From an uncultured Rhodobiaceae bacterium (GTDB taxonomy: Bacteria; Pseudomonadota; Alphaproteobacteria; RS24), in the NCBI GenBank assembly GCA_937907245.1, contig CALCUM010000003.1, positions 1 to 64,000 of the forward strand: a stretch of 64,000 bases of DNA, written 5' to 3'. Shown piece after piece: positions 1 through 64,000 of this stretch (its first letter is position 1; every line of letters begins with the position of its first letter). Under the pieces are notes generated by a model that worked only from the letters and a program-made list of their open reading frames with translations, was not told where the DNA came from and made no database searches. The position numbers and the translations under genes were made by a program.

Positions 1-187
1 ATACTATTTCGTGCCTAGCTGATACTAAATATGTCACAAAATGTTGCAATTATAGGGTTTTTTGGCGTATTGAGGGGAAGAAAACGAGAGAAACATTAGG
101 GGGTTGTGATTTCTTCCTCTCCGCCACTACTTTTTAGGCTGATTTTATCCAATAAAAACAATATATTTAGAAATAGGCCTGTGTGAT

Positions 188-211
188 TTTACCCCTAAGG
201 TTTACCCCTAA
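188..211. repeat. Tandem TTTACCCCTAA direct repeat, 13-bp period
   Basis: TTTACCCCTAA occurs at 188-198 and again at 201-211, followed by a partial third match (ATACCCCCC). Short repeats of this kind are common as arm-type binding sites next to tyrosine-integrase genes, but the assignment here is inference only. Confidence 0.45.
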
Positions 212-225
212 ATATACCCCCCCAA

Positions 226-270
226 AAAAAACACCCTGCATTCATATATATAAATAGACCCTGCCATATG
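226..270 (+). repeat. Imperfect 45-bp direct repeat, left copy
   Basis: Positions 226-270 align without gaps to 2443-2487, with about 35 of 45 bases identical by eye. The shared cores are AAAAAACAC, CTGC, TATAT and GCCATAT. The two copies bracket the small membrane protein, the integrase-remnant ORF and the ABM gene. The region is AT-rich, so part of the match may be compositional. Confidence 0.4.
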
Positions 271-382
271 GCGATTAAAAAAAGGTGGTGTTTCATAGTG
301 GGGGATATGTGGAAGAATGGGCTCAACAGCCTTTGTGGTTCTTAGCTGCGAATATTTGTTACCCAAACAAGGCAAGTAAATT

Positions 383-748
383 TCAAATAGCGAAGAGCGT
401 CAGAACCCCGATAGCGGACATCAAGTAAGCGCCTGGTAGAGCAATAAGTTCTTTACGGCCCATGGCCATCATCGCAAAAAACACCGCTGCGCCCATGAGG
501 TTTATCAGCATTATCGGATAGGCCATCCAAATTGCGTGGGCGTTAAAGGCGACGAAGCCCAGTGAGCCGCCGCTAACCAGCAACATAATCGTGAAAACGT
601 CCCAAGAAACTGCACTGATGGTCTTTTCTCGAGACGGTAAATTGGTCTTTGCAATAAAGCCCAAATACACGCCTCTGCCCCATATGCCATGCACTCCTGC
701 ACTCAGAAAGCATATCGCCGCTGCAAATAGAAATAAATAAAAGCTCAT
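383..748 (-). CDS. Small four-helix integral membrane protein, function unknown
   Basis: The 121-residue protein is almost entirely hydrophobic, with about four predicted membrane helices (roughly residues 1-20, 45-65, 70-93 and 100-120) and a short charged loop after helix 1. The ATG at 748 is preferred over a TTG one codon upstream because AGGGGC lies at ribosome-binding distance. No catalytic motif is visible and the family was not recognised. It stands alone between two AT-rich spacers, so context gives no functional hint. It is likely a real gene because membrane topology is consistent along the whole frame. Confidence 0.6.
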   Translation of the reverse strand: MSFYLFLFAAAICFLSAGVHGIWGRGVYLGFIAKTNLPSREKTISAVSWDVFTIMLLVSGGSLGFVAFNAHAIWMAYPIMLINLMGAAVFFAMMAMGRKELIALPGAYLMSAIGVLTLFAI

Positions 749-1032
749 CAAAGCGCCCCTAATATTTATGCCACCCCACTTTCAAGCCTATGCCACATGA
801 CCGACAAACACAACTACCCAGCTCAATCTCTCACTCACTATTCCGAGCAATCAGGCCATCTCCTATGAGATATTCAGGCCTTATCATGCTTTATACTTAC
901 AAATTCCCTTTTATAATACAGAGGTGTCGGATATAATATAATAAGCAATTGATTATATGTAATAAATACTACTTGCGATGATGGTGGTGTTTATAACTAT
1001 GGTCTGTATAGGCACCAAGACCTACTAGGGGT

Positions 1033-2001
1033 GTGTCTTATTGTATTGTTCGTCATTATTATATGAGGGTTGGATGCTTGAAAGAAACTATAACTTATAA
1101 ACCTGGATATTGGACCTTTGATTGCTTCGCTAAATCAGATGAAGCATTGAACCTGGTGTCTAAACTATTCTCTTCACTCAAGCTTAACAAAGGTAAGAAG
1201 AACAAGCTCAGTGATAAGCAACTGGAAGCAAGGCATAAAGCCTTCGACCGTTGTCTTTCTACCTTGATTGTTAAAACAGAGCTTCAGGCAGGAAGACAAG
1301 TATATCATTCATTAGGCAAAAGCTCTTTTAATGCCTCTGGTGATGGGTCTTCTGTTAATACATTTGGTGTCTCTCACAACAACTTCAGGCTGATAGTAGA
1401 TGCCTTGGTGGCTAAAGGTTATCTAGAACACACTCCAGGCAAGAAGTATGCGGAGGAAGACTTTAATAACCCTGATGGCTCACCTGCCCCATTGGCTTGG
1501 TCGTTTGTTGCCAGTCACTTTGCCCCCACGCTCAAGCTAATAAAGCTGATTAGGAAGTATGGCCTTACCAAGAAGACACTAACCTCATATCACTTTGGCA
1601 AAGACAAGCCGAAGGTGTTTCTTCAGGTTAGCCATCCAAGCCAATCCAATGGGCGCAATAAACTCCGAGGCCGCAAGGTAGCCAACAACCTCATATCCAG
1701 TGACCCCGTCGATCAAGCAGAGGTGGCCGACATGCAGTTCCTCTCCGCCATTATTTTCCTTTTGGATAAGGCTCAAATTGATGTCTGTCACAATACAGTC
1801 ACAGTGAGGAGCACAACGGCTATAATTCGAGAGAGAAAAGGTAAATGGCAGGCCCAAGTCCGGTTGCTTGGCAACCCAAGTGCTTCGCGAGCCTTTAGCT
1901 ACCAAAGCGCCATATCCTTGCAATCGGCCCTCTCGGTGGCTTGCAAAACAAACGCCAAGACATCCTTAAAAAACTTAAAGTTAACAGTGCGAGCAAATTA
2001 G
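1033..2001 (+). pseudogene. Chimeric ORF: island-type hypothetical protein fused to integrase debris
   Basis: The open frame encodes up to 322 residues from a GTG at 1033; a TTG at 1078 preceded by GAGGG is an alternative start. Residues about 20-250 read like a basic, soluble protein with a possible winged-helix region. They resemble hypothetical proteins that sit beside integrases in alphaproteobacterial islands (from memory, not searched); those seem to be longer, so the C-terminal half is probably lost. The last 60 codons (from about 1816) instead match the N-terminal arm-binding region of tyrosine integrases. I infer a deletion fusing two decayed genes. Whether the fused protein is made is unknown. 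Confidence 0.5.
1816..1930 (+). pseudogene. Decayed 5' end of a tyrosine-recombinase (integrase) gene
   Basis: From 1816 the frame reads T-A-I-I-R-E-R-K-G-K-W-Q-A-Q-V-R, the typical opening of alphaproteobacterial phage/island integrases (usually M-A-T-I-R-x-R-x-G-K-W). The expected ATG is ACG at 1816-1818, one base away. A ribosome-binding-like GTGAGGAGC remains just upstream at 1804-1812. After FSYQS the match is lost, and the +1 frame then gives RWLAKQT, which resembles the usual AWARQTE continuation and so indicates a frameshift. No catalytic R-H-R-Y domain follows, so the gene is dead. Confidence 0.6.
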
Positions 2002-2064
2002 GGGATTGATTGCATGTCGCTAATCCGTGACTATGACGGAGACAGTTTGATATAGGAGTTTGAA

Positions 2065-2358
2065 ATGACAGTAATGGTAACGGCTGAGTTTAAAATGAAA
2101 CCCGAATCGGCGGAAACAGTAATTCAGAAAATGATAGAAATATTGCCTGACACACGCGCTTATGACGGATGCCAAGAGATTAAAAGCTATTATGAACCTG
2201 ACACGCATACGCTTCTGCTGGTCGAAATTTGGGAAAGTTCAGAGCATCAGCAAAACTACATCGGATGGCGCGTCGAGACAGGCTTAGTAGCCAGCGTCAG
2301 TGAAATGCTTGCCGCTGCGCCAGCCTTCCGCACATTCGAGATACGGAACGACATCTAG
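2065..2358 (+). CDS. Antibiotic-biosynthesis-monooxygenase (ABM) domain protein
   Basis: The 97-residue protein has the alternating strand-helix pattern of the ABM/dimeric ferredoxin-like fold: an opening strand TVMVTAEFKMKP, a long helix (about 17-30), the strand pair around CQEIKSYYEPD and LLLVEIWES, then a closing helix and strand. ABM proteins are small dimeric enzymes or haem/aromatic-binding proteins acting on quinone-like substrates; the substrate cannot be read here. The ATG at 2065 follows TAGGAGTTTGAA, a good ribosome-binding site. It stands alone downstream of the chimeric ORF. Confidence 0.75.
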   Translation: MTVMVTAEFKMKPESAETVIQKMIEILPDTRAYDGCQEIKSYYEPDTHTLLLVEIWESSEHQQNYIGWRVETGLVASVSEMLAAAPAFRTFEIRNDI

Positions 2359-2442
2359 CTCAGCCTCAATAGCTATTAAAACTATGCTTTAGAAAACCCT
2401 TGAGCGCGCTCCTACACCTTCCGTAAACCTATAGCCTAGCTT

Positions 2443-2487
2443 AAAAAACACTCTGCGTTCGTCTATATGACGACACCCAGCCATATA
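2443..2487 (+). repeat. Imperfect 45-bp direct repeat, right copy
   Basis: This is the partner of 226-270, in the same orientation, about 78% identical by eye and with no gaps. It lies in the 237-bp spacer between the ABM gene and the convergent alcohol dehydrogenase gene. That spacer contains no other recognised feature. Confidence 0.4.
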
Positions 2488-2595
2488 GTTGGCAAAACTA
2501 TAGGGAAATTCCTAATTCTAGGTTTGGTGTTGCCTTCTAGGCAAGCACTCCCCCATGCAAATACCTGTTTACGTGTTCCTAACAAATAGCTGCTT

Positions 2596-3747
2596 TTACT
2601 TTGCCAGTTCTATAATTTCATAAACATCTTGCGATGATGTGATGGGGCGTGGATTGGCCAATACCACGGGATGCATCATCGCATATTCGCTGATTTGCTG
2701 CTTCAGCGCGTCATCGGCACCGACCGCGCTCAGTGTGCCGGGCAAGCCCAAATCGTCCACCAAACGCCGCACGGCATCCCCGGCACTCATATTTTCGGCA
2801 CCTAACGCAGCGGCAATCTGCTTTTGTTTTTCGCTCGTGAAAGAAACGTTCCAGTCAAGGACAGCGGGCAGAAACACACAAGATGTCACCCCATGCGGCA
2901 CGCCGCCTAACGCACCAAGCAAATAGCCAAGCCCGTGACTGGCGCCATGCATGACCCGCCCAATGGAAGCCGTCGCCAGCCAAACCGCATGCATGCTTTC
3001 CAGCCTTGCCGCCATGTCGTCGGGCGCTTGTTTGGTGCGGCGCAGCGATTTGGCAAAAAGTGCCAGCGCGCCTAAAGCCTCGGCCTGAATAAGCGGGCTG
3101 CTGTCGGGCGCACAAATGCCCTCAATAGCATGATCAACTGAGCGTATCGCGGTGGATAGCCAAAGGGCCTCAGGTGTGTAAATGGCCATGCCCGGGTCGA
3201 GTATGACCGTTTGCGGGCAAATATGCGTTCCACCCAAAAGCTCTTTCGTGCCAGTCGCCGGGTTTATACCACCGGCAAATTCGGTATGCTCGGCACCTGA
3301 CAAGGTCGTCGGTAAGCAAATATGGCGCGGGCCGCCGGGTCCTTCGCTGACTTGCCCAATGCGAGCTGATAATGCTTCGACCGTATCGACATTTTCTCGC
3401 AAGCAGATAATCACCGCTTTGGCGGCATCGATAATACTGCCACCCCCCACCGACAATATAATATCAGCGTTGGCATCGCGCACAGCTTGCGCAGCGGCCA
3501 CCACATCGCCAAAAGGGGTATGTTCAGAAACATTGTGAAACAGGCCAACACATTGCGCGCCCAAACCTGCCTGCAATTCCTCGATTACGGGTGTTTTATT
3601 GACCAGTGATGCCGTCGTGAGGATAAAAATCCGATTGGTGTCGCCGATTTCTTCGCGCACTGCCTGAAGAGCCGCCTGCCCCCAACGAATGCGGGCGCGC
3701 GGCACATAATCATAAACGCCGGATTGCGGCAATTCGAAAGTCATCAT
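2596..3747 (-). CDS. Iron-containing alcohol dehydrogenase / maleylacetate reductase family
   Basis: A 383-residue group III (Fe-ADH) enzyme. The N-terminal nucleotide-binding half carries the GGGSIIDAAKA motif. The C-terminal helical half carries metal-ligand elements in SVDHAIEG and in a histidine-rich stretch with HGASHG and VPHG. Such enzymes reduce aldehydes or ketones with NAD(P)H in the cytoplasm. The length and the PTTLSGAEHT segment resemble maleylacetate reductases, so a role in aromatic-ring degradation is possible but not proven. Two ATGs (3747 and 3744) follow AGGAGA; the second has slightly better spacing. It is the last gene of the leftward run. Confidence 0.85.
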   Translation of the reverse strand: MMTFELPQSGVYDYVPRARIRWGQAALQAVREEIGDTNRIFILTTASLVNKTPVIEELQAGLGAQCVGLFHNVSEHTPFGDVVAAAQAVRDANADIILSVGGGSIIDAAKAVIICLRENVDTVEALSARIGQVSEGPGGPRHICLPTTLSGAEHTEFAGGINPATGTKELLGGTHICPQTVILDPGMAIYTPEALWLSTAIRSVDHAIEGICAPDSSPLIQAEALGALALFAKSLRRTKQAPDDMAARLESMHAVWLATASIGRVMHGASHGLGYLLGALGGVPHGVTSCVFLPAVLDWNVSFTSEKQKQIAAALGAENMSAGDAVRRLVDDLGLPGTLSAVGADDALKQQISEYAMMHPVVLANPRPITSSQDVYEIIELAK

Positions 3748-3811
3748 GGCGGTCTCCTATTCGTTTACTTCGGCATTAAACATAGTCCGAGAAAAGCCAC
3801 CGGGGCTTTGA

Positions 3812-4273
3812 CTACATCTTAACCGGAATACTGTCGACATGCTCGCGGAATACGGGGCCATACATAAATCGATGATTTTCCCAAAAGTCATATGACTTTG
3901 GCAATAAAAACTCAGTGAAATATCCTCTGAACGCGAGCCAGACATCATCTTCTAGCTGGCCTTTGTGGAAATTGTAAAATGCGACTTCCCAAATGTTGTA
4001 TAATTGCTGAAGCAAAATTTCTTGCTTCAGATTATCCAATTGGCCTGCGGGGTAGCGGACCCCGTCCATCGTGTCTTTAAAAACCTTGGCCAGTTGATCG
4101 TCCTTCATAATCTCGACATTCAGGCGCATCGCCGTGTCAATCAACGCCAAGTGATTGCTAGCCCGCGAGCTGCGCGAATTTTCGCGTATCTCATAACCGA
4201 CAAAAAGCAAGGAAACGATAACGAAAATAATGCCGATACGCTCCGAATGTTTTTCTACGAAATCATTTAACAT
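3812..4273 (-). CDS. Membrane-anchored protein with a cytoplasmic helical domain, unknown function
   Basis: The 153-residue protein has one N-terminal membrane helix (about residues 13-29, IGIIFVIVSLLFVGYEI). A soluble, mainly helical domain follows, rich in charged and aromatic residues, with a WEVAFYNFHKGQ segment. This layout matches a widespread group of DUF6082-like hypothetical proteins in Proteobacteria (recognised by general pattern only). No catalytic signature is visible. It lies between the alpha/beta hydrolase and the Fe-ADH on the same strand, with gaps of about 65-70 bp, so co-transcription is possible. Confidence 0.55.
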   Translation of the reverse strand: MLNDFVEKHSERIGIIFVIVSLLFVGYEIRENSRSSRASNHLALIDTAMRLNVEIMKDDQLAKVFKDTMDGVRYPAGQLDNLKQEILLQQLYNIWEVAFYNFHKGQLEDDVWLAFRGYFTEFLLPKSYDFWENHRFMYGPVFREHVDSIPVKM

Positions 4274-4342
4274 TTACGCAAGTCTCCAAACAAATACTCT
4301 GAGGTTTAGTCTGAGGTTTAGTCAGCGGGTCACTCGGTCTTT

Positions 4343-5332
4343 TTAAGAACACTGCTTAACAAACTTTTTGATGCGTTTTATGGCATCTGGCGCCTGAGCT
4401 AGGTCGCAGTGGTCCACTCCAGCAATTTCTAGGTATTCAGAATCTGGAATTCCATTTGCAAGATAACGCCCCATGCGCGCCGGCACGGCAAGGTCTCCAG
4501 AGAAATGGACAATCAATGTTGGGCAGGTAACCTGACTTAAAAGCTCCCTTACATCAAAGGTCTTCATGTATTCGACTATTTGTTTCATGGACCGCTTGTC
4601 AGCCAAAAGCATTTCCATTCCTTTATAGGTCTCATCGTCAATTTCATCCCTAGATATGCTTGGAAACAAGATATCTCTCGCCGCTGCTGTTCCCCAAGCT
4701 TCAGCCATTTGATCCAGTGATTGGTCTGATATTCCAATTGCATAATCATCGGCTCTCGAAAAGCGAGGTGTTGTGCCGAACAATATAAGACCCGCAACTC
4801 GGCTAGGATTGTCGACGGCGTATTGGATGCTCATTGGGCCACCTTCAGATATCCCCATCAGAACAAACTTCTTTGTTCCTGAGGCGTCAGCCACCGCTTC
4901 GATATCTTTTACTCTCTCCGCAAGGGAAGCTGAGGTTGCAACAGGGTCGGAAAGGCCCTGCCCTCTTTTATCGAAACTAATTACACGACAAAAATTGGAT
5001 AAAGCCTTCATCGTCTCCCTGAGTGGCTTGAGATTAGAAGAAACGTGAATATTTGAAATGATACCAGGTGTAACAACAAGGTCTGGGCTCGATTTTCCAA
5101 AAACAGTGTAGGCGATGTTAACGCCGTCAGTATTTGCAAACTTAATAGCATGAGGTGAGGGAGCGCTTAATTCAGACAGGGTTGCCTTTCCCGACGGCTT
5201 GACGCCTAAGCGGATAATTATCTGTATGAAAAAACCTCTGCCGACGGTTGCAAATGCACCAATTATAACGAGCGCAGCCGCGAGACCGCTAAGAAGTTTT
5301 TCATTGTCAGAAAACCAGCCCCAAATATCCAT
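4343..5332 (-). CDS. Membrane-anchored alpha/beta hydrolase
   Basis: The 329-residue protein starts with a hydrophobic helix (about 14-40), then an alpha/beta-hydrolase domain from residue 65. The nucleophile elbow is GISEGG (Ser162). The acid is likely the Asp in VHFSGDLAVP and the catalytic His lies in GVDHCDL near the C-terminus. The FDKRGQGLSD segment is typical of hydrolase domains found alone or fused to adenylate/guanylate cyclases. The substrate cannot be inferred. The start is supported by AGGAGT at good spacing. The N-terminal anchor suggests the inner membrane, facing the cytoplasm or periplasm. Confidence 0.8.
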   Translation of the reverse strand: MDIWGWFSDNEKLLSGLAAALVIIGAFATVGRGFFIQIIIRLGVKPSGKATLSELSAPSPHAIKFANTDGVNIAYTVFGKSSPDLVVTPGIISNIHVSSNLKPLRETMKALSNFCRVISFDKRGQGLSDPVATSASLAERVKDIEAVADASGTKKFVLMGISEGGPMSIQYAVDNPSRVAGLILFGTTPRFSRADDYAIGISDQSLDQMAEAWGTAAARDILFPSISRDEIDDETYKGMEMLLADKRSMKQIVEYMKTFDVRELLSQVTCPTLIVHFSGDLAVPARMGRYLANGIPDSEYLEIAGVDHCDLAQAPDAIKRIKKFVKQCS

Positions 5333-5522
5333 AATTTTTTACTCCTAAAAAATTAGGCTAACCTGAACCTCAACACAGAGGCAACAAGTGATAGGCAATA
5401 AATTAAAACGTATTCAAAAAAATGCTAAAGCGGTAACGCTGGCGGTAGGCCCAGAGACGAGTGAAATATAGCTGAACTAGCTCGCGGCTACTCCGCAAAG
5501 GCAATAGACAAACTCAAGCGCC

Positions 5523-6113
5523 TCATCTGGCGGTTTCAATTGGGAGCAAAATTTCATTGTCCCGAAGAAACCAAGGAACAAATGGCGGGTCGTAGAAGGC
5601 ATAGACCGGCAATCCAGAAACCTCATAGCCTTGCTCGGCAATAAAAGACTTCAATTTGGTAAGGTTTCTGGCAACCTTCTTATCATTTTGCGTGCCTCTA
5701 AACGACACAGTTGCGTATCGCTGAGCCTCGAGCCTCACAATAGTGACGCCGTTAAGGGTCGGTTGTGGAATGTCTTTTGCGTTCATGTCGCTAGGAAGAA
5801 AAAACCGGATGGCCCATTTATCTTCAGCCCCACGCCCCTCTCTAGTCGCTTGAGTTTGCGCCACTGGTGAAGTCATTGGAATTTCCAGGCTAGCCTCATT
5901 GCTGCCCCTGATATACTTGAACAAGCTTCGAAATGCGTCCCCAGCGGCATCTCTTCGCGACGACAATACCTGAGTTTCAACAACCATAGCGGGCGCATAG
6001 TCTCTTATTTCTAGAGTGCCTTGTTGAAGCACAAGCTCGTAACTTGGCTGCTCGTAGTCAGCCAAAGCAGGCGTCGCAAACAGAAGCGCGATAATGGTGA
6101 GTATGCGGGCCAT
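5523..6113 (-). CDS. SOUL-family haem-binding protein, exported
   Basis: The ATG at 6113 is chosen because it opens directly on a signal peptide (MARILTIIALLFATPALA, then ADYEQP). An upstream ATG at 6176 would bury that signal. The mature part has SOUL/HBP-family features: YELVLQQGTLEIRDYAP near the start, an IPMTSPV stretch in the middle and an aromatic C-terminus (YAFYDPPFVPWFLRDNEILL). SOUL proteins bind haem or tetrapyrroles; bacterial members are generally uncharacterised. It lies just downstream of the OYE gene on the same strand and may be co-expressed with it in redox or light stress (inference). Confidence 0.85.
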   Translation of the reverse strand: MARILTIIALLFATPALADYEQPSYELVLQQGTLEIRDYAPAMVVETQVLSSRRDAAGDAFRSLFKYIRGSNEASLEIPMTSPVAQTQATREGRGAEDKWAIRFFLPSDMNAKDIPQPTLNGVTIVRLEAQRYATVSFRGTQNDKKVARNLTKLKSFIAEQGYEVSGLPVYAFYDPPFVPWFLRDNEILLPIETAR

Positions 6114-6197
6114 TGAAATCTCATTTCTAAATCTAGCCGAAACAGGCCGCCCGATAAGAGCCATGTTTACTGGCATCTTGGCGCCAGTCTGAAGGTG

Positions 6198-7277
6198 CTA
6201 ATCTGAAGGTGGTGTTTCTACGAAGCCCGCCCAGGTCGACATATAGTCGACAAAACTAGGGCCAAGCCCCTCTGCCGCCAAATGTTCTCGCGATACTGGC
6301 GTTGCGATGGAGGCGAAGTTTTCATCCGATGCAAATTTTTGTGGCCAATCATGGTGCAAAATGCCGGCGCGCCCCAAAGCAACAAAATCTACGCCCGCCG
6401 CTAGCACATCGCGTACGTGGTCAGCTGTCATAATTTTGCCCGCCACTGTAAGCTTGGTGTCGCCTCGTTCTAATTTGGAGAAAACATCGACAAGGCGTTG
6501 GCCTGCATGCGGGCCCTCGCTCACTTCTTCAAACACATCCCAAAGCGACATATCGATAAAATCGAGCGCCCCAGTTTTGCACAAGCGTTCGTAATAACTG
6601 ACAATCTCGTCCAGCTGAATACCGAAGCGGGTGGGCGATAAGCGCAAAGCTAGGCTGAAGTCGGCGCCGCAAGATTGCTTCACGCCAGCAATAATATTGT
6701 CGAGGATGCGCGTGCGATTAGATAGCTCGCCGCCATAATCATCTTCGCGCTTATTGATATCTGACGACAAAAACTGGCACAGCAAGTAACCATGCGCGCC
6801 ATGAATTTCCATCCCGTCGAACCCCGCTTTCTGCGACATCAAGGCGGCGTCCACAAAAGCTTCTTCCGTGGCTTTAATCTCTTCTAGCGTCATCGCGCGC
6901 GCGCCGGTTTCTTCATTGGCCGACGGACACATTGGCTCTTGTCCGGTAAATTTTTTAAACGTGCGCATGCCACCATGCACAATTTGCGTATAGGCAAGGC
7001 TGTCGTGTTGCTTGATACCATCTGCCAATCTTTTCAAACCATCCAAATGGCTTTGGTCACTGGCCCCGAGTTGGCCGTTGAAACCTTTGCCCGCCTTCTG
7101 CGCAAAGGCTGCGCAGGTCATGGTTAAACCGAAGCCACCTTGGGCGCGCTTGGTGAGCCAAGTATATTCATCGTCGCCCAAAGTTCCATCTTCATGGCTT
7201 TGCATATTGGTTAGCGGCGCGAGCATGAACTCATTCTTCATCTCTTTTCCGCTCGCAAATGTAATCTTCTTCGGCAT
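6198..7277 (-). CDS. NADH:flavin oxidoreductase, old yellow enzyme family
   Basis: A 359-residue single-domain TIM-barrel flavoprotein. Hallmarks are the N-terminal LAPLTNMQS phosphate/FMN region, GMEIHGAHGYL with the His159-x-x-His162 substrate-binding pair, DDYGGELSNRTR, and a closing VDFVALGRAGI FMN-phosphate loop. OYEs reduce activated C=C bonds of enals, enones or nitro compounds in the cytosol using NAD(P)H. The start is supported by GAGGGAGG. It directly abuts the left copy of the 168-bp repeat, so before the glycan island arrived it was probably next to the FAD-oxidoreductase gene. Confidence 0.9.
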   Translation of the reverse strand: MPKKITFASGKEMKNEFMLAPLTNMQSHEDGTLGDDEYTWLTKRAQGGFGLTMTCAAFAQKAGKGFNGQLGASDQSHLDGLKRLADGIKQHDSLAYTQIVHGGMRTFKKFTGQEPMCPSANEETGARAMTLEEIKATEEAFVDAALMSQKAGFDGMEIHGAHGYLLCQFLSSDINKREDDYGGELSNRTRILDNIIAGVKQSCGADFSLALRLSPTRFGIQLDEIVSYYERLCKTGALDFIDMSLWDVFEEVSEGPHAGQRLVDVFSKLERGDTKLTVAGKIMTADHVRDVLAAGVDFVALGRAGILHHDWPQKFASDENFASIATPVSREHLAAEGLGPSFVDYMSTWAGFVETPPSD

Positions 7278-7366
7278 CGAAAACCTCCCTCTACCCGAGC
7301 TAAACTTGTTATAAATTAGACCGAACCTCGGCCCCGAAGCAACTCGCTTTAGGGGCGCAAATTGTT

Positions 7367-7541
7367 CTAGGAGCGAAGGCTTGCCGCCAAGGCTGCGCCG
7401 CTTAAAAACGCGTCCTCAACTTTAGACCCGCTGCACCAATCGCCGATGGCTGACAGCCCTTGGTCCCTATCCAGCAAATAGGGTTGCTCTGGCGTCGCCG
7501 CCAACACTTGCGCCGAGGCATAGCGCCAGCGATGCACTCGG
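7367..7541 (-). pseudogene. 3'-end fragment of the FAD-oxidoreductase gene
   Basis: On the minus strand this fragment encodes the last ~57 residues of the same protein as the intact gene at 25335-26363. It is identical apart from one base (C at 7498 versus T at 25472), then diverges four codons from the end: it stops as SLRS-TAG at 7367 where the intact copy ends SLRNLV. No start codon or 5' part is present. It is the left boundary of the glycan island and is best read as an insertion-site duplication rather than a gene. Confidence 0.9.
7374..7541 (+). repeat. 168-bp direct repeat, left copy (glycan-island boundary)
   Basis: 7374-7541 equals 25348-25515 in the same orientation with a single mismatch (7498 C, 25472 T) and no gaps. 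The interval between the copies is 17,806 bp and contains essentially only glycan genes. Near-identity over noncoding-equivalent sequence implies a recent duplication or ongoing homogenisation. Confidence 0.97.
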
Positions 7542-7549
7542 AAGTCGGC

Positions 7550-8083
7550 CTAGCGCGGCAATGGGTCCAGTCGAAAGACCCGCCTTACAATGCCAGTCAC
7601 TTGCAAGACCGTTTGCCCTCCTTCGCTGATTTTGAAACGCCCATTCGGTAAAATCTCTAAATTGCCGCTGGTTACCTGTTCTGTGACACGCTGTTGTCTC
7701 ACCTTCATCTCATCCGGATAGTCCTTAGCAATGAAATTATCGAGCTGCTGCTTGCTTACGATGCCCCCTTGCGCCTCGATTTTGTGCAGCAAGTACAGGC
7801 TTAAAGACCGGTCAATCGCGACAGGGGCCAACACTAGAACAAAAAGAAGCCCCACGAAGCCATTAGAGAGCAAAAGCAAGCTGGTCTCGTAATTTTTATT
7901 ACGCTTGAAATAGAACAATACAACCGCACCCATAATGCTAACCAAAGTGGCCAGAATAATCCCGTCGTAGAGCACCACACCGGTGCTAATGGTCTCCGGC
8001 CAGAGCATCATTAAAACAGTCCAAACCCAAAGTTCGCCGCCCCAGAAAAGGATGCTAAGCAGAAGTTTTCTTGAGAACTCCAA
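7550..8083 (-). CDS. Three-helix membrane protein with a soluble C-terminal domain
   Basis: A TTG at 8083 is preferred as the start because GGAGG sits exactly five bases upstream. The 177-residue product has three membrane helices in its first ~100 residues. A soluble domain of ~75 residues follows, with a helix-turn-helix-like pattern (GGIVSKQQLDNFI, QRVTEQVTSGNLEILPNGRFKIS). It resembles winged-helix tails of glycan-cluster membrane proteins by pattern only; no family was identified. It overlaps the end of the GT-C-like gene upstream by 29 bp, so the two are translationally coupled and may act together in lipid-linked sugar handling. Confidence 0.6.
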   Translation of the reverse strand: MEFSRKLLLSILFWGGELWVWTVLMMLWPETISTGVVLYDGIILATLVSIMGAVVLFYFKRNKNYETSLLLLSNGFVGLLFVLVLAPVAIDRSLSLYLLHKIEAQGGIVSKQQLDNFIAKDYPDEMKVRQQRVTEQVTSGNLEILPNGRFKISEGGQTVLQVTGIVRRVFRLDPLPR

Positions 8084-9683
8084 GAATGCCTCCAATCTGG
8101 TGCCAACTCATTATTACTATTGCCGATAGACCAAAAAGAAGCATCGGCAAGGACGGAAAGACGTAGCGCCCGAGCGGTGGATGAAGAGCTGAGATAGCTG
8201 CGCCATGATAGAAAGTGAAAACAAAACCTAGAATTAGAAAAGCTGCGTAAATGTTCACCGCTTTGCGCCAGAACAAATAACGTATAGTCAAAATCAGACC
8301 AAACCCCATGACCAAGGGATTAAGGTAAAAAAGCCCACGCCATAATGGCGAGACATAATGGTTTATCTTCGTAGCATTGCGCGCTTTGGTGCCTTGGTTC
8401 ATTTGGCTCAGCACATCATCAAGGTCGGGTTGGAACGATTTTTTGAACCGATCTTCCATTCTTTTATTATAGGCCATAAGAAAATTGTTGCGGTGTACAA
8501 GCGACGCCCTTGGCGCCGGCTTGTAGGCGTAATCGCGATTGCCTCCCACTAAGAAATATGCCGTATTGCGCAACCAGAAAGTCAAATACATGGATGGTTT
8601 TTCGAGCATCTGCTCAAAAAATACATCAAGCATTAACTTATCCGCTTCAACCATGCCCAGCTCGCGGATAGCCGCCCATTTAATCTGCCAATATGATTCA
8701 AGTGTCGGCGTCTCTAAAAAGCATGACGGCACTGTGCCGGGGTCTTTCTTGCACAAGGTATTCTCGAAAAAATCTTGCGAGACCTTCATTTTATTTCTTT
8801 GTCTCTCAATGTTCTTTTGTCCACGCTCGCTAGCCTCAAACTCGCTAACAATATCGATCATGCGCGCAGTTGCCGGACCATCAGATCTTTTAATCGCCCA
8901 ATCATCCTTTTCTCGGCTAACAACGATGGGGTTCATCATGCTGAAAATTCCCATGCCAGACGTCGACCCAGGAATAACCGCCTTGGTGAGAGCAGACTGA
9001 AAGACAGCTAACAGAGCCACGAGCACACATGCCACTCCGGTCCATTTAAAACGCTGCGACCATCTATCAAACGGGTACAAGAAGGTAATCGCTATCAACA
9101 ATGGCAGAGCCGTAGAGCGCGTCAAGCAAGCGATGACCCAAAAAACAAGGATCAAGCCAATAAGATATTTTTTGCGCATGACCATCAACATGGCCGAGGC
9201 AACAAACAAACCGAACAAGCTCAGTGCGTAAAGATGCTCATTCAAAATGGTTCGCGAAGAAATCTGTAAAACTAACGTAATCACAACCGGCAGCACTAAG
9301 ATCAAAGTGGCTGGGGCGCTGACGGACGCGCGTCTGAGAGCAAAATAGGTCACCAAAGGCGCCAAAAACCCGAATGATAATTGAAAAATGGCTATCAAGG
9401 GCAGGCTGAGAGAGCCAAAGCTAACAAAATAGAGAAATAGCGGGTATCCCAATGTCCGCAAGCGCGCGGTATTATCGTCATAAACAGGTGGATTTGCGCT
9501 CAAATAATTATTCGCAACCGCATAATAATCGGTGCTGGCGTAATGAATGGTGAAGGGCACTTTTGCAATCACGCTCAATGCATAGAGAGAGAATAGCACC
9601 AACACGCTCAAGCAAACCGTTTCAATTAAGCGCGGCTTTCGATGAGAGAGCTCTGACCAATAGTTAAGAAAAGCTAAGGGCAT
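8055..9683 (-). CDS. Polytopic GT-C-like membrane glycosyltransferase
   Basis: The 542-residue protein has about 10-11 membrane helices, with a large extracytoplasmic loop between residues ~240 and ~420. An acidic motif (STDYYAVANNYL) follows the first helix, the place where GT-C/ArnT-type enzymes put their catalytic Asp. A conserved-looking YPLFLYFVSFG segment comes next. GT-C enzymes use polyprenyl-phosphate sugars to modify glycans or lipid A on the periplasmic side. The specific sugar cannot be told. It lies at the left end of the island, upstream of and overlapping the small membrane-protein gene. Confidence 0.65.
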   Translation of the reverse strand: MPLAFLNYWSELSHRKPRLIETVCLSVLVLFSLYALSVIAKVPFTIHYASTDYYAVANNYLSANPPVYDDNTARLRTLGYPLFLYFVSFGSLSLPLIAIFQLSFGFLAPLVTYFALRRASVSAPATLILVLPVVITLVLQISSRTILNEHLYALSLFGLFVASAMLMVMRKKYLIGLILVFWVIACLTRSTALPLLIAITFLYPFDRWSQRFKWTGVACVLVALLAVFQSALTKAVIPGSTSGMGIFSMMNPIVVSREKDDWAIKRSDGPATARMIDIVSEFEASERGQKNIERQRNKMKVSQDFFENTLCKKDPGTVPSCFLETPTLESYWQIKWAAIRELGMVEADKLMLDVFFEQMLEKPSMYLTFWLRNTAYFLVGGNRDYAYKPAPRASLVHRNNFLMAYNKRMEDRFKKSFQPDLDDVLSQMNQGTKARNATKINHYVSPLWRGLFYLNPLVMGFGLILTIRYLFWRKAVNIYAAFLILGFVFTFYHGAAISALHPPLGRYVFPSLPMLLFGLSAIVIMSWHQIGGILGVLKKTSA

Positions 9684-9965
9684 GCCTTGCGCTCTTTATA
9701 ACTTTCTACTCTTCCAAGAATACTCAACACTGTTAACTTACACCTCTCTCCAAAGCGTGTTTGAAGCCAAATTTTCATATGAAACGAACAACTAAATTAA
9801 CACACATGCACCCGAAAATAAAAATTAAAACTTGGTGGGTTTTTGTCTAAACTAGCCAAACTATTGTTGCCTATGTTGCGTACGACGTCCAAGCCATAGC
9901 GTCACCCTTAAGGAGAAAAGCGGCTCCTGGGTGACCTATGATTTGGCATCGAAATCAGAGTTTTT

Positions 9966-11516
9966 ATGAACAGTCCACTTGTTAGTAGCTCGCAGAAATG
10001 TGTCAAACACAGTCATTTAATTATTCTTTTTCTGAGCTCCCTATTACTTTTATTATCTTTTGAACCGCTGGTTTACAGCGTCAAACGCTCAGCGGCGGAT
10101 GGCCACGCCTACGCCTTTATGGCAAAACAATTCATCGCCGACCCATCTGCCTTTTTCAGCTATGCGCCTCCTCCAGCCCATGCCTATGGGCCAGAGGTTT
10201 TAATCTGTATGGCATTCTACTTGTTGTTTCCCCATCTTGCCGCTTGGCAGGTTATTGGACTGGCCAATGTCACCATGACTTTACTTTTTGTCTGGCTGCT
10301 GGCTTTCATATTTCCAAAGGCTATAGCTGGCGCCCGCACAACAGAAGCAAAACCGCGCATAGCCAGCTGGCAACTTCGCACCGCGACCGCCAACCTCCTT
10401 CTCGCTTTTTTGAACTATTCCTCCCATTCAGCAGAGAGCTTTTTTGGCCTCGACGGAACGAATGCTCAAATTGGTTCCTACGCGACGACGCTTGTTCTAA
10501 TCAGCCTTTTTTTCGGAAAATATGGCGGCAAAACAAAACTCGCGATGATTATTTTTTCAGTCATCGGCACTATGTCCTCCAAATTAGTATTGGCCAGTGC
10601 CATTGCGCCACTTATGGCGTTGATTGTCCGCGACAGCTTTCAAAACCGAACTCTGTCGCCGCACAACAAGCGCCAGGCCGGACTTTTGGCGCTACTTTTC
10701 TTCGTTGCTCTAATTCCTAATTTAATACTCGGCGATATGGAAGCACTTCAACGCACGCGCCTGTCCATCTCCAATATTTACCCAACTCTAGAGCTTTGGC
10801 AGCAGTTTCTAATGGCGCAGTGGCGTACTATGGATCCTATGAAGTGCATCTATGTGGCAATGCTGATCGCTCTTTTGGCAATTCTTTGGCAAAACCGACG
10901 CCACCCGATTGTTTTCGTCACAATCGCCGCGCTCCTCGCATGCTTTGCGGCTAGCCTTGTAGCGGGCACCTTTCGTGGTTGGAACTTGAGATATTTAGGC
11001 GGCGGGCTTTTTCTCGCCGCAGGTTTTTGGATTGCTACGCAGTCCGCCCTCTCTTATCGCCTGACTTTGGCAATTGCGACCATAACCATTTTCTTAGGCC
11101 TTAATAATGACTATGACTTCGCCTATCCACAATCGCGCGAACAATCCCTCGCGGCCTGCCTCGCGCCTTTGGTCGCGAACGAGCGATTAACGCGCGGTCT
11201 GGCCGGACACTGGGATAGCGAGCCCATCAACAATATTCTAGACCAACGATTATTAATCAAGGCCCGCCTAAGCAACACTCGGCCCGAGCCCTATGCGTGG
11301 ATGGTAGACACGCGCTACAATAACTTTCATCAAAATATTGATTTTGCGTTGGAAAACAAAGCCAACAGGCATTATCACTTTTCGTCCGCAAATCTTAGAG
11401 CGCTGCCGGGCCATAAGGGCACACTTAGTTGTGCAGATAGCGACACGACAATACATCTGTATGATGCAAAGACATTCAGCAATTATTTAAGGGGCGAGAG
11501 CGCCACAAAGGAGTGA
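9966..11516 (+). CDS. Polytopic membrane protein, probable GT-C-type glycosyltransferase
   Basis: The 516-residue protein has about 10 membrane helices in its first 380 residues and a soluble C-terminal domain of ~120 residues. After helix 1 comes SAADGHAYAFMAKQF, with an Asp where GT-C enzymes carry their catalytic acid. The C-terminal domain has no motif I recognise. It is the only rightward gene of the left half of the island, and the 282-bp AT-rich spacer before it (9684-9965) also serves the divergent GT-C-like gene. It could alternatively be a polymerase-like or acyl-modifying membrane protein. Confidence 0.55.
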   Translation: MNSPLVSSSQKCVKHSHLIILFLSSLLLLLSFEPLVYSVKRSAADGHAYAFMAKQFIADPSAFFSYAPPPAHAYGPEVLICMAFYLLFPHLAAWQVIGLANVTMTLLFVWLLAFIFPKAIAGARTTEAKPRIASWQLRTATANLLLAFLNYSSHSAESFFGLDGTNAQIGSYATTLVLISLFFGKYGGKTKLAMIIFSVIGTMSSKLVLASAIAPLMALIVRDSFQNRTLSPHNKRQAGLLALLFFVALIPNLILGDMEALQRTRLSISNIYPTLELWQQFLMAQWRTMDPMKCIYVAMLIALLAILWQNRRHPIVFVTIAALLACFAASLVAGTFRGWNLRYLGGGLFLAAGFWIATQSALSYRLTLAIATITIFLGLNNDYDFAYPQSREQSLAACLAPLVANERLTRGLAGHWDSEPINNILDQRLLIKARLSNTRPEPYAWMVDTRYNNFHQNIDFALENKANRHYHFSSANLRALPGHKGTLSCADSDTTIHLYDAKTFSNYLRGESATKE

Positions 11517-11538
11517 GATCTGTCGGTCCAAAACGGGC

Positions 11539-12348
11539 TTAAAGCAGCCCTTCCAAATCCTCAAACTTAACTTCCAGAAGCGCACGATCTCGGCTCAATG
11601 GCGCAAAATATTTTGCGAACATGGGCTTAGGCACCAAGACAAGACGCCCACTTAATCTGACAAACTCATACTTCCCAATTTTATCCATGAATGCCTTGAA
11701 CGATGGGCTAGCTTCCAACTCTGAAAAAAAGTCTGGTGCAAATTCTTTTAGACGCTTCAAATTTGGCTTCGATGTCTTATGCTTGTCAAAATAGTAACTA
11801 AAGGTTTCCGCAATCAACAAAAATGGCAGAATAAGCTGAGCTTTGCCGAAGTCCCGTCGCGCCAAATATTTAGTTTCTGCCATAAACTCCACATCATCTA
11901 TCACGATAATCCCATTATGGGAGATGTGCTCGAGCATAAAAGTGAACTCTAAAAGGTTGAGCACCGCATCTCCAGAGCCATCAACAAAAACCAAATCCAT
12001 AGTCTTTCCGTCATTGCCCATAACAGATGACAAAACATCCACCCCGTTGCCTTCCACCCAAGAAATATTCGGCAGAGCTTGAGGAAACATTTCAGCTACA
12101 ATGGCTCGCGATTTTTCAATGTTCTCAGCATCAATATCAATGGATACCACTTCGCCATTACCATTAAACGTCTCGACGATAGAGGCGCCGACCAATAAGG
12201 TCGACAGACCTTCATTGGTCGAAAAGGCCGTACCGATTTCTAGATAGTTGAGCCTGCCGGTTTCTTTTCTCAAGGCTTTCATGCAATGAAGCAGAACCTT
12301 AGCGCGCACTTTGCTATCTGCCATTTCTAGTATGCTGCTATAGTTCAT
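11539..12348 (-). CDS. SAM-dependent methyltransferase (class I, Methyltransf_24 type)
   Basis: A Rossmann-type methyltransferase of 269 residues. SAM motif I is YLEIGTAFSTNEG near residue 35, an acidic motif II is VVSIDIDAENIEKSR, and LVFVDGSGDA plus GIIVIDDVEF follow. The ATG at 12348 is preferred over a TTG five codons upstream. Methyltransferases in ABC-transporter polysaccharide clusters often decorate or cap the glycan, and the exporter's ATPase here has a C-terminal domain of the type that reads such caps; that link is inference. It is the last gene of the long leftward island operon. Confidence 0.75.
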   Translation of the reverse strand: MNYSSILEMADSKVRAKVLLHCMKALRKETGRLNYLEIGTAFSTNEGLSTLLVGASIVETFNGNGEVVSIDIDAENIEKSRAIVAEMFPQALPNISWVEGNGVDVLSSVMGNDGKTMDLVFVDGSGDAVLNLLEFTFMLEHISHNGIIVIDDVEFMAETKYLARRDFGKAQLILPFLLIAETFSYYFDKHKTSKPNLKRLKEFAPDFFSELEASPSFKAFMDKIGKYEFVRLSGRLVLVPKPMFAKYFAPLSRDRALLEVKFEDLEGLL

Positions 12349-12373
12349 GGGATTTTTCTGCAATTAAGCGACC

Positions 12374-13147
12374 TTAGTTAGAGAAGACTGATTCGTATTC
12401 AACCCGCGGAAAGATTTCAAGCCCACCGCCAGCCGTGGCATTCAAAATTTTGCGCCCATTTGCCTCAAACACTTGTTTGGCTTTTTGATAATTTAGAGCC
12501 ACTAAATCGATTTTAGGGTCATGCCATTTTTTGCCCTTACCGAAATAGCTAGGGTCAAAATGATTGGGGTCATCCTCCGTTGAAGTCAAGGTATTGCCCT
12601 CCACAATGACACTTGATGGCTTGGTATAATTGAAGTCCATACCAATTAGGTAGACCTCGCTAAAGCCCAAATAATAAGCCAACTGAAAGTTGATGTGGGT
12701 TACGGACTGACCAGCGAACAGAACCTCAGATGCATCCCTCGAAAACCGCGGAATACCCCCGAAAGGATGACTATCCCAATAAAAACCATAATCACAATCG
12801 AAGAATATTGTATTCTCAGAGCCGCGAATATCGCGTTTATAACGAGCTGGAAAAAAACAATAATCCGGCTTGTCCGCGAAAACATTAATGCGGTCGATAT
12901 TATCCTCAACAACGTGATTGTCTTCAATAACATAGAAACTCGGCACAAAGGCCTCGCTATCCTGCTTTAGAAATATTGAATTGACCCCAAACGTATGTTC
13001 ATCTTTCAAAAGTTTCAGAGAAACATCATTTAAGCTAGGGCCATTTCCGATAATAACGCAACGTTGACCTGCGAAGCGGTTTTTTAGGATCGTTAACTTA
13101 GTTCTATCTGACTCATCTGTTTGGTATCTAATCTGTGTACTAACCAC
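12374..13147 (-). CDS. DUF115/MptE-like protein with GNGPSL motif, candidate glycosyltransferase
   Basis: The 257-residue protein begins with CVIIGNGPSLNDV, a Rossmann-like nucleotide-binding opening shared by DUF115/MptE-like proteins and, in similar form, by GT42 sialyltransferases. Further elements are GFSEVYLIGMDFNY and a HFDPSYFGKGKKWHD segment. A second island protein (21478-22206) shares the same layout. The frame opens with GTG at 13147, overlapping the upstream GT2 gene by 8 bp. A role as CMP-nonulosonate-type or related transferase is a hypothesis supported by the CMP-sugar synthetase in the same operon. Confidence 0.65.
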   Translation of the reverse strand: MVSTQIRYQTDESDRTKLTILKNRFAGQRCVIIGNGPSLNDVSLKLLKDEHTFGVNSIFLKQDSEAFVPSFYVIEDNHVVEDNIDRINVFADKPDYCFFPARYKRDIRGSENTIFFDCDYGFYWDSHPFGGIPRFSRDASEVLFAGQSVTHINFQLAYYLGFSEVYLIGMDFNYTKPSSVIVEGNTLTSTEDDPNHFDPSYFGKGKKWHDPKIDLVALNYQKAKQVFEANGRKILNATAGGGLEIFPRVEYESVFSN

Positions 13148-14309
13148 GCCCCATTACCCTTCTTAAAACTCGAAACACAACATACGCCAAGGAAACATTG
13201 TAAGGAGGCCTAGCTTGCACAATTTTGATGGCACGAAGCAGGCTAATCGCAACATAGGTAAAACTCATATTTTCAATCGAGCCATCCTTAGGAGGCTCTA
13301 CTTCCGCCTCCCTCATATTCTTCCTCTCGGCGTCCGGATCGGATAACATAAGCATCGCTAAATCACTTGGTATCATCACAACAAGCTCGTCAATTTTTTG
13401 ATTGATGCGCGCATTACGAATTTTGCGCGCGCGCTTTTCATGGGCCAACGACCAACTGAGATGGGGGTTCTTTTCAACGAACTCCGCAATCATAAGCTTA
13501 AAGGCCATAAACTCGCGGACCGAAGTCATTTCATCTAACTTTTTAAAAACAGTCGCCCATATGCCCAGAAACCTTAACATCACCTCCGTCTCTTGATCTT
13601 CACCAAGATAACGATCAACCCTTTCCAGAATACTGAAGAAACTTAGCAAATGCTTCTCTGACATCTGACGAGAGAGCGACCCATCGCGAAAGTTCCACAT
13701 ATAGCCGCAATAATCCAAGCGCTTATGTTTAAAACCCTGCGCCAGTACTCGATAGGTGTGGTCCATATCTTCATGGATTAGGCCGGGGAAAAAAAGGTTT
13801 TCGGCGTCATCAAAAATTGAGCGGCGCCACAAACGTGCCCATGATGAGTTCGCGGCATAGCCTATGAGCAGCATACGGAAATATTCAGCATCTGAGAAAG
13901 CGACTATCTTATTGCTAGCGATGCTCTCCCCATCTGGCATAAGTCGTAGATTGCGTGATGATACAATGTCGGCTTGCGTGTCGGACGCCGCAGATGCGAG
14001 AGTTTCGACAAAATCTGGCTTCAACCAATCGTCATCATCAACAAAAAACAGATACTCCCCTGTTGCTTTTTTGATGCCAGCATTGCGCGCCTCGGAGAGG
14101 CCCTTGCGGCTTTGGCTTATAATTGTAATGCGAGGGTCATATTTCGCCAGCTCAGATAAAATCAGCGGCGTTTCATCTTCAGACCCATCATCCACACAAA
14201 TGATCTCTAGGTTCGAGAACGTCTGATCTTGCAAAAACCCAATGCTATTCGCCAGGCTATCTGCACAATTGCAGCATGTCACAATTGCCGTTATTTTCTC
14301 GATAATCAT
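13140..14309 (-). CDS. Family 2 glycosyltransferase
   Basis: A 389-residue GT-A enzyme. The N-terminal domain shows ITAIVTCCNCADSL, CVDDGSEDET and a metal-binding acidic run FVDDDDWLKP at about residues 92-101. An HEDMDHTYR segment, typical of the catalytic base region, follows near residue 180. The C-terminal third is helical and unassigned. GT2 enzymes add sugars from nucleotide donors on the cytoplasmic face. The start overlaps the stop of the SDR gene by 4 bp, so it is tightly coupled to the CMP-sugar module. Confidence 0.85.
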   Translation of the reverse strand: MIIEKITAIVTCCNCADSLANSIGFLQDQTFSNLEIICVDDGSEDETPLILSELAKYDPRITIISQSRKGLSEARNAGIKKATGEYLFFVDDDDWLKPDFVETLASAASDTQADIVSSRNLRLMPDGESIASNKIVAFSDAEYFRMLLIGYAANSSWARLWRRSIFDDAENLFFPGLIHEDMDHTYRVLAQGFKHKRLDYCGYMWNFRDGSLSRQMSEKHLLSFFSILERVDRYLGEDQETEVMLRFLGIWATVFKKLDEMTSVREFMAFKLMIAEFVEKNPHLSWSLAHEKRARKIRNARINQKIDELVVMIPSDLAMLMLSDPDAERKNMREAEVEPPKDGSIENMSFTYVAISLLRAIKIVQARPPYNVSLAYVVFRVLRRVMGRG

Positions 14310-15064
14310 TTGCTCACATCCGTCAACACTGAAGACAGCCCACCATCCACTGAAAGGGTCAAACCTGTAAAGTGCTTATCGTTCGAGTTAAGTAGTAATT
14401 GCACAAATGTTGCAATTTCCGCAGGTGTCGAAATTTTGCCAGACGGATGAATGTTGCCAAGCTGTTTAGCAGCTTCTGGCCATTTCTCTCCAAAACCATC
14501 GGTTAGCATTTGTGTTTCAACAGCTGCAGGTTCAATGGCGTTGACGCGCACCCTAGCCCCCCACTCCAGCGCCATATAACGTGTTAAGGCCGAAAGAGCA
14601 GCTTTCGACGTTGCATAGGCAACAAAGTGTCTCTTAGACAAGCGGGCATGAATTGAAGAAATATTCACCACCGAGCCCTGATTGGCTGCTAGCGGTTTGT
14701 AGCAAATACGAGACAATTCAAACGCTGCCGTCAGGTTTACATCAAGCGTTTTTCTAAAATCTGACAAGGGCATATCGACAACTGGCCCGACATATTGAAA
14801 GGCTGCATTATTCACTAGACCACAAAGGCGCGCAAAACTATCAAGCCCTTCCAACGCCTCGCGAACCGAGCCGAGAGTTGGCTCATGGTTAACAAAGTCA
14901 GACAGGTTGCAGGCAACAAAGTCAAAATGTGCGTCTGGCTTCACGCTCGGCACAACAAGGTCTAGGCCGATAACATGAAAGCCATCCTCAATCAGCCGCT
15001 CCGTTAACTTTGCGCCAATGCCACCGCTCGATCCGGTAACCAGAATGGAAGCTCGCTTAGTCAT
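14306..15064 (-). CDS. Short-chain dehydrogenase/reductase of the CMP-sugar module
   Basis: A classical 252-residue SDR: VTGSSGGIGAKL cofactor motif at residues 9-20, NNAA at about 84-87, catalytic Ser in VVNISSIHA, YATSKAA as the YxxxK motif, and a C-terminal TLSVDGG. It should oxidise or reduce a hydroxyl/keto group of a sugar or sugar acid. The start overlaps the D-2-hydroxyacid dehydrogenase gene by 8 bp. Pairing of an SDR with a cytidylyltransferase recalls PtmA/PtmB of Campylobacter legionaminate-type biosynthesis, but no NeuB-type synthase is present here. Confidence 0.85.
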   Translation of the reverse strand: MTKRASILVTGSSGGIGAKLTERLIEDGFHVIGLDLVVPSVKPDAHFDFVACNLSDFVNHEPTLGSVREALEGLDSFARLCGLVNNAAFQYVGPVVDMPLSDFRKTLDVNLTAAFELSRICYKPLAANQGSVVNISSIHARLSKRHFVAYATSKAALSALTRYMALEWGARVRVNAIEPAAVETQMLTDGFGEKWPEAAKQLGNIHPSGKISTPAEIATFVQLLLNSNDKHFTGLTLSVDGGLSSVLTDVSK

Positions 15065-15986
15065 TTAAAAAGCCTTCCAACAGACTTATCGCCTTGGCGT
15101 TGGCTCGCATCACACCTTCCAGAGTGTTCGACCCATTATGCGAACCGACCAATACACCGGGGAAAGACAAAAGACGGTTATCAATGGTCACCGGCTCGAC
15201 CTCGAACACATCCAATGCCGCGCCTGAAACCTGCCCCCCTCGGAGAGCCTCATAAAGGGCATTTTCATCAATCAGGGGACCCCTCGCTACATTGATAACT
15301 TTGGCGCCTCGTTTTAGTTGAGAGAGAATGTCCGCATTAATCATATGGTGGTTGGCGTCGTTCAAATTACAAGTCAAGATGAGGTAATCACAAGCGTCAA
15401 TGTCTCGCGGCCAGGTAAGCAACTCGACACCCTGCTCTACCTGGCTAGGAGGTACGCCCGGGTCCCAGCTCACCACCCGTGACCCAAGAGCTTTCATGCG
15501 ATGACAGGTTTGGCGCCCGATATCACCATAGCCAACAACCCCAATCGTTGTCTCGCTCAGCGATTGCCCTTGCGGCTTATACCAATTTCCTTGACGAACC
15601 TCGCGGTCAATTGTCATTAAATCACGGGCCAGGCAAACCACATAGCCCAGCGCCACATCAGCGACCTCATTGCCAAACATTTGCGGTGTATTGGCAATCG
15701 GGATGGACAGCTCTTGGCAAGCCTTGAAGTCAACATTATCCGTTCCAATGCCCCATTTAACGGCCGCCTTGAGCCGACCCGATACGCCAGCCTCAAAAAC
15801 GCGTCGTGTCGCAGGGTCATCGCCGATAATCCAGCCATCACATTGCGGCACGGCTTCACACAAGGCTTGCTCGCTCATCACCTGGGTGAATTCGGGAATA
15901 ACCGCCTCCCAACCCCGCGTCTCAAAAAGCGGCAAAAACTTCTCCTTTGCGCCGATCATCGGGGGACAAGTTACAAGAACACGCAT
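15057..15986 (-). CDS. D-isomer-specific 2-hydroxyacid dehydrogenase
   Basis: The 309-residue protein has the NAD-binding loop GVVGYGDIGRQ in the centre, an INVARGPLIDE segment with the catalytic Arg region, and a VGSHNGSNT segment with the catalytic His. It resembles phosphoglycerate-dehydrogenase-like enzymes that interconvert 2-oxo and 2-hydroxy acids. The ATG at 15986 overlaps the stop of the cytidylyltransferase (TGATG); an in-frame TTG lies one codon upstream. Its position in the glycan operon implies a sugar-acid substrate rather than serine biosynthesis (inference). Confidence 0.85.
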   Translation of the reverse strand: MRVLVTCPPMIGAKEKFLPLFETRGWEAVIPEFTQVMSEQALCEAVPQCDGWIIGDDPATRRVFEAGVSGRLKAAVKWGIGTDNVDFKACQELSIPIANTPQMFGNEVADVALGYVVCLARDLMTIDREVRQGNWYKPQGQSLSETTIGVVGYGDIGRQTCHRMKALGSRVVSWDPGVPPSQVEQGVELLTWPRDIDACDYLILTCNLNDANHHMINADILSQLKRGAKVINVARGPLIDENALYEALRGGQVSGAALDVFEVEPVTIDNRLLSFPGVLVGSHNGSNTLEGVMRANAKAISLLEGFLND

Positions 15987-16669
15987 CAATTATTTTCCAT
16001 TCCCTGCTTGGCATGAGCCAAAGCCTCAGCAAAATACCAGTCCTCCGGCGTATCAATGTCAACAGACTCGTATTTGGGTGTCGCCATCATCACTGGATTG
16101 GAACCAATGCGCGCATTGGTTTTTGCAAAACTCTCAGCCGAAAAAATATACAAGTTCGAGTTCTCAGCATACCAAGCCTCGAGGTCTTGCGTTTGAATAA
16201 GATTATTGGGGTCATGATTAACTGGGCTCATATCACCACGGTAAAACCGCATTTGAACAGCGTCCACGCTAAATAGACTATCCGCCCCTTGCTCTATACA
16301 CGAAGCGTATTCCTCCATCGCGCGAACGATCGTAGATGCGCCTAAAAACGGATTGGTGGTATGAGTCATCAAATAAGTATCCGCCGGATTATTCGCGATG
16401 TCATGGGCCAGAATGAGGTTCATGGACACCGTATCTCCTATCAAATTAGCGGGTCGTTGCTGAACCTCCACACGCGGCCCTTCCAGCAACCCGCCAGCCA
16501 GCAATTCCTTGCGTGCATCCGTATTAATGATTATTTTATCGATGGCCTCGACAGACAAAAGCGTGTCCAAAATCCAGGCAAACAGAGGCTTACCCGCAAA
16601 GTCTCGGAAATTTTTGCCAGGCACACGCTGGCTGTTTGCCTTCATCGGTAATAAAGCAATAGTCGACAT
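15986..16669 (-). CDS. CMP-sugar (acylneuraminate/Kdo-type) cytidylyltransferase
   Basis: A 227-residue nucleotidyltransferase of the NeuA/KdsB/PtmB superfamily. It opens with IALLPMKANSQRVPGKNFRDF, which holds the CTP-binding S/N-x-R-x-P-x-K-N signature, followed by the QQRP stretch, THTTNPF and a closing ESVDIDTPEDW motif. It activates an acidic (probably 2-keto-3-deoxy) sugar as its CMP derivative in the cytoplasm. No NeuB/KdsA-type synthase is encoded nearby, so the sugar substrate is unknown. It is coupled by TGATG to the hydroxyacid dehydrogenase downstream. Confidence 0.85.
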   Translation of the reverse strand: MSTIALLPMKANSQRVPGKNFRDFAGKPLFAWILDTLLSVEAIDKIIINTDARKELLAGGLLEGPRVEVQQRPANLIGDTVSMNLILAHDIANNPADTYLMTHTTNPFLGASTIVRAMEEYASCIEQGADSLFSVDAVQMRFYRGDMSPVNHDPNNLIQTQDLEAWYAENSNLYIFSAESFAKTNARIGSNPVMMATPKYESVDIDTPEDWYFAEALAHAKQGMENN

Positions 16670-16676
16670 TAATCTG

Positions 16677-17558
16677 CTACCTCCTAGGATAAAAGTAGTT
16701 CATTCGCTGCTTGCTTGAGACCGCACGCCCGCGACGGCTACCTAGGTAACTTCCCCAATATTGGGCAAACCTAAAGCTAACAATAGAAGAAATTTCACGC
16801 AACAGGCATCGCTCCTCAATGGCCTGAGCGCAATCATGTAAAATCGCGACAAACAGGAACCTTAGGGCATCGCTCAATGACAAATAGATTTCTGGGGCAA
16901 TACTCTGCAAGGCCAAAGCCTCTCGTTCATAACGGTGCTTCGTTTGCTTCCAGTTTTCATTGTGAATATGAAACACACAAGCCTGCGATACATAGCTCAC
17001 TTGACCGCCGCTTAAGCAATAGCGTTGCGCCAACTCCATGTCCTCTAACCCCGTCACATCTTCGTCAAATTTTAGCGCTTCCCAGACATCTCGCCGGATA
17101 GCTGAATTGGCATTATTGCAGAAGAAGTCCGCAGTAGAGGTATTGTCATTATCCGGGAAATATTGATTGAACACTCGGCTTTCACTAAACTTTGTGGTGT
17201 CGCGTCCCACCTGGCGGCCATAAACATAGCCAGCCTTTTTCTCAACTATCGGTGCCACCAACTGACTTAGCCAATGCTCATCACGCGGTATGCAGTGACC
17301 GCTAATAAAAACAAGAATATCACCGGTGGAGAAAGCACAACCAATGTTCAGGGAACGCCCAAACGAAAATTCGGCCTTCTCGATATATGTTAGCCGGGCC
17401 TCATATTGGTCTGCGATGGCTAGTGTGCGGTCACTGGACCCGCTATCCACAACAACAACTTCTGTATCCCCATCATATTTTTGATCGGCGATAGCTGTAA
17501 GCAATTCCTCCAGATAGCGCTCTTCGTTAAGCGTGCGAATAACAATTGAAACTTTCAT
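16677..17558 (-). CDS. Family 2 glycosyltransferase (rhamnosyltransferase-like)
   Basis: A 293-residue GT-A protein: VSIVIRTLNEERYLEELL opening, VVVDSGSSDRTLAIA, then FISGHCIPRDEHWL in place of a DxD motif. The SGH form is common in a GT2 subgroup that includes rhamnosyltransferase-like proteins. GLEDMELAQRYC is the likely catalytic-base region. The Arg-rich C-terminus (SRRGRAVSSKQRMNYFYPRR) may contact membrane or lipid carrier. It starts inside the stop of the SMP-30 gene (4-bp overlap) and ends 7 bp before the cytidylyltransferase. Confidence 0.82.
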   Translation of the reverse strand: MKVSIVIRTLNEERYLEELLTAIADQKYDGDTEVVVVDSGSSDRTLAIADQYEARLTYIEKAEFSFGRSLNIGCAFSTGDILVFISGHCIPRDEHWLSQLVAPIVEKKAGYVYGRQVGRDTTKFSESRVFNQYFPDNDNTSTADFFCNNANSAIRRDVWEALKFDEDVTGLEDMELAQRYCLSGGQVSYVSQACVFHIHNENWKQTKHRYEREALALQSIAPEIYLSLSDALRFLFVAILHDCAQAIEERCLLREISSIVSFRFAQYWGSYLGSRRGRAVSSKQRMNYFYPRR

Positions 17559-18373
17559 TTTTCTAATTTTCTTGTCAAAACATGTCCAGAGAGCGGGTAT
17601 CTATGCATCAATTCGTCCGACAATTCAACGCTTGCCGAAGAGATGACCAAAGCCTTAGATAAACTTTCATATTTACAGTTTGTCGGCTGAAAGACTGGGA
17701 CTGGCAAATCCTCAATCGGCGTACCATTCGGACGAAACAAACGCACGCAGGCGCCCCCCCACATAGCCAATGCAACCTGACCATTGGGCAAAACGCATCC
17801 TCCATCGGGCGTCTCAGGCCCCTGGCAATGGTACCATGGCTTGGACTGAATATCGTTTTGCTGAAAATTCACCTGAAAAACAACTCTCTTGAGGCTATCG
17901 CTGATTAGAACCGACCCATCCTCAAGCTCGACGAAACTATTTGGAATATGACACGCCCATTTATAGCGCGTAACCTCGCCAGAAAGGGTGAAACGATAAA
18001 TCGAGCCGGCCAAATTTCCTGCCTCTCGTCGCGCCATTGAGCCCACCAAGTAACTGCCATCGCTCAGCTTGCACCCATCATTTAAGCGAAATTTTTCGGG
18101 ATCATGACCTGGCAAAGAAACCAAATGGGTTAGGCTCCCGCTATTTGATAGCCGTGCGATGCCTCGATGCGTCCCCAACAAAAGGCTGGATTCATCCGCT
18201 TCAAAAATTACCGAAGGAATATCGTATGGAAGAGGATAGGTGCGCTGATTGTGAAAGACCTGTCGCGCTTCAATATCCAGCCAAGAGATTTTTCCATTGG
18301 CGACAAACAACCCCTCGCCCAATATTGCTGGCGCTTCGCTAATCACGCCCACATCGTCTGGCCTAACCTCCAT
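17555..18373 (-). CDS. SMP-30/gluconolactonase-type sugar lactonase
   Basis: A six-bladed propeller protein with the expected SMP-30 elements in order: an early Glu in VISEAPA, FRLNDGCKLSDGSYLVGSM (conserved Asn), HIPNSFVELEDGSVLISDS (metal-ligand Asn), TPDGGCVLPNGQVALAMWGG (metal-ligand Asp region), and FQPTNCKYESLSKALVISSA. Such enzymes hydrolyse sugar lactones with a divalent metal. The frame is open to 18499, but that would overlap galE by 137 bp. The ATG at 18373 leaves an 11-bp overlap; 18400 is the alternative. Presence in a glycan operon suggests a sugar-acid lactone intermediate. Confidence 0.75.
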   Translation of the reverse strand: MEVRPDDVGVISEAPAILGEGLFVANGKISWLDIEARQVFHNQRTYPLPYDIPSVIFEADESSLLLGTHRGIARLSNSGSLTHLVSLPGHDPEKFRLNDGCKLSDGSYLVGSMARREAGNLAGSIYRFTLSGEVTRYKWACHIPNSFVELEDGSVLISDSLKRVVFQVNFQQNDIQSKPWYHCQGPETPDGGCVLPNGQVALAMWGGACVRLFRPNGTPIEDLPVPVFQPTNCKYESLSKALVISSASVELSDELMHRYPLSGHVLTRKLEK

Positions 18374-19343
18374 GATGTTTTTGATGCCATACCCATGCAT
18401 CGCCAATAATGGTTTCCAGGTCAGAAAATAATGGGCCCCACCCCAGCTCGCTATGAGCCTTACCAGCATCCGCAACAAGGATGGCTGGGTCACCTTCACG
18501 CCGCGGCGCTATCTCAACATCTAACTTGCGCCCAGTCACCCGCTCGCAAGCCTCCATAACTTGGCGCACAGAGTAACCTTGGCCAGTGCCGAGGTTAAAC
18601 TTATGCGCCCCCGGATTATCATCAAGCCAATGCATGGCTCTCCAATGAGCGTCAGCCAAATCGCGCACATGGATATAGTCGCGAACGCAGGTACCGTCAT
18701 CTGTCGGGTAATCATCACCGAAAATTTTCACCTTATTGTCGCCAAACATCAATTTGCGAAGGATGATGGCAATCAGGTGGGTTTCCGGCTCATGTGCTTC
18801 GCCAAGAGATCCGTCAGGTGCAGCGCCGGCAGCGTTAAAATATCGGAGGCAAACCGAAGAAATCCCGTGTGCGGCAAAAGCATCGTGCAGCATCTGCTCA
18901 GCGAATAGCTTGCTTCTGCCATAAACATTAATCGGCTGCGTCGGAGTCGCTTCGTTAATTGGCAATTGCTCTGGTATTCCATAGACCGCCGCAGTTGACG
19001 AAAAGACAATTTTCTTGACGCCCGATTGCTTGCAAGCCTCGATTAGATTGAGTGTGCCCACAACATTATTTCGATAATAATCAAGTGGCCATTCAGCGCT
19101 TTCAGCAACTAATGATTTGGCCGCAAAATGAAAAACCCCGTTCACGCGATAGCGCTCGAAGGCGCCCCGCAAGGCGGCTGCATCGAGCAAATCAATTGTC
19201 TCTAAGTTCTTTCCCGCGGTAGCGAAATGATTGCCTGTAGAAAAATTATCCACCACAACCAGCTCATCAGAAACTTTGGGATCGCTATCGTAGGCCAAGA
19301 AAGACCCAACGTATCCAGCGCCTCCGAACACAAAATAATCCAT
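18363..19343 (-). CDS. galE: UDP-glucose 4-epimerase
   Basis: A 326-residue extended SDR: FGGAGYVGS cofactor loop at residues 6-14, VVDNFSTG, FHFAAKSLV, catalytic Ser in VFSSTAAVYG and YGRSK as the YxxxK motif, then RYFNAAGA and the YPTDDGTCVRDYIHVRDLADAH block diagnostic of GalE. It interconverts UDP-Glc and UDP-Gal (or the N-acetyl forms) to supply hexose donors to the island's glycosyltransferases. GAGGGGG precedes the start. It lies between the Wzt gene and the lactonase in the leftward operon. Confidence 0.93.
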   Translation of the reverse strand: MDYFVFGGAGYVGSFLAYDSDPKVSDELVVVDNFSTGNHFATAGKNLETIDLLDAAALRGAFERYRVNGVFHFAAKSLVAESAEWPLDYYRNNVVGTLNLIEACKQSGVKKIVFSSTAAVYGIPEQLPINEATPTQPINVYGRSKLFAEQMLHDAFAAHGISSVCLRYFNAAGAAPDGSLGEAHEPETHLIAIILRKLMFGDNKVKIFGDDYPTDDGTCVRDYIHVRDLADAHWRAMHWLDDNPGAHKFNLGTGQGYSVRQVMEACERVTGRKLDVEIAPRREGDPAILVADAGKAHSELGWGPLFSDLETIIGDAWVWHQKHHGG

Positions 19344-19389
19344 CAGACCCCCTCAACAACTGTCTTGATGTAAACTTGGCAGACCACGC

Positions 19390-20652
19390 CTAACTCGTGT
19401 GCCATTTTTTAGGCACGCTAAACTCACCAAAACGATACGATTTATCTTTTTCAACCGCGACGGGCCCCAAGGGCTGACGCATCAGGTATTTAGGACCGTC
19501 ATGAATAACCAAAACTGGCGTAAAAGTGCCAGACACCAAGGGCAACGCATCAACCGCACAAGTTAAAATAACTGGCCGCCAGCCATCCACTTCAGGGCCT
19601 TGAGTGATTATGAAACCATCGGCATTGGTTTCAAGGTTGAACATCTGAATACCGCCTTTATAGAATACGAGCGCCAGATTAAGGTCTTGCTGAACGCCTT
19701 TGACCCAAAACGAGGCTTCGAATAATAGTTTTTCACCATGCACCAAAACCGACGCCTTGTTCATATCATTGCCATTCAGGCTCACCTTATCTAACTTTAG
19801 AAGGTCTTTTTGGGCTTCAATTTCCTCACCATGGCTAGAGCCAAGGCTTGCGCTTCTCGTCTTTACGTTTCCGATACTTGCTTCTTTTTTGGCAAGCATG
19901 GCTTTCTGATAGGTATCAATAACATCGGCAGGCGCGCCTTGCGCTTGAACTTGACCGCTATCCAGAAAAACCGCTTTGTCACAAAAGCGCTCAATATCAC
20001 TCATCGAATGACTAACCAAAATCATCGCTGTTGAGCCTTTCAAAGATTGAAAATGCTCATAGCATTTATTGCGAAAGGCCATGTCGCCCACAGACAGCAC
20101 TTCATCGATCAAGAAAACATCCGCTCGACTATGAATGTTGATTGAAAAAGCGAGGCGCATTTTCATCCCGGAAGAATACGTTTTGAACGGCGCATCGATA
20201 GCATCGCCGAGTTCAGCAAAATCAATAATATCCGCCTCACTTGCAGCTATCTCTTTATGCGTCAAACCGTTCAGGGTGCCGCGGGTATATATATTCTCGC
20301 GCCCCGACAAAGTGCCTATCAATCCGTTGGAGAGATTAATCAAGGATACCAACCTGCCATCATGCTCGGCTGAGCCATTGTCCGGGGTAGAATACGAAGA
20401 CAATATATTTAAAAGCGTTGTTTTTCCTGCCCCATTATGACCGATAATACCTAGAGCTTCCCCGCGGCGGACAGAAAAACTGACATCCTTAAGGGCCCAA
20501 AACTCGCCCTCTTCCAAAGCCAAGTTTTTGCCCTTCAGACGACGATGAAATAAGGCTGCAAAAACACGGCGAGTGATATTTTTTTGGAGTCCTAACGGGT
20601 TTCGCGAGAACTTTTTTGCCAACGCACGAACACGAATAAGCTCTTCGCTCAT
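19390..20652 (-). CDS. wzt: Polysaccharide ABC exporter ATPase with C-terminal glycan-binding region (Wzt-like)
   Basis: A 420-residue ABC ATPase. Walker A is GHNGAGKTT at 71-79, the signature is SSGMKMRLAFS, Walker B is VFLIDEVLSVGD and an ILVSHSM switch follows. After residue ~270 comes an extra ~150-residue beta-rich domain, the layout of Wzt proteins whose C-terminal domain recognises a finished, usually end-capped, O-polysaccharide before export. The gene overlaps the permease gene by 4 bp (ATGA). Together they form the exporter for the glycan assembled by this island. Confidence 0.9.
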   Translation of the reverse strand: MSEELIRVRALAKKFSRNPLGLQKNITRRVFAALFHRRLKGKNLALEEGEFWALKDVSFSVRRGEALGIIGHNGAGKTTLLNILSSYSTPDNGSAEHDGRLVSLINLSNGLIGTLSGRENIYTRGTLNGLTHKEIAASEADIIDFAELGDAIDAPFKTYSSGMKMRLAFSINIHSRADVFLIDEVLSVGDMAFRNKCYEHFQSLKGSTAMILVSHSMSDIERFCDKAVFLDSGQVQAQGAPADVIDTYQKAMLAKKEASIGNVKTRSASLGSSHGEEIEAQKDLLKLDKVSLNGNDMNKASVLVHGEKLLFEASFWVKGVQQDLNLALVFYKGGIQMFNLETNADGFIITQGPEVDGWRPVILTCAVDALPLVSGTFTPVLVIHDGPKYLMRQPLGPVAVEKDKSYRFGEFSVPKKWHTS

Positions 20653-21437
20653 AGCCGCCCCCGCAGTTCATCTTTCAAGATGAATAAAGTAGAACAGGCC
20701 CAAACCAACATTACTAAACCCAAGACAATTTGGACGATAAAGCCGCCTTGCGCCTGATAATCACCCAAAACAACCAGCGAGCGTATGCTGTCGACAATAA
20801 GATGCAGAGGGTTAACGGCCATTATCTCGCCTGCTCTACCTAAGCGCGAAACCGGGAAGATAACGCCCGAAACAAAGATACCGTATTGCAAAAAAATCAT
20901 CACCATACGGCTCACATCGCCTAGCATAAGGTTTAGAATTCCGAGGAGAACCCCAACACCGAAGCAACACAGACAAGCTAATCCGAGAACGACAAAAGCC
21001 AGCGGATTGAAATTGATCACATCCGGGCTAAAGAATGTCAAAATAAGGATAACGAAAACAACACGCAAAAAAGTGTCAAAGGCCAAATCTGCTAAGCCCA
21101 CAAAAAGATGCGAGAGAACAGAAAGACGGTTTCCCTCAAGCCCCTTAAGCGATTTTTCAAGGTTGTTCATCGGCACCGAGATGAGCCCCGCCATAAGCAA
21201 CCAAACGCTGACGCCAACGCTAACAAACGTTAGACGGCTCATTCCGTCAACATTAGGGAAAACATTAACAAAAGAAAGAATAATATAAAATCCGAGCGGT
21301 ACGATCGGCATGATCAGGTTCCACAGAACAGAACTGCGCGAATCCCTTGTTTTCGATAAAAAGTTCCCCTTGAACAATCGCCATACGGATGCGCGTTCAT
21401 GCCAAAAATCACGAAGGAGGTAGAAAGTAGAAAACAT
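20649..21437 (-). CDS. wzm: Polysaccharide ABC exporter permease (Wzm-like, ABC-2 type)
   Basis: A 262-residue protein with about six membrane helices and a cytosolic N-terminus containing FKGNFLSKTRDSRSSVLWNLIMP, as in ABC-2 polysaccharide exporters. ISVPMNNLEKSLKGLEGNRLSVLSHLF is the usual cytoplasmic coupling region. It carries the undecaprenyl-linked polysaccharide across the inner membrane together with the ATPase encoded immediately downstream. It follows the GNGPSL-protein gene at 21478 by 40 bp in the same leftward operon. Confidence 0.9.
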   Translation of the reverse strand: MFSTFYLLRDFWHERASVWRLFKGNFLSKTRDSRSSVLWNLIMPIVPLGFYIILSFVNVFPNVDGMSRLTFVSVGVSVWLLMAGLISVPMNNLEKSLKGLEGNRLSVLSHLFVGLADLAFDTFLRVVFVILILTFFSPDVINFNPLAFVVLGLACLCCFGVGVLLGILNLMLGDVSRMVMIFLQYGIFVSGVIFPVSRLGRAGEIMAVNPLHLIVDSIRSLVVLGDYQAQGGFIVQIVLGLVMLVWACSTLFILKDELRGRL

Positions 21438-21477
21438 TATATTTTTCTATAGGTTTTTAGCCGTAAAACCAACAGAA

Positions 21478-22206
21478 TTACTGAAGAAAAGCATCCAACG
21501 AGCACAATGGAAGCGTTTCCAGTCTTGTCTGCGTTGAGGCATTGAGTAGCTGGCGTCCATTTTGTTGGAAAGCTTGCAAAGCCAAGCCATAAGAGGCCTC
21601 ACTCATTGCCAGGTCTGGCGCATGCCATGCCTGATTAGCAAAATAGCGCGCATCAAAGTGATTAATATCCCTTTCTCCACCCCTAAGCTCTTTATGCGGG
21701 GTTCCCGTATCGCCAAAGTAATGGTCGCAGCCAACCAACGCGACCTCGCTAAAGCCCATATAATATGCAAGCTGGAGAGCCACGAAAGTAACCGTCCCGC
21801 CTTGGCTCACATAAATTTCAGGCTGAGCACTAAAACCCTGCTCATAGCTACATAAGTGAATATGATTGGGCGCAAAATCAACATGACGACGCGCCGCAAA
21901 ACCGTCTAAAAATACAGGCAAATCAGTGCTTTGGTAGAAACCTGCGTTTTGCTTTATAACGAGATCATTAACCGCAACAACACACGATGGCCGAAAGCTT
22001 GTTCTCTCAAAAAGTAAGTCAATTTTATTCAACCCGAAACAAAACACGCCATCCAAACTCTCAAAATCAACGCCATTGAGGCTCGGTCCATTGCACAAAA
22101 TAACAGCTTTTTGGCCGTCGAATGCAGATTTATAGTGTTTCATCCGCGTCATTGACCGCCAAGCTGCTAGGGAAGACAGATATTTTAAGCGTCGCGCCAG
22201 GAACAT
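21478..22206 (-). CDS. Second DUF115/MptE-like GNGPSL-motif protein
   Basis: The 242-residue protein has the same order of elements as the protein at 12374-13147: AVILCNGPSLNGV, a long central region, a TVTFVALQLAYYMGFSEVALVGCDHYFGD block and a HFDARYFANQAWHAPD segment. Residues differ enough that the two are paralogues rather than recent duplicates. It is the first gene of the leftward operon, so it is transcribed with the exporter. It is probably a nucleotide- or nucleotide-sugar-binding glycan enzyme; the exact reaction is unknown. Confidence 0.65.
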   Translation of the reverse strand: MFLARRLKYLSSLAAWRSMTRMKHYKSAFDGQKAVILCNGPSLNGVDFESLDGVFCFGLNKIDLLFERTSFRPSCVVAVNDLVIKQNAGFYQSTDLPVFLDGFAARRHVDFAPNHIHLCSYEQGFSAQPEIYVSQGGTVTFVALQLAYYMGFSEVALVGCDHYFGDTGTPHKELRGGERDINHFDARYFANQAWHAPDLAMSEASYGLALQAFQQNGRQLLNASTQTRLETLPLCSLDAFLQ

Positions 22207-22213
22207 GATATAC

Positions 22214-22231
22214 TTATCTTACATTATCTTA
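22214..22231. promoter_or_regulatory. Period-10 TTATCTTA repeat between divergent glycan operons
   Basis: The 41-bp gap between the leftward operon (start 22206) and the rightward operon (start 22248) contains TTATCTTA at 22214-22221 and again at 22224-22231, exactly one helical turn apart. Read leftward it gives TAAGATAAT, a plausible -10-like element. It may be a shared operator or overlapping promoter; no transcription factor can be named. Confidence 0.35.
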
Positions 22232-22247
22232 AAGCTGGCAAGTTTCT

Positions 22248-23006
22248 ATGATCACCATTGCGCTAACAACCATCTGTTTCAATGCCGAGAAAACCATTGA
22301 AAGATGTGTCGACAGCGTTTTGCATCAACACGATGCCCCCGATCGTTACATCATCGTTGACGGACGAAGCACGGATGCGACGCTCGAGATTGTGCAAAAG
22401 CCAGCCTATAAAAATACTATCGACCACCTGATTAGCGAGTCAGATGAAGGCATTTCGGACGCCTTTAACAAGGCATGGCGCGCCAGTGAGTGCGATTATG
22501 TTGCCACTTTGAACGCCGATGACTGGGTTGCGCCAGACTACATCGCGAAGGTACGTATCGCGATAGAAACCGCTCAACCAGATATTATCATTTCTCATCT
22601 AAGCTTTGAAAATGCGCACAGCAAGCGCCTTATCAAGCCGCGTGTTTTTAATAGTTTGCCACCTAAAAACTGGTTTCATCCGGCTATTAATCACCCAGGT
22701 ATGGTTATTCGCAGATCGCTTCTGGAAAAGGCTGGCGGATACCAGCTTGACTATGCGGTCGCCATGGATGTCGACCTCTACCTCCGTCTATTGGCTTTTA
22801 GCCCGCGCGTTCACGTTATTGAGGCGCCGCTTGTGCATCAATGGGACGGCGGGGTATCGCAAAGCCACTGGCATCTCGCTTTGAGCGAAATGCGCCGCAT
22901 TGAAATAGCCCACGGACGAACCCGCCTTGGCGCATGGTTGAGTTATCTATTTCGAACCAGCAAAAAAATACTGAAACTTAGCCTTCCTTTCGAGGTTCCA
23001 AGATGA
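22248..23006 (+). CDS. Family 2 glycosyltransferase (WcaA/colanic-type)
   Basis: A 252-residue GT-A enzyme: ITIALTTICFNAEKTIERCVDSV opening, YIIVDGRSTDATLEIV, ESDEGISDAFNKA and TLNADDWVAP with the metal-binding NADD. These are features of the WcaA-like subgroup. A catalytic-region MDVDLYLRL follows. It is the first gene of the rightward three-gene operon and overlaps the next gene by 4 bp (ATGA at 23003). It adds one sugar of the repeat unit; donor and acceptor are not readable. Confidence 0.85.
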   Translation: MITIALTTICFNAEKTIERCVDSVLHQHDAPDRYIIVDGRSTDATLEIVQKPAYKNTIDHLISESDEGISDAFNKAWRASECDYVATLNADDWVAPDYIAKVRIAIETAQPDIIISHLSFENAHSKRLIKPRVFNSLPPKNWFHPAINHPGMVIRRSLLEKAGGYQLDYAVAMDVDLYLRLLAFSPRVHVIEAPLVHQWDGGVSQSHWHLALSEMRRIEIAHGRTRLGAWLSYLFRTSKKILKLSLPFEVPR

Positions 23007-24079
23007 GGGTGCTCGCAGATGGCCGATTTTTGAGTAAGCCTCAGACGGGTATTGGACGCGTATCAAGTGAATTGGCACGGCGCGCACCTGACCATGACTG
23101 TGAGATTGCTTTCCTAACGACGGGCCCGCCCAATAAGGCCTATGCGGCCGATAATTTCTCAATGCATCCAAACCTAGCGGTGTGCAACCACCTGCCCAGG
23201 CTCGCCAGCTTAACCAGACAAGTGGTTCGCGCCGCCGATGTTTTTTGGGGGACATCGCATCGCCTGCCCTTCGCGCTACCAAGCGATTTACCATGTGTTT
23301 TGTCCGTGCATGATATGGTTTGGAAAAAATACCCTGAGACAATGCGCTGGCGAACATGGCTTGGCGAACGGCTTTTGTTTTCCCACGCCGTCCACCGCGC
23401 CAATGCTATTGTCTGCTTATCGCGATCTACGGCGGCCGATGTTGTCCATTATTTTCCTGAGACAGAAGATAAAATTAGCGTTGTCTATCCGGGTGCATCG
23501 CCAGCGCAAGCCGAGCGAAGCCCTATCGAAAAACCTTTTGCCCTTTTCGTGGGCACATTGGAGCCGCGTAAAAACCTTGCCGTTCTCATTGCTGCCTTTG
23601 CGGATTTACCAACGCGGGTAAAAGACCATCTCGACTTGGTAATTGCTGGCGGCGACGGTTGGGGGGGCATCGATATTAAAAATATAATCGTGTCTCATGG
23701 CCTGTCATCGCATATTCGCGTCGTTAAATCCCCAAACGATGCAACCCTCCACCAGCTTTATGCCGATTGCAGTTTTCTCGTTATGCCCTCCCTTTATGAG
23801 GGGTTTGGCCTACCTATTGCCGAAGTGATGCGCTACGCGAAACCTGTGATTACCTCCAACACAGCTTCCATGCCAGAGGTTGCCGGCGAGGCAGGATTGC
23901 TGATAAATCCGAACGAAAAATCCAGCATAACCGAGGCAATTATACAACTTATCGAAAACAAAGCCCTGTATAAAGACCTCAAAGGCAAGGCTAGAAGCCA
24001 GGCAAATCAATTTTGCTGGGACAGCTATGCCCAAGATATGATAGGTGTGATGTCAACAGTGATAAAGACGAAAAAGTAA
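23003..24079 (+). CDS. Family 4 (group 1) glycosyltransferase
   Basis: A 358-residue GT-B protein. The N-terminal half has TGIGRVSSELARR and SVHDMVWKKYPE, the mannosyltransferase-like acceptor domain. The C-terminal half has FALFVGTLEPRKNLAVLI and the retaining-GT4 signature EGFGLPIAEVMRYAKPVI with the E-x7-E pair. It resembles WbpY/MtfB-type mannosyltransferases in layout. It overlaps the GT2 gene upstream (ATGA) and is followed after only 2 bp by the next GT4 gene, so all three form one unit. Confidence 0.85.
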   Translation: MRVLADGRFLSKPQTGIGRVSSELARRAPDHDCEIAFLTTGPPNKAYAADNFSMHPNLAVCNHLPRLASLTRQVVRAADVFWGTSHRLPFALPSDLPCVLSVHDMVWKKYPETMRWRTWLGERLLFSHAVHRANAIVCLSRSTAADVVHYFPETEDKISVVYPGASPAQAERSPIEKPFALFVGTLEPRKNLAVLIAAFADLPTRVKDHLDLVIAGGDGWGGIDIKNIIVSHGLSSHIRVVKSPNDATLHQLYADCSFLVMPSLYEGFGLPIAEVMRYAKPVITSNTASMPEVAGEAGLLINPNEKSSITEAIIQLIENKALYKDLKGKARSQANQFCWDSYAQDMIGVMSTVIKTKK

Positions 24080-24081
24080 TC

Positions 24082-25236
24082 ATGAAAGTTCTGCACGTCT
24101 ACAAGACATATTATCCCGACAGCTTTGGAGGGATAGAACAAAGCATTCGTCACTTGGCGAATGGATGTGGCGTGCATGGTATTCATTCAGAAGTATTTAC
24201 GCTAAGCCCATCACCCCAAGCAGAGAGCATAGAGTACGAAGGTCATCGCATTCATCAAGCCAAGGCTAATATTCAATTGGCCTCAACTCCCCTTTCTTTA
24301 TCAGCTTTTGCAAAGTTTGCAGATTTAGCCAAGCAATTCGATTTGATTCATTATCATTACCCTTATCCATTTGCCGATTTACTAAAACTTGCCACCTTCG
24401 TCAAAAAGCCCAGCATCGTAACTTATCATTCTGATATCATTCGCCAACGTCGCCTTAAGTATATTTACGCCCCTCTGCAGGCCTTGTTTTTACGATCCAT
24501 TGACCGCATCGTCTGCACCTCTGAGGTTTACCTAAAAACCAGCCCAGTATTAAAAAAGTATAAATACAAAACCGAAGCCGTTTCCCTTGGCCTCGACAAA
24601 AGATCGTTTCCGGTACCAACGCAAAAAAACTTGGACAAATGGCTAAACCTTATCAACCAACCGTTCTTCTTATTTTTAGGCGTCTTGCGCAATTACAAAG
24701 GCGTTAGAACACTTGTTGATGCGGCTTCCATGACGAATGCCAACATCGTTATCGCTGGCGGGGGGCCAGAGCTAGACACGCTTAAAAAGCACGCTAAATC
24801 GTTAAAGCTAGAGAACGTAATCTTTACTGGCCAAATTAGTGAGGACGACAAAGCAGCTCTTTTGCAGTTAAGCACTGGGCTGGTGTTACCGTCTCATCTG
24901 CGTTCCGAAGCTTTTGGCCTGGTGCAGTTAGAGGCTGCTATGAAGGCTAAACCGCTTGTCTGCACAGAGCTAGGCACTGGCACATCTTATGTTAACGAGC
25001 ATGAGAACACGGGGCTTGTTGTGCCACCGAAAAACCCCGAGGCTTTGGGCAATGCGATGAATTTTCTGACCTACCATCCAGCCATGGCCCAGCGGATGGG
25101 GAAAGAAGCCGAGAAGCGGTTTAAAGAGCTGTTTACGGCCGAACAAATGTGCAAACACTATGCGCGAATCTATAAGGACGTCGTGGGCAAGAAAAGCTTA
25201 TCGGAGCCGGTTTCGGTATTGGCCAGCGCCGAGTAG
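24082..25236 (+). CDS. Family 4 (group 1) glycosyltransferase
   Basis: The ATG at 24082 is chosen because the conserved opening MKVLHVYKTYYPDSFGGIEQ begins there; an upstream in-frame ATG at 24013 lies inside the preceding gene. The 384-residue GT-B protein continues with IHYHYPYPFADLLKL, SIVTYHSDIIRQ, FLFLGVLRNYKG and SEAFGLVQLEAAMKAKPLV (the E-x7-E region), then an NTGLVVPPKNPEAL nucleotide-binding end. It closes the rightward operon; its stop is 112 bp from the right copy of the 168-bp repeat. Confidence 0.87.
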   Translation: MKVLHVYKTYYPDSFGGIEQSIRHLANGCGVHGIHSEVFTLSPSPQAESIEYEGHRIHQAKANIQLASTPLSLSAFAKFADLAKQFDLIHYHYPYPFADLLKLATFVKKPSIVTYHSDIIRQRRLKYIYAPLQALFLRSIDRIVCTSEVYLKTSPVLKKYKYKTEAVSLGLDKRSFPVPTQKNLDKWLNLINQPFFLFLGVLRNYKGVRTLVDAASMTNANIVIAGGGPELDTLKKHAKSLKLENVIFTGQISEDDKAALLQLSTGLVLPSHLRSEAFGLVQLEAAMKAKPLVCTELGTGTSYVNEHENTGLVVPPKNPEALGNAMNFLTYHPAMAQRMGKEAEKRFKELFTAEQMCKHYARIYKDVVGKKSLSEPVSVLASAE

Positions 25237-25334
25237 CTAAGCACGCAAAATTTGCGCGTCCGGCGGCCATTCAGCAGAGATAATTCCTCTCTGACGGCCA
25301 CAGATATTTCTTAAGAATTAGGCAGAATTAAAGC

Positions 25335-26363
25335 TTAGACCAAGTTACGAAGGCTTGCCGCCAAGGCTGCGCCGCTTAAAAACGCGTCCTCAACTTTAGA
25401 CCCGCTGCACCAATCGCCGATGGCTGACAGCCCTTGGTCCCTATCCAGCAAATAGGGTTGCTCTGGCGTCGTCGCCAACACTTGCGCCGAGGCATAGCGC
25501 CAGCGATGCACTCGGTCGTAACCTGAAGCGGCGGAACTAGAGGTGAAAGTTTTGCTTCCGGTTAACGCTTCGAAACGCGCTTTCATGGTCGCCCCCACAG
25601 CCTCCGCGTCATCTTCGATATGAGCTTGCGACCAATCATGCTTCGTTTGCAGCACCAAAGCCAACTCGCCACCCCGCCCTGGCTTGCCTGAATTAACCGC
25701 CGCAAAGCCCAACACGTCATCCTCAAAATGCGCACAATCCCAATCTAGCGCCGGCGCCTCATCCGGCGCATAGCCCAACATTAATGTATGGCAGCCGAGC
25801 ATTTTCGTTTTTGCTAAAGCCTGCGTAAAGCTTGTCTCGACGGGCAAAAGCGCCTGCCCTTGCGCCGGCGGAATGGCCAAGACAACATGTGCGAACGGGC
25901 CAAAGCTCTGCTCGCCAGCGCGCAAAACCCACGCCCCTGCTTTGCCGTCCACTGCATCGACACCGCAATCGAGATACACATTCCATTGCGGCCTGCCTGC
26001 CACTAAGGCCTTGCCGATCGCACTCATGCCAGGGGCAAAGACCTTCTTGGCCGCCGCATCGAGCCGTGCCGTTTTGGTTCCATCGGCGGAAATATTTACA
26101 TGGCGCGGAAGCCAAGTGCGAACATGCCCTGCTGCCTCAAACGGTTTCAGCCATTGTTGAAACGCGGCGCTATCGGCTCGGAAATATTGCGCCCCATGGT
26201 CGAAGGCATAGGGGGGCGCGCGCCGCGTCGACAGCCGACCCGATAGACCTCGTGATTTATCAAATAACGTCAGATCGAAATCTTGCGCCAGCCCATCCGC
26301 ACAAGCCAACCCCGCCATGCCAGTGCCGATAATGGCGATACGCGGTTTTTCTACTTTACTCAT
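25335..26363 (-). CDS. FAD-dependent oxidoreductase, renalase/amine-oxidase-like
   Basis: A 342-residue flavoprotein: FAD-binding IAIIGTGMAGLACADGL near the N-terminus, LFDKSRGLSGRLSTRR, YAFDHGAQYF and a C-terminal AIGDWCSGSKVEDAFLSG that closes the FAD site. This is the COG3380 type, related to renalase; the substrate is unknown. The ATG at 26363 follows AAGGAG. Its last 56 codons lie inside the right copy of the 168-bp repeat, and the same 3' end is duplicated at 7367-7541, so this gene is the docking site of the glycan island. It shares a mirrored promoter box with the divergent gene at 26562. Confidence 0.85.
   Translation of the reverse strand: MSKVEKPRIAIIGTGMAGLACADGLAQDFDLTLFDKSRGLSGRLSTRRAPPYAFDHGAQYFRADSAAFQQWLKPFEAAGHVRTWLPRHVNISADGTKTARLDAAAKKVFAPGMSAIGKALVAGRPQWNVYLDCGVDAVDGKAGAWVLRAGEQSFGPFAHVVLAIPPAQGQALLPVETSFTQALAKTKMLGCHTLMLGYAPDEAPALDWDCAHFEDDVLGFAAVNSGKPGRGGELALVLQTKHDWSQAHIEDDAEAVGATMKARFEALTGSKTFTSSSAASGYDRVHRWRYASAQVLATTPEQPYLLDRDQGLSAIGDWCSGSKVEDAFLSGAALAASLRNLV
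25348..25515 (+). repeat. 168-bp direct repeat, right copy (glycan-island boundary)
   Basis: This is the same sequence and orientation as 7374-7541 with one mismatch. Here it is the functional 3' end of the FAD-oxidoreductase gene. Recombination between the copies would remove 17,974 bp and leave an intact FAD-oxidoreductase ending SLRS instead of SLRNLV. Confidence 0.97.
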
Positions 26364-26388
26364 CACTGGCTCCTTACTGCACGACGCT

Positions 26389-26406
26389 ATGACGTTATCT
26401 TTAGCC
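26389..26406 (-). promoter_or_regulatory. Mirrored promoter box, left half (FAD-oxidoreductase side)
   Basis: Read leftward, the box is GGCTAAAGATAACGTCAT, ending about 25 bp before the FAD-oxidoreductase ATG. The same box, one base shorter, faces the other way at 26520-26536. It could be an activator/repressor operator or part of an alternative-sigma promoter; no clear -35 partner is shared. Confidence 0.5.
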
Positions 26407-26519
26407 TAACTCGCCATCTTGAGGAACCATGCGCCGCTCGTTCTGCATGGTTTTGCCGATGGGACGAAAGGTGGGCGGGCGCATCCATTTACGACCTCGT
26501 GCCAACCTGCTAGCCTTTT

Positions 26520-26536
26520 GGCTTAGATAACGTCAT
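26520..26536 (+). promoter_or_regulatory. Mirrored promoter box, right half (ABM-like gene side)
   Basis: GGCTTAGATAACGTCAT ends 25 bp before the ATG at 26562. Its reverse complement matches 26389-26406 with one gap. The placement relative to the two start codons is nearly identical, which suggests the divergent genes answer to the same regulator. Confidence 0.5.
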
Positions 26537-26561
26537 TTTTTCTATTTCGTTTGGAGCCCCC

Positions 26562-27197
26562 ATGGAGACATTACCCGCAAGCATTTGGAGCCTCTGTCTG
26601 GTTTTATATATTCTCTTTATGGCGTGGCACCAAAATTGGCGCGGCGCATTGAAGCCGCATGAGATTGATGAATTTTTGGCCCAGTTAAAAGCTGGCGGGG
26701 CCCGTTTGGACGACACTAAAGTTTCTGTTCTGGAAGCCTTCATGCGAAGCGATACCGGACGCGAATTTTACATGCTGAATCTCATCAAATTTCCAGACGG
26801 AGACATTCAACATCCCGCGACAGGGGAAACCACCACAGGGCCCAAACTTTTGCAAAGCTACTTCCGCCCTTTCGCCAGCCTGATTTTAAAGGCCGCAGGC
26901 TACCCTGCATTTAATGCGCGCATTCGGGCCGAGTATATTGAAGACTGGGGTGTCGAGACAAACCCGGGCTGGCAAATTATCGGCCTGATGCGATACCGCT
27001 CGCGTCGCGATTTGATGAAGGCCGTCACCAACCCGCAGTTTCACGGTGTGCATGGCTATAAACAATTGGCTTTAGAGGCCACCTTGGCGCTACCCGTCGA
27101 AACACTATCCACGCTTATGCCCAGCCCACGGGTCTGGCTAGCTTTGGTTTTGATTACCATTTCATCTTTATCTCAGCTGATTTATTTGACCTTTTAG
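26562..27197 (+). CDS. ABM/DUF1330-like domain between two membrane helices
   Basis: The 211-residue protein starts with a membrane helix (about 6-23) and ends with another (about 190-208). Between them lies a soluble domain in which FYMLNLIKFPDG recalls the first strand of DUF1330/ABM dimeric alpha-beta barrels; a WQIIGLMRYRSRRDLMKAV segment matches the later strand-helix. The family assignment is by pattern only. GGAG precedes the start. It is followed after 9 bp by a GST-like gene and so is probably its operon partner, and it is divergent from the FAD oxidoreductase. Confidence 0.6.
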   Translation: METLPASIWSLCLVLYILFMAWHQNWRGALKPHEIDEFLAQLKAGGARLDDTKVSVLEAFMRSDTGREFYMLNLIKFPDGDIQHPATGETTTGPKLLQSYFRPFASLILKAAGYPAFNARIRAEYIEDWGVETNPGWQIIGLMRYRSRRDLMKAVTNPQFHGVHGYKQLALEATLALPVETLSTLMPSPRVWLALVLITISSLSQLIYLTF

Positions 27198-27206
27198 GAG
27201 CCCATC

Positions 27207-28364
27207 ATGAGCGATTTGTTTAAATTATACACATGGAGCGTCTCGCTTTACTCTGGCAAAGCACGGGCTTATTTGATTAAGCAAGGCATTCGCTTTGACG
27301 ATATTTCCCCCGCCGACCCAAGTTTTAAAAACACCATTGAGCCGGCGCTTGGCCGATGGATTATTCCGGTTATGGCGACCCCAGATGGCGAGATTGTGCA
27401 AGATGGCACGGATATTATCGATTGGTTTGAAAGCCGCGATATGGCCAAGACACCCGCCTATCCAAAGAGTCCACGCCATTTGATAAGCTCTTTGATTATG
27501 GAAATGTTTGGCGGTGAAGGTCTGCTGCGCCCAGCGATGCATTATCGGTGGAACTTTGATGAAGACAATTTAGATTTCATCCTGCAACAATTTGGCCTCT
27601 TCGCTATGCCGCATTTGCCGCCCGAGGAACGCCGCGATATGGCTCTGCATGCCGCCGGTCGTATGCGCGGGGCTGCCACAGCTTTTGGGGTCACTCCCGA
27701 GCTAGCGCCTCATATTGAGGCCGCGTACCTCGAGACAATGGCCGAGTTAGATGCGCATTTCTCGGAGCAACCTTATCTTTTGGGCGGGGCACCGACGATT
27801 GGGGACTATGGTTTATTTGCGTCGCTATTTGCCCATTTGGGCCGCGACCCACACCCGCTACGTTTGATGCAACAAAAAGCCCCGATGTTGTTTCGTTGGA
27901 CCGAACGGATGCGCAACCCATCGTCAGATATGGTGGAATTTATTGGCCGCGATGAGAGCCTGCTGCCCAAGGATGACATTCCAGACACTTTAAAAACGCT
28001 TTTACGCCGTGTCGCCAGCGACTATCTGCCCGAAATAGAAGCGATGATTGCGTTTCAAAATGACTATTTAAAAACGGCGGAGATAAGCGAGGGCGATATC
28101 ATCGGTGGCAAAGCAACCACGCGCCAAATTGGTTTTTGCAACTTTGTTTGGCGCGACCAAAAAGTGACGGCCATGGTTATGCCCTATCGCGTGTTTTTGC
28201 TGCAGCGTATTCAAGGCGCCTATGACGCTTTGACCGAAAGCGAGCGCGAGAGCGTTGACGCGCTGCTGGGCGAAACTGGCCTTGCCAGCATCATAAGCAC
28301 GCGCAGCACCCGCCGCGTCGACCGCAAGAACAATCGCGAAATATGGGGCCCGCTAACCAGCTAG
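27207..28364 (+). CDS. Glutathione S-transferase family protein with long C-terminal extension
   Basis: The 385-residue protein has a thioredoxin-like N-terminal domain (LYTWSVSLYSGKARAYLIKQGI, VPV-like WIIPVMATPDGEIVQDGTDIIDWFE) and a helical GST C-domain containing PYLLGGAPTIGDYGLFASLF. Typical GSTs are 200-240 residues. The last ~120 residues form an additional helical region with no recognised motif. The Ser in SVSLYSGK could activate glutathione. AGGAG precedes the start. The stop codon overlaps the SulP stop codon on the other strand within CTAG at 28361-28364. Confidence 0.78.
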   Translation: MSDLFKLYTWSVSLYSGKARAYLIKQGIRFDDISPADPSFKNTIEPALGRWIIPVMATPDGEIVQDGTDIIDWFESRDMAKTPAYPKSPRHLISSLIMEMFGGEGLLRPAMHYRWNFDEDNLDFILQQFGLFAMPHLPPEERRDMALHAAGRMRGAATAFGVTPELAPHIEAAYLETMAELDAHFSEQPYLLGGAPTIGDYGLFASLFAHLGRDPHPLRLMQQKAPMLFRWTERMRNPSSDMVEFIGRDESLLPKDDIPDTLKTLLRRVASDYLPEIEAMIAFQNDYLKTAEISEGDIIGGKATTRQIGFCNFVWRDQKVTAMVMPYRVFLLQRIQGAYDALTESERESVDALLGETGLASIISTRSTRRVDRKNNREIWGPLTS

Positions 28365-29962
28365 CGGAACGCTCCGAGGTTCACATCATAGTCTACCGCC
28401 ACGCCGTAATCTGGGTCGTCGTCGCTATCTATCATCAGCTGGCCAGCTTTGGATAGCAGGCGATGGCAGTCGCGCGATAGGTGGCGAAGCATAACGCGCT
28501 TGCCTAATTCATTGTATTTATCGGCTACATCTTCAATCGCTTGCAACGCCGATTGGTCAACCACGCGCGAGTCTGAGAAATCGATAATCACCGTATCGGG
28601 ATCGTCGATCATATCGAATAATTGCCGAAATCCGGTTACCGAGCCAAAAAACAACGGGCCCTGAATGTCATAAACAATCGCTCCTTTTTCGCGCGTCGAC
28701 GGACGCTTGGAGGCATGAATGCGTTTGGCCGCGTTCCACGCATAGACCAGCGCCGACATGATGACGCCCACAACAACGGCAATCGCCAAATCTTCCGCCA
28801 CGGTGACAATGGTCACCACAATAATCACTAGCGCATCTGCGCGCGGCACTTTGAAAAGCGTTTTCAGCGAGTTCCACGCGAATGTGCCAATGACCACCAT
28901 GAACATGACCCCGACCAAAGCCGCGATTGGGATTTGCTCGATGAGACCCGAAGCGAACAGAATAAACACCAAGAGGAATAAAGCCGCAGCCAGACCGCCG
29001 ATGCGAGTTCGCCCACCCGAATTTACATTGATCATCGACTGACCAATCATCGCGCAACCGCCCATGCCGCCGAAAAAGCCAGTCGCCAAATTCGCCGCGC
29101 CCTGCGCCATGCATTCTTGCGAGGCGCCGCCGCGCTGCTCGGTAATCTCGCCCACGAGGTTGAGCGTCAGCAGGCTTTCAATCAGCCCAATGGCCGCGAG
29201 AATGACCGCATAAGGGAAAATAATTGCCAGAGTTTCCATATTGAACGGCACCATGGGAATGGCAAAACTCGGCAGACCGCCAGATAGGCTGGCCAAATCA
29301 CCCACGCGAGGCACTTGGATATCAAAGCCCAGCACCACAGCCGTGACCAAACCAATGGAGGCCAAGGGAGCGGGAATAAGTTTGGTAAGCTTAGGGGTCA
29401 GCCAAATCAGCGCCATGGTGGCAACAACCAGCCCGCCCGTCGCCAGCAATGCGAAACCGCCAATCCATTCGGTCACGCCCAGGTCATTGGTCGTTTTAAA
29501 CTGTTCCAATTGCGCCAGACCGATGACAATGGCTAGCCCGTTCACGAAACCCAGCATCACGGGATGCGGCACCATGCGGATAAATTTACCCCACCGAAGC
29601 GCGCCAGCAATTAATTGCAAAATGCCCATTAACACCACGGTAGCAAATAAATATTGCACGCCGTGCTGCGCCACCAAAGCCACCATCACCACTGCCAGTG
29701 CGCCCGTGGCGCCCGAAATCATACCCGGGCGTCCGCCAATGGCCGCCGTTATCAGGCCCACGATAAAGGCTGCATAAAGCCCCACCAAGGGGTCAACGCC
29801 CGCCACAAAAGCAAAGGCTACCGCCTCTGGCACGAGAGCCAAGGCCACCGTCAGTCCGGCCAGAATATCCATGCGAACCTGCGAGATGGAAAGCGCTTGC
29901 GGAGGCTGATTTAGCGGCACGCCGAGAATGTAATTTTGAAATTTGGAAATGGCGGAGGACAT
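28361..29962 (-). CDS. SulP-family anion transporter with STAS domain
   Basis: The 533-residue inner-membrane transporter has about 12-14 helices. The N-terminal region carries the SulP signature (LAGLTVALALVPEAVAFAFVAGVDPLVGLYAAF). A cytoplasmic STAS domain covers the last ~110 residues (AIVYDIQGPLFFGSV, VIIDFSDSRVVDQSALQAI). SulP proteins move sulfate, bicarbonate or dicarboxylates; bicarbonate is likely in marine bacteria but cannot be read from sequence. The ATG at 29962 is preferred; an in-frame ATG lies at 29998. It is convergent with the GST gene. Confidence 0.88.
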   Translation of the reverse strand: MSSAISKFQNYILGVPLNQPPQALSISQVRMDILAGLTVALALVPEAVAFAFVAGVDPLVGLYAAFIVGLITAAIGGRPGMISGATGALAVVMVALVAQHGVQYLFATVVLMGILQLIAGALRWGKFIRMVPHPVMLGFVNGLAIVIGLAQLEQFKTTNDLGVTEWIGGFALLATGGLVVATMALIWLTPKLTKLIPAPLASIGLVTAVVLGFDIQVPRVGDLASLSGGLPSFAIPMVPFNMETLAIIFPYAVILAAIGLIESLLTLNLVGEITEQRGGASQECMAQGAANLATGFFGGMGGCAMIGQSMINVNSGGRTRIGGLAAALFLLVFILFASGLIEQIPIAALVGVMFMVVIGTFAWNSLKTLFKVPRADALVIIVVTIVTVAEDLAIAVVVGVIMSALVYAWNAAKRIHASKRPSTREKGAIVYDIQGPLFFGSVTGFRQLFDMIDDPDTVIIDFSDSRVVDQSALQAIEDVADKYNELGKRVMLRHLSRDCHRLLSKAGQLMIDSDDDPDYGVAVDYDVNLGAFR

Positions 29963-30075
29963 AGATTTCGGCTCACTTATAAATAGATGTTTCGTCATCA
30001 AGACATGAGAATGAGGTCAAGAAGGAGGTCAAGAATTAGGATTGGGTGCGTGGTAGCGCGTTTTACGCTACGCGG

Positions 30076-31296
30076 CTAGGCGTTTTGTCCCGCGACATAG
30101 CCCGACGACCAAGCCCATTGGAAATTATACCCGCCCAAATGCCCCGTCACATCGACCACTTCGCCGATGAAGTAGAGGCCTTTATGGTCTTTGGCTTGCA
30201 TGGTTTTAGAAGAAAGCGCGTTGGTATCCACCCCCCCCAGCGTAACCTCGGCCGTGCGATAGCCTTCCGAGCCCGCAGGCATCAGCTCCCAATCATTCAC
30301 GGCGGCGCCCAATTGCGCTAATTTTGCATTATTGGCTTCGGCCAAACGGCCCGATAGGTTTTGGCTTTGCGCCATATCTTGGGCCAGTTTTTTCGGCAAA
30401 ATCTCATTCAGCACACTGGCGACATCCAACTTCACGCCTTCGTTTTTACGCGCCAAAAGATGCGCCGTCACATCGACGTCAGGCGCGAGATTCACTTTAA
30501 TCGGTAGCCCTTCACGCCAATAAGACGACACTTGCAAAATCGACGGGCCAGATAGGCCGCGATGGGTGAACAACATGGCTTCTTTAAAATCAGCTTTTTG
30601 ACAACTGACCACCGCATCGACCGAAAGGCCAGACATGGCTTTGCAGCGGTCTAACAAATCGGCTTGAAATGTTAACGGCACCAGCGCCGCACGGGTCTCG
30701 ACGATATCGAGGCCAAATTGGCGCGCCACTTCATAACCAAATTTTGTCGCGCCAATTTTAGGGATAGATAACCCCCCCGCCGCAATGACGAGGGATTCGC
30801 ATATCGTTGTAATTGGCTCGCCATCATTTTGAGATTGGGTAACCACTTCAAAGCCCTCGTCGTCAGCCCCGCGCGCAATGGAGGTAATGTCGGTTTGCAT
30901 ATCTAACTGCACACCGGCGGCGGCGGCTTCGGACAGCAACATATCGATGATGTCTTGCGCGCTATTATCACAAAACAACTGACCCAAGGCCTTCTCGTGA
31001 AAGGCAATCTTGTGGCGTTTCACCAAAGCGGTAAAATCATGCTGGGTGTATTGCTTGAGCGCAGACTTACAAAAATGCGGATTGCTGGATAAATAATTCT
31101 CTGGCTTGGTGCGCGTATTGGTAAAATTACACCGCCCACCGCCAGAGATACGAATTTTCTCCGCAATTTTTGTGGCGTGGTCGACCAACCAAACACTGCG
31201 CCCCCGTTTACCCGCCTCTATGGCGGCCATCAGCCCTGCGGCCCCCGCACCAATAACAATTACGTCGAATTTTTCGTCACTTTGAATATCACTCAT
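30076..31296 (-). CDS. HI0933/YhiN-family flavoprotein
   Basis: A 406-residue FAD protein: FDVIVIGAGAAGLMAAIEAGKRG, then KIRISGGGRCNFTN, the signature of the HI0933 family, LVIAAGGLSIPKIGATKFGY in the middle, and a C-terminal GLYFIGEVVDVTGHLGGYNFQWAWSSG. The ATG at 31296 places the FAD motif about 15 residues in; the longer frame to 31380 adds a non-conserved leader. The biochemical role of this family is poorly defined (probable NAD(P)/FAD oxidoreductase). It faces away from the acylase gene across a 137-bp spacer. Confidence 0.85.
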   Translation of the reverse strand: MSDIQSDEKFDVIVIGAGAAGLMAAIEAGKRGRSVWLVDHATKIAEKIRISGGGRCNFTNTRTKPENYLSSNPHFCKSALKQYTQHDFTALVKRHKIAFHEKALGQLFCDNSAQDIIDMLLSEAAAAGVQLDMQTDITSIARGADDEGFEVVTQSQNDGEPITTICESLVIAAGGLSIPKIGATKFGYEVARQFGLDIVETRAALVPLTFQADLLDRCKAMSGLSVDAVVSCQKADFKEAMLFTHRGLSGPSILQVSSYWREGLPIKVNLAPDVDVTAHLLARKNEGVKLDVASVLNEILPKKLAQDMAQSQNLSGRLAEANNAKLAQLGAAVNDWELMPAGSEGYRTAEVTLGGVDTNALSSKTMQAKDHKGLYFIGEVVDVTGHLGGYNFQWAWSSGYVAGQNA

Positions 31297-31433
31297 AGGC
31301 GGCTTATAGCAGAGTTGAGCTGCGGCAATAGGTAAATATGCGGCGTTACTTATGGTGGCGTTAAATATCGCGCGCTTCAACGCCCAGCCTCAATATGCTA
31401 AGCAAGGGTCAGATTATTTGGAGGTCTTTGGTT

Positions 31434-33584
31434 ATGCGCGCGTTTATTCGTAAAATTTGGGTTGGCTGCCTTGTAGCTGTGCCAATCTTGGCGATGCTGA
31501 ACCTCGCCATCGAGGCTTGGCGCAGCGCCGACTGGGACGCAGACGCCGCCAATGCGACCGCGCAAACTTATACCGTTGAGATTATCCGCGATGCGTTTGG
31601 CGTGCCGCATATTTATGGCAAACGAGATGCCGATGTCGCCTTTGGATTGGCTTATGCCCAAGCGGAAGATGATTTCGAAACGATGCAGTCTCTTGTGCCG
31701 TTTTACCGTGGCCAATTAGGCCGCAGCCTTGGCATGGATGGCCTGCCTATCGACTATCTAGTGCAATGGTTGGATGTTCGAAATTTCGTCGAAGCAAATT
31801 ATGACGACGTGCTGACGCCAGAAATTCGCGCCCATCTGGAAGCCTATGCCGATGGCATGAATTACTATGCGGCGCAGCATCCGTTTGAAGCCGACCCCAA
31901 GCTATTTCCCATGAGTGGCAAAGACCTCGCGGTTGGCTTCTCGTTGCAGCATCTTTTATTCTATGGTTTTGAAAGTCACATTGGCGAGCTATTCGCCGAT
32001 AGCCCACAACGCGAATTGGCCCAAGCCCCCGACAACGCACTGTCTCGCCACATCGGCGCGGCAGGCTTGCCCGTCGGCTCCAATGCATTTGCTATGAATG
32101 GTCGCAAATCAAACGATGGCAGCACCCGCATTATCATTAATTCGCACCAACCCCTAAACGGCCCGGTGGCTTGGTATGAGGCGCATGTGAAAAGCGACGA
32201 AGGCTGGGATATGCACGGCGGAATTTTTCCAGGCATGCCATTTATCGCCAAAGGATTTAACCCCGATATTGGCTGGGGCGTGACCGTAAACAAACCCGAC
32301 CTTGTGGATGTCTATAAGCTGAAGCTGGAAGGAGACGGCTATTTGCTGGATGGCGAGCTCGTGCCTTTCGAGACCCGCCGCACTTGGCTGAAACTAAAAC
32401 TCATCGGAAATTTTTACCTGCCTATCCCGCGCACCCTGCTGGCCAGCCAACATGGGCCTGCCATTGAAACAGAGCATGGCACTTATGCGGTGCGCTTTGC
32501 TGGCCATCAAGAAATGCGTCAGCCAATGCAGTGGATGGCGATGAATAAAGCGCGCGATCTAAAGGCGTTTAAAGAAGCCATGGCGATGCAGGCGATTGTT
32601 TCGTTCAACTATGTTTACGCCGACAAAGACGGTAATGTATTTTTTCTGCACAACAATCGATCCCCCGAACGCGCGGCTGGTTGGGATTGGCAAAAATATC
32701 TACCGGGCGACAGGCGTGACTTAATTTGGAACCAGCAGATTGGCTTTGAGGCCATGCCGCAAATCACCAATCCCTCTTCGGGCTATTTGCTATCGACCAA
32801 TCAAACTCCGTTTAAGGTAACGGCGCCGCACGATAATTTGGACCCCGACAATTATCCGCCAGAGCTGGGCTTACAAACCCGAATGACCAATCGGGCCGAC
32901 CGAGGGCTAGACATGTTCGCCGCCAAACGTCGCCTGAGCGAAGCTGATTTTCTTGCGATTAAATGGGACAAATTTTACGCCCCGCAATCGCGCGCCATGA
33001 CGTATGTGCGCCAAATTCAAGATATGCGCTTTGAGGCCAATAGCCGCCATCTCGAGGGACAAAAATTACTGGCCACTTGGAACGGCGAAACCGCTCTCGA
33101 CAATCGCGCCGCCGCCCTCGGGGTGTGCTTGCTATCGGAGGAATGGAAAGCCGAACAAAAGCAAAAGCCAGCGCCCGATATTGCGCCCGTCTATGACGCC
33201 TGTTTGGAACAGATGATGCATCACTTCAAGCGCCTAGACCCGCTTTGGGCAGAGCGCAATCGGCTTATTCGGGGCACGACAAATATTGCGCTAGGCGGTG
33301 GGCCAGATGTCTTGCGCGCGATTTATGGGCTTCCCACGGAAAGCGGCCAACTGAAGGCTGTCGCTGGCGATGGGCTGGTGGTTTACACGAGCTGGGATAA
33401 AAACGGCAAACAATCGGCAGGTACGGTGCATAATTTTGGCGCGGCCAGCACGCGGCCCAAATCGCCGCATTATGATGACCAGGCGCCCCTTTTTGCGGCG
33501 GAAGAATTTCGTCCCGTTGCCCTAACCCGCGAGGCTGTATTGGCCGCCCCGCATACAAGCACCCTGCTGCCGCTCCATCGTTAA
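31434..33584 (+). CDS. Penicillin-acylase-family (Ntn) hydrolase, possible acyl-homoserine-lactone acylase
   Basis: A 716-residue exported precursor. The ATG at 31434 follows GGAGG and opens with an N-terminal hydrophobic signal helix (WVGCLVAVPILAMLNLAI). The alpha chain has IIRDAFGVPHIYGKRDADVAFGLAYAQAEDDF. Self-cleavage would occur at G215/Ser216 in GLPVGSNAFAM, giving the Ntn nucleophile, followed by GIFPGMPFIAKGFNPDIGWG. Family members cleave beta-lactams, acyl-homoserine lactones or other amides in the periplasm; the substrate is open. The stop overlaps the convergent Ogt stop within TTAA. Confidence 0.9.
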   Translation: MRAFIRKIWVGCLVAVPILAMLNLAIEAWRSADWDADAANATAQTYTVEIIRDAFGVPHIYGKRDADVAFGLAYAQAEDDFETMQSLVPFYRGQLGRSLGMDGLPIDYLVQWLDVRNFVEANYDDVLTPEIRAHLEAYADGMNYYAAQHPFEADPKLFPMSGKDLAVGFSLQHLLFYGFESHIGELFADSPQRELAQAPDNALSRHIGAAGLPVGSNAFAMNGRKSNDGSTRIIINSHQPLNGPVAWYEAHVKSDEGWDMHGGIFPGMPFIAKGFNPDIGWGVTVNKPDLVDVYKLKLEGDGYLLDGELVPFETRRTWLKLKLIGNFYLPIPRTLLASQHGPAIETEHGTYAVRFAGHQEMRQPMQWMAMNKARDLKAFKEAMAMQAIVSFNYVYADKDGNVFFLHNNRSPERAAGWDWQKYLPGDRRDLIWNQQIGFEAMPQITNPSSGYLLSTNQTPFKVTAPHDNLDPDNYPPELGLQTRMTNRADRGLDMFAAKRRLSEADFLAIKWDKFYAPQSRAMTYVRQIQDMRFEANSRHLEGQKLLATWNGETALDNRAAALGVCLLSEEWKAEQKQKPAPDIAPVYDACLEQMMHHFKRLDPLWAERNRLIRGTTNIALGGGPDVLRAIYGLPTESGQLKAVAGDGLVVYTSWDKNGKQSAGTVHNFGAASTRPKSPHYDDQAPLFAAEEFRPVALTREAVLAAPHTSTLLPLHR

Positions 33585-34144
33585 ATCCGAACCCCTTCCC
33601 AACGCAACAGCTCTCGCTTTTTATCCACGCCCCAATAATACCCCCCGAGGCTTCCGTCATGCGCCAAAATGCGATGGCAAGGCACGAAAAAAGAAACGGG
33701 ATTTCGACCTACGGCACCGCCGACGGCTCGGGCGGCATTGGGCTTGTTTAGGACAGCGCAGATTTGTTGATAGCTGGCCGTTTGGCCAAGCGGCACGCTA
33801 AGCAACGCCTGCCAGACCGAGAGCTGAAAGGCGGTTCCCTTCACAGCTAAGCTTAACGCGGTGGCATCTTTTCCGGTTTTAAAATAACTCATGGCGGCGC
33901 GGTGATGCTGTGTCCGTTCGCGGGTTATGTCTGCTTTTGGGTAGTCTTTTCGGATGCGCATCAAAGCATCTGCTTCGCTGTCAAACAACGCATGCGAAAG
34001 GCCATGGCACGACGATACCAAAAGTATATCGCCAAAGGGGCTATGATAAATTTCATAGTGCAATTGCAAGCCGGCCCCGCCAGCGGCCACAATGTCAGCT
34101 GGCATGGAAGCAAAGCTAATTGAATTCATGGTTAAAATTCCCAT
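33581..34144 (-). CDS. ogt: Methylated-DNA-[protein]-cysteine S-methyltransferase (Ogt/AGT type)
   Basis: The 187-residue protein has the AGT active-site block FFVPCHRILAHDGSLGGYYWG, with the acceptor Cys in PCHR. A winged-helix stretch comes before it (TAFQLSVWQALLSVPLGQTASYQQIC, NAARAVGGAVGRNP). It removes O6-alkyl groups from guanine in a suicide reaction. It lacks the Ada metal-binding N-terminus, so it is a stand-alone Ogt. An ATG at 34129 with GGATGGGAA upstream is an alternative start. Its stop overlaps the acylase stop. Confidence 0.92.
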   Translation of the reverse strand: MGILTMNSISFASMPADIVAAGGAGLQLHYEIYHSPFGDILLVSSCHGLSHALFDSEADALMRIRKDYPKADITRERTQHHRAAMSYFKTGKDATALSLAVKGTAFQLSVWQALLSVPLGQTASYQQICAVLNKPNAARAVGGAVGRNPVSFFVPCHRILAHDGSLGGYYWGVDKKRELLRWEGVRI

Positions 34145-34244
34145 CCTTTTTTGTTTTTATTGCCTACCGAGAAGCTTAGCAAAAGCATGGTTTTGAATCC
34201 AGCAAGCATCTTGCGCGAAGCGGCGAATTTGCTTTAGATGACCC

Positions 34245-34415
34245 ATGTCTAAGTTCCGCTCTCTCATGGCTGCTCTGCGTTTAAAGCCCATTGCTCTATA
34301 TGTTTTTTTGTCCTTGGCCACGCTGGCCATGCTGGGGGTCGGCTATGTTTTCATCACCAACTCGGCTTTTTATCTCTACCTAGAGCAGGTTAATCCGGCC
34401 AATCACAAACATTAA
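34245..34415 (+). CDS. 56-residue single-helix membrane peptide
   Basis: This short frame encodes MSKFRSLMAALRLKP, then one strong membrane helix (about residues 17-38, ALYVFLSLATLAMLGVGYVF), then an aromatic-rich tail YLYLEQVNPANHKH. Positive residues before the helix suggest the N-terminus stays in the cytoplasm. It lies between the divergent ogt start and the convergent dehalogenase-like gene, whose stop is 5 bp away. No family was recognised and no strong ribosome-binding site is seen. The hydrophobic pattern and clean fit to the gap argue that it is real. Confidence 0.45.
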   Translation: MSKFRSLMAALRLKPIALYVFLSLATLAMLGVGYVFITNSAFYLYLEQVNPANHKH

Positions 34416-34420
34416 ACGCT

Positions 34421-35101
34421 TTACTGAGCCCAACCGCCGCTAAAGGGTATTGCTTGGCCGACAAAGAAATCGCTTTCATTCGATGCCATGAACACCGCGA
34501 ACATCGCGTCTTCATGGGCTGTCGCCAGGCGCCCCGCCGGCACGCTTTTTAGGAGCTCTTGAAACACCGGCGTCTCGGTAAAAGCTGGCGGGAAGTAAAC
34601 TGGGTTCTCGACGAAGTTCTGCGCGATTAAATTCATCTGAATATTATGCGCCGCAATCTCAATACCCGTCGAGCGCACATAGCCCACTTGCGCATGGCGG
34701 GCTGCACTATAGGCGGTGATGCCTGCCATGCCTTTAACTCCCGTGGCGCTGCCATAGACTAAAATTTTTCCTTGTTTGCGGGCCATCATTTGCGGCAACA
34801 CAGCCTTGGTAAGGCGATGCAAAGGATGCACCATGACATCGAACATAGTCTGCCATGTGTCTTCCGGCATTTCGGCGGCAGCCACGCCAAGGTTGGCGGG
34901 CGCGGCTAAATTAGCCACCAATACATCGACGGTGCCGACTTCCTCAATCAGGGCGGCGGCGCGCGAGGGCTCGGTTAAATCGGACGTATCTGCAATAACC
35001 TCCGCCCCCTGCTCGGCAAATACCTCGCAAGTAATGGGCCCCATATAGTCGTCGGCTTGGGTAACCAACACCCGTTTGTTGGCTAAGCGTTGCTGTGTCA
35101 T
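34421..35101 (-). CDS. Halohydrin dehalogenase-type SDR protein
   Basis: The 226-residue SDR-fold protein lacks the NAD(P) motif TGxxxGxG. In its place is T14-x4-Y19-x-G21 (VTQADDYMG), the nucleophile-loop motif of halohydrin dehalogenases. The catalytic set is Ser118, Tyr131 and Arg135 (S-x12-Y-x3-R), with Arg where ordinary SDRs have Lys. NFVENPVYFPP matches the halide-site loop seen in these enzymes. They convert vicinal halohydrins to epoxides plus halide, and open epoxides in reverse. The ATG at 35101 overlaps the GST stop (TGATG), so the two are co-translated. A cofactor-less SDR of another kind is the alternative. Confidence 0.8.
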   Translation of the reverse strand: MTQQRLANKRVLVTQADDYMGPITCEVFAEQGAEVIADTSDLTEPSRAAALIEEVGTVDVLVANLAAPANLGVAAAEMPEDTWQTMFDVMVHPLHRLTKAVLPQMMARKQGKILVYGSATGVKGMAGITAYSAARHAQVGYVRSTGIEIAAHNIQMNLIAQNFVENPVYFPPAFTETPVFQELLKSVPAGRLATAHEDAMFAVFMASNESDFFVGQAIPFSGGWAQ

Positions 35102-36009
35102 CAAACCTCCAGTGTCATCAAATAACCGGCCCGGGGGTAATGCACCATCACATCGCCGACAGCGTCATCGTGGCGTTTCACCGCCAGTTCATCTGCCGTC
35201 ACCCAAACAATCTGGCCTAGGGTCACCTCTTGGCCGTAGTCATCTGGCTGAATGCGAACCATGGCACCGACAGGCAAAGCCGCGTCGTTAAGGGCATCTG
35301 CGGGCGGGGTTTCATCTGGGGTTGCATCTCGCGCGATATCCAGAGCCTGCTGTGGGCTGATATCTGACCGCTCGCCCTCGCCCATATCTTGGATGCGCTG
35401 TATCCAGGCCGATAGCTTTGGCAGGCTCGCCACAATTTTCATCAGGCTTGGCGCCGCGCCCGTGAAGTTTACGACATGAAAAGCCGCAGCATCGGCCAGC
35501 GTAAAATCATCGCCCAGTAAAAATGGCGTTGTCGCGAGCTGGCGCTCTAGCAGCAAACAATCTTGCTGAAACTGCGCGATGGAATGCTCAACAGGAAGGC
35601 CTGCACCAGCATCGGCGGGTTGCATGGCGGCGCGGTCTGCGAGAAAATTATCTGGCAAAACAGCCAGTGCCTCAAACACCGTCGGCATGGCGGCATGAGA
35701 GAACATGCGGTGGTCGGCCCAATCCGCAATGATATCTGCCGCCCCCTGTTGATGAGATGGCGTGCAGGGCGGGCTTGGGCGCAAGCGTTCGATGTGGCGC
35801 AAAATCAGCGTGGTATCGCAATAAATATGCGCTCCGATTTGCAACACTGGAATTCGCCGATAGCCGCCCGTTAACGGCGTTAAATCAGGCTTTGGAGCTA
35901 CCACTGGCTGTGCGACGCCGTGCCAAGCCAAGCCTTTATGGGCCAAAACTTTGATCACCTTAATAGAGAAAGGCGACATCGCGTATTGGTGTAAAATTAA
36001 GTCAGTCAT
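35101..36009 (-). CDS. Glutathione S-transferase family protein with C-terminal add-on domain
   Basis: The 302-residue protein has a GST N-domain (LILHQYAMSPFSIKVIKVLAHKGL, RRIPVLQIGAHIYCDTTLILRHIE) and a helical C-domain with PFLLGDDFTLADAAAFHVVNF. From about residue 240 an extra ~60-residue beta-rich domain follows (VGAMVRIQPDDYGQEVTLGQIVWVT), unlike a standard GST. Ser in SPFS may activate glutathione. It is coupled by TGATG to the halohydrin-dehalogenase-type gene, which suggests glutathione capture of the epoxide product (inference). Confidence 0.8.
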   Translation of the reverse strand: MTDLILHQYAMSPFSIKVIKVLAHKGLAWHGVAQPVVAPKPDLTPLTGGYRRIPVLQIGAHIYCDTTLILRHIERLRPSPPCTPSHQQGAADIIADWADHRMFSHAAMPTVFEALAVLPDNFLADRAAMQPADAGAGLPVEHSIAQFQQDCLLLERQLATTPFLLGDDFTLADAAAFHVVNFTGAAPSLMKIVASLPKLSAWIQRIQDMGEGERSDISPQQALDIARDATPDETPPADALNDAALPVGAMVRIQPDDYGQEVTLGQIVWVTADELAVKRHDDAVGDVMVHYPRAGYLMTLEV

Positions 36010-36017
36010 AAATACCT

Positions 36018-36854
36018 CTAAGCCGCCGCGTTAAAATACGGACGATCGCCTGCAATGGTGACGCGCTCCATCACGCGCACATCGGGGAAATAATCAGAGG
36101 CCGCAAAATGCTGGCAGGAGCGATTATCCCAAAATGCCATCGAGCCTTCCTGCCAGCGAAAGCGGCATTGCAACTCTGGGTTCCAAGCGGTTTTATATAG
36201 CTTGTTCAACAAGGCCTCGCTCTCCGCCGGATCCATATCAACAATATGATCTGTGAAGGCGCCGTTTACATAAATCAAACGCTCTTGCGTTTCCGGATGC
36301 GTGCGAACCACGGGATGAACCATAGGCGGAAATTTATCGTGCAAATCTTCTGGCGCTTTGCCAAGTCGTTTAGCAAAAACACGAGCGATATCATGCGACG
36401 CCGACAGAGGCTCAATTTTTTCTTTCAGCTCATCTGACAAGCCATCATAGGCCATCACCATATTTGAAAACAAAGTGTCTCCCCCTAATTGGGGCAGCTC
36501 AATGGCCCGCAAAATAGAGCCAAGCGACGGCGCCTCGCGCCATGTAACATCCGAGTGCCACATGTTCTCTGAACCCCGCGATTTGGCGCCATGGGCAATG
36601 CGTAAAACCTCCGGGTCAGCTTGGTCTTTGGGCGTCGCGGGGTGAATTTCCAATTCGCCAAATTGCGCCGCAAACTCAATGTGCTGTTCGCGTGTTAAGT
36701 CTTGCTCGCGAAAAAACACGACGCGATGCTTTAACAAAGCCGCGCGCACTTCTTCAACGAGGGTTGCGTCCATTTTGGTCAAATCACAATCCAACAGCTC
36801 CGCGCCAATGGCGGGCGTTAGGGCCTGCAATCTAAATCTCGAATAATCTGTCAT
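36018..36854 (-). CDS. TauD/TfdA-family alpha-ketoglutarate dioxygenase
   Basis: A 278-residue non-haem Fe(II) dioxygenase. The metal site is His100-x-Asp102 (MWHSDVTW) plus the distal His249 in NRSCQHFAAS; the 2-oxoglutarate-binding Arg lies in VMERVTI. Family members hydroxylate taurine, 2,4-D-like ethers, alkyl sulfates or similar substrates. The ATG at 36854 is preferred because GGGAGAAA sits just upstream. It precedes the GST and dehalogenase-like genes on the same strand with an 8-bp gap, so a three-gene unit acting on a xenobiotic or halogenated compound is plausible. Confidence 0.87.
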   Translation of the reverse strand: MTDYSRFRLQALTPAIGAELLDCDLTKMDATLVEEVRAALLKHRVVFFREQDLTREQHIEFAAQFGELEIHPATPKDQADPEVLRIAHGAKSRGSENMWHSDVTWREAPSLGSILRAIELPQLGGDTLFSNMVMAYDGLSDELKEKIEPLSASHDIARVFAKRLGKAPEDLHDKFPPMVHPVVRTHPETQERLIYVNGAFTDHIVDMDPAESEALLNKLYKTAWNPELQCRFRWQEGSMAFWDNRSCQHFAASDYFPDVRVMERVTIAGDRPYFNAAA

Positions 36855-36970
36855 CACCGTTTCTCCCATTGCCTCAAATTTGCAAAGAGTTTGGCGTTTA
36901 AAGTATGGGCGGTCAATCGCAATTGCTGTTATAAAGTGGCAGTGTTTCCACTCCCTAAAGCGAGAGAAAA

Positions 36971-38212
36971 ATGAGCGTTATTATTATTGGAGCCGGTCAG
37001 GCAGGTCTGCAAACTATCCTTAGTTTGCGTCAATCTGGTTATACTCAAGCGATTACGCTCATCGGGGATGAAGCCTATTTGCCGTATCAACGCCCGCCCC
37101 TTTCGAAGGCTTATTTGTCCGGCAAAATGGAGCGCGATCGTTTGTTCCTCAAGCCCGATAGTTTCTTCTCAGAAAATGACATTACCCTAAAACTCGACAC
37201 CCGCGTTACCAGCCTCGACGCCAGCGCCAAAACGGTGACGCTGGAAAGCGACGAAACCATGACCTATGACGATTTGGTTATCGCAACTGGCAGCCGCCCT
37301 CGCCGTCTCGATTTGCCGGGGCGAGATTTGGGCAATATTTTTGATTTACGCGGCATGGCCGACATTGATGCGATGCAGCCACATTTTGTTGCTGGCAAAA
37401 AGCTCGTGGTCATTGGCGGCGGTTATATAGGGTTAGAGGCCGCGGCCGTGGCAGCCGATATGGGGCTGCACGTGCATGTGCTAGAAGCGGCGCCGCGTTT
37501 GCTGGCACGTGTGGCAGAGCCAGAGATATCTGAGTTTTACGACCGCATTCATAAAGCCCGTGACGTGACGATTATCACCCAATCCAACATCAAGGGCTTT
37601 GTCGGCGAGAACAGCGAGAACAGCGAGAGAAGAGTGAGCGGCGTGCAAATGGCCGATGGCTCCGTGATTGACGCCGACATTGTGATTACCGGCATTGGCA
37701 TTCTGCCCAATATAGAGTTGGCCGAAGCGGCAGGCCTTACGCTTGACAATGGCATTGTGGTCAATGACCTCGGGCAAACTTCCGACGCGCATATTTATGC
37801 AGCTGGCGATTGCACCCAACACCCCAATAATGTGCTGGGTCGCAGCTTGCGCCTTGAAAGCGTGCCCAATGCCATTGAACAAGGCAAAGCCGTGGCCTCG
37901 TCTATTTGCGGTGCGTCCAAGCCTTACCATCAAGTGCCATGGTTTTGGTCCGACCAATATGACGTGAAGCTGCAAATTGCAGGCGTGCCCACTCAGATTG
38001 ACCATAAGGTTTTGCGCGGGGATGACACGGGCAATAGTTTTGCTTGGTTCTATTTCACTGGCGACAAATTAACCGGCGTCACAGCCGTCAACCGTCCGGC
38101 TGAGTTTATGGCGGGGCGCATGCTCATCGAAAAATCCGCCAAAGGGGAAGCGACCATCGATAGGGATGCGCTGGCCGATGAAGACATAAAACCCAAGGCC
38201 TGGATGCAATAA
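36971..38212 (+). CDS. Ferredoxin/rubredoxin-reductase-like FAD/NAD oxidoreductase
   Basis: A 413-residue protein of the pyridine-nucleotide reductase type that serves dioxygenases and P450s: FAD motif IIGAGQAGLQTILSLR, PYQRPPLSKAYLSG, NAD motif VVIGGGYIGLEAAAVAADMG, HIYAAGDCTQ, then a C-terminal reductase domain (PWFWSDQYDVKLQIAG). It transfers electrons from NAD(P)H to a ferredoxin or rubredoxin. A natural partner could be a Rieske or P450 oxygenase; none is adjacent. Two short direct repeats at 37605-37624 (GAGAACAGC) give NSENSE in the protein. Confidence 0.88.
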   Translation: MSVIIIGAGQAGLQTILSLRQSGYTQAITLIGDEAYLPYQRPPLSKAYLSGKMERDRLFLKPDSFFSENDITLKLDTRVTSLDASAKTVTLESDETMTYDDLVIATGSRPRRLDLPGRDLGNIFDLRGMADIDAMQPHFVAGKKLVVIGGGYIGLEAAAVAADMGLHVHVLEAAPRLLARVAEPEISEFYDRIHKARDVTIITQSNIKGFVGENSENSERRVSGVQMADGSVIDADIVITGIGILPNIELAEAAGLTLDNGIVVNDLGQTSDAHIYAAGDCTQHPNNVLGRSLRLESVPNAIEQGKAVASSICGASKPYHQVPWFWSDQYDVKLQIAGVPTQIDHKVLRGDDTGNSFAWFYFTGDKLTGVTAVNRPAEFMAGRMLIEKSAKGEATIDRDALADEDIKPKAWMQ

Positions 38213-38213
38213 A

Positions 38214-38239
38214 CCGGCCCCCGCGAAAGCGAGAGCCGG
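38214..38239. terminator. Weak hairpin between convergent genes
   Basis: CCGGC (38214-38218) pairs with GCCGG (38235-38239), with an inner CGC-GAAA-GCG stem. Flanking T-runs are short on both strands. It may act as a weak bidirectional terminator for the reductase and peroxiredoxin genes. Confidence 0.3.
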
Positions 38240-38274
38240 CTTATCAAATTAAAAAACCTTAGTTAGACCTAAAG

Positions 38275-38796
38275 TTATGAGACCGCTTTAAGAAGGCTCT
38301 GCGGGGAGCTTTCACCGTAAGGGTCGCTCTCGCAGTTGTCTTCAAAGCCTGGCTCTTCGTGCCAGCTTTCTACGACGCCATCTTTTACGACCGCAGCATA
38401 ACGCCAGCTACGCATGCCGAAACCAAGATTGTCTTTGTCTACCAACATGCCCATTTGACGGGTGAACGTGCCGGAGCCATCTGGGATGAGGCCTACGTTT
38501 TCAACACCTTGGGATTTGCCCCATGCGTTCATTACAAATGCGTCATTGACGGAGATGCAATAGATGGCATCGATGCCAGCGGCTTGAAACTCTGGGAACA
38601 GCTTTTCAAAATCCGGCAATTGAAACGTCGAGCAAGTGGGTGTGAAGGCGCCTGGAAGCGAAAACACAACGACGCGTTTACCAGCGAAATAATCGTCGGT
38701 AGTCATTTCTTGCCAGCGGAACGGGTTGTCACCGCCGATGCTCTCATCGCGGACGCGAGTTTTAAACGTTACTTGTGGGAGTTTAGTACCAATCAT
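38275..38796 (-). CDS. Peroxiredoxin, Prx5/AhpE-like (glutaredoxin-type) family
   Basis: A 173-residue thiol peroxidase: PGAFTPTCS with the peroxidatic Cys55, GIDAIYCISVNDAFVMNAW, and a C-terminal EPGFEDNCESDPYG containing a further Cys that may serve as resolving residue. It reduces H2O2 or organic peroxides in the cytosol with glutathione/glutaredoxin or thioredoxin as donor. AAGGAAG precedes the start. It is convergent with the reductase gene and divergent from the globin-like gene. Confidence 0.93.
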   Translation of the reverse strand: MIGTKLPQVTFKTRVRDESIGGDNPFRWQEMTTDDYFAGKRVVVFSLPGAFTPTCSTFQLPDFEKLFPEFQAAGIDAIYCISVNDAFVMNAWGKSQGVENVGLIPDGSGTFTRQMGMLVDKDNLGFGMRSWRYAAVVKDGVVESWHEEPGFEDNCESDPYGESSPQSLLKAVS

Positions 38797-38918
38797 GTTT
38801 TCTTCCTTCGTTAGAGTGAAATTAGGATATAGAGCGTCGATTGACTCGCGTCAAGAAACTTAGAATGGTTCTAGAAAATATATTCCACAGGCCTTTTCCG
38901 CTGAGATAAACTTACTCC

Positions 38919-39302
38919 ATGACACCCTTGGTTGAACAATCTCTTGAGCTTTATGCGGACCAATATGGCGACCCCTATGATGCGGTTTATGCGAAGCTTT
39001 ATGCGATGGATGCCGACTATGAAGGCATGTTTTTGCTCGATACAGATGAAGGCCTAAGGCGCAATATGATGCGCACAACGCTGGAGATTATCACCACATA
39101 TCTCACCGACCCAACGGCGGCGGCCAATCGCATTGTCGGCGCGCAAATGAGCCATGTCACCTATGGCGTTGAGGACACGTTTCACCAGTTTTTTGAGATA
39201 ACACGAGATGTCATCGCCCAAGGCCTAGGCGACGCCTTTACCCCCGACCATGCAGCGGCATGGAACCTTATGTTAACGGACTTCGAACAAGCGCAAGTTT
39301 AA
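38919..39302 (+). CDS. Globin-like protein
   Basis: The 127-residue, all-helical protein has a segment [21 protein letters not shown] that resembles the F-helix of single-domain globins, with His in SHVTYGV as the likely proximal ligand. It ends with [14 protein letters not shown], like a globin H-helix. A role in oxygen, NO or peroxide chemistry would fit the adjacent peroxiredoxin. The assignment is by pattern and the length is at the short end of the family. Its stop overlaps the glutaryl-CoA dehydrogenase stop within TTAA. Confidence 0.55.
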
Positions 39303-40483
39303 AACGCGGCAATGCCCGTAATGGCGCGACCCAGAATCAGCGCATGCACATCATGTGTGCCCTCATAGGTGTTTACCGTTTCCAAATTAATCAGATGGCG
39401 CATCACGTGATACTCGCCCGCAATGCCATTGCCGCCGTGCATGTCGCGTGCTTGGCGCGCTATGTCCAGGGCTTTACCGACATTATTGCGTTTGACAATC
39501 GATACCATCTCAGGCGCAAAGCGTCCCTCATCCATCAACCGACCGACGCGCAGACTGGCTTGATACCCCAACGCAATTTCGGTTTGCATATCGGCCAGTT
39601 TCTTTTGATACAGCTGATTGGCAGCCAAGGGTTTGTTGAACTGATGACGCTCCAGACCATAGTCGCGCGCCGCCGTGAAGCAGAACTCCGCGGCGCCCAT
39701 AGCGCCCCAGCTAATGCCGTAACGGGCCCGGTTGAGGCAGGAGAATGGGCCTTTGAGACCTTCTACATCTGGCAGCATGTTTTCTTCGGGAACGAAAACA
39801 TCTTCCATCATAATCATGCCCGTAACGGAAGCGCGCAAAGACAATTTGCCTTCGATTTTCGGCGCGCTTAATCCGGTCATGCCTTTTTCAAGGATAAAGC
39901 CTTTAATCTTGCCATCATGCGCGGCAGACTTGGCCCAAACGACAAAAACATCGGCAATCGGCGCGTTGGAAATCCACGTTTTGGAGCCATTCATCAAAAA
40001 GCCACCATCGACGGGCTTGGCATTGGTGCGCATTCCGGCCGGGTCGGAGCCCGCATCCGGCTCGGTTAAGCCGAAGCAGCCAATCCATTCGCCGCTGGCT
40101 AATTTAGGCAGATATTTCTCTTTCTGCGCCTGCGAGCCGAACGTGTTGATCGGATGCATCACCAAAGACGACTGCACGGACATCATGGAGCGATAGCCGC
40201 TATCGACGGCTTCCACCGCGCGGCTAACCAGCCCATAAGAAACATAGGAAGCGCCCGCCCCGCCAAGCTCGGGCTGGATGGTGACGCCCAAAAGACCCTG
40301 TTCGCCCATTTCGGCGAAAATCTCCGGCATAACCGTTTCATTGATAAAAGCATCCTTGACCCGAGGCAGCAGCTTTTCGCGCGCATAGGCGGTCGAACTG
40401 TCGAATATCATGCGTTCTTCTTCCGTTAGCTGCTCAGTGAGCAGGAACGGATCTTCAGCGTTGAATTTTGCAATTTTTTCCAT
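39299..40483 (-). CDS. gcdH: Glutaryl-CoA dehydrogenase
   Basis: A 394-residue acyl-CoA dehydrogenase. The subgroup is indicated by [39 protein letters not shown] and the C-terminal [20 protein letters not shown], where Glu374 is the catalytic base. The enzyme oxidises and decarboxylates glutaryl-CoA to crotonyl-CoA with FAD and electron-transferring flavoprotein. This is the lower pathway of lysine, tryptophan and benzoyl-CoA-type degradation. Adjacent CoA-hydratase-family genes fit a common catabolic role. It is transcribed away from the aldehyde dehydrogenase terminator. Confidence 0.9.
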
Positions 40484-40518
40484 GGTGACAGTGTCTCATA
40501 GTTTTACATCGGCGGAAC

Positions 40519-40556
40519 AAAAAAAACCCGCATGCAACATAATATCGCATGCGGGT
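40519..40556 (-). terminator. Rho-independent terminator of the aldehyde dehydrogenase gene
   Basis: On the minus strand a perfect 10-bp stem ACCCGCATGC / GCATGCGGGT (40547-40556 pairing with 40526-40535) with an 11-base loop is followed by a run of eight T. It lies 18 bp after the stop of the coniferyl-aldehyde-dehydrogenase-like gene and just upstream of gcdH, which insulates the two. Confidence 0.92.
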
Positions 40557-40573
40557 CTTTTCGCGAAGCTGGC

Positions 40574-42031
40574 TTACTTTTTGATAATGCCAGCCAGCAT
40601 TTTACGTGTTTTTTCACCATAAGGTGGGCGCAAGGCACCGGCCGCAAACTCAAATGGCGTTTGGCGGAACACGGTTTTGGCATGGCTAAAGTTAATAAAG
40701 CCTTCCTTGCCGTGATAGGCGCCTGTGCCCGAAGGACCCACGCCGCCAAATGGCGCATCATCTTGCATAATATGCGTAATCACATCATTCACGGCTACGC
40801 CACCCGATGTGGTGGAGTTGATGACACGGTTTTCTTCCGCCCTATCATCGCCAAAATAATACAGACCTAATGGACGGTCGTGGTCATTTACATAGCCAAT
40901 CGCATCATCGACTTCTTTGTAGGATTTAATTGGCAAAATAGGACCAAAGATTTCTTCCTGCATCACCTTCATGTCTTCCGTTGGATTGACAACAATCGTT
41001 GGCGGAATTTTATGGTGTGGCTGCTGTGAGAAATCTTCATTGCCTGGATTGATTTCGACAATCTTGGCACCCTTCTCACGGGCATCGTCCAAATAGCTTT
41101 GCAGACGGTCATAGTGACGTTGATTGACCACAGAGGTGTAATCCTCATTGTCTTTCAAGGTCGGGAACATGCCGGTAACCGAGGCCGTGGCTTCGGCAAC
41201 AAAATCATCGACTTTGCCTTCTGGCACCATAACATAATCGGGAGCCAAGCAAATTTGGCCCGCGTTCAGCGTTTTACCTGTCATCACACGAGCTGCGGCT
41301 TTTTTCATGTCTGCCGTATCGGAAACGATAACCGGCGACTTGCCACCCAGCTCAAGGGTGACGGGCACCAAGTTTTCAGCCGCGCCACGCATAATGTGGC
41401 TGGCAATGCCTGTCGCACCAGTGAACAGCAAGTGGTCAAACGGCATACGCGAGAAAGTCGCGCCCGTTTCAGGCCCACCCAGAACCACGGCCACTTCCGT
41501 CTTGTCGAAATATTTCTCGCACAGCTCTTTGGTCAATAGCGCGCTATGCACGGTATATTCGGACGGCTTAATAATTGTCCGGTTACCGGCAGCAAAAATC
41601 GACCCCATGGGGCTGAAGCAAAGGTTGAATGGGAAGTTCCATGGCACAACATTGCCGACACAACCGATAGGCTGATATTCAACGCGAGTGCTGGCACCCA
41701 AGAGGCCGAGCGGGAACATAGAATGACGCTTGGAGGCTTTCATCCATTTGCGAAGATTCTTTTTCGCATATTTCAGCGACCCTAGCGTGCCGCCAACATC
41801 GGTTGCCAATGTGCCTTCAGGGCTGCGGCTTCCGAAGTCAGCCATCAGCGCATCTACCATTTTGTCACCATTCTCAACCAAAAGCGCAATCGTGCGGTCG
41901 ATCAAATCAATACGACGTTCGGCCGACATAGGGCCCTCTGCGATATGGGCTTTTTTCTGCGCTGCGATTAGATCGCGAATTTCTTGCTCAGGTGTTTCCG
42001 GTAATTCCGGCATAATTTCTGCGGCACTCAT
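40574..42031 (-). CDS. Aldehyde dehydrogenase, coniferyl-aldehyde dehydrogenase type
   Basis: A 485-residue NAD(P)-dependent aldehyde dehydrogenase: IGCVGNVVPWNFPF, LELGGKSPVIV with the catalytic Glu, NAGQICLAPDYV with the nucleophilic Cys and EEIFGPILPI. The LAPDYV context and the hydrophobic C-terminal tail point to the class 3-like/coniferyl-aldehyde dehydrogenase subgroup, which oxidises lignin-type or other aromatic aldehydes or long fatty aldehydes. The ATG at 42031 is chosen because AGGGAGAT precedes it. It is divergent from the enoyl-CoA hydratase genes. Confidence 0.87.
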   Translation of the reverse strand: MSAAEIMPELPETPEQEIRDLIAAQKKAHIAEGPMSAERRIDLIDRTIALLVENGDKMVDALMADFGSRSPEGTLATDVGGTLGSLKYAKKNLRKWMKASKRHSMFPLGLLGASTRVEYQPIGCVGNVVPWNFPFNLCFSPMGSIFAAGNRTIIKPSEYTVHSALLTKELCEKYFDKTEVAVVLGGPETGATFSRMPFDHLLFTGATGIASHIMRGAAENLVPVTLELGGKSPVIVSDTADMKKAAARVMTGKTLNAGQICLAPDYVMVPEGKVDDFVAEATASVTGMFPTLKDNEDYTSVVNQRHYDRLQSYLDDAREKGAKIVEINPGNEDFSQQPHHKIPPTIVVNPTEDMKVMQEEIFGPILPIKSYKEVDDAIGYVNDHDRPLGLYYFGDDRAEENRVINSTTSGGVAVNDVITHIMQDDAPFGGVGPSGTGAYHGKEGFINFSHAKTVFRQTPFEFAAGALRPPYGEKTRKMLAGIIKK

Positions 42032-42136
42032 GGCTATCTCCCTCATGAAAGTAAACTAAAAAAAGTTAACCAGATTAACCGACGCTTGCCAATAGCCCTT
42101 TTGTGATTAAACTCTCCCCCAATTAGGGAGAACCAA

Positions 42137-42988
42137 ATGTCAGATACCATCGAGACCCACCTCAGCGATACGGGCGTCCTCACTGTCGCTATGAATCGCC
42201 CAGATAGCCTCAACAGCCTTAACTATCCATTGGTTATGGCCGTCATCGAGGTTTTCAAGCAAGCCAATGATAACGACGATATTCGCTGCCTCATTCTCAC
42301 CGGCAAGGGGCGCGGGTTTTGCGCGGGCGCCGACTTAAGCGGGGGCGATTTTCCGCGTTTGGAAGGCAAAACCCACGGCGAGACGACCTGGCACAATATG
42401 GAAATTGGTTTCAATGTTATGGGCCGCGCGATTCACGATTGCGATAAACCCGTCATTTGCGCCATCAATGGCGTGGCCGCAGGCGCCGGCGTTGGCGTGG
42501 CCTTGAGCGGAGACTTGGTGATTGCGGCGAAAAGCGCTTCCTTCAAATTGGTGTTTGCGCCGCAGCTTGGTATCATTCCAGATGTTGGCGCTTCTTGGTT
42601 GGTGCCACAACTCATCGGCCGCACGCGCGCCAATGGCATGGCACTTTTGGGCGACAGCTTACCGGCGCAAAAAGCCGAAGACTGGGGCTTGGTCTGGCAA
42701 TGCGTCGAAGACGATGCGCTGATGGATACCGCCATGCAACTGGCTGAACGCCTTGCCGCTGGCGCCATTACGGGCATAAAAGCTACCTCGCGCGCGCATG
42801 ATGTCGCGATGACCAACACCTATGATGAACAGCTCGATTATGAGCGCGACCAACAAGGCCATTTTTGCGACCAACCGGTATTTCTAGAGGGCGCTCGCGC
42901 TTTCATGGAAAAACGCAAACCGAATTTCCGCGACGTCGAAACAGCGCAAATGCAAGCGGCGCGCGAAACCCAACAGAAATCTAAATAG
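42137..42988 (+). CDS. Enoyl-CoA hydratase/isomerase, PaaG-like
   Basis: A 283-residue crotonase-fold protein: GKGRGFCAGADLSGG oxyanion region, INGVAAGAGVGVALSGDLVIAAKSASF and GIIPDVGASWLVPQLIG, in which Asp replaces the usual hydratase Glu as in PaaG-type isomerases. It probably isomerises or hydrates an unsaturated or epoxy acyl-CoA. AGGGAGAA precedes the start. It is followed after 10 bp by a paralogue, so both are in one operon. Confidence 0.85.
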   Translation: MSDTIETHLSDTGVLTVAMNRPDSLNSLNYPLVMAVIEVFKQANDNDDIRCLILTGKGRGFCAGADLSGGDFPRLEGKTHGETTWHNMEIGFNVMGRAIHDCDKPVICAINGVAAGAGVGVALSGDLVIAAKSASFKLVFAPQLGIIPDVGASWLVPQLIGRTRANGMALLGDSLPAQKAEDWGLVWQCVEDDALMDTAMQLAERLAAGAITGIKATSRAHDVAMTNTYDEQLDYERDQQGHFCDQPVFLEGARAFMEKRKPNFRDVETAQMQAARETQQKSK

Positions 42989-42998
42989 GAAAAATCTC

Positions 42999-43841
42999 AT
43001 GCAACTTGATCTGCTGAAATATGAAACCGAAGGCAATATTGCCACCATCACCTTCAACGACCCCGAGGCGCTAAATGCCATGAGTGCAAAAATGCTCTCC
43101 AGTCTCGACATTGCCCTAACGGCAGCCGCCCATCCCGACAGCGGCATTCGCTGCGTGATTTTAACGGGCGCAGGACGCGGTTTTTGCGCTGGCGCCAATG
43201 TGGCGCGCATGGACGGCGGCCAAGATGGGGCCCAAGATAAAAGCCAAGATAAAAGCCAAGATAGCGGCAGCTCAAGCAATACCAAAAACGACGCAGGCGC
43301 AGGCCTAGAGCGGGTTTATCATCCGCTCTTGCGCCAGCTTCGCAACATGCCCTGCCCGATTGTCTCGGCCGTCAACGGCCCTTGCGCCGGCGTTGGCATG
43401 AGCTTCGCGCTGATGGGCGATATGGTTGTGGCCAATAAATCGGCTTTCTTTTTGCAGGCTTTCCGCCGCATTGGCTTAGTGCCAGATGGCGGCTCGACCT
43501 ATATTTTGCCGCGCCTCATCGGCCTCGCTCGGACCAAAGAATTAGCGCTGATGGGCGAACGCCTGCCAGCCGAAAAAGCGCTCGAATGGGGTCTCATCAA
43601 CCGCGTAGTCGAAGATGATGCGCTGATGGATACAGCCCGCGCACTGGCAGAAGAATTGGCCAAAGGGCCGATGTCTTTGGGCCTCATCCGAAATCTTTTG
43701 TGGGATAGCGTCGACGCTACCTATGAAGAGCAGCTCAACAATGAACGCTGGGCGCAGCAAAAAGCCGGCTGGTCGAGCGATTTCGTCGAGGGTGTTACTG
43801 CCTTCAACGAAAAACGCGAGGCTGACTTTAAGGGAAAATAA
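42999..43841 (+). CDS. Enoyl-CoA hydratase/isomerase paralogue with a QDKS-repeat insert
   Basis: A 280-residue crotonase-fold protein with GAGRGFCAGANVARM, VNGPCAGVGMSFALMGDMV and RRIGLVPDGGSTYILPRLIG; Asp again occupies the catalytic-loop position. Between the oxyanion loop and the next helix there is an extra hydrophilic stretch (QDGA, QDKS, QDKS, QDSG) encoded by four 12-bp repeats at 43220-43267. The insert sits in a surface loop that varies in this family, so activity is probably kept. AGGAAA precedes the start. It likely works in sequence with the upstream paralogue. Confidence 0.87.
   Translation: MQLDLLKYETEGNIATITFNDPEALNAMSAKMLSSLDIALTAAAHPDSGIRCVILTGAGRGFCAGANVARMDGGQDGAQDKSQDKSQDSGSSSNTKNDAGAGLERVYHPLLRQLRNMPCPIVSAVNGPCAGVGMSFALMGDMVVANKSAFFLQAFRRIGLVPDGGSTYILPRLIGLARTKELALMGERLPAEKALEWGLINRVVEDDALMDTARALAEELAKGPMSLGLIRNLLWDSVDATYEEQLNNERWAQQKAGWSSDFVEGVTAFNEKREADFKGK
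43220..43267 (+). repeat. Four 12-bp tandem units inside a CoA-hydratase gene
   Basis: The units CCAAGAT+5 bases occupy 43220-43231, 43232-43243, 43244-43255 and 43256-43267. Units 2 and 3 are identical (CCAAGATAAAAG); the first and last differ at the 3' end. They encode QDGA-QDKS-QDKS-QDSG in frame, so copy-number change would keep the reading frame. Confidence 0.85.
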
Positions 43842-43900
43842 ATCCGGCGCTTTCTTTTCTCGCAGGCTTTCGATAGGCTTCAGAAAAAAGGGAGAGTCCT

Positions 43901-45238
43901 ATGAAATTTTATGTCCGCGCTTTAAGTCTCGTTCTGCTCATCGGTGGGGTTGCCGCCGTCGGAGGTTTTTTTTCGACCAGTCGTAATTTATCCTTCGACC
44001 AATCTCGACTGGCACGCATAGATGCGCACTATCAAAAAGCCATTGAGGCCGAGCATGTAGCTGGGGCGCGCGCGCTGATTTATCAGAACGACCGCGTGGT
44101 CTATGAACGCAATTGGGGCTACCGCGATATAGCGCGCAAAGCGCCGATGCAAGACGACACGATTTTTCATATTTACTCGATGACCAAACCCATCACTTCC
44201 GTGGCGGTGATGATGTTGCATGAAGAAGGCAAGTTTTTACTGCACGAACCCATTGCTAAATATATTCCTGAGCTGGCCAATTTGCGGGTCTATGCGCCCA
44301 CTAAAAAGACGCAAAACAAAAACCGTCTGCCCACGCGCGCCGCCAAACGCCAACCGACCATCCATGATGTGCTAACCCACCAAGCGGGCTTTACCTATGG
44401 CGTATTTGACCCGACCCCCCTTGGCGCCCTCTACCGCCGACAAGGGCTAGGGGCTACTATCGATGGGGATTTGAAAAGTTTTGTGACGCGGCTAGGCAAG
44501 ATGCCGTTGAAGTTCGACCCCGGCCAACATTGGCATTACTCGGTCTCCACCGATGTATTGGGACGTTTGGTAGAGGTGGTCTCGGGACAGCCGTTTTCGG
44601 TTTTTCTACAAGAAAGAATTTTTGGGCCCCTCGCCATGGTCGACACGAGTTTTCGCTTCGACCCAGCCAAAGCCAATCGCCAAGCCACGCTGTATTCGCA
44701 AAAAGGCGTACCAGAGCAATTCGTGAAAAAAGGGATGCGGGCGCAGCCCACAGGCCCCGGGTTGGAATCCGCCCATAAAAGCATTCTGACCCATTATTTT
44801 CCCGAAGCCGAATTTGAGAGTGGCGGCGCGGGACTTTTGTCCACCACGGCAGATTATTTGCGTTTCGCGCGTATGTTGCTGAACGATGGCGAGCTGGATG
44901 GCCAACGCCTTCTCGCCCCCAATACCGTTAAAATGATGCGCCAAGACCATATCGGCAAAAGCCGTGCGCTGGCCCGCTACACCAGCACCATGCCAAACGA
45001 TGGCATTGGGTTTGGCTTGGGTTTTGGCATGATAAAAAAGCAGGGTCTATCGCAATTACCTATGCCAGAGGAAAGCTATTTCTGGGGCGGCGCGGCCGGC
45101 ACGATATTTTGGATTGACCCCAAAAACGAGATGATTGTCCTGTTCATGACGCAAGTTTTGCCTCATCGCACCACTCTGCGCCAAGACATGTGGTCGCTCA
45201 CTTATCAGGCGATTGAAGACGCGAAGCTAAACGACTAG
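43901..45238 (+). CDS. Exported serine beta-lactamase-like hydrolase
   Basis: A 445-residue protein. An N-terminal hydrophobic helix ([18 protein letters not shown]) serves as signal or anchor, and a class-C beta-lactamase/esterase domain follows. The SxxK nucleophile motif is YSMTKP near residue 93. [11 protein letters not shown] carries the Tyr of the YxN/YxS motif, and FWGGAAG near the C-terminus replaces KTG. Such proteins are usually esterases or peptidases rather than true beta-lactamases. GGGAGAG precedes the start. Its stop overlaps the gatB stop within CTAG at 45235-45238. Confidence 0.87.
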
Positions 45239-46713
45239 CTATCGAGACCAAGTTTCGCCAAGACCAATTTGTTGACGGCCTGCGGATTGGCTTTGCCACC
45301 CGTCGCTTGCATCACTTGGCCAACGAACCAGCCTGCCATTTTGGGGCGCTCTTGGGCTTGGGTCACTTTGTCTGGATTGGCCGCAATCACTTCATCGACA
45401 GCCGCTTCAATGGCGCCCATATCCGTGACTTGTTTCAGGCCTTTTTCTTCGACAATCACATGCGCGTCTTTGCCTTGGTCTGGCCCCTCGTCGAACATCA
45501 TCTCGAAGACTTCTTTCGCGATGCTATTGGAAACCGTATCATCACTGATAAGCCCAACCAATTGGCCGACTTGGCTCGGTGTCACCGGACTATCGGCAAT
45601 GGCTAAGCCCGCTTTATTGAGCCCTGCAAATACGGAACCGATAACCATATTGGCCACGGCCTTGGCATCTTGGCCTTCGGCAGCGGCTTCAAAAAACGCA
45701 GCGTTCTCTGCTTCCGAAACCAGCACGCTGGCATCATAGGGCGACAATTTATAGTCGGAGATAAACCGTGCTTTTTTATCGTCTGGCAGCTCTGGCAAGT
45801 CTTTAGCAATCGCATCGACAAAGGCTTGGTCAAATTCTAGCGGCAGCAAATCTGGGTCTGGGAAGTAACGATAATCATGCGCTTCTTCTTTAGATCGCAT
45901 GGCACGCGTCTCGCCGTTTTTAGGGTCGAACAGGCGGGTTTGTTGCTGCACCACGCCGCCATCTTCAATCAGGTCAATCTGACGACGCGCTTCATGTTCA
46001 ATGGCTTGGCCGATGAAGCGAATGGAATTGACGTTTTTAATTTCACAGCGTGTGCCCAGCTCATCGCCAGGACGGCGCACCGATACATTCACATCCGCCC
46101 GCAAACTGCCCTGCTCCATATTGCCATCGCAAGTGCCAAGATACCGCAAAATCGCGCGCACTTTTTTTACATAGGCTTGCGCCTCCGCCGCCGAACGCAT
46201 ATCGGGATGCGACACAATTTCCATCAAGGCCACACCAGAGCGGTTTAGATCGACAAAACTTTGGCTTGGATGCTGGTCGTGCAAAGACTTGCCCGCATCT
46301 TGCTCTAGGTGCAAACGCTCGACGCCAATGGTTTTTACCGAGCCATCTGGCAAATCAATCTCGATCGCGCCTTCGCCAACAATCGGCTGAAGAAACTGCG
46401 AGATTTGATAGCCTTGTGGCAAATCTGGATAGAAATAATTCTTCCGGTCGAACACGGAATATTTATTCACCTGCGCCTTCAAGCCAAGGCCTGTGCGCAC
46501 CGCTTGCTCTATGCAATAGGCATTGATGACGGGCAACATGCCGGGCATGGCCGCATCGACCAGCGACACTTGAGAGTTCGGGGCCGCGCCAAACTCTGTG
46601 GCGGCACCTGAAAACAATTTCGACTCGGAGGCGATTTGGGCATGGATTTCGAGACCCATGACAACTTCCCAGTCGCCTGTTGCGCCTGCGATTAAATTTT
46701 GATTGCTCGCCAT
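45235..46713 (-). CDS. gatB: Asp-tRNA(Asn)/Glu-tRNA(Gln) amidotransferase subunit B
   Basis: A 492-residue Gat[63 protein letters not shown], and the C-terminal YqeY-like tail ending [15 protein letters not shown]-type sequence. It binds the misacylated tRNA and activates it for amidation with ammonia from GatA. The ATG at 46713 shares its A with the gatA stop (TAATG) and is preceded by GGTGGAG; a GTG/ATG start five codons upstream is less likely. Part of the gatCAB operon. Confidence 0.95.
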
Positions 46714-48188
46714 TATGCGCTCCACCATTGTTTAGGCCGCGTGGTGAAACCAGCGGCTGTTTCCAGCACCTCGCCAACGCGCAGCAATTCTTCTTCGCCA
46801 AAGGCTTTGCCAATTAACTGCAAGCCCAACGGCAAGCCATTGGCATCCAACCCTGCGGGCACCGATAACCCAGGCAGACCTGCCAAATTGACCGTCACCG
46901 TAAACACATCATTGAGATACATTTCCAACGGATCTTCAACTTGCTTGCCCACCGCAAAAGCCGCCGAGGGCGTGGTTGGGGTTAGCAGCACATCGCATTT
47001 TTCGTAAGCCCTATCAAAATCTTCGGCGATTAAGCGGCGCACTTGCAACGCCTTAATGTAATAGGCGTCATAATAACCAGCCGATAAAGCATAAGTGCCA
47101 ACCATAATGCGGCGTTTCACTTCATCGCCAAATCCAGCCGCGCGCGTATTCGAATACATGTCGTCAATATCAACACCCGTTTGGCGCGCGCCATAGCGCA
47201 CCCCATCATAGCGGGCCAAATTCGACGAGGCTTCGGCGGGGGCAATGATGTAATAGGCTGGCAAAGCATATTTCGTGTGCGGCAAGGACACATCGACAAT
47301 CTCGGCGCCTGCGTCCTTCAGCCAATCAATCCCTTGCTGCCAGAGCGCTTCAATTTCAGCCGGCATAGTGTCAACGCGGTATTCTTTGGGAATACCCACG
47401 CGCAAGCCCTTAATGTTGCCCGTCAAAGCCGCTTCATAATTTGGCACATCGCGCTCAACCGACGTGCTGTCGCGTTTATCAAAACTGGCCATGGAGCCCA
47501 ACATAATAGCAGCATCGCGCACGGTTTGCGTAATCGGGCCGGCTTGGTCTAACGAAGAAGCAAAAGCGACAACGCCCCAACGCGAACAACGGCCATAGGT
47601 CGGTTTCAAGCCAACCGTGCCAGTAAAAGCCGCAGGTTGGCGAATAGAGCCGCCTGTATCTGTGGCCGTAGCGGCCACACCGAGGCGCGCGGCCACCGCA
47701 GCCGAAGAGCCACCAGACGAGCCACCCGGCACAAGGTTTTCTCCATTGGCACCTTGGTAAGGATTGTTGACGGGGCCAAAGCAGGAGGTCTCATTAGAAG
47801 ACCCCATGGCAAATTCATCATTGTTCAATTTGCCGAGCAGAACCGCGCCATCGTTCCAAAGGTTTTGCGTCACGGTGCTTTCATAGGGCGGAATAAATTC
47901 CCCGAGGATTTTAGAACTCGCCGTCGTGCGAACCCCTTTGGTGCAGAATAAATCTTTCACCCCGATTGGCAGGCCTTCGAGAGGCCCAGCCGTGCCGTTA
48001 GATATTTTTTCGTCGCTGGCTTTGGCCATATCCATGGCTTTTTCCGGCGTCTTTAAAACATAGGCGTTAAGGGCATCCGAGGCCTCCACTCGCTCAATAT
48101 GGCTTTGTGTTAATTCGGCAGCGGAAAACGCCTTGCTGACAAGTCCATCGCGGGCTTGGGCCAGATTTAAATCAGTTAGCTTGCTCAT
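46713..48188 (-). CDS. gatA: Asp-tRNA(Asn)/Glu-tRNA(Gln) amidotransferase subunit A
   Basis: A 491-residue amidase. The catalytic Ser-cisSer-Lys triad is in [10 protein letters not shown] (Lys) and [13 protein letters not shown] (both Ser), followed by [21 protein letters not shown]. It releases ammonia from glutamine for transfer to Glu-tRNA(Gln) or Asp-tRNA(Asn). Presence of the complex indicates the indirect route to Gln-tRNA and/or Asn-tRNA. It starts 1 bp after the gatC stop and overlaps the gatB start by 1 bp. Confidence 0.96.
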
Positions 48189-48189
48189 A

Positions 48190-48477
48190 TTATTCTACAA
48201 CTTTCGGCACGGCGAAATACTCATCATCTTTATCGGGTGCATTGGCCAGCACATGTTCGGCATAGCCACCATCGGCAACCACATCTTCGCGCCAACGCAT
48301 TTTATTTTCTACCGGACTGGTAAACGGTTTCACGCCCTCCGTATCCACTTCGGACAATTGCTCAACAAAGCCAATAATCGTGTTCAGCTCCTTGGCCAGA
48401 GCCGGAACTTCCGCCTCATCCAGCCCAATGCGGGCAAGCATGGCGATGCGGCGCACCGTTTTTTCATCTACTGACAT
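48190..48477 (-). CDS. gatC: Asp-tRNA(Asn)/Glu-tRNA(Gln) amidotransferase subunit C
   Basis: A 95-residue GatC with the typical helical start [19 protein letters not shown], then [20 protein letters not shown] and a C-terminal [11 protein letters not shown]. It wraps around GatA and GatB to stabilise the complex. It is the first gene of the leftward gatCAB operon and is divergent from ruvX, with about 100 bp between the starts. Confidence 0.95.
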
Positions 48478-48580
48478 ATCTAACTTTCATATCGTTAAAG
48501 GCGAGGCAGGCTCGTGTAGGGCGGAAACTAGCAAAGCCATCACAGAACTTCAAGACGAACTGCAATATGACTTTGGTCGA

Positions 48581-49078
48581 ATGTCGTGCTATGCCAAACA
48601 AATGCAAATTGTCGAAACGCCTACCGAACTCATCCGCTCTCTTGCCCCCAATAGCCGCCTCATCGGGGTTGATTTAGGCAGCAAAACCATTGGCTTGGCA
48701 CTGGGCGACAGCCAACATAAAATCGCCACTCCGTTTTACACCATTCGGCGCAAAAAATTCGGCCCCGATGCTGCCGCTCTGGCCGAGATACTGACGAATG
48801 AAAACGTCGGTGGTATGGTGATTGGACTGCCTTTAAATATGGATGGCTCGGCGGGTCCGCGCGTACAAGCCACGCATGCCTTTTTGCGCAATCTGACAAA
48901 CTTAGACAAGTTTCCTGATTTACCTGTCTTGCTATGGGACGAGCGATTGTCGACCGCCGCAGTCGAACGCACGTTATTGGAGGCCGACACCAGCCGCGCC
49001 AAACGTGCCGATGTTATCGACAAAATGGCCGCCGCCTATATTCTGCAAGGCGCCATCGACGCGGTATATGGCGTTTAG
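48581..49078 (+). CDS. ruvX: Putative pre-16S rRNA nuclease (YqgF/RuvX)
   Basis: An RNase H-like protein with IGVDLGSKTIGLALGD (catalytic Asp), GGMVIGLPLNMDGSAGPR, LLWDERLSTAAVERTLLEA and VIDKMAAAYILQGAID. Known function is 5' maturation of 16S rRNA. The frame stays open far upstream through gatC antisense sequence; the ATG at 48581 (165 residues) fits the family size, and 48602 is a shorter option. It heads the rightward housekeeping block in the usual alphaproteobacterial order. Confidence 0.87.
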   Translation: MSCYAKQMQIVETPTELIRSLAPNSRLIGVDLGSKTIGLALGDSQHKIATPFYTIRRKKFGPDAAALAEILTNENVGGMVIGLPLNMDGSAGPRVQATHAFLRNLTNLDKFPDLPVLLWDERLSTAAVERTLLEADTSRAKRADVIDKMAAAYILQGAIDAVYGV

Positions 49079-49129
49079 ATAATTGCCCTATTGATGTCCG
49101 CCATTCGACCCGCTATCCGATTAAATCGC

Positions 49130-49160
49130 TTGCCTCGTTTGGCCGCGCACCGTATATAAT
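49130..49160 (+). promoter_or_regulatory. Predicted pyrB promoter, near-leaderless transcript
   Basis: A perfect -10 TATAAT at 49155-49160 has TTGCCT at 49130-49135 (19-bp spacer) as the best -35. The pyrB ATG begins at 49170, only nine bases after the -10, so a transcript starting at the usual distance would have a 5' leader of about 2-4 bases. No Shine-Dalgarno sequence is present. Confidence 0.5.
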
Positions 49161-49169
49161 CAGATTTTG

Positions 49170-50138
49170 ATGACAGATAAAAAACCACTGGGCGTTTTTG
49201 CGCACCGCGATCTCCTCGGGATTGAAGGTCTTTCTGTTTCTGATATTACCCATTTACTAGATGCCGCTGACGCTTATGTTGAGCACAATCGACAGGTCGA
49301 CAAAAAGACCTCTGCCTTGCGCGGCCGCACGCAAATTAATTTATTTTTCGAAAGCTCGACCCGCACGCAAAGCTCGTTTGAGCTGGCAGGCAAGCGCCTG
49401 GGTGCTGATGTCATGAATATGTCGGTCGCCGCCTCGGCCGTAAACAAAGGCGAGACCTTGCTCGATACAGCCGCCACGCTGAACGCCATGAACCCCGACT
49501 TGCTTGTGGTGCGTCACGGCGATAGCGGCGCGGTAGCTCTGTTGGCACAAAAAGTTTCCTGCGCCGTGTTAAACGCAGGCGATGGCGCCCATGAACACCC
49601 CACCCAAGCCCTACTCGATGCGCTGACCATTCGTCGCCGCCTTGGCAAACTGGAAGGCCTGCGGGTTGCGATTTGTGGCGACATAAGCCATAGCCGCGTG
49701 GCGCGCTCTAACTTATTATTGCTCAACCGAATGGGCGCGACCGTGCATCTCATCGGCCCGCAAACCCTATTGCCTGCTGGCGCCGAACAATTGGGCGCCC
49801 GCGCCTTTACCAATATGCGCGAAGGCCTCGCAGGTTGCGATATTGTGATGATGTTGCGCATCCAAAACGAACGCATGGAAGGCGCGCTTATTCCTTCGGT
49901 GCGCGAATATTACCACCTCTATGGCCTCGACCGCGAGAAACTGAGTTTCGCCAAACCCGGCGCCTTGGTTATGCACCCAGGCCCCATGAACCGCGGTGTC
50001 GAGATTGATAGCGCCGTGGCCGATGACCCAGAGATTAGCCTCATCCGAGACCAAGTTGAAATGGGTGTGGCGGTTCGCATGGCCGTCTTGGAAGCGCTGG
50101 CCGCCAATCTGCCCAACGCTGGGGGAAGCCGCACATGA
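49170..50138 (+). CDS. pyrB: Aspartate carbamoyltransferase catalytic subunit
   Basis: A 322-residue ATCase: [20 protein letters not shown] (carbamoyl-phosphate site), [30 protein letters not shown], and [13 protein letters not shown] at the aspartate site. It makes carbamoyl-aspartate in pyrimidine synthesis. The ATG at 49170 is preferred to an adjacent TTG. There is no pyrI nearby; instead it overlaps by 4 bp (ATGA) a dihydroorotase-like gene lacking metal ligands, the arrangement known from Pseudomonas, where the inactive PyrC' holds the ATCase complex together. Confidence 0.95.
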
Positions 50139-51421
50139 CTGGTTTGACCCGCGCCTTTACCAATGCCCGATTGATCGACCCGAGCCAAAAGCTAGATGAG
50201 ATTGGCACCCTCTTGATAGTCGACAACCAAGTGGCGGCCATCGGCAAGAGTGTCGACGTTCCTGCCGATTGCGAAATTATCGACTGCCAAGGCAAAGCCA
50301 TTTTGCCAGGCCTCATCGACATGCAAGTGTTTACAGGCGAGCCTGGAGAAGAGCACCGCGAAACGCTGGCCACCGCCTCGCAAGCCGCCGCCGCAGGTGG
50401 GGTTACCGCCATGGTGACCATGCCAAATACCAACCCCGTGATTGATGATGCGGCGCTTGTTGACTTTATAACGCGGCGCGCGCGCGACACCGCAATTGTG
50501 CGGGTTCATCCAATGGCTGCTTTAACCAAAGGCTGCCTTGGCGCGCATATGACCGAGTTTGGACTGTTGCGCGAAGCCGGAGCCGTGGCCTTTACCGATG
50601 GCGACCGCGCCGTGATGAACGCCCTGACCATGCGCCGTGCTTTATCTTATGCGGCCAATTTTGACGCGCTGATTGTGCAACACGCGATGGACCAAGACTT
50701 GCAAAGCGCCGGCGTGATGCATGAAGGCGAGCTGGCCACGCGGCTAGGCCTTGCTGGTATTCCGGCGGCCGCAGAAACCACTATAATTGACCGCGACTTG
50801 CGCCTCGTTGAGCTAACCGGTGGGCGCTATCATATTTCGCAAATCTCTTCGGCCGAAAGTGTCGAAACCATTCGGGCCGCCAAGAAACGCGGCGTCTCTG
50901 TTTCTTGCGGCGTCTCGGCCACGCATTTAATGCTTAACCAAAACGATGTTGAAAACTATCGCAGCTTCGCCAAATTATCGCCGCCTTTGCGCGACGAAGA
51001 AGACAGGCTCGCGCTCATCCTCGGCGTGGCCGATGGCACCATCGATGTGGTGGTCTCGGGCCATAACCCGCAAGATGCCGAAGCCAAACGCCAACCTTTC
51101 GCGCAAGCCGCTTATGGCACCGTGGGCGTTGAAACCTTGCTGGCCGGACTTTTAACTTTGCACCATGCCAATGAACTAGACCTTGCCACCTTGCTGGCTT
51201 GCGTCACCCAACGCCCGGCCGAGCTGCTGGGGCTTAAAGGTGGTAGTCTGGCTGTCGGCGATGCCGCTGATTTTGCGATTGTGGACTTGGGCGAACCTTG
51301 GATTGTTGACGCCAGCTCCTTGCGTTCGAAGTCGCAAAATGCTGCAATCGACAGACGAAAAGTTCAGGGCCGCGTCTATGCCACTTATGTAAATGGCGAA
51401 GCGGTATTCACCCTTTCTTGA
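50135..51421 (+). CDS. Dihydroorotase-like protein lacking metal ligands (PyrC'/PyrX type)
   Basis: The 428-residue protein has the class I dihydroorotase fold and the frame [15 protein letters not shown], but the D-x-H-x-H metal motif reads D62-M-Q64-V-F66. The later ligands are also lost: [10 protein letters not shown] where HISHVS is usual, and VSGHNPQD where TDHAPH carries the catalytic Asp. It is therefore very unlikely to be an active dihydroorotase. The family precedent is the structural PyrC' subunit that associates with PyrB. A true dihydroorotase must be encoded elsewhere. It overlaps pyrB by 4 bp. Confidence 0.87.
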
Positions 51422-51449
51422 GATTTACGACCCCTTTAGGAGATAGACC

Positions 51450-52040
51450 ATGAGCGATGCACTTATAACTCTTTTGGCTGGCGGCTTTGGCTACCTTTTA
51501 GGCTCTGTGCCATTTGGTTTGATTTTCGCCCGCATCGGCGGCAAAGGCGATATTCGCGATATTGGTTCAGGCAATATTGGGGCAACCAATGTGTTGCGCT
51601 CGGGCAGTAAAATTTTGGCTCTGGCAACGCTTTTGGCCGATGCTGCAAAAGGCGCTTTGGCCGTGGCCCTCGTTTGGCGTTTGGGCAATGACCAAGCCGC
51701 TCTCTTTGCCGGCCTTGCTGCCCTCATCGGGCATTTATTTCCTGTTTGGCTGAATTTTAAAGGCGGCAAAGGTGTGGCGGTTTTCATCGGCGCCATCCTT
51801 ATTATGTCACCCATGACGGGCCTTGTGTTTTTGCTAACTTGGTTGCTTGTGGCAATTGTTTTTCGCAAATCCTCTTTGGCCGCCATCACCGCGATGGTGC
51901 TGAGCCTGCCGCTTTTGGTTTTCCTTGGCGAACAAGATACATTCGGCTTCACGCTAATTATGGTCGGCCTGTCTTTATGGGCGCACCGCGAAAACATCTC
52001 TCGCCTGCGCGCGGGAACGGAACCAAAAATCGGCCAATAA
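51450..52040 (+). CDS. plsY: Acyl-phosphate:glycerol-3-phosphate acyltransferase
   Basis: A 196-residue polytopic membrane enzyme with about five helices and the three PlsY motifs: GSVPFGLIFARI with GKGDIRDIGSGNIGATNVLR, GHLFPVWLNFKGGKGVA, and a C-terminal AHRENISRLRAGTE. It acylates glycerol-3-phosphate from acyl-phosphate at the inner membrane, the first step of phospholipid synthesis. AGGAGATAG precedes the start, 29 bp after the dihydroorotase-like gene. Confidence 0.95.
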   Translation: MSDALITLLAGGFGYLLGSVPFGLIFARIGGKGDIRDIGSGNIGATNVLRSGSKILALATLLADAAKGALAVALVWRLGNDQAALFAGLAALIGHLFPVWLNFKGGKGVAVFIGAILIMSPMTGLVFLLTWLLVAIVFRKSSLAAITAMVLSLPLLVFLGEQDTFGFTLIMVGLSLWAHRENISRLRAGTEPKIGQ

Positions 52041-52124
52041 CCCAATAGCCCAATCACGACACACTGCCTCCGCCCATAGGCAAACTATGGCGGCAAAAAT
52101 AATAAAACAAGGAAGAGGTCTGCC

Positions 52125-52160
52125 GTGCGCAAGATAATTATTGACCAAAGCAAGTTATGA
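52125..52160 (+). CDS. 11-codon upstream ORF coupled to dprA
   Basis: GGAAGAGG at 52111-52118 is followed after six bases by GTG, encoding (M/V)RKIIIDQSKL and stopping with TGA at 52158-52160. The stop overlaps the dprA ATG (TTATGA). dprA itself has no visible Shine-Dalgarno sequence, so ribosomes arriving from this short frame may start dprA by coupling. The peptide need not have its own function. Confidence 0.35.
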   Translation: MRKIIIDQSKL

Positions 52161-53260
52161 GCCTGCCTCTTACCGAGCAGCTCGCTTACTTGCGCCTCGC
52201 GCGAACCGAGAAAATTGGCCCCGTTACCTTTCAACGCCTGATACGCCTTTACGGCACGGGTGAAGCGGCGCTCGAAGCCCTACCAGAGCTTTCGAGCCGA
52301 GGTGGGCGCCAGCGTCCGTTGAAAGCCTTTTCCCTAGCTAAAGCTAAACAAGAATATAGCGACACGCAAAAGCTCGGCGGGCAATATTTGATTTGGGGTA
52401 CGCAGACCTATCCGACCGCTTTGGCCGCCCTGCCTGATGCCCCGCCCCTTATCGCGGCGCATGGCCATACGCATTTGTTGGAGCGCCCGATGGTGGCCAT
52501 GGTTGGGGCACGTAACGCCTCTGCTGCGGCGCGTAAAATCACCGCTCAATTGGCGGGCGACCTTAGCGCCAATGGCATAATCATCGTCTCTGGTTTGGCT
52601 CGTGGTGTCGATGGCGCCGCCCATGAAGCTGCTTTGAGCCAAGGCACTATCGCGGTTCTGGGCAATGGTGCCGCCCACGCGTACCCGCGCGAAAACACAG
52701 GCTTACAAAACAGAATTATCGAACAAGGCCTTTTGTTGGCCGAGAACCCGCCAGACACGGCCCCCCAAGCCAGCTTGTTTCCGCGCCGCAACCGCATCAT
52801 ATCGGGGTTGTCGCTTGGTGTGATTGTGGTCGAGGCGGCGCGCCGTTCGGGCTCTTTAATCACCGCCCGCTTTGCTGGCGAGCACGGCCGCGAAGTAATG
52901 GCCGTGCCCGGCTCGCCCCTCGATGCAAGATGCCTCGGCTCGAACAATCTATTGCGCGATGGCGCTACCCTTATTGAAACCGCAGATGATGTTATGGGCG
53001 TGCTTCGCCCGCTCATCGAGCGACCTGAAATGGATGCCAATCATCGCCCGTTCCGCTGCGCGCCCAGCGCACCGCCCCCGTCGATTGACGATAGCGATCG
53101 GCACAACCTTATCGAGCTGATGGGGCCTGTGCCGATGAGCGTCGATGACTTAATTGAGCAATCTCAAATGCCCGTGCAGCACGTTCATTTGGTGCTGCTG
53201 GAGTTAGATCTTGCAGGGCGACTGACGCATGAACCTGGGGGCAAAATCTGCCTGATATAG
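52157..53260 (+). CDS. dprA: DNA processing protein DprA (Smf)
   Basis: A 367-residue protein. An N-terminal SAM-like helical region (residues 1-60) is followed by the Rossmann-fold core with VAMVGARNAS, IIVSGLARGVDGAAHEAAL and FPRRNRIISGLSLGVIVVEA, then a C-terminal winged-helix (LIELMGPVPMSVDDLIEQS) near 315-365. It loads RecA onto incoming single-stranded DNA in natural transformation. The start lies within the stop of an 11-codon upstream frame. It is followed by topA, the usual alphaproteobacterial order. Confidence 0.94.
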   Translation: MSLPLTEQLAYLRLARTEKIGPVTFQRLIRLYGTGEAALEALPELSSRGGRQRPLKAFSLAKAKQEYSDTQKLGGQYLIWGTQTYPTALAALPDAPPLIAAHGHTHLLERPMVAMVGARNASAAARKITAQLAGDLSANGIIIVSGLARGVDGAAHEAALSQGTIAVLGNGAAHAYPRENTGLQNRIIEQGLLLAENPPDTAPQASLFPRRNRIISGLSLGVIVVEAARRSGSLITARFAGEHGREVMAVPGSPLDARCLGSNNLLRDGATLIETADDVMGVLRPLIERPEMDANHRPFRCAPSAPPPSIDDSDRHNLIELMGPVPMSVDDLIEQSQMPVQHVHLVLLELDLAGRLTHEPGGKICLI

Positions 53261-53281
53261 CGCTAGCCGCAAACACCCGAT

Positions 53282-53312
53282 TTGACAGATGGGCTAATTT
53301 TGACCATATGAT
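53282..53312 (+). promoter_or_regulatory. Predicted topA promoter
   Basis: A perfect -35 TTGACA at 53282-53287 is followed by TATGAT at 53307-53312 (19-bp spacer) or CATATG at 53305-53310 (17-bp spacer). It lies 30 bp before the topA ATG, in the short gap after dprA. The GGAG at 53331 is the ribosome-binding site. Confidence 0.5.
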
Positions 53313-53342
53313 GCGCACCTAATAAGCTTTTGGAGCCTAAAA

Positions 53343-55952
53343 ATGGAAGTTGTTATTGTTGAATCGCCCGCGAAGGCGAAGACCATCAATAAATATCTCG
53401 GCAAGGATTTTATCGTCCTCGCCTCCTTTGGGCACGTGCGCGACCTGCCAGAAAAAAACGGCTCGGTCGACACCGACAATGATTTTGAGATGAAATGGGA
53501 AGAGCAAGGCGACGCCAAAAAGCGCCTGAGCGACATTGCCAAAGCGGTAAAAAGCGCCGATAGCCTAGTGCTGGCCACTGACCCTGACCGCGAAGGCGAA
53601 GCCATTAGCTGGCACGTGTTAGAAGTGCTTCGGAAGAAAAAAGTATTGGGCGATAAGCCTGTCAGCCGCGTGGTATTTAACGCCATTACTAAAAAATCTG
53701 TGCTGGAAGCGATGGCCAACCCGCGCCAAATCGACGAGAAACTGGTCGATGCCTATTTGGCGCGTCGCGCCCTCGATTATTTGGTGGGCTTTAATCTATC
53801 GCCGGTACTTTGGCGCAAATTGCCGGGCTCGCGCTCGGCAGGCCGTGTGCAATCGGTGGCCTTGCGGCTCATTTGCGAGCGCGAAATAGAGATAGAACAA
53901 TTTACCCCACGCGAATATTGGTCGGTGGATACGGATTTAACGACCGCCGACAATCAGCCTTTGCCAACCCGTTTGGTGATCCATAAAGGCGAGAAGCTGG
54001 ATAAGTTTTCACTGGGCGATGAAGCCTCTGCGCGCGCAGCTGAGGCCGCCATCGCCAATACTAGCTTCACGATTGATAAGATTGAAAGCAAGCCTGGTCA
54101 GCGCAATCCATCGGCGCCTTTTACGACGTCTACCTTGCAGCAAGAGGCCAGTCGTAAGCTGGGTTTTAATGCCAAGCGCACCATGCAAGTGGCGCAGCTT
54201 TTATATCAAGGCATGACCATTGATGGCGAAGAAACCGGCTTGATTACCTATATGCGTACCGATGGCACGCAAATTGCGCCCGAAGCCGTGACCGAGACAC
54301 GTGAAGTCATTTCTAGCGTGTTTGGCCCTGATTATTTGCCGGAAAAATCTCGCGTTTATGAGACCAAAGCCGCCAATGCGCAAGAGGCCCATGAAGCCAT
54401 TCGCCCTACCAGCTTGGCGCGCTTGCCGGAAGATATGGGCGCCTATTTAGACGGCGACCAAGCCAAATTATATGAGCTAATTTGGAAGCGCACCATGGCG
54501 TCGCAAATGGAAAACGCCCGCGTGCAACGCACCTCCATTACCATTTCGGGCGCCGATGGCGTGACCGGACTTCGTGCCTCTGGCACAGTGATTACCTTCG
54601 CTGGTTTCTTGAAACTTTATGAAGAAGGCAAAGACGATGAGGCCGACCAAAAAGACGGCCCGCGCCTGCCGCAAGTGAACGAAGGCGAAGCTGTGAATGT
54701 GGCTAAAATTTCGCCTGAACAACATTTCACCGAGCCGCCCCCGCGTTTTAGCGAGGCGACTTTGGTCAAGCGTATGGAAGAGCTGAGCATTGGCCGCCCT
54801 TCTACTTATGCCAGCGTGTTGAGTGTTCTGCGCGATCGCGATTATGTGGTGATGGATAGAAACCGTTTCGTGCCGCAAGACAAAGGCCGCTTGGTTATCG
54901 CTTTCCTAGAGAACTTTTTCGACCGCTATGTGGAATATGATTTTACCGCCAGTCTAGAAGCCGACCTCGATAAAGTGTCGGCCGGCACCATGAGCTATAA
55001 AGATGTACTGGCGCGCTTCTGGGAAGATTTCCATCGCACGGTGGAAACTACGATGGAAATTCGCAATACCGAAATCCTCGACACGATGAACGAGGTTCTG
55101 GGCAAGCATATATTTAAAGATACCGGCGATGGCGACCCGCGCGTCTGCCCGAAATGCGGCGAAGGCGGCTTGAGCCTCAAGACAGGTCGCTTTGGCGCCT
55201 TTGTAGGTTGCACCCGCTACCCGGATTGCGGCTTCACGCGCCCCTTTGCTGGCGAACAAGCCGAGCAAGGCGACATCGAACGTATTTTAGGGCAAGACCC
55301 AGAAACCAAGCTGGATGTGCATGTAAAAAGTGGCCGCTTTGGACCTTATATCCAATTGGGCGAAGCTGGCGACACGCAAGACAAGCCCAAACGCGCTGGT
55401 ATTCCCAAGGGCAAAACACCGCAAGATATGGATCTTGAATACGCGCTGAAGCTGCTTTCCTTGCCGCGCCTCGTGGGTGTTCATCCGGAAACGGGTGAAG
55501 AAATTATGGCGGATATTGGCCGTTATGGGCCTTACATCAAAGCGGGCAAACAATCGGCAAGCCTAGAGACCCCTGACGAAGTATTTGAGATTGGCGTCAA
55601 CCGCGCCGTGACCGTGATTGCCGAACGCAAAGCCAAAGGCCCTGCCCGTGCGCAAGGCGGCAGTGTGATTAACGATTTGGGCGAACATCCTGACGACCAA
55701 AAACCCGTCCGTGTGATGGATGGTCGCTTTGGACCTTATGTAAAATACGACAAAGTGAATGCGACGATTCCGAAGGATGAAAATCCCGAGCAGTTGACCC
55801 TCGAGCGGGGGCTGGAATTAATCGCCGCGCGCATTGCCAAAGGCCCTGCGAAGAAACGCAAAAAAGCGGCGCCCAAGAAAAAATCAGCCGCCAAAAAGAA
55901 ACCTGCGAAAAAAGCTACAGCTAAAAAGCCTGAACCTGAAAAGGAAGCCTAA
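53343..55952 (+). CDS. topA: DNA topoisomerase I
   Basis: An 869-residue type IA topoisomerase: TOPRIM domain at the N-terminus (VVIVESPAKAKTINKYLG, LATDPDREGEAISWH), catalytic Tyr in GLITYMRTDGTQIA, SIGRPSTYASVL, and a zinc ribbon CPKCGEGGLSL...CTRYPDCGF near residue 600. After it come two repeated FGPYIQLG/RYGPYIKAG/RFGPYVKY modules and a Lys-rich tail from about residue 835, common in alphaproteobacterial TopA. It relaxes negative supercoils behind transcription. Its stop overlaps the RNase R start (TAATG). Confidence 0.97.
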   Translation: MEVVIVESPAKAKTINKYLGKDFIVLASFGHVRDLPEKNGSVDTDNDFEMKWEEQGDAKKRLSDIAKAVKSADSLVLATDPDREGEAISWHVLEVLRKKKVLGDKPVSRVVFNAITKKSVLEAMANPRQIDEKLVDAYLARRALDYLVGFNLSPVLWRKLPGSRSAGRVQSVALRLICEREIEIEQFTPREYWSVDTDLTTADNQPLPTRLVIHKGEKLDKFSLGDEASARAAEAAIANTSFTIDKIESKPGQRNPSAPFTTSTLQQEASRKLGFNAKRTMQVAQLLYQGMTIDGEETGLITYMRTDGTQIAPEAVTETREVISSVFGPDYLPEKSRVYETKAANAQEAHEAIRPTSLARLPEDMGAYLDGDQAKLYELIWKRTMASQMENARVQRTSITISGADGVTGLRASGTVITFAGFLKLYEEGKDDEADQKDGPRLPQVNEGEAVNVAKISPEQHFTEPPPRFSEATLVKRMEELSIGRPSTYASVLSVLRDRDYVVMDRNRFVPQDKGRLVIAFLENFFDRYVEYDFTASLEADLDKVSAGTMSYKDVLARFWEDFHRTVETTMEIRNTEILDTMNEVLGKHIFKDTGDGDPRVCPKCGEGGLSLKTGRFGAFVGCTRYPDCGFTRPFAGEQAEQGDIERILGQDPETKLDVHVKSGRFGPYIQLGEAGDTQDKPKRAGIPKGKTPQDMDLEYALKLLSLPRLVGVHPETGEEIMADIGRYGPYIKAGKQSASLETPDEVFEIGVNRAVTVIAERKAKGPARAQGGSVINDLGEHPDDQKPVRVMDGRFGPYVKYDKVNATIPKDENPEQLTLERGLELIAARIAKGPAKKRKKAAPKKKSAAKKKPAKKATAKKPEPEKEA

Positions 55953-58225
55953 TGGCTAAATTGCCATCGCGCGACGAGGTGTTGAAATTCGTTGCCGAGC
56001 AAGATGGTAAGGTTGCCAAGCGCGACATTGCCAAAGCCTTTAACATTAAAGGCGACGACCGCATTCCATTGAAGCGCATGTTGCGAGAGCTGGGCGCCGA
56101 AGGCCTATTGGATGGCAGTCGCAAAGGGGGGCTGCGCGGGGCTGGTGAACTGCCAAATGTCAGCGTTGTGCAAATTACCGGACGCAATAAATATGGCTAT
56201 CTACAAGCCCGCGCGCGCCTTGAAGGCAGCTTACTGGACGGCGAAGATGACCCCGTTATTGAGATTGATGACAGCGCGCCAAAGTCCAAACGCCATCGCC
56301 CCTCGCCGCCTGTATCGCCGGGTGACATTGCTTTGGTGCGGCTTTTTAAGAAGAGTAAATATAAATATACCGCCCGCGTGATACGCAAATTAGGCGGCGA
56401 AGAAGGCACATTGTTTGGCGTGGTGCGCGAGCGCCCGGACGGACTTTGGCTGGTGCCCGCCGACCGGCGCGAGCGCTATGATTATAAATTAGAAGACGAC
56501 ACCAAAGCCGAGCATGGCGACTTGCTGGCTTGCGAAAAAATTGCGGCACGGCGCATGGGCGCCAAGCGCGCCCGCATGGTCGACAATATCGGCAGCGCCA
56601 ACGATCCGCATGCTTTCTCTTTATTGGCAATTGCCGAACAAGGCATTCGCATTCTGTTTCCCGATGCCGTGATAAAAGAATCGGAGGCCGTGCAACAAGC
56701 CAGCCTGAAGGGTCGCGAGGACCTGACCCATATTCCATTTGTGACCATCGACCCGCCCGATGCGCGCGACCATGATGACGCCGTCTATGCCGAACCCGAC
56801 CCAGACCCGACGAACCCGAACGGGCATATTGTTTGGGTGGCGATTGCCGATGTGGCGGCCTATGTGTTGCCTGGCAGCGAGATGGATGCGGAAGCGCGAA
56901 AGCGCGGTAATTCGGTTTACATGCCCGACCGCGTGGTGCCTATGTTGCCTGAGCGTTTGTCGACAGACTTATGTTCCTTGCGCGAAAAGGAAACGCGCCC
57001 CTGCTTAGCCGTGCGTATGGTGATTGGCGAGAACGGTAAAAAACGCTCGCATGAATTTTTCCGTGGCCTGATGCGCTCGGCCGCTAAACTTAGTTATGCG
57101 CAAGCTCAAAAAGCGTTCGATGGCGAAGTGGAAGAGGCTTTTGCAGCCATCGACGAAGCCATTTTGCAGCCGCTGTGGCGCGCCTATCAGGCCATGGCTG
57201 TGGCCCGCGATGCGCGCGAGCCTTTGCGCATCAATCGGCCAGAACGACGTGTGGAGATGAGCGATGACGGCAAAATCTCGCGGATTTATTTCCCGCCGGC
57301 TTTAGAAGCGCATAAGCTCATCGAAGAGATGATGGTGTCGGCCAATGTATGTGCCGCCGAGACATTGGAAAAACACAAGCGTCGGTTGATGTACCGCGTG
57401 CATGATACGCCGCCCGAAGAACGCGTAAAAAACCTTGGCGATTTTTTGCGTCCCATGGGCGTCAACGTCAATTTAGGGCAAACGCTTTTGCCGCATTTGT
57501 TCAACTCCTTAATGGAACAAGCCAAAGACAGCGCCCATGCGCCCAGTGTCTCGGAAGCGGTTTTGCGCACGCAAGCGCAAGCGGTTTATGCCACCGATAA
57601 CCTTGGCCACTTTGGGCTTAACTTAGGCCGTTACGCGCATTTCACATCGCCCATTCGTCGCTACGCCGACCTAACCGTTCACCGCGGGCTGATAGCCGCT
57701 TTGGGCTTTGGCAAAGACGGCCAAACACCAGAAGAAGCCGACCAATTGGACGACATCGCGGAAGCCATATCCCGCACCGAACGCCGCGCCATGGTCGCCG
57801 AACGCAGCGCCAATGAGCGCTATATGTCGGCTCATATGGCGTCGCAAATTGGCGATACTTTCTCGGCGCGCATTTCTGGCGTGTCTCGGGCTGGCCTGTT
57901 TGTCGCTCTTATCGATACCGGTGCTGAGGGGCTTATCCCCATTTCTCGGCTCGGCGAAGAGCGGTTTTTTGCTGATGATAGCAATATGTTTATGACCGGT
58001 GGCACCACCGGATTGACCTTCCGCATTGGCCAGACCGTGGAAGTCGAGCTGGTGGAAGCCACTCCCATTCAAGGCGGATTGCTATTTGCTTTGCTGGAAG
58101 GTGGCACCCAAGAAGGCGCGCCCAAACAAAGACGCGGGTCTGGTAGAGGCAACCAGTTTAGAAAATCTGGTGCTAGTAAAGCGAGTAAAAAACCGACGCG
58201 CAGCAAAAGGAGACGCAGCCGATGA
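55952..58225 (+). CDS. rnr: Ribonuclease R
   Basis: A 757-residue RNB exonuclease: an N-terminal winged-helix/cold-shock region (residues 1-190), the RNB domain with catalytic Asp cluster in DPPDARDHDDAVYAE, MPDRVVPMLPERLSTDLCSL, an HFTSPIRRYADLTVHR signature, and a C-terminal S1 domain followed by a Lys/Arg-rich tail. It degrades structured RNA 3' to 5'. The start shares a base with the topA stop and the end overlaps the DUF983 gene by 4 bp (ATGA). Confidence 0.96.
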   Translation: MAKLPSRDEVLKFVAEQDGKVAKRDIAKAFNIKGDDRIPLKRMLRELGAEGLLDGSRKGGLRGAGELPNVSVVQITGRNKYGYLQARARLEGSLLDGEDDPVIEIDDSAPKSKRHRPSPPVSPGDIALVRLFKKSKYKYTARVIRKLGGEEGTLFGVVRERPDGLWLVPADRRERYDYKLEDDTKAEHGDLLACEKIAARRMGAKRARMVDNIGSANDPHAFSLLAIAEQGIRILFPDAVIKESEAVQQASLKGREDLTHIPFVTIDPPDARDHDDAVYAEPDPDPTNPNGHIVWVAIADVAAYVLPGSEMDAEARKRGNSVYMPDRVVPMLPERLSTDLCSLREKETRPCLAVRMVIGENGKKRSHEFFRGLMRSAAKLSYAQAQKAFDGEVEEAFAAIDEAILQPLWRAYQAMAVARDAREPLRINRPERRVEMSDDGKISRIYFPPALEAHKLIEEMMVSANVCAAETLEKHKRRLMYRVHDTPPEERVKNLGDFLRPMGVNVNLGQTLLPHLFNSLMEQAKDSAHAPSVSEAVLRTQAQAVYATDNLGHFGLNLGRYAHFTSPIRRYADLTVHRGLIAALGFGKDGQTPEEADQLDDIAEAISRTERRAMVAERSANERYMSAHMASQIGDTFSARISGVSRAGLFVALIDTGAEGLIPISRLGEERFFADDSNMFMTGGTTGLTFRIGQTVEVELVEATPIQGGLLFALLEGGTQEGAPKQRRGSGRGNQFRKSGASKASKKPTRSKRRRSR

Positions 58226-58632
58226 GTATCGAAGATATGCTAGTAGAAAAACGCCTAAAAGGCCCTGCTATGTGGCGCGGCGCGCGCTTGCGGTGCCCCG
58301 CTTGTGGCGAGAAGACCATGTTTCACAAATACCTAAAAGTGAGCGAGACTTGTGGCTCCTGCGGGCTTAATCTGGGCGAGCATCAAGCCGATGACGCCCC
58401 GCCCTATTTTACCATTTTCATTGTTGGGCACATCATCGTTCCGGTGGCGCTAATTGTTGAGCGCGCCTATATGCCGCCGCTTTATGTGCATGCGTTAATT
58501 TTCGGAATCCTGTCTATCGTGGTCAGCTTAATCTCCTTACCCATCGTCAAAGGGGCGGTGGTTGGCTTACAATGGGCGCTAGAATTACATGGCTTTGCTC
58601 CCAAAGATGAAGAAGGTGAAACACATGGCTAA
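58222..58632 (+). CDS. DUF983 family zinc-ribbon membrane protein
   Basis: A 136-residue protein with a zinc-ribbon pair RCPACGEKTMF and CGSCGLNLGEHQADDAPPYFTI near the N-terminus, then two membrane helices (about 62-82 and 88-108). This layout is the DUF983 family, conserved in Alphaproteobacteria after rnr; the function is unknown. It overlaps rnr by 4 bp and its last codons overlap the start of the NUDIX gene by 8 bp, so it is part of the topA-rnr operon. Confidence 0.9.
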   Translation: MSIEDMLVEKRLKGPAMWRGARLRCPACGEKTMFHKYLKVSETCGSCGLNLGEHQADDAPPYFTIFIVGHIIVPVALIVERAYMPPLYVHALIFGILSIVVSLISLPIVKGAVVGLQWALELHGFAPKDEEGETHG

Positions 58633-59389
58633 ACAGAAAATTACCGCCCCCAAAGGCAGCACCCCCACGGGGCCTGGCGAATATCGCGAAGACAATGTCG
58701 CCGCCGTGCGCCCCAAAGAAGCCTCGACGCTGATTGTTGTGCGCCAAGAAGCTGGAGAGCCGAAAATTCTCATGGGCAAGCGTGCTGCGTCGCACAAATT
58801 TATGCCGAATAAATTTGTTTTTCCGGGCGGGCGGCTCGATTATGTAGATCAGCGGTTGGTGGTGAACAAGAAACTTAGCGCCCCAGTGCTGAAACGCTTG
58901 CGTAAAGAAACTGCAAAAACCGTCAGCGACAATAAATTACGCGGGCTTGCCTTGGCGGCCATTCGCGAAACCTATGAAGAGACCGGCCTCATTATCGGCC
59001 GAGCAACCAAAGCACAACTGCGCTCGGGCAATGCGGTTTGGCAGTCTTATTTCGACCATGGGGTAGAGCCGCCGCTAGATAAAATGGACTTTATCGCTCG
59101 TGCGGTGACACCAACCCATCGTTCGCGACGGTTTGATACGCGGTTTTTCATGGTCTATGACGAATTTATTCATACCGACCCCGAAGAAATGAAAAAAGCC
59201 AGTGGCGAATTGCTAGATTTACATTGGCTGACGCTGGAGAAAGCGCGCAAACTCGACCTGCCCGCCATCACCCGTTCGGTGATTGATATGGTGGAGGAAC
59301 GGATGCAAAAAGACCGCGCTTATCAGTTAAAAGCGCCCGCTCCCTATGTGCGATTTAAGAATAATAAACCGCTAATTACCCTTCTGTAG
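58625..59389 (+). CDS. NUDIX hydrolase (NUDT7/19-like)
   Basis: A 254-residue protein with FVFPGGRLDYVD and, after a long insert, AAIRETYEETGLIIG, the catalytic core of the Nudix box. The split arrangement is typical of long CoA- or NADH-directed NUDIX proteins. The ATG at 58625 overlaps the DUF983 stop, with GAAGGTG as ribosome-binding site; an in-frame ATG at 58589 is less likely. The exact nucleotide substrate is unknown. Confidence 0.87.
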   Translation: MAKQKITAPKGSTPTGPGEYREDNVAAVRPKEASTLIVVRQEAGEPKILMGKRAASHKFMPNKFVFPGGRLDYVDQRLVVNKKLSAPVLKRLRKETAKTVSDNKLRGLALAAIRETYEETGLIIGRATKAQLRSGNAVWQSYFDHGVEPPLDKMDFIARAVTPTHRSRRFDTRFFMVYDEFIHTDPEEMKKASGELLDLHWLTLEKARKLDLPAITRSVIDMVEERMQKDRAYQLKAPAPYVRFKNNKPLITLL

Positions 59390-59471
59390 CTTATCGGTTG
59401 ACTTTAACCGTGAAATGCCTATTTTCACGGCCACGCGCTAATTGCGCCCCAAGTTTTTAAGGATTGAAAAG

Positions 59472-59639
59472 ATGGCCAAACCAACCACAGTCAAAATTAA
59501 GCTGGAAAGCACTGCAGGCACCGGTTTCTACTATGTAACCAAGAAAAATGCCCGCACGATGACCGAAAAAATGGTTGTCAAAAAATACGATCCCGTTGTG
59601 CGGAAGCACGTGGAATTCAAAGAAAACAAAATCAAGTAA
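59472..59639 (+). CDS. rpmG: 50S ribosomal protein L33
   Basis: The 55-residue L33 ([45 protein letters not shown]) lacks the Cys pairs of zinc-binding paralogues, so it is the C-minus form. The ATG at 59472 follows AAGGATTGAAAAG and gives the standard length. A TTGACT/TATTTT pair at 59399-59404 and 59421-59426 is a possible promoter. A strong terminator follows at 59660. Confidence 0.96.
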
Positions 59640-59659
59640 TCACGCGATTTTGTGGCTTC

Positions 59660-59687
59660 AAAAGGCGTCCCCTGGGGCGCCTTTTTT
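59660..59687 (+). terminator. Rho-independent terminator of rpmG
   Basis: AAAAGGCG (59660-59667) pairs with CGCCTTTT (59678-59685) around TCCCCTGGGG, followed by further T. It lies 20 bp after the rpmG stop and argues against a DUF3572 start further upstream than 59754. Confidence 0.9.
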
Positions 59688-59753
59688 GCGTTTGGCCCGG
59701 CAGAAAAAGAGATAATCATTGCCGCCCATGGCGAACGCGCTAAATATACAATC

Positions 59754-60032
59754 ATGGAAAGTGATGAAGCCGAAATTTTAGCCCTAAAGGCCCTTACCTA
59801 TCTAGCCGGACTAGACGAGGTGATGGACCGTTTTTCTGGCCTTACGGGCATGGCACAAGGCGATATCGTTGAGCGCGCTTCCGACCCAGATATGCTGGCC
59901 GGTATTTTAGAATTCTACCTATCAGATGAAGCGCTATTGACCGAGTTTTGCGAAGCTTTTGAGATAGCGCTGGAAGACCCCGCCCGTGCCCGCGCGGCCC
60001 TACCTGGTGGCGACCTGCCGCATTGGACCTAA
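59754..60032 (+). CDS. DUF3572 family protein
   Basis: A 92-residue helical protein beginning MESDEAEILALKALTYLAGLDE, then MDRFSGLTGM and a C-terminal FCEAFEIALEDPARARAALPGGDLPHW, the pattern of DUF3572, restricted mainly to Alphaproteobacteria and of unknown role. The ATG at 59754 is chosen because the longer frame would run through the rpmG terminator. It is followed by the HAD-like gene after 28 bp. Confidence 0.87.
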   Translation: MESDEAEILALKALTYLAGLDEVMDRFSGLTGMAQGDIVERASDPDMLAGILEFYLSDEALLTEFCEAFEIALEDPARARAALPGGDLPHWT

Positions 60033-60060
60033 CCCCCCGAAAACTGGAAAGACGCGTATC

Positions 60061-60735
60061 ATGAGCCATCCAAAAGGGGAAATCCCCGCCGACACATTGG
60101 TGCAACTGCAAGGCCTGACCCTAGACCCCAATCGCCCGCTGATTATCACAGATGCGGATGAGGTTTTGCTTAAGTTCATGCAACGTGTGGAACACTATTT
60201 GGAAACCTTGGGGCTGTGGATTGACCTCAGCAGTTTTGCACTGAGCACCAATATTAAATCTCGCGAGACCAATGAGTCGGTGCAAATACCGACGCTCATC
60301 GATGATTTTTTTGCCTCTGAAACGCCCTTCATCGAAGCCGCAGATGGCGCTGCCGACACGCTTTCAAGCTTGTCCGAACACGCGCAAATTATCGTCCTTA
60401 CCAATCTGCCTGCCGCCCATCGCGAGGCACGTATTGAGAATCTGAAAGGCCATGACATGGCCTATCCCGTGGTTGTTAACTCTGGCCTCAAAGGGCCTGC
60501 CGCAAAATGGCTAGCGGATAAAACGACAGGGCCGGTTTTCTTTCTTGACGACATACCCCACAATATAACTTCTGTGGCGGAACACGCACCGGATGTAAAT
60601 TGCATCCATTTTATTGCCGATCCGCGCCTCGCCAAGCTGATTAGCAAAGCCGAAGGTGCGACCGCACGAATTGATATTTGGGCCGAGGCACATGACTTTA
60701 TTTCCGGAAAAATCGCCGAACACGCCAGCCGATAG
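60061..60735 (+). CDS. HAD-superfamily-like protein
   Basis: The 224-residue protein has LIITDADEVLLKFM as a HAD-type DxD motif I, then IIVLTNLPAAHREARIENL (motif II, Thr), GPAAKWLADKT with a candidate motif III Lys and PVFFLDDIPHNITSVAE as motif IV. This order supports a HAD phosphatase-like enzyme, although the substrate is unknown. GGAAAG precedes the ATG at 60061. It overlaps the start of dinB by 44 bp. Confidence 0.72.
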   Translation: MSHPKGEIPADTLVQLQGLTLDPNRPLIITDADEVLLKFMQRVEHYLETLGLWIDLSSFALSTNIKSRETNESVQIPTLIDDFFASETPFIEAADGAADTLSSLSEHAQIIVLTNLPAAHREARIENLKGHDMAYPVVVNSGLKGPAAKWLADKTTGPVFFLDDIPHNITSVAEHAPDVNCIHFIADPRLAKLISKAEGATARIDIWAEAHDFISGKIAEHASR

Positions 60736-62011
60736 CCAGGCTTTTATCGACACGCTATGCCGTGATTGTGCGGCTCTGGCTACTTTGCCATTTGAGGCGC
60801 GCCGCTGCGCTGCCTGTGGCTCCCCTCGCCTTTTAAAACACGCCGAGCTGACCCAATTGGGCGTCGCGCATCTCGATTGCGATGCGTTTTATGCCGCCGT
60901 CGAGAAACGCGACAACCCCGAGTTAACCGATAAGCCCGTCATCATTGGGGGCGGCAGACGCGGCGTGGTGTCGACTTGCTGCTATGTGGCGCGCATTCAT
61001 GGCGTCCATTCGGCCATGCCTATGTTTCAAGCCACCAAAGCCTGCCCCAAGGCGGTTATCATTAAGCCCGATATGGAAAAATATGGCCGCGTGGGACGAG
61101 AGGTGCGCGCCCTCATGCAAGAGCTAACCCCCTTGGTGGAGCCCCTATCGATTGATGAAGCCTTCATGGATTTACGCGGCACCGAGCGTTTGCATGGCGG
61201 CCCACCTGCCCTGAGTTTGTTAAAACTCGTGCAGCGCATTGAGGCCGAGATTGGCATTACGGTGTCGATTGGGCTTAGCCATAACAAGTTTCTCGCCAAG
61301 CTCTCTTCTGATTTTGATAAGCCGCGCGGCTTCTCGCTTATTGGCCAAGCCGAAACGCTGGAGACGCTGGCAGCATTGCCCGTCAGTGCCATTTGGGGCG
61401 TTGGTAAAGCTATGCAGGCGCGTTTGGCGCGCGATGGCATTCGCCAAATCTCGCAATTGCAGAGCATCGATGAAACCGAATTGGCGCGCCGCTATGAAGC
61501 CACAGGCTTGCGTTTGGCGCGTTTGGCCAAAGGGCTCGACAATCGGCAAGTGACGCCACGAGCGGCCGCCAAGTCGATTTCTAGCGAGACGACCTTCGTG
61601 GAAGATTTATCGGACAGCGCGGCCTTAGAAAAACACCTTTGGAATTTGTCGGAGCGCACGGCCGACCGCTGCAAGGCCAAAGCCGTGGCCGGTAAAACGC
61701 TCGTGTTAAAAATGAAAGCCGACCGTCTATCATCGCTAACCCGCAGTCGGGCGCTATCGAACCCAACGCAATTGGCCGATGTGGTTTTTGAGCAAGGCCG
61801 CGAAATGCTGCAGCAAGTTTTGGCCGAAAAACCAGGCACTCGGTTTCGCCTCATCGGCATTGGCCTGACTGGTTTGGTGGACGAAAAACTGGCCGACCCG
61901 CTAGACCTTGGCGACCCCGACAAGGCCAAACGCAAAGCCGCCGAGCAAGCGATGGATGTCTTGCGCGACAAATTCGGCAAAGACAGCATCAAAAAGGGCC
62001 GTGGCCTTTAG
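60692..62011 (+). CDS. dinB: DNA polymerase IV with N-terminal zinc-ribbon extension
   Basis: A 439-residue Y-family polymerase. Before the catalytic core comes an extra CRDCAALATLPFEARRCAACG segment, two CxxC pairs that could bind zinc, as in several alphaproteobacterial DinB proteins. The core has AHLDCDAFYAAVEKRDNP, VVSTCCYVARIHGVHSAMPM and LSIDEAFMDLRG with the catalytic acids, then a helix-hairpin-helix region and little-finger domain. No canonical C-terminal beta-clamp peptide is obvious. It performs translesion synthesis. Confidence 0.93.
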   Translation: MTLFPEKSPNTPADSQAFIDTLCRDCAALATLPFEARRCAACGSPRLLKHAELTQLGVAHLDCDAFYAAVEKRDNPELTDKPVIIGGGRRGVVSTCCYVARIHGVHSAMPMFQATKACPKAVIIKPDMEKYGRVGREVRALMQELTPLVEPLSIDEAFMDLRGTERLHGGPPALSLLKLVQRIEAEIGITVSIGLSHNKFLAKLSSDFDKPRGFSLIGQAETLETLAALPVSAIWGVGKAMQARLARDGIRQISQLQSIDETELARRYEATGLRLARLAKGLDNRQVTPRAAAKSISSETTFVEDLSDSAALEKHLWNLSERTADRCKAKAVAGKTLVLKMKADRLSSLTRSRALSNPTQLADVVFEQGREMLQQVLAEKPGTRFRLIGIGLTGLVDEKLADPLDLGDPDKAKRKAAEQAMDVLRDKFGKDSIKKGRGL

Positions 62012-62075
62012 CCGCTTGTGGAATTGGGGTAAACTATCTTTGTTCCGTTTCCCCTCCCCGCAATAAGAGGCGCAC

Positions 62076-62558
62076 ATGAGTAAAACCATCCACACTATTT
62101 TAGACAGTATGGGCCTAGTGCTGCCCGCGCCCACCGCGCCTTTAGGCAGCTATGTGCCTTATGTTCAGACCGGTAATCTGCTGATGATATCTGGCCAAGG
62201 GCCCGTGAGTGCGAGCGGCGTGGCTATTAAAGGGCGCTTGGGAGACGGCCTCGAAATTGATGACGGACACCGTGCGGCGCAAATTTGCGGGCTTAATATT
62301 GTCGCGCGCCTGCAAGCGGCGCTGGAGGGCGACTTCGATCGAGTGACCCAAATCATTCGCCTTAATGGCTTCGTTAATTCAACGCCTGATTTCACCCATC
62401 ACCCTGCCGTCCTCAATGGCGCCTCTGATTTAATGTTTGAATTATTTGGCGCGCGGGGCCTGCATAGTCGCACCGCCGTGGGCGTTAGCGCTTTGCCGAT
62501 GGGCTGGGCGGTAGAAATAGACGCCATCGTTGAGATAGAAGGTGACGCGAAAGCATGA
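62076..62558 (+). CDS. RidA family protein (YjgF/YER057c/UK114)
   Basis: A 160-residue RidA-type protein: LPAPTAPLGSYVPYVQTGNLLMISGQGP, GHRAAQICGLNIVARLQAAL, VTQIIRLNGFVNSTPDF and RTAVGVSALPMGWAVEIDAIVEI. The length matches the YjgH-like subgroup, and it lacks the usual catalytic-Arg context near the C-terminus (the ALPMGWAVEI form instead). Function may be imine deamination or another role. It overlaps the following gene by 4 bp (ATGA). Confidence 0.87.
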   Translation: MSKTIHTILDSMGLVLPAPTAPLGSYVPYVQTGNLLMISGQGPVSASGVAIKGRLGDGLEIDDGHRAAQICGLNIVARLQAALEGDFDRVTQIIRLNGFVNSTPDFTHHPAVLNGASDLMFELFGARGLHSRTAVGVSALPMGWAVEIDAIVEIEGDAKA

Positions 62559-63739
62559 GTGACACTCCTTCTGTTCAGGTTCGGGTTATCTCGAGCCTCA
62601 ATCTTGTAGAGCCCGCCCAGTGGGATGCGTGCGCTAACCCTGAGGGCGAGATTTACAATCCATTTTTGCGCCATGCGTTTTTGCTGGCCATGGAAGAAAG
62701 CGGCTCGGCCACGGCAGAGACCGGTTGGCTTGGCCAGCATTTGATTTTGGAAAATGAGACGGGCGAGGTTTTGGCCGTCATGCCGCTTTATCTCAAAGAC
62801 CATAGCCAAGGCGAGTATATTTTCGACTATGGCTGGGCCGATGCGTTTCATCGCGCAGGCGGGCATTATTATCCAAAATTATTAAGCGCGGTTCCCTTTA
62901 CGCCCGCCGGTGGGCGTCGACTTTTGGTCAAACCGGGGCCCAAGCAAGACGAGCATAGAGATAATTTGCTGGCCGCCGCCCTCACCCTTTTGAAAAAACT
63001 CGATGCGTCTTCCCTGCATATTAACTTTTTGCCCGAGGCCGATTGGGAGAGCTTAGGCGCGCAAGGTTTCTTGCAGCGCACCGACCAGCAATTCCATTGG
63101 CAAAATGAGGGCTACCAAAGCTTCGAAGCGTTTTTGGACGCCATGGCCTCACGCAAACGCAAGAACCTACGTAAGGAACGCGCCAAGGCGCTTGAAAATG
63201 GCATTGAAATTGAGGCGATCACCGGAGACCAGCTCACGGAAGCGCATTGGGATGCGTTTTTCCATTTTTACATCGATACCGGTCACAGAAAATGGGGCAC
63301 GCCCTATTTGACCCGTGATTTTTTTACGCGCATTCAGCAAACCATGCCGGAAGATACGCTGCTGATTATGGCCAAACGCGAGGGGCGCTATATTGCCGGC
63401 GCGCTGAATTTCATTGGCGGAGACACGCTGTATGGTCGTAATTGGGGCTGTTTGGAAGACCACCCGTTTTTGCATTTCGAGGTTTGTTATTACCAAGCCA
63501 TCGACTTTGCCATTGCGCGCGGCCTTGCCCGCGTTGAGGCGGGCGCCCAAGGCACCCACAAGCTGGCCCGCGGCTATGCGCCCCACCGCACCTATTCAAA
63601 CCACTACATTACCCATGAGGGCTTGCGCCAAGCGGTGGGTGACTACCTTGAAACCGAGCGCCAATATGTAGACAATGATATGAAGACGCTAAGCCAACAC
63701 ACGCCGTTTAAAAAACTACAGGAGAGCCAAGATGATTAA
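62555..63739 (+). CDS. FemAB/GNAT-like acyltransferase family (COG3146)
   Basis: A 394-residue two-lobed GNAT-fold protein with FLRHAFLLAMEESGSATAETGW, EYIFDYGWADAFHRAGGHYYPKLLSAVPFTPAGGRRL, RKRKNLRKERAKAL and YGRNWGCLEDHPFLHFEVCYYQAIDFAIARGL near the C-terminus. This is the COG3146/DUF482 pattern of uncharacterised N-acyltransferases, conserved in Proteobacteria. It overlaps the RidA gene by 4 bp and its end overlaps the HIT gene by 8 bp. Confidence 0.85.
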   Translation: MSDTPSVQVRVISSLNLVEPAQWDACANPEGEIYNPFLRHAFLLAMEESGSATAETGWLGQHLILENETGEVLAVMPLYLKDHSQGEYIFDYGWADAFHRAGGHYYPKLLSAVPFTPAGGRRLLVKPGPKQDEHRDNLLAAALTLLKKLDASSLHINFLPEADWESLGAQGFLQRTDQQFHWQNEGYQSFEAFLDAMASRKRKNLRKERAKALENGIEIEAITGDQLTEAHWDAFFHFYIDTGHRKWGTPYLTRDFFTRIQQTMPEDTLLIMAKREGRYIAGALNFIGGDTLYGRNWGCLEDHPFLHFEVCYYQAIDFAIARGLARVEAGAQGTHKLARGYAPHRTYSNHYITHEGLRQAVGDYLETERQYVDNDMKTLSQHTPFKKLQESQDD

Positions 63740-64000
63740 TCTTACCGATGCTTATGACGAGCAGAATATTTTTGCCAAAATCCTGCGCGGCGAGCTGCCA
63801 AGCCACAAGCTGTATGAAGATGATGCGACGCTGGCTTTTATGGATATCATGCCGCAAGTAGCCGGCCATACTTTGGTTATTCCCAAGCAACCTGCCGTCA
63901 CGTTTCTCGACTTAACCGCAGAAGCCGCCGCCAGCGTTATGGCCACTGCCAAACTTCTTGCCCCCGCTATTATCAAGGCGGTGGAGGCGCCGGGCTTTAT
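63732..64000 (+). CDS. HIT family protein, 5' part (cut by window end)
   Basis: The frame opens with the ATG at 63732, inside the end of the GNAT-like gene, and encodes NIFAKILRGELPSHKLYEDDATLAFMDI, MPQVAGHTLVIPKQPAVTFLDL and LAPAIIKAVEAPGF up to the window edge. This is the N-terminal half of a histidine-triad protein of the HinT/YcfF type, a purine nucleoside phosphoramidase. The catalytic HxHxHxx would lie beyond position 64000. GGAGAG is the ribosome-binding site. Confidence 0.88.
   Translation, partial: MINLTDAYDEQNIFAKILRGELPSHKLYEDDATLAFMDIMPQVAGHTLVIPKQPAVTFLDLTAEAAASVMATAKLLAPAIIKAVEAPGF

Follow-up and report, generated by a model that had tools for sequence, protein, structure and literature searches.

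In ocean bacteria, resistance to phages and diversity among strains are driven by surface-glycan islands, but how these islands enter a genome is usually hard to make out. Aquatic prokaryotes carry flexible genomic islands for surface glycans of both the replacement and the additive type (Lopez-Perez et al. 2014, PMC4033161), and the O-chain clusters of Pelagibacterales are likewise flexible surface-glycan islands (PMC11898729). For the T6SS effector arrays and Rhs loci of Vibrio cholerae, displacement of gene 3′ ends has been proposed to proceed via homology-facilitated illegitimate recombination (PMC5361080).

Here we describe a 64,000-nucleotide stretch of DNA from an uncultured Rhodobiaceae bacterium, hereafter the window, taken from the beginning of a 1.04-Mb contig in a 1.80-Mb genome of three contigs. 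It holds a surface-glycan island that was acquired recently and has well-defined limits. The kind of event is already known and common; the junctions are unusually clear. With an occupied site, two unoccupied sites in sister species and a recent duplicated scar, each base of the junctions can be followed, and they favor recombination anchored within an ordinary gene over the action of an integrase.

A Glycan Island Bounded by a 168-bp Direct Repeat

A 168-nt sequence at positions 7374-7541 recurs as a direct repeat at 25348-25515 on the same strand, with 167 of the 168 positions matching and a sharp loss of identity at all four edges. The whole genome holds two copies of this sequence and no more, and it is the sole repeat of at least 50 bp within the window. 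A chance origin is excluded. The two copies reproduce a gene 3′ end at the island's borders, an arrangement typical of integrase islands. A dispersed repeat is ruled out by the copy number, and a transposon by the lack of inverted repeats at the borders and of any transposase. Searches of viral contig and genome contig collections returned no instance of the exact repeat pattern.

Between the copies lie 17,806 bp (7542-25347) of exporter, glycosyltransferase and sugar-activation genes. A preliminary description of this DNA had reported the same-orientation repeat with its single mismatch, the glycan genes between the copies and the lack of a recombinase among them. The comparison of the copies upholds the first of these observations, and family searches of the island ORFs uphold the other two.

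The Unoccupied Site in Two Sister Species

The host gene of the insertion encodes an intact, amine-oxidase-like FAD/NAD(P)-binding oxidoreductase (25335-26366, minus strand; likely ATG at 26363; PF13450, E 2.3e-13; PF01593, E 4e-8). Its orthologues in three related genomes, G001, G004 and G005, are 74-77% identical. The native neighbor of this gene, which encodes an OYE-family NADH:flavin oxidoreductase (6198-7277, minus strand; PF00724), now lies on the far side of the island.

In the sister species G001 and G004, the oxidoreductase gene, at 74% identity in local alignment, is followed after ~95 bp by an OYE gene that is 92% identical to the window copy, with order and strand as in the window and with no island at the gene pair. 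Absence from the same gene pair in close relatives is a hallmark of flexible islands. The predicted excision product, obtained by joining the window flanks at the repeat (2.2 kb), aligns end to end with G001 and G004 at 79%. The window thus presents the occupied state of a gene pair left unoccupied in two sister species, which shows that the glycan island was inserted into a pair intact in both. The single-copy adjacency that the preliminary description proposed to seek in relatives is thus present in two of them. The comparison set comprised one genome per species, and the relatives retrieved with the oxidoreductase are marine Rhodobiaceae/PS1-clade genomes, which places the organism itself among the marine PS1-clade/Rhodobiaceae alphaproteobacteria.

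The Native 3′ End Lies with the Left Copy

The left repeat copy (7374-7541, minus strand) is headless, as had been noted earlier, and it is the native 3′ end of the oxidoreductase gene, whereas the right copy (25348-25515, minus strand) is the 3′ part of the intact gene and runs into a new tail. Several features show this. The stop codon just past the edge of the left copy occupies the ancestral position (..LRS-stop, compared with ..LRA-stop in relatives). The native stop region and the spacer to the OYE gene (7278-7373, minus strand) are 63-65% conserved with G001 and G004; from the left copy to the OYE start, the spacer reaches local scores of 211-216, versus 16 for the right tail. At the only mismatch between the copies, the relatives share the base of the left copy.

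The preliminary description, which took the right copy for the real 3′ end, had therefore inverted the relationship, since both the ancestral stop position and the OYE spacer accompany the left copy. The stop that it placed four codons beyond the edge of the left copy belongs to the right one (..SLR-N-L-V-stop), with NLV-stop replacing the ancestral ending; the left copy adds one further residue (..SLR-S-stop). Because the intact gene merely gained a new three-residue tail, its product probably remained functional.

Probable Resemblance of the Right Tail to a Second Downstream Context

The right tail and ~150 bp beyond it are similar to the sequence that follows the oxidoreductase gene in G005, including the start of the 161-aa ORF that comes next there. 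The corresponding segment (25161-25347, minus strand) comprises the new tail and a probable decayed piece of this G005 sequence (tail TTGGnnTAAGCTT), and overlaps the 3′ end of the island's last glycosyltransferase gene. Under three scorings, 0/15000, 0/15000 and 43/15000 same-genome controls reach the observed score; with strict mismatch penalties the resemblance is not significant. An nhmmer search gave E 0.32 over the 208 kb searched, for which we calculate ~3e-4 for a single position, and a protein-level search for the remnant found nothing significant. The right tail and the ~150 bp beyond it are thus probably homologous to the G005 sequence, in which case two alternative downstream contexts of one gene would flank the island. 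At the junctions, homology probably extends past the gene end on the right side; at the left inner junction there is none beyond the repeat edge. The genome's own 161-aa gene was considered as a recent source of the tail and rejected; it is intact at C3:414927-415400 and is not close to the tail.

The upstream side of the gene is in agreement with this. In the window and in G005, the interval from the SulP transporter gene to the oxidoreductase holds a GST gene and a second gene (26562-27197), whereas in G001 and G004 SulP is directly adjacent. Within 26562-28364, which spans GST and its neighbor, the GST is 82% identical to that of G005; G001 and G004 have only a 72% homologue, located elsewhere. 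The sharing of GST and its neighbor with G005 is another exchange at the locus.

Variable Arrangements at the Locus

The surroundings of the oxidoreductase gene differ among other relatives. In G005 it is followed by the 161-aa ORF, a monooxygenase gene and then Cas9-Cas1-Cas2, in G011 immediately by an alcohol dehydrogenase gene, and in G007 the OYE gene precedes it. G001 carries an unrelated polysaccharide cluster (L052:3533-12169) beyond the OYE gene, and not between the pair. These arrangements support the view that the locus is a hotspot rather than a fixed docking site. An apparent second headless fragment, in G011, proved to be a contig edge.

The G005 Cas genes form a type II CRISPR-Cas locus (L049:1106-5684; Cas9, Cas1 and a Cas2-like ORF) a short distance downstream of the oxidoreductase. 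The G001 cluster encodes WecA-like, NusG-like, outer-membrane and SLBB export proteins; the SLBB export protein has no match among the other genus members searched. Elsewhere in the genome under study, an integrase island lies at tRNA-Met (C2:183901-219999), with genes of the metal-efflux type and, ~36 kb away, a 28-bp duplicate of the tRNA end, and two of the genome's four tyrosine-recombinase genes are inside or beside it. Contig C1 of the same genome is 3085 bp long with three ORFs and is possibly a small plasmid or a phage genome fragment.

Cargo, Origin and Age of the Island

Every island gene is a glycan or membrane gene, and none serves mobility. The last gene before the left repeat copy encodes a 181-aa membrane protein (7550-8095, minus strand) with homologues in 7 of ~385 alphaproteobacteria. 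It covers nearly the full length of these distant homologues, whose C-termini extend ~10-35 residues further, so a slight truncation of the gene at the left border is possible. Two large multi-span membrane proteins belong to no family; one (8055-9683, minus strand) is absent from the 40 relatives searched, and the other (9966-11516) is on the plus strand.

Family searches identify a minus-strand run that encodes a methyltransferase (Methyltransf_24; 11539-12363), an MptE-like protein (12374-13147), a GT2 glycosyltransferase (13140-14309), a short-chain dehydrogenase (SDR; 14306-15064), a 2-hydroxyacid dehydrogenase (15057-15989), a CMP-sugar synthetase (cytidylyltransferase; 15986-16669; nearest NCBIfam model PseF, below cut-off), another GT2 glycosyltransferase (16677-17558), an SMP-30/gluconolactonase-like protein (17555-18499), the UDP-glucose 4-epimerase GalE (18363-19343; above the curated cut-off), a Wzt-like polysaccharide exporter ATPase with no close homologue in 11 congeners (19390-20652), a Wzm-like ABC-2 permease (20649-21437) and a second MptE-like protein (21478-22206). 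On the plus strand follow genes for a third GT2 glycosyltransferase (22248-23006) and two GT4 glycosyltransferases (23003-24079 and 24013-25236), the latter being the one whose 3′ end overlaps the probable G005-like remnant. In total, the island encodes a Wzt/Wzm-type exporter, five glycosyltransferases, two MptE-like proteins and, among its ORFs, three membrane proteins without a family. Such a cluster of glycosyltransferase, sugar-activation and export genes is characteristic of flexible surface-glycan islands. The MptE-like genes share a 33-nt stretch at 88% and are apparently old paralogues.

The island has no DNA counterpart in the 11 congeners beyond short matches at chance level, and the GC3 of its genes is lower than that of most neighbors to the right. 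By these sequence comparisons, the island is evidently foreign to the genus and horizontally acquired. Its contents include no integrase, transposase, plasmid gene or tRNA, and a query of plasmid collections gave no match. Between the repeat copies the difference is 0.6%, against 21-26% between this stretch and its counterparts in G001, G004 and G005. Given how much more alike the copies are to one another than either is to the sister species, the duplication, or the last gene conversion that homogenized the copies, is recent and by this measure much younger than the species.

Possible Routes of Entry

The route that we favor, as the probable one, is recombination with the 3′ end of the oxidoreductase gene as anchor, and not site-specific integration. 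In the ancestor, the oxidoreductase gene would have been followed directly by the OYE gene, a state kept by the two sister species. A surface-polysaccharide island of the ABC-exporter (Wzm/Wzt) type, acquired horizontally, would then have entered this gene pair on DNA that carried a 3′ piece of the oxidoreductase gene and a different downstream context ahead of the glycan genes. One end would have been resolved by ordinary homologous recombination with the resident gene; at the far end of the island, a non-homologous join would have formed 168 bp upstream of the point at which homology ceased. The native 3′ end, the spacer and the OYE gene would thereby have been displaced beyond the island behind a headless copy, and the intact gene would have been given its new three-residue tail. 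That one end was homologous and the other illegitimate is our inference, as are the kind of donor and a role in altering the cell surface where phages or grazing exert pressure. The layout of the locus fits this process, which is the one proposed for displaced gene ends in Vibrio. Given 99.4% identity between the copies, this route requires that the donor was conspecific, that the crossover took place near the 3′ edge or that gene conversion followed, and homology-facilitated illegitimate insertion is reportedly rare (PMC5361080).

A circular DNA bearing the island and the oxidoreductase 3′ end could instead have integrated by a single RecA-mediated crossover of the Campbell type, with reverse excision possible. 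Such an event needs no integrase and yields exactly the observed order of repeat, island and repeat, with the native 3′ end moved beyond the island and the intact gene ending in a new tail. However, the DNA between the repeats contains none of the replication, partition or transfer genes of a plasmid backbone and matches no plasmid, which makes a plasmid cointegrate unlikely. The two copies would also jointly hold all differences between donor and recipient, so that this route, too, requires a conspecific donor or later homogenization; we regard it as rather unlikely. Unequal recombination between resident haplotypes, one with the oxidoreductase gene, G005-type sequence and pre-existing downstream glycan genes and the other with the oxidoreductase and OYE genes, would account for upstream genes and a right tail that resemble G005 next to a left tail and OYE gene that resemble G001 and G004. 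Nonetheless, no genome was found in which the island alone directly follows the oxidoreductase gene, and the proposal is built partly on weak homology, so it seems improbable to us.

Comparably doubtful is site-specific integration in which a tyrosine recombinase, encoded elsewhere in the genome or on a lost element, would have acted at an attachment site within the oxidoreductase 3′ end. Integrase islands usually insert at the 3′ end of a gene and displace its native end, and the genome has four tyrosine-recombinase genes elsewhere. Yet no integrase lies inside the island or beside either end, 168 bp would make a long att core, no tRNA is involved, and the arrangements in relatives vary without a constant site; the genome's clear integrase island is different, with tRNA-Met as target, a 28-bp repeat and integrases of its own. 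The possibility that the repeat is an assembly artefact is hardly credible. Although 168 bp could mislead a short-read assembler and the organism has a single assembly, this assembly consists of three contigs with both copies inside the 1.04-Mb contig, one base distinguishes the copies, and their flanks both make biological sense, one of them matching the sister species.

The preliminary description's reading of the locus as an integrating or exchangeable cassette is partly supported. Insertion at an empty site, a foreign island and the lack of an internal recombinase agree with that reading; its choice of native 3′ end was inverted. We give little credence to the idea that the oxidoreductase 3′ end is a reusable docking site, where glycan cassettes would be added and removed by RecA via a self-provided 168-bp copy with the gene kept intact. 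Exchange of the island between strains would be plausible.

Comparison with Known Systems

Like islands of the tRNA type, which are inserted by integrases, the locus carries a gene 3′ end as a direct repeat on its two borders, and the native end is displaced. Unlike them, it has no integrase, a protein gene as target and a 168-bp repeat with no defined core. With flexible glycan islands it shares a foreign glycan block amid conserved genes, no recombinase and an appeal to homologous recombination; here, however, the junctions are recognizable by a duplicated gene 3′ end, and only one strain is compared. As proposed for the T6SS and Rhs loci of Vibrio, a homologous anchor would lie within a gene, with new DNA joined downstream and the old 3′ end left headless behind the insert. 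In contrast to those loci, the cargo here is an 18-kb glycan island, the gene is complete with a near-native end, and the duplicate is 99.4% identical.
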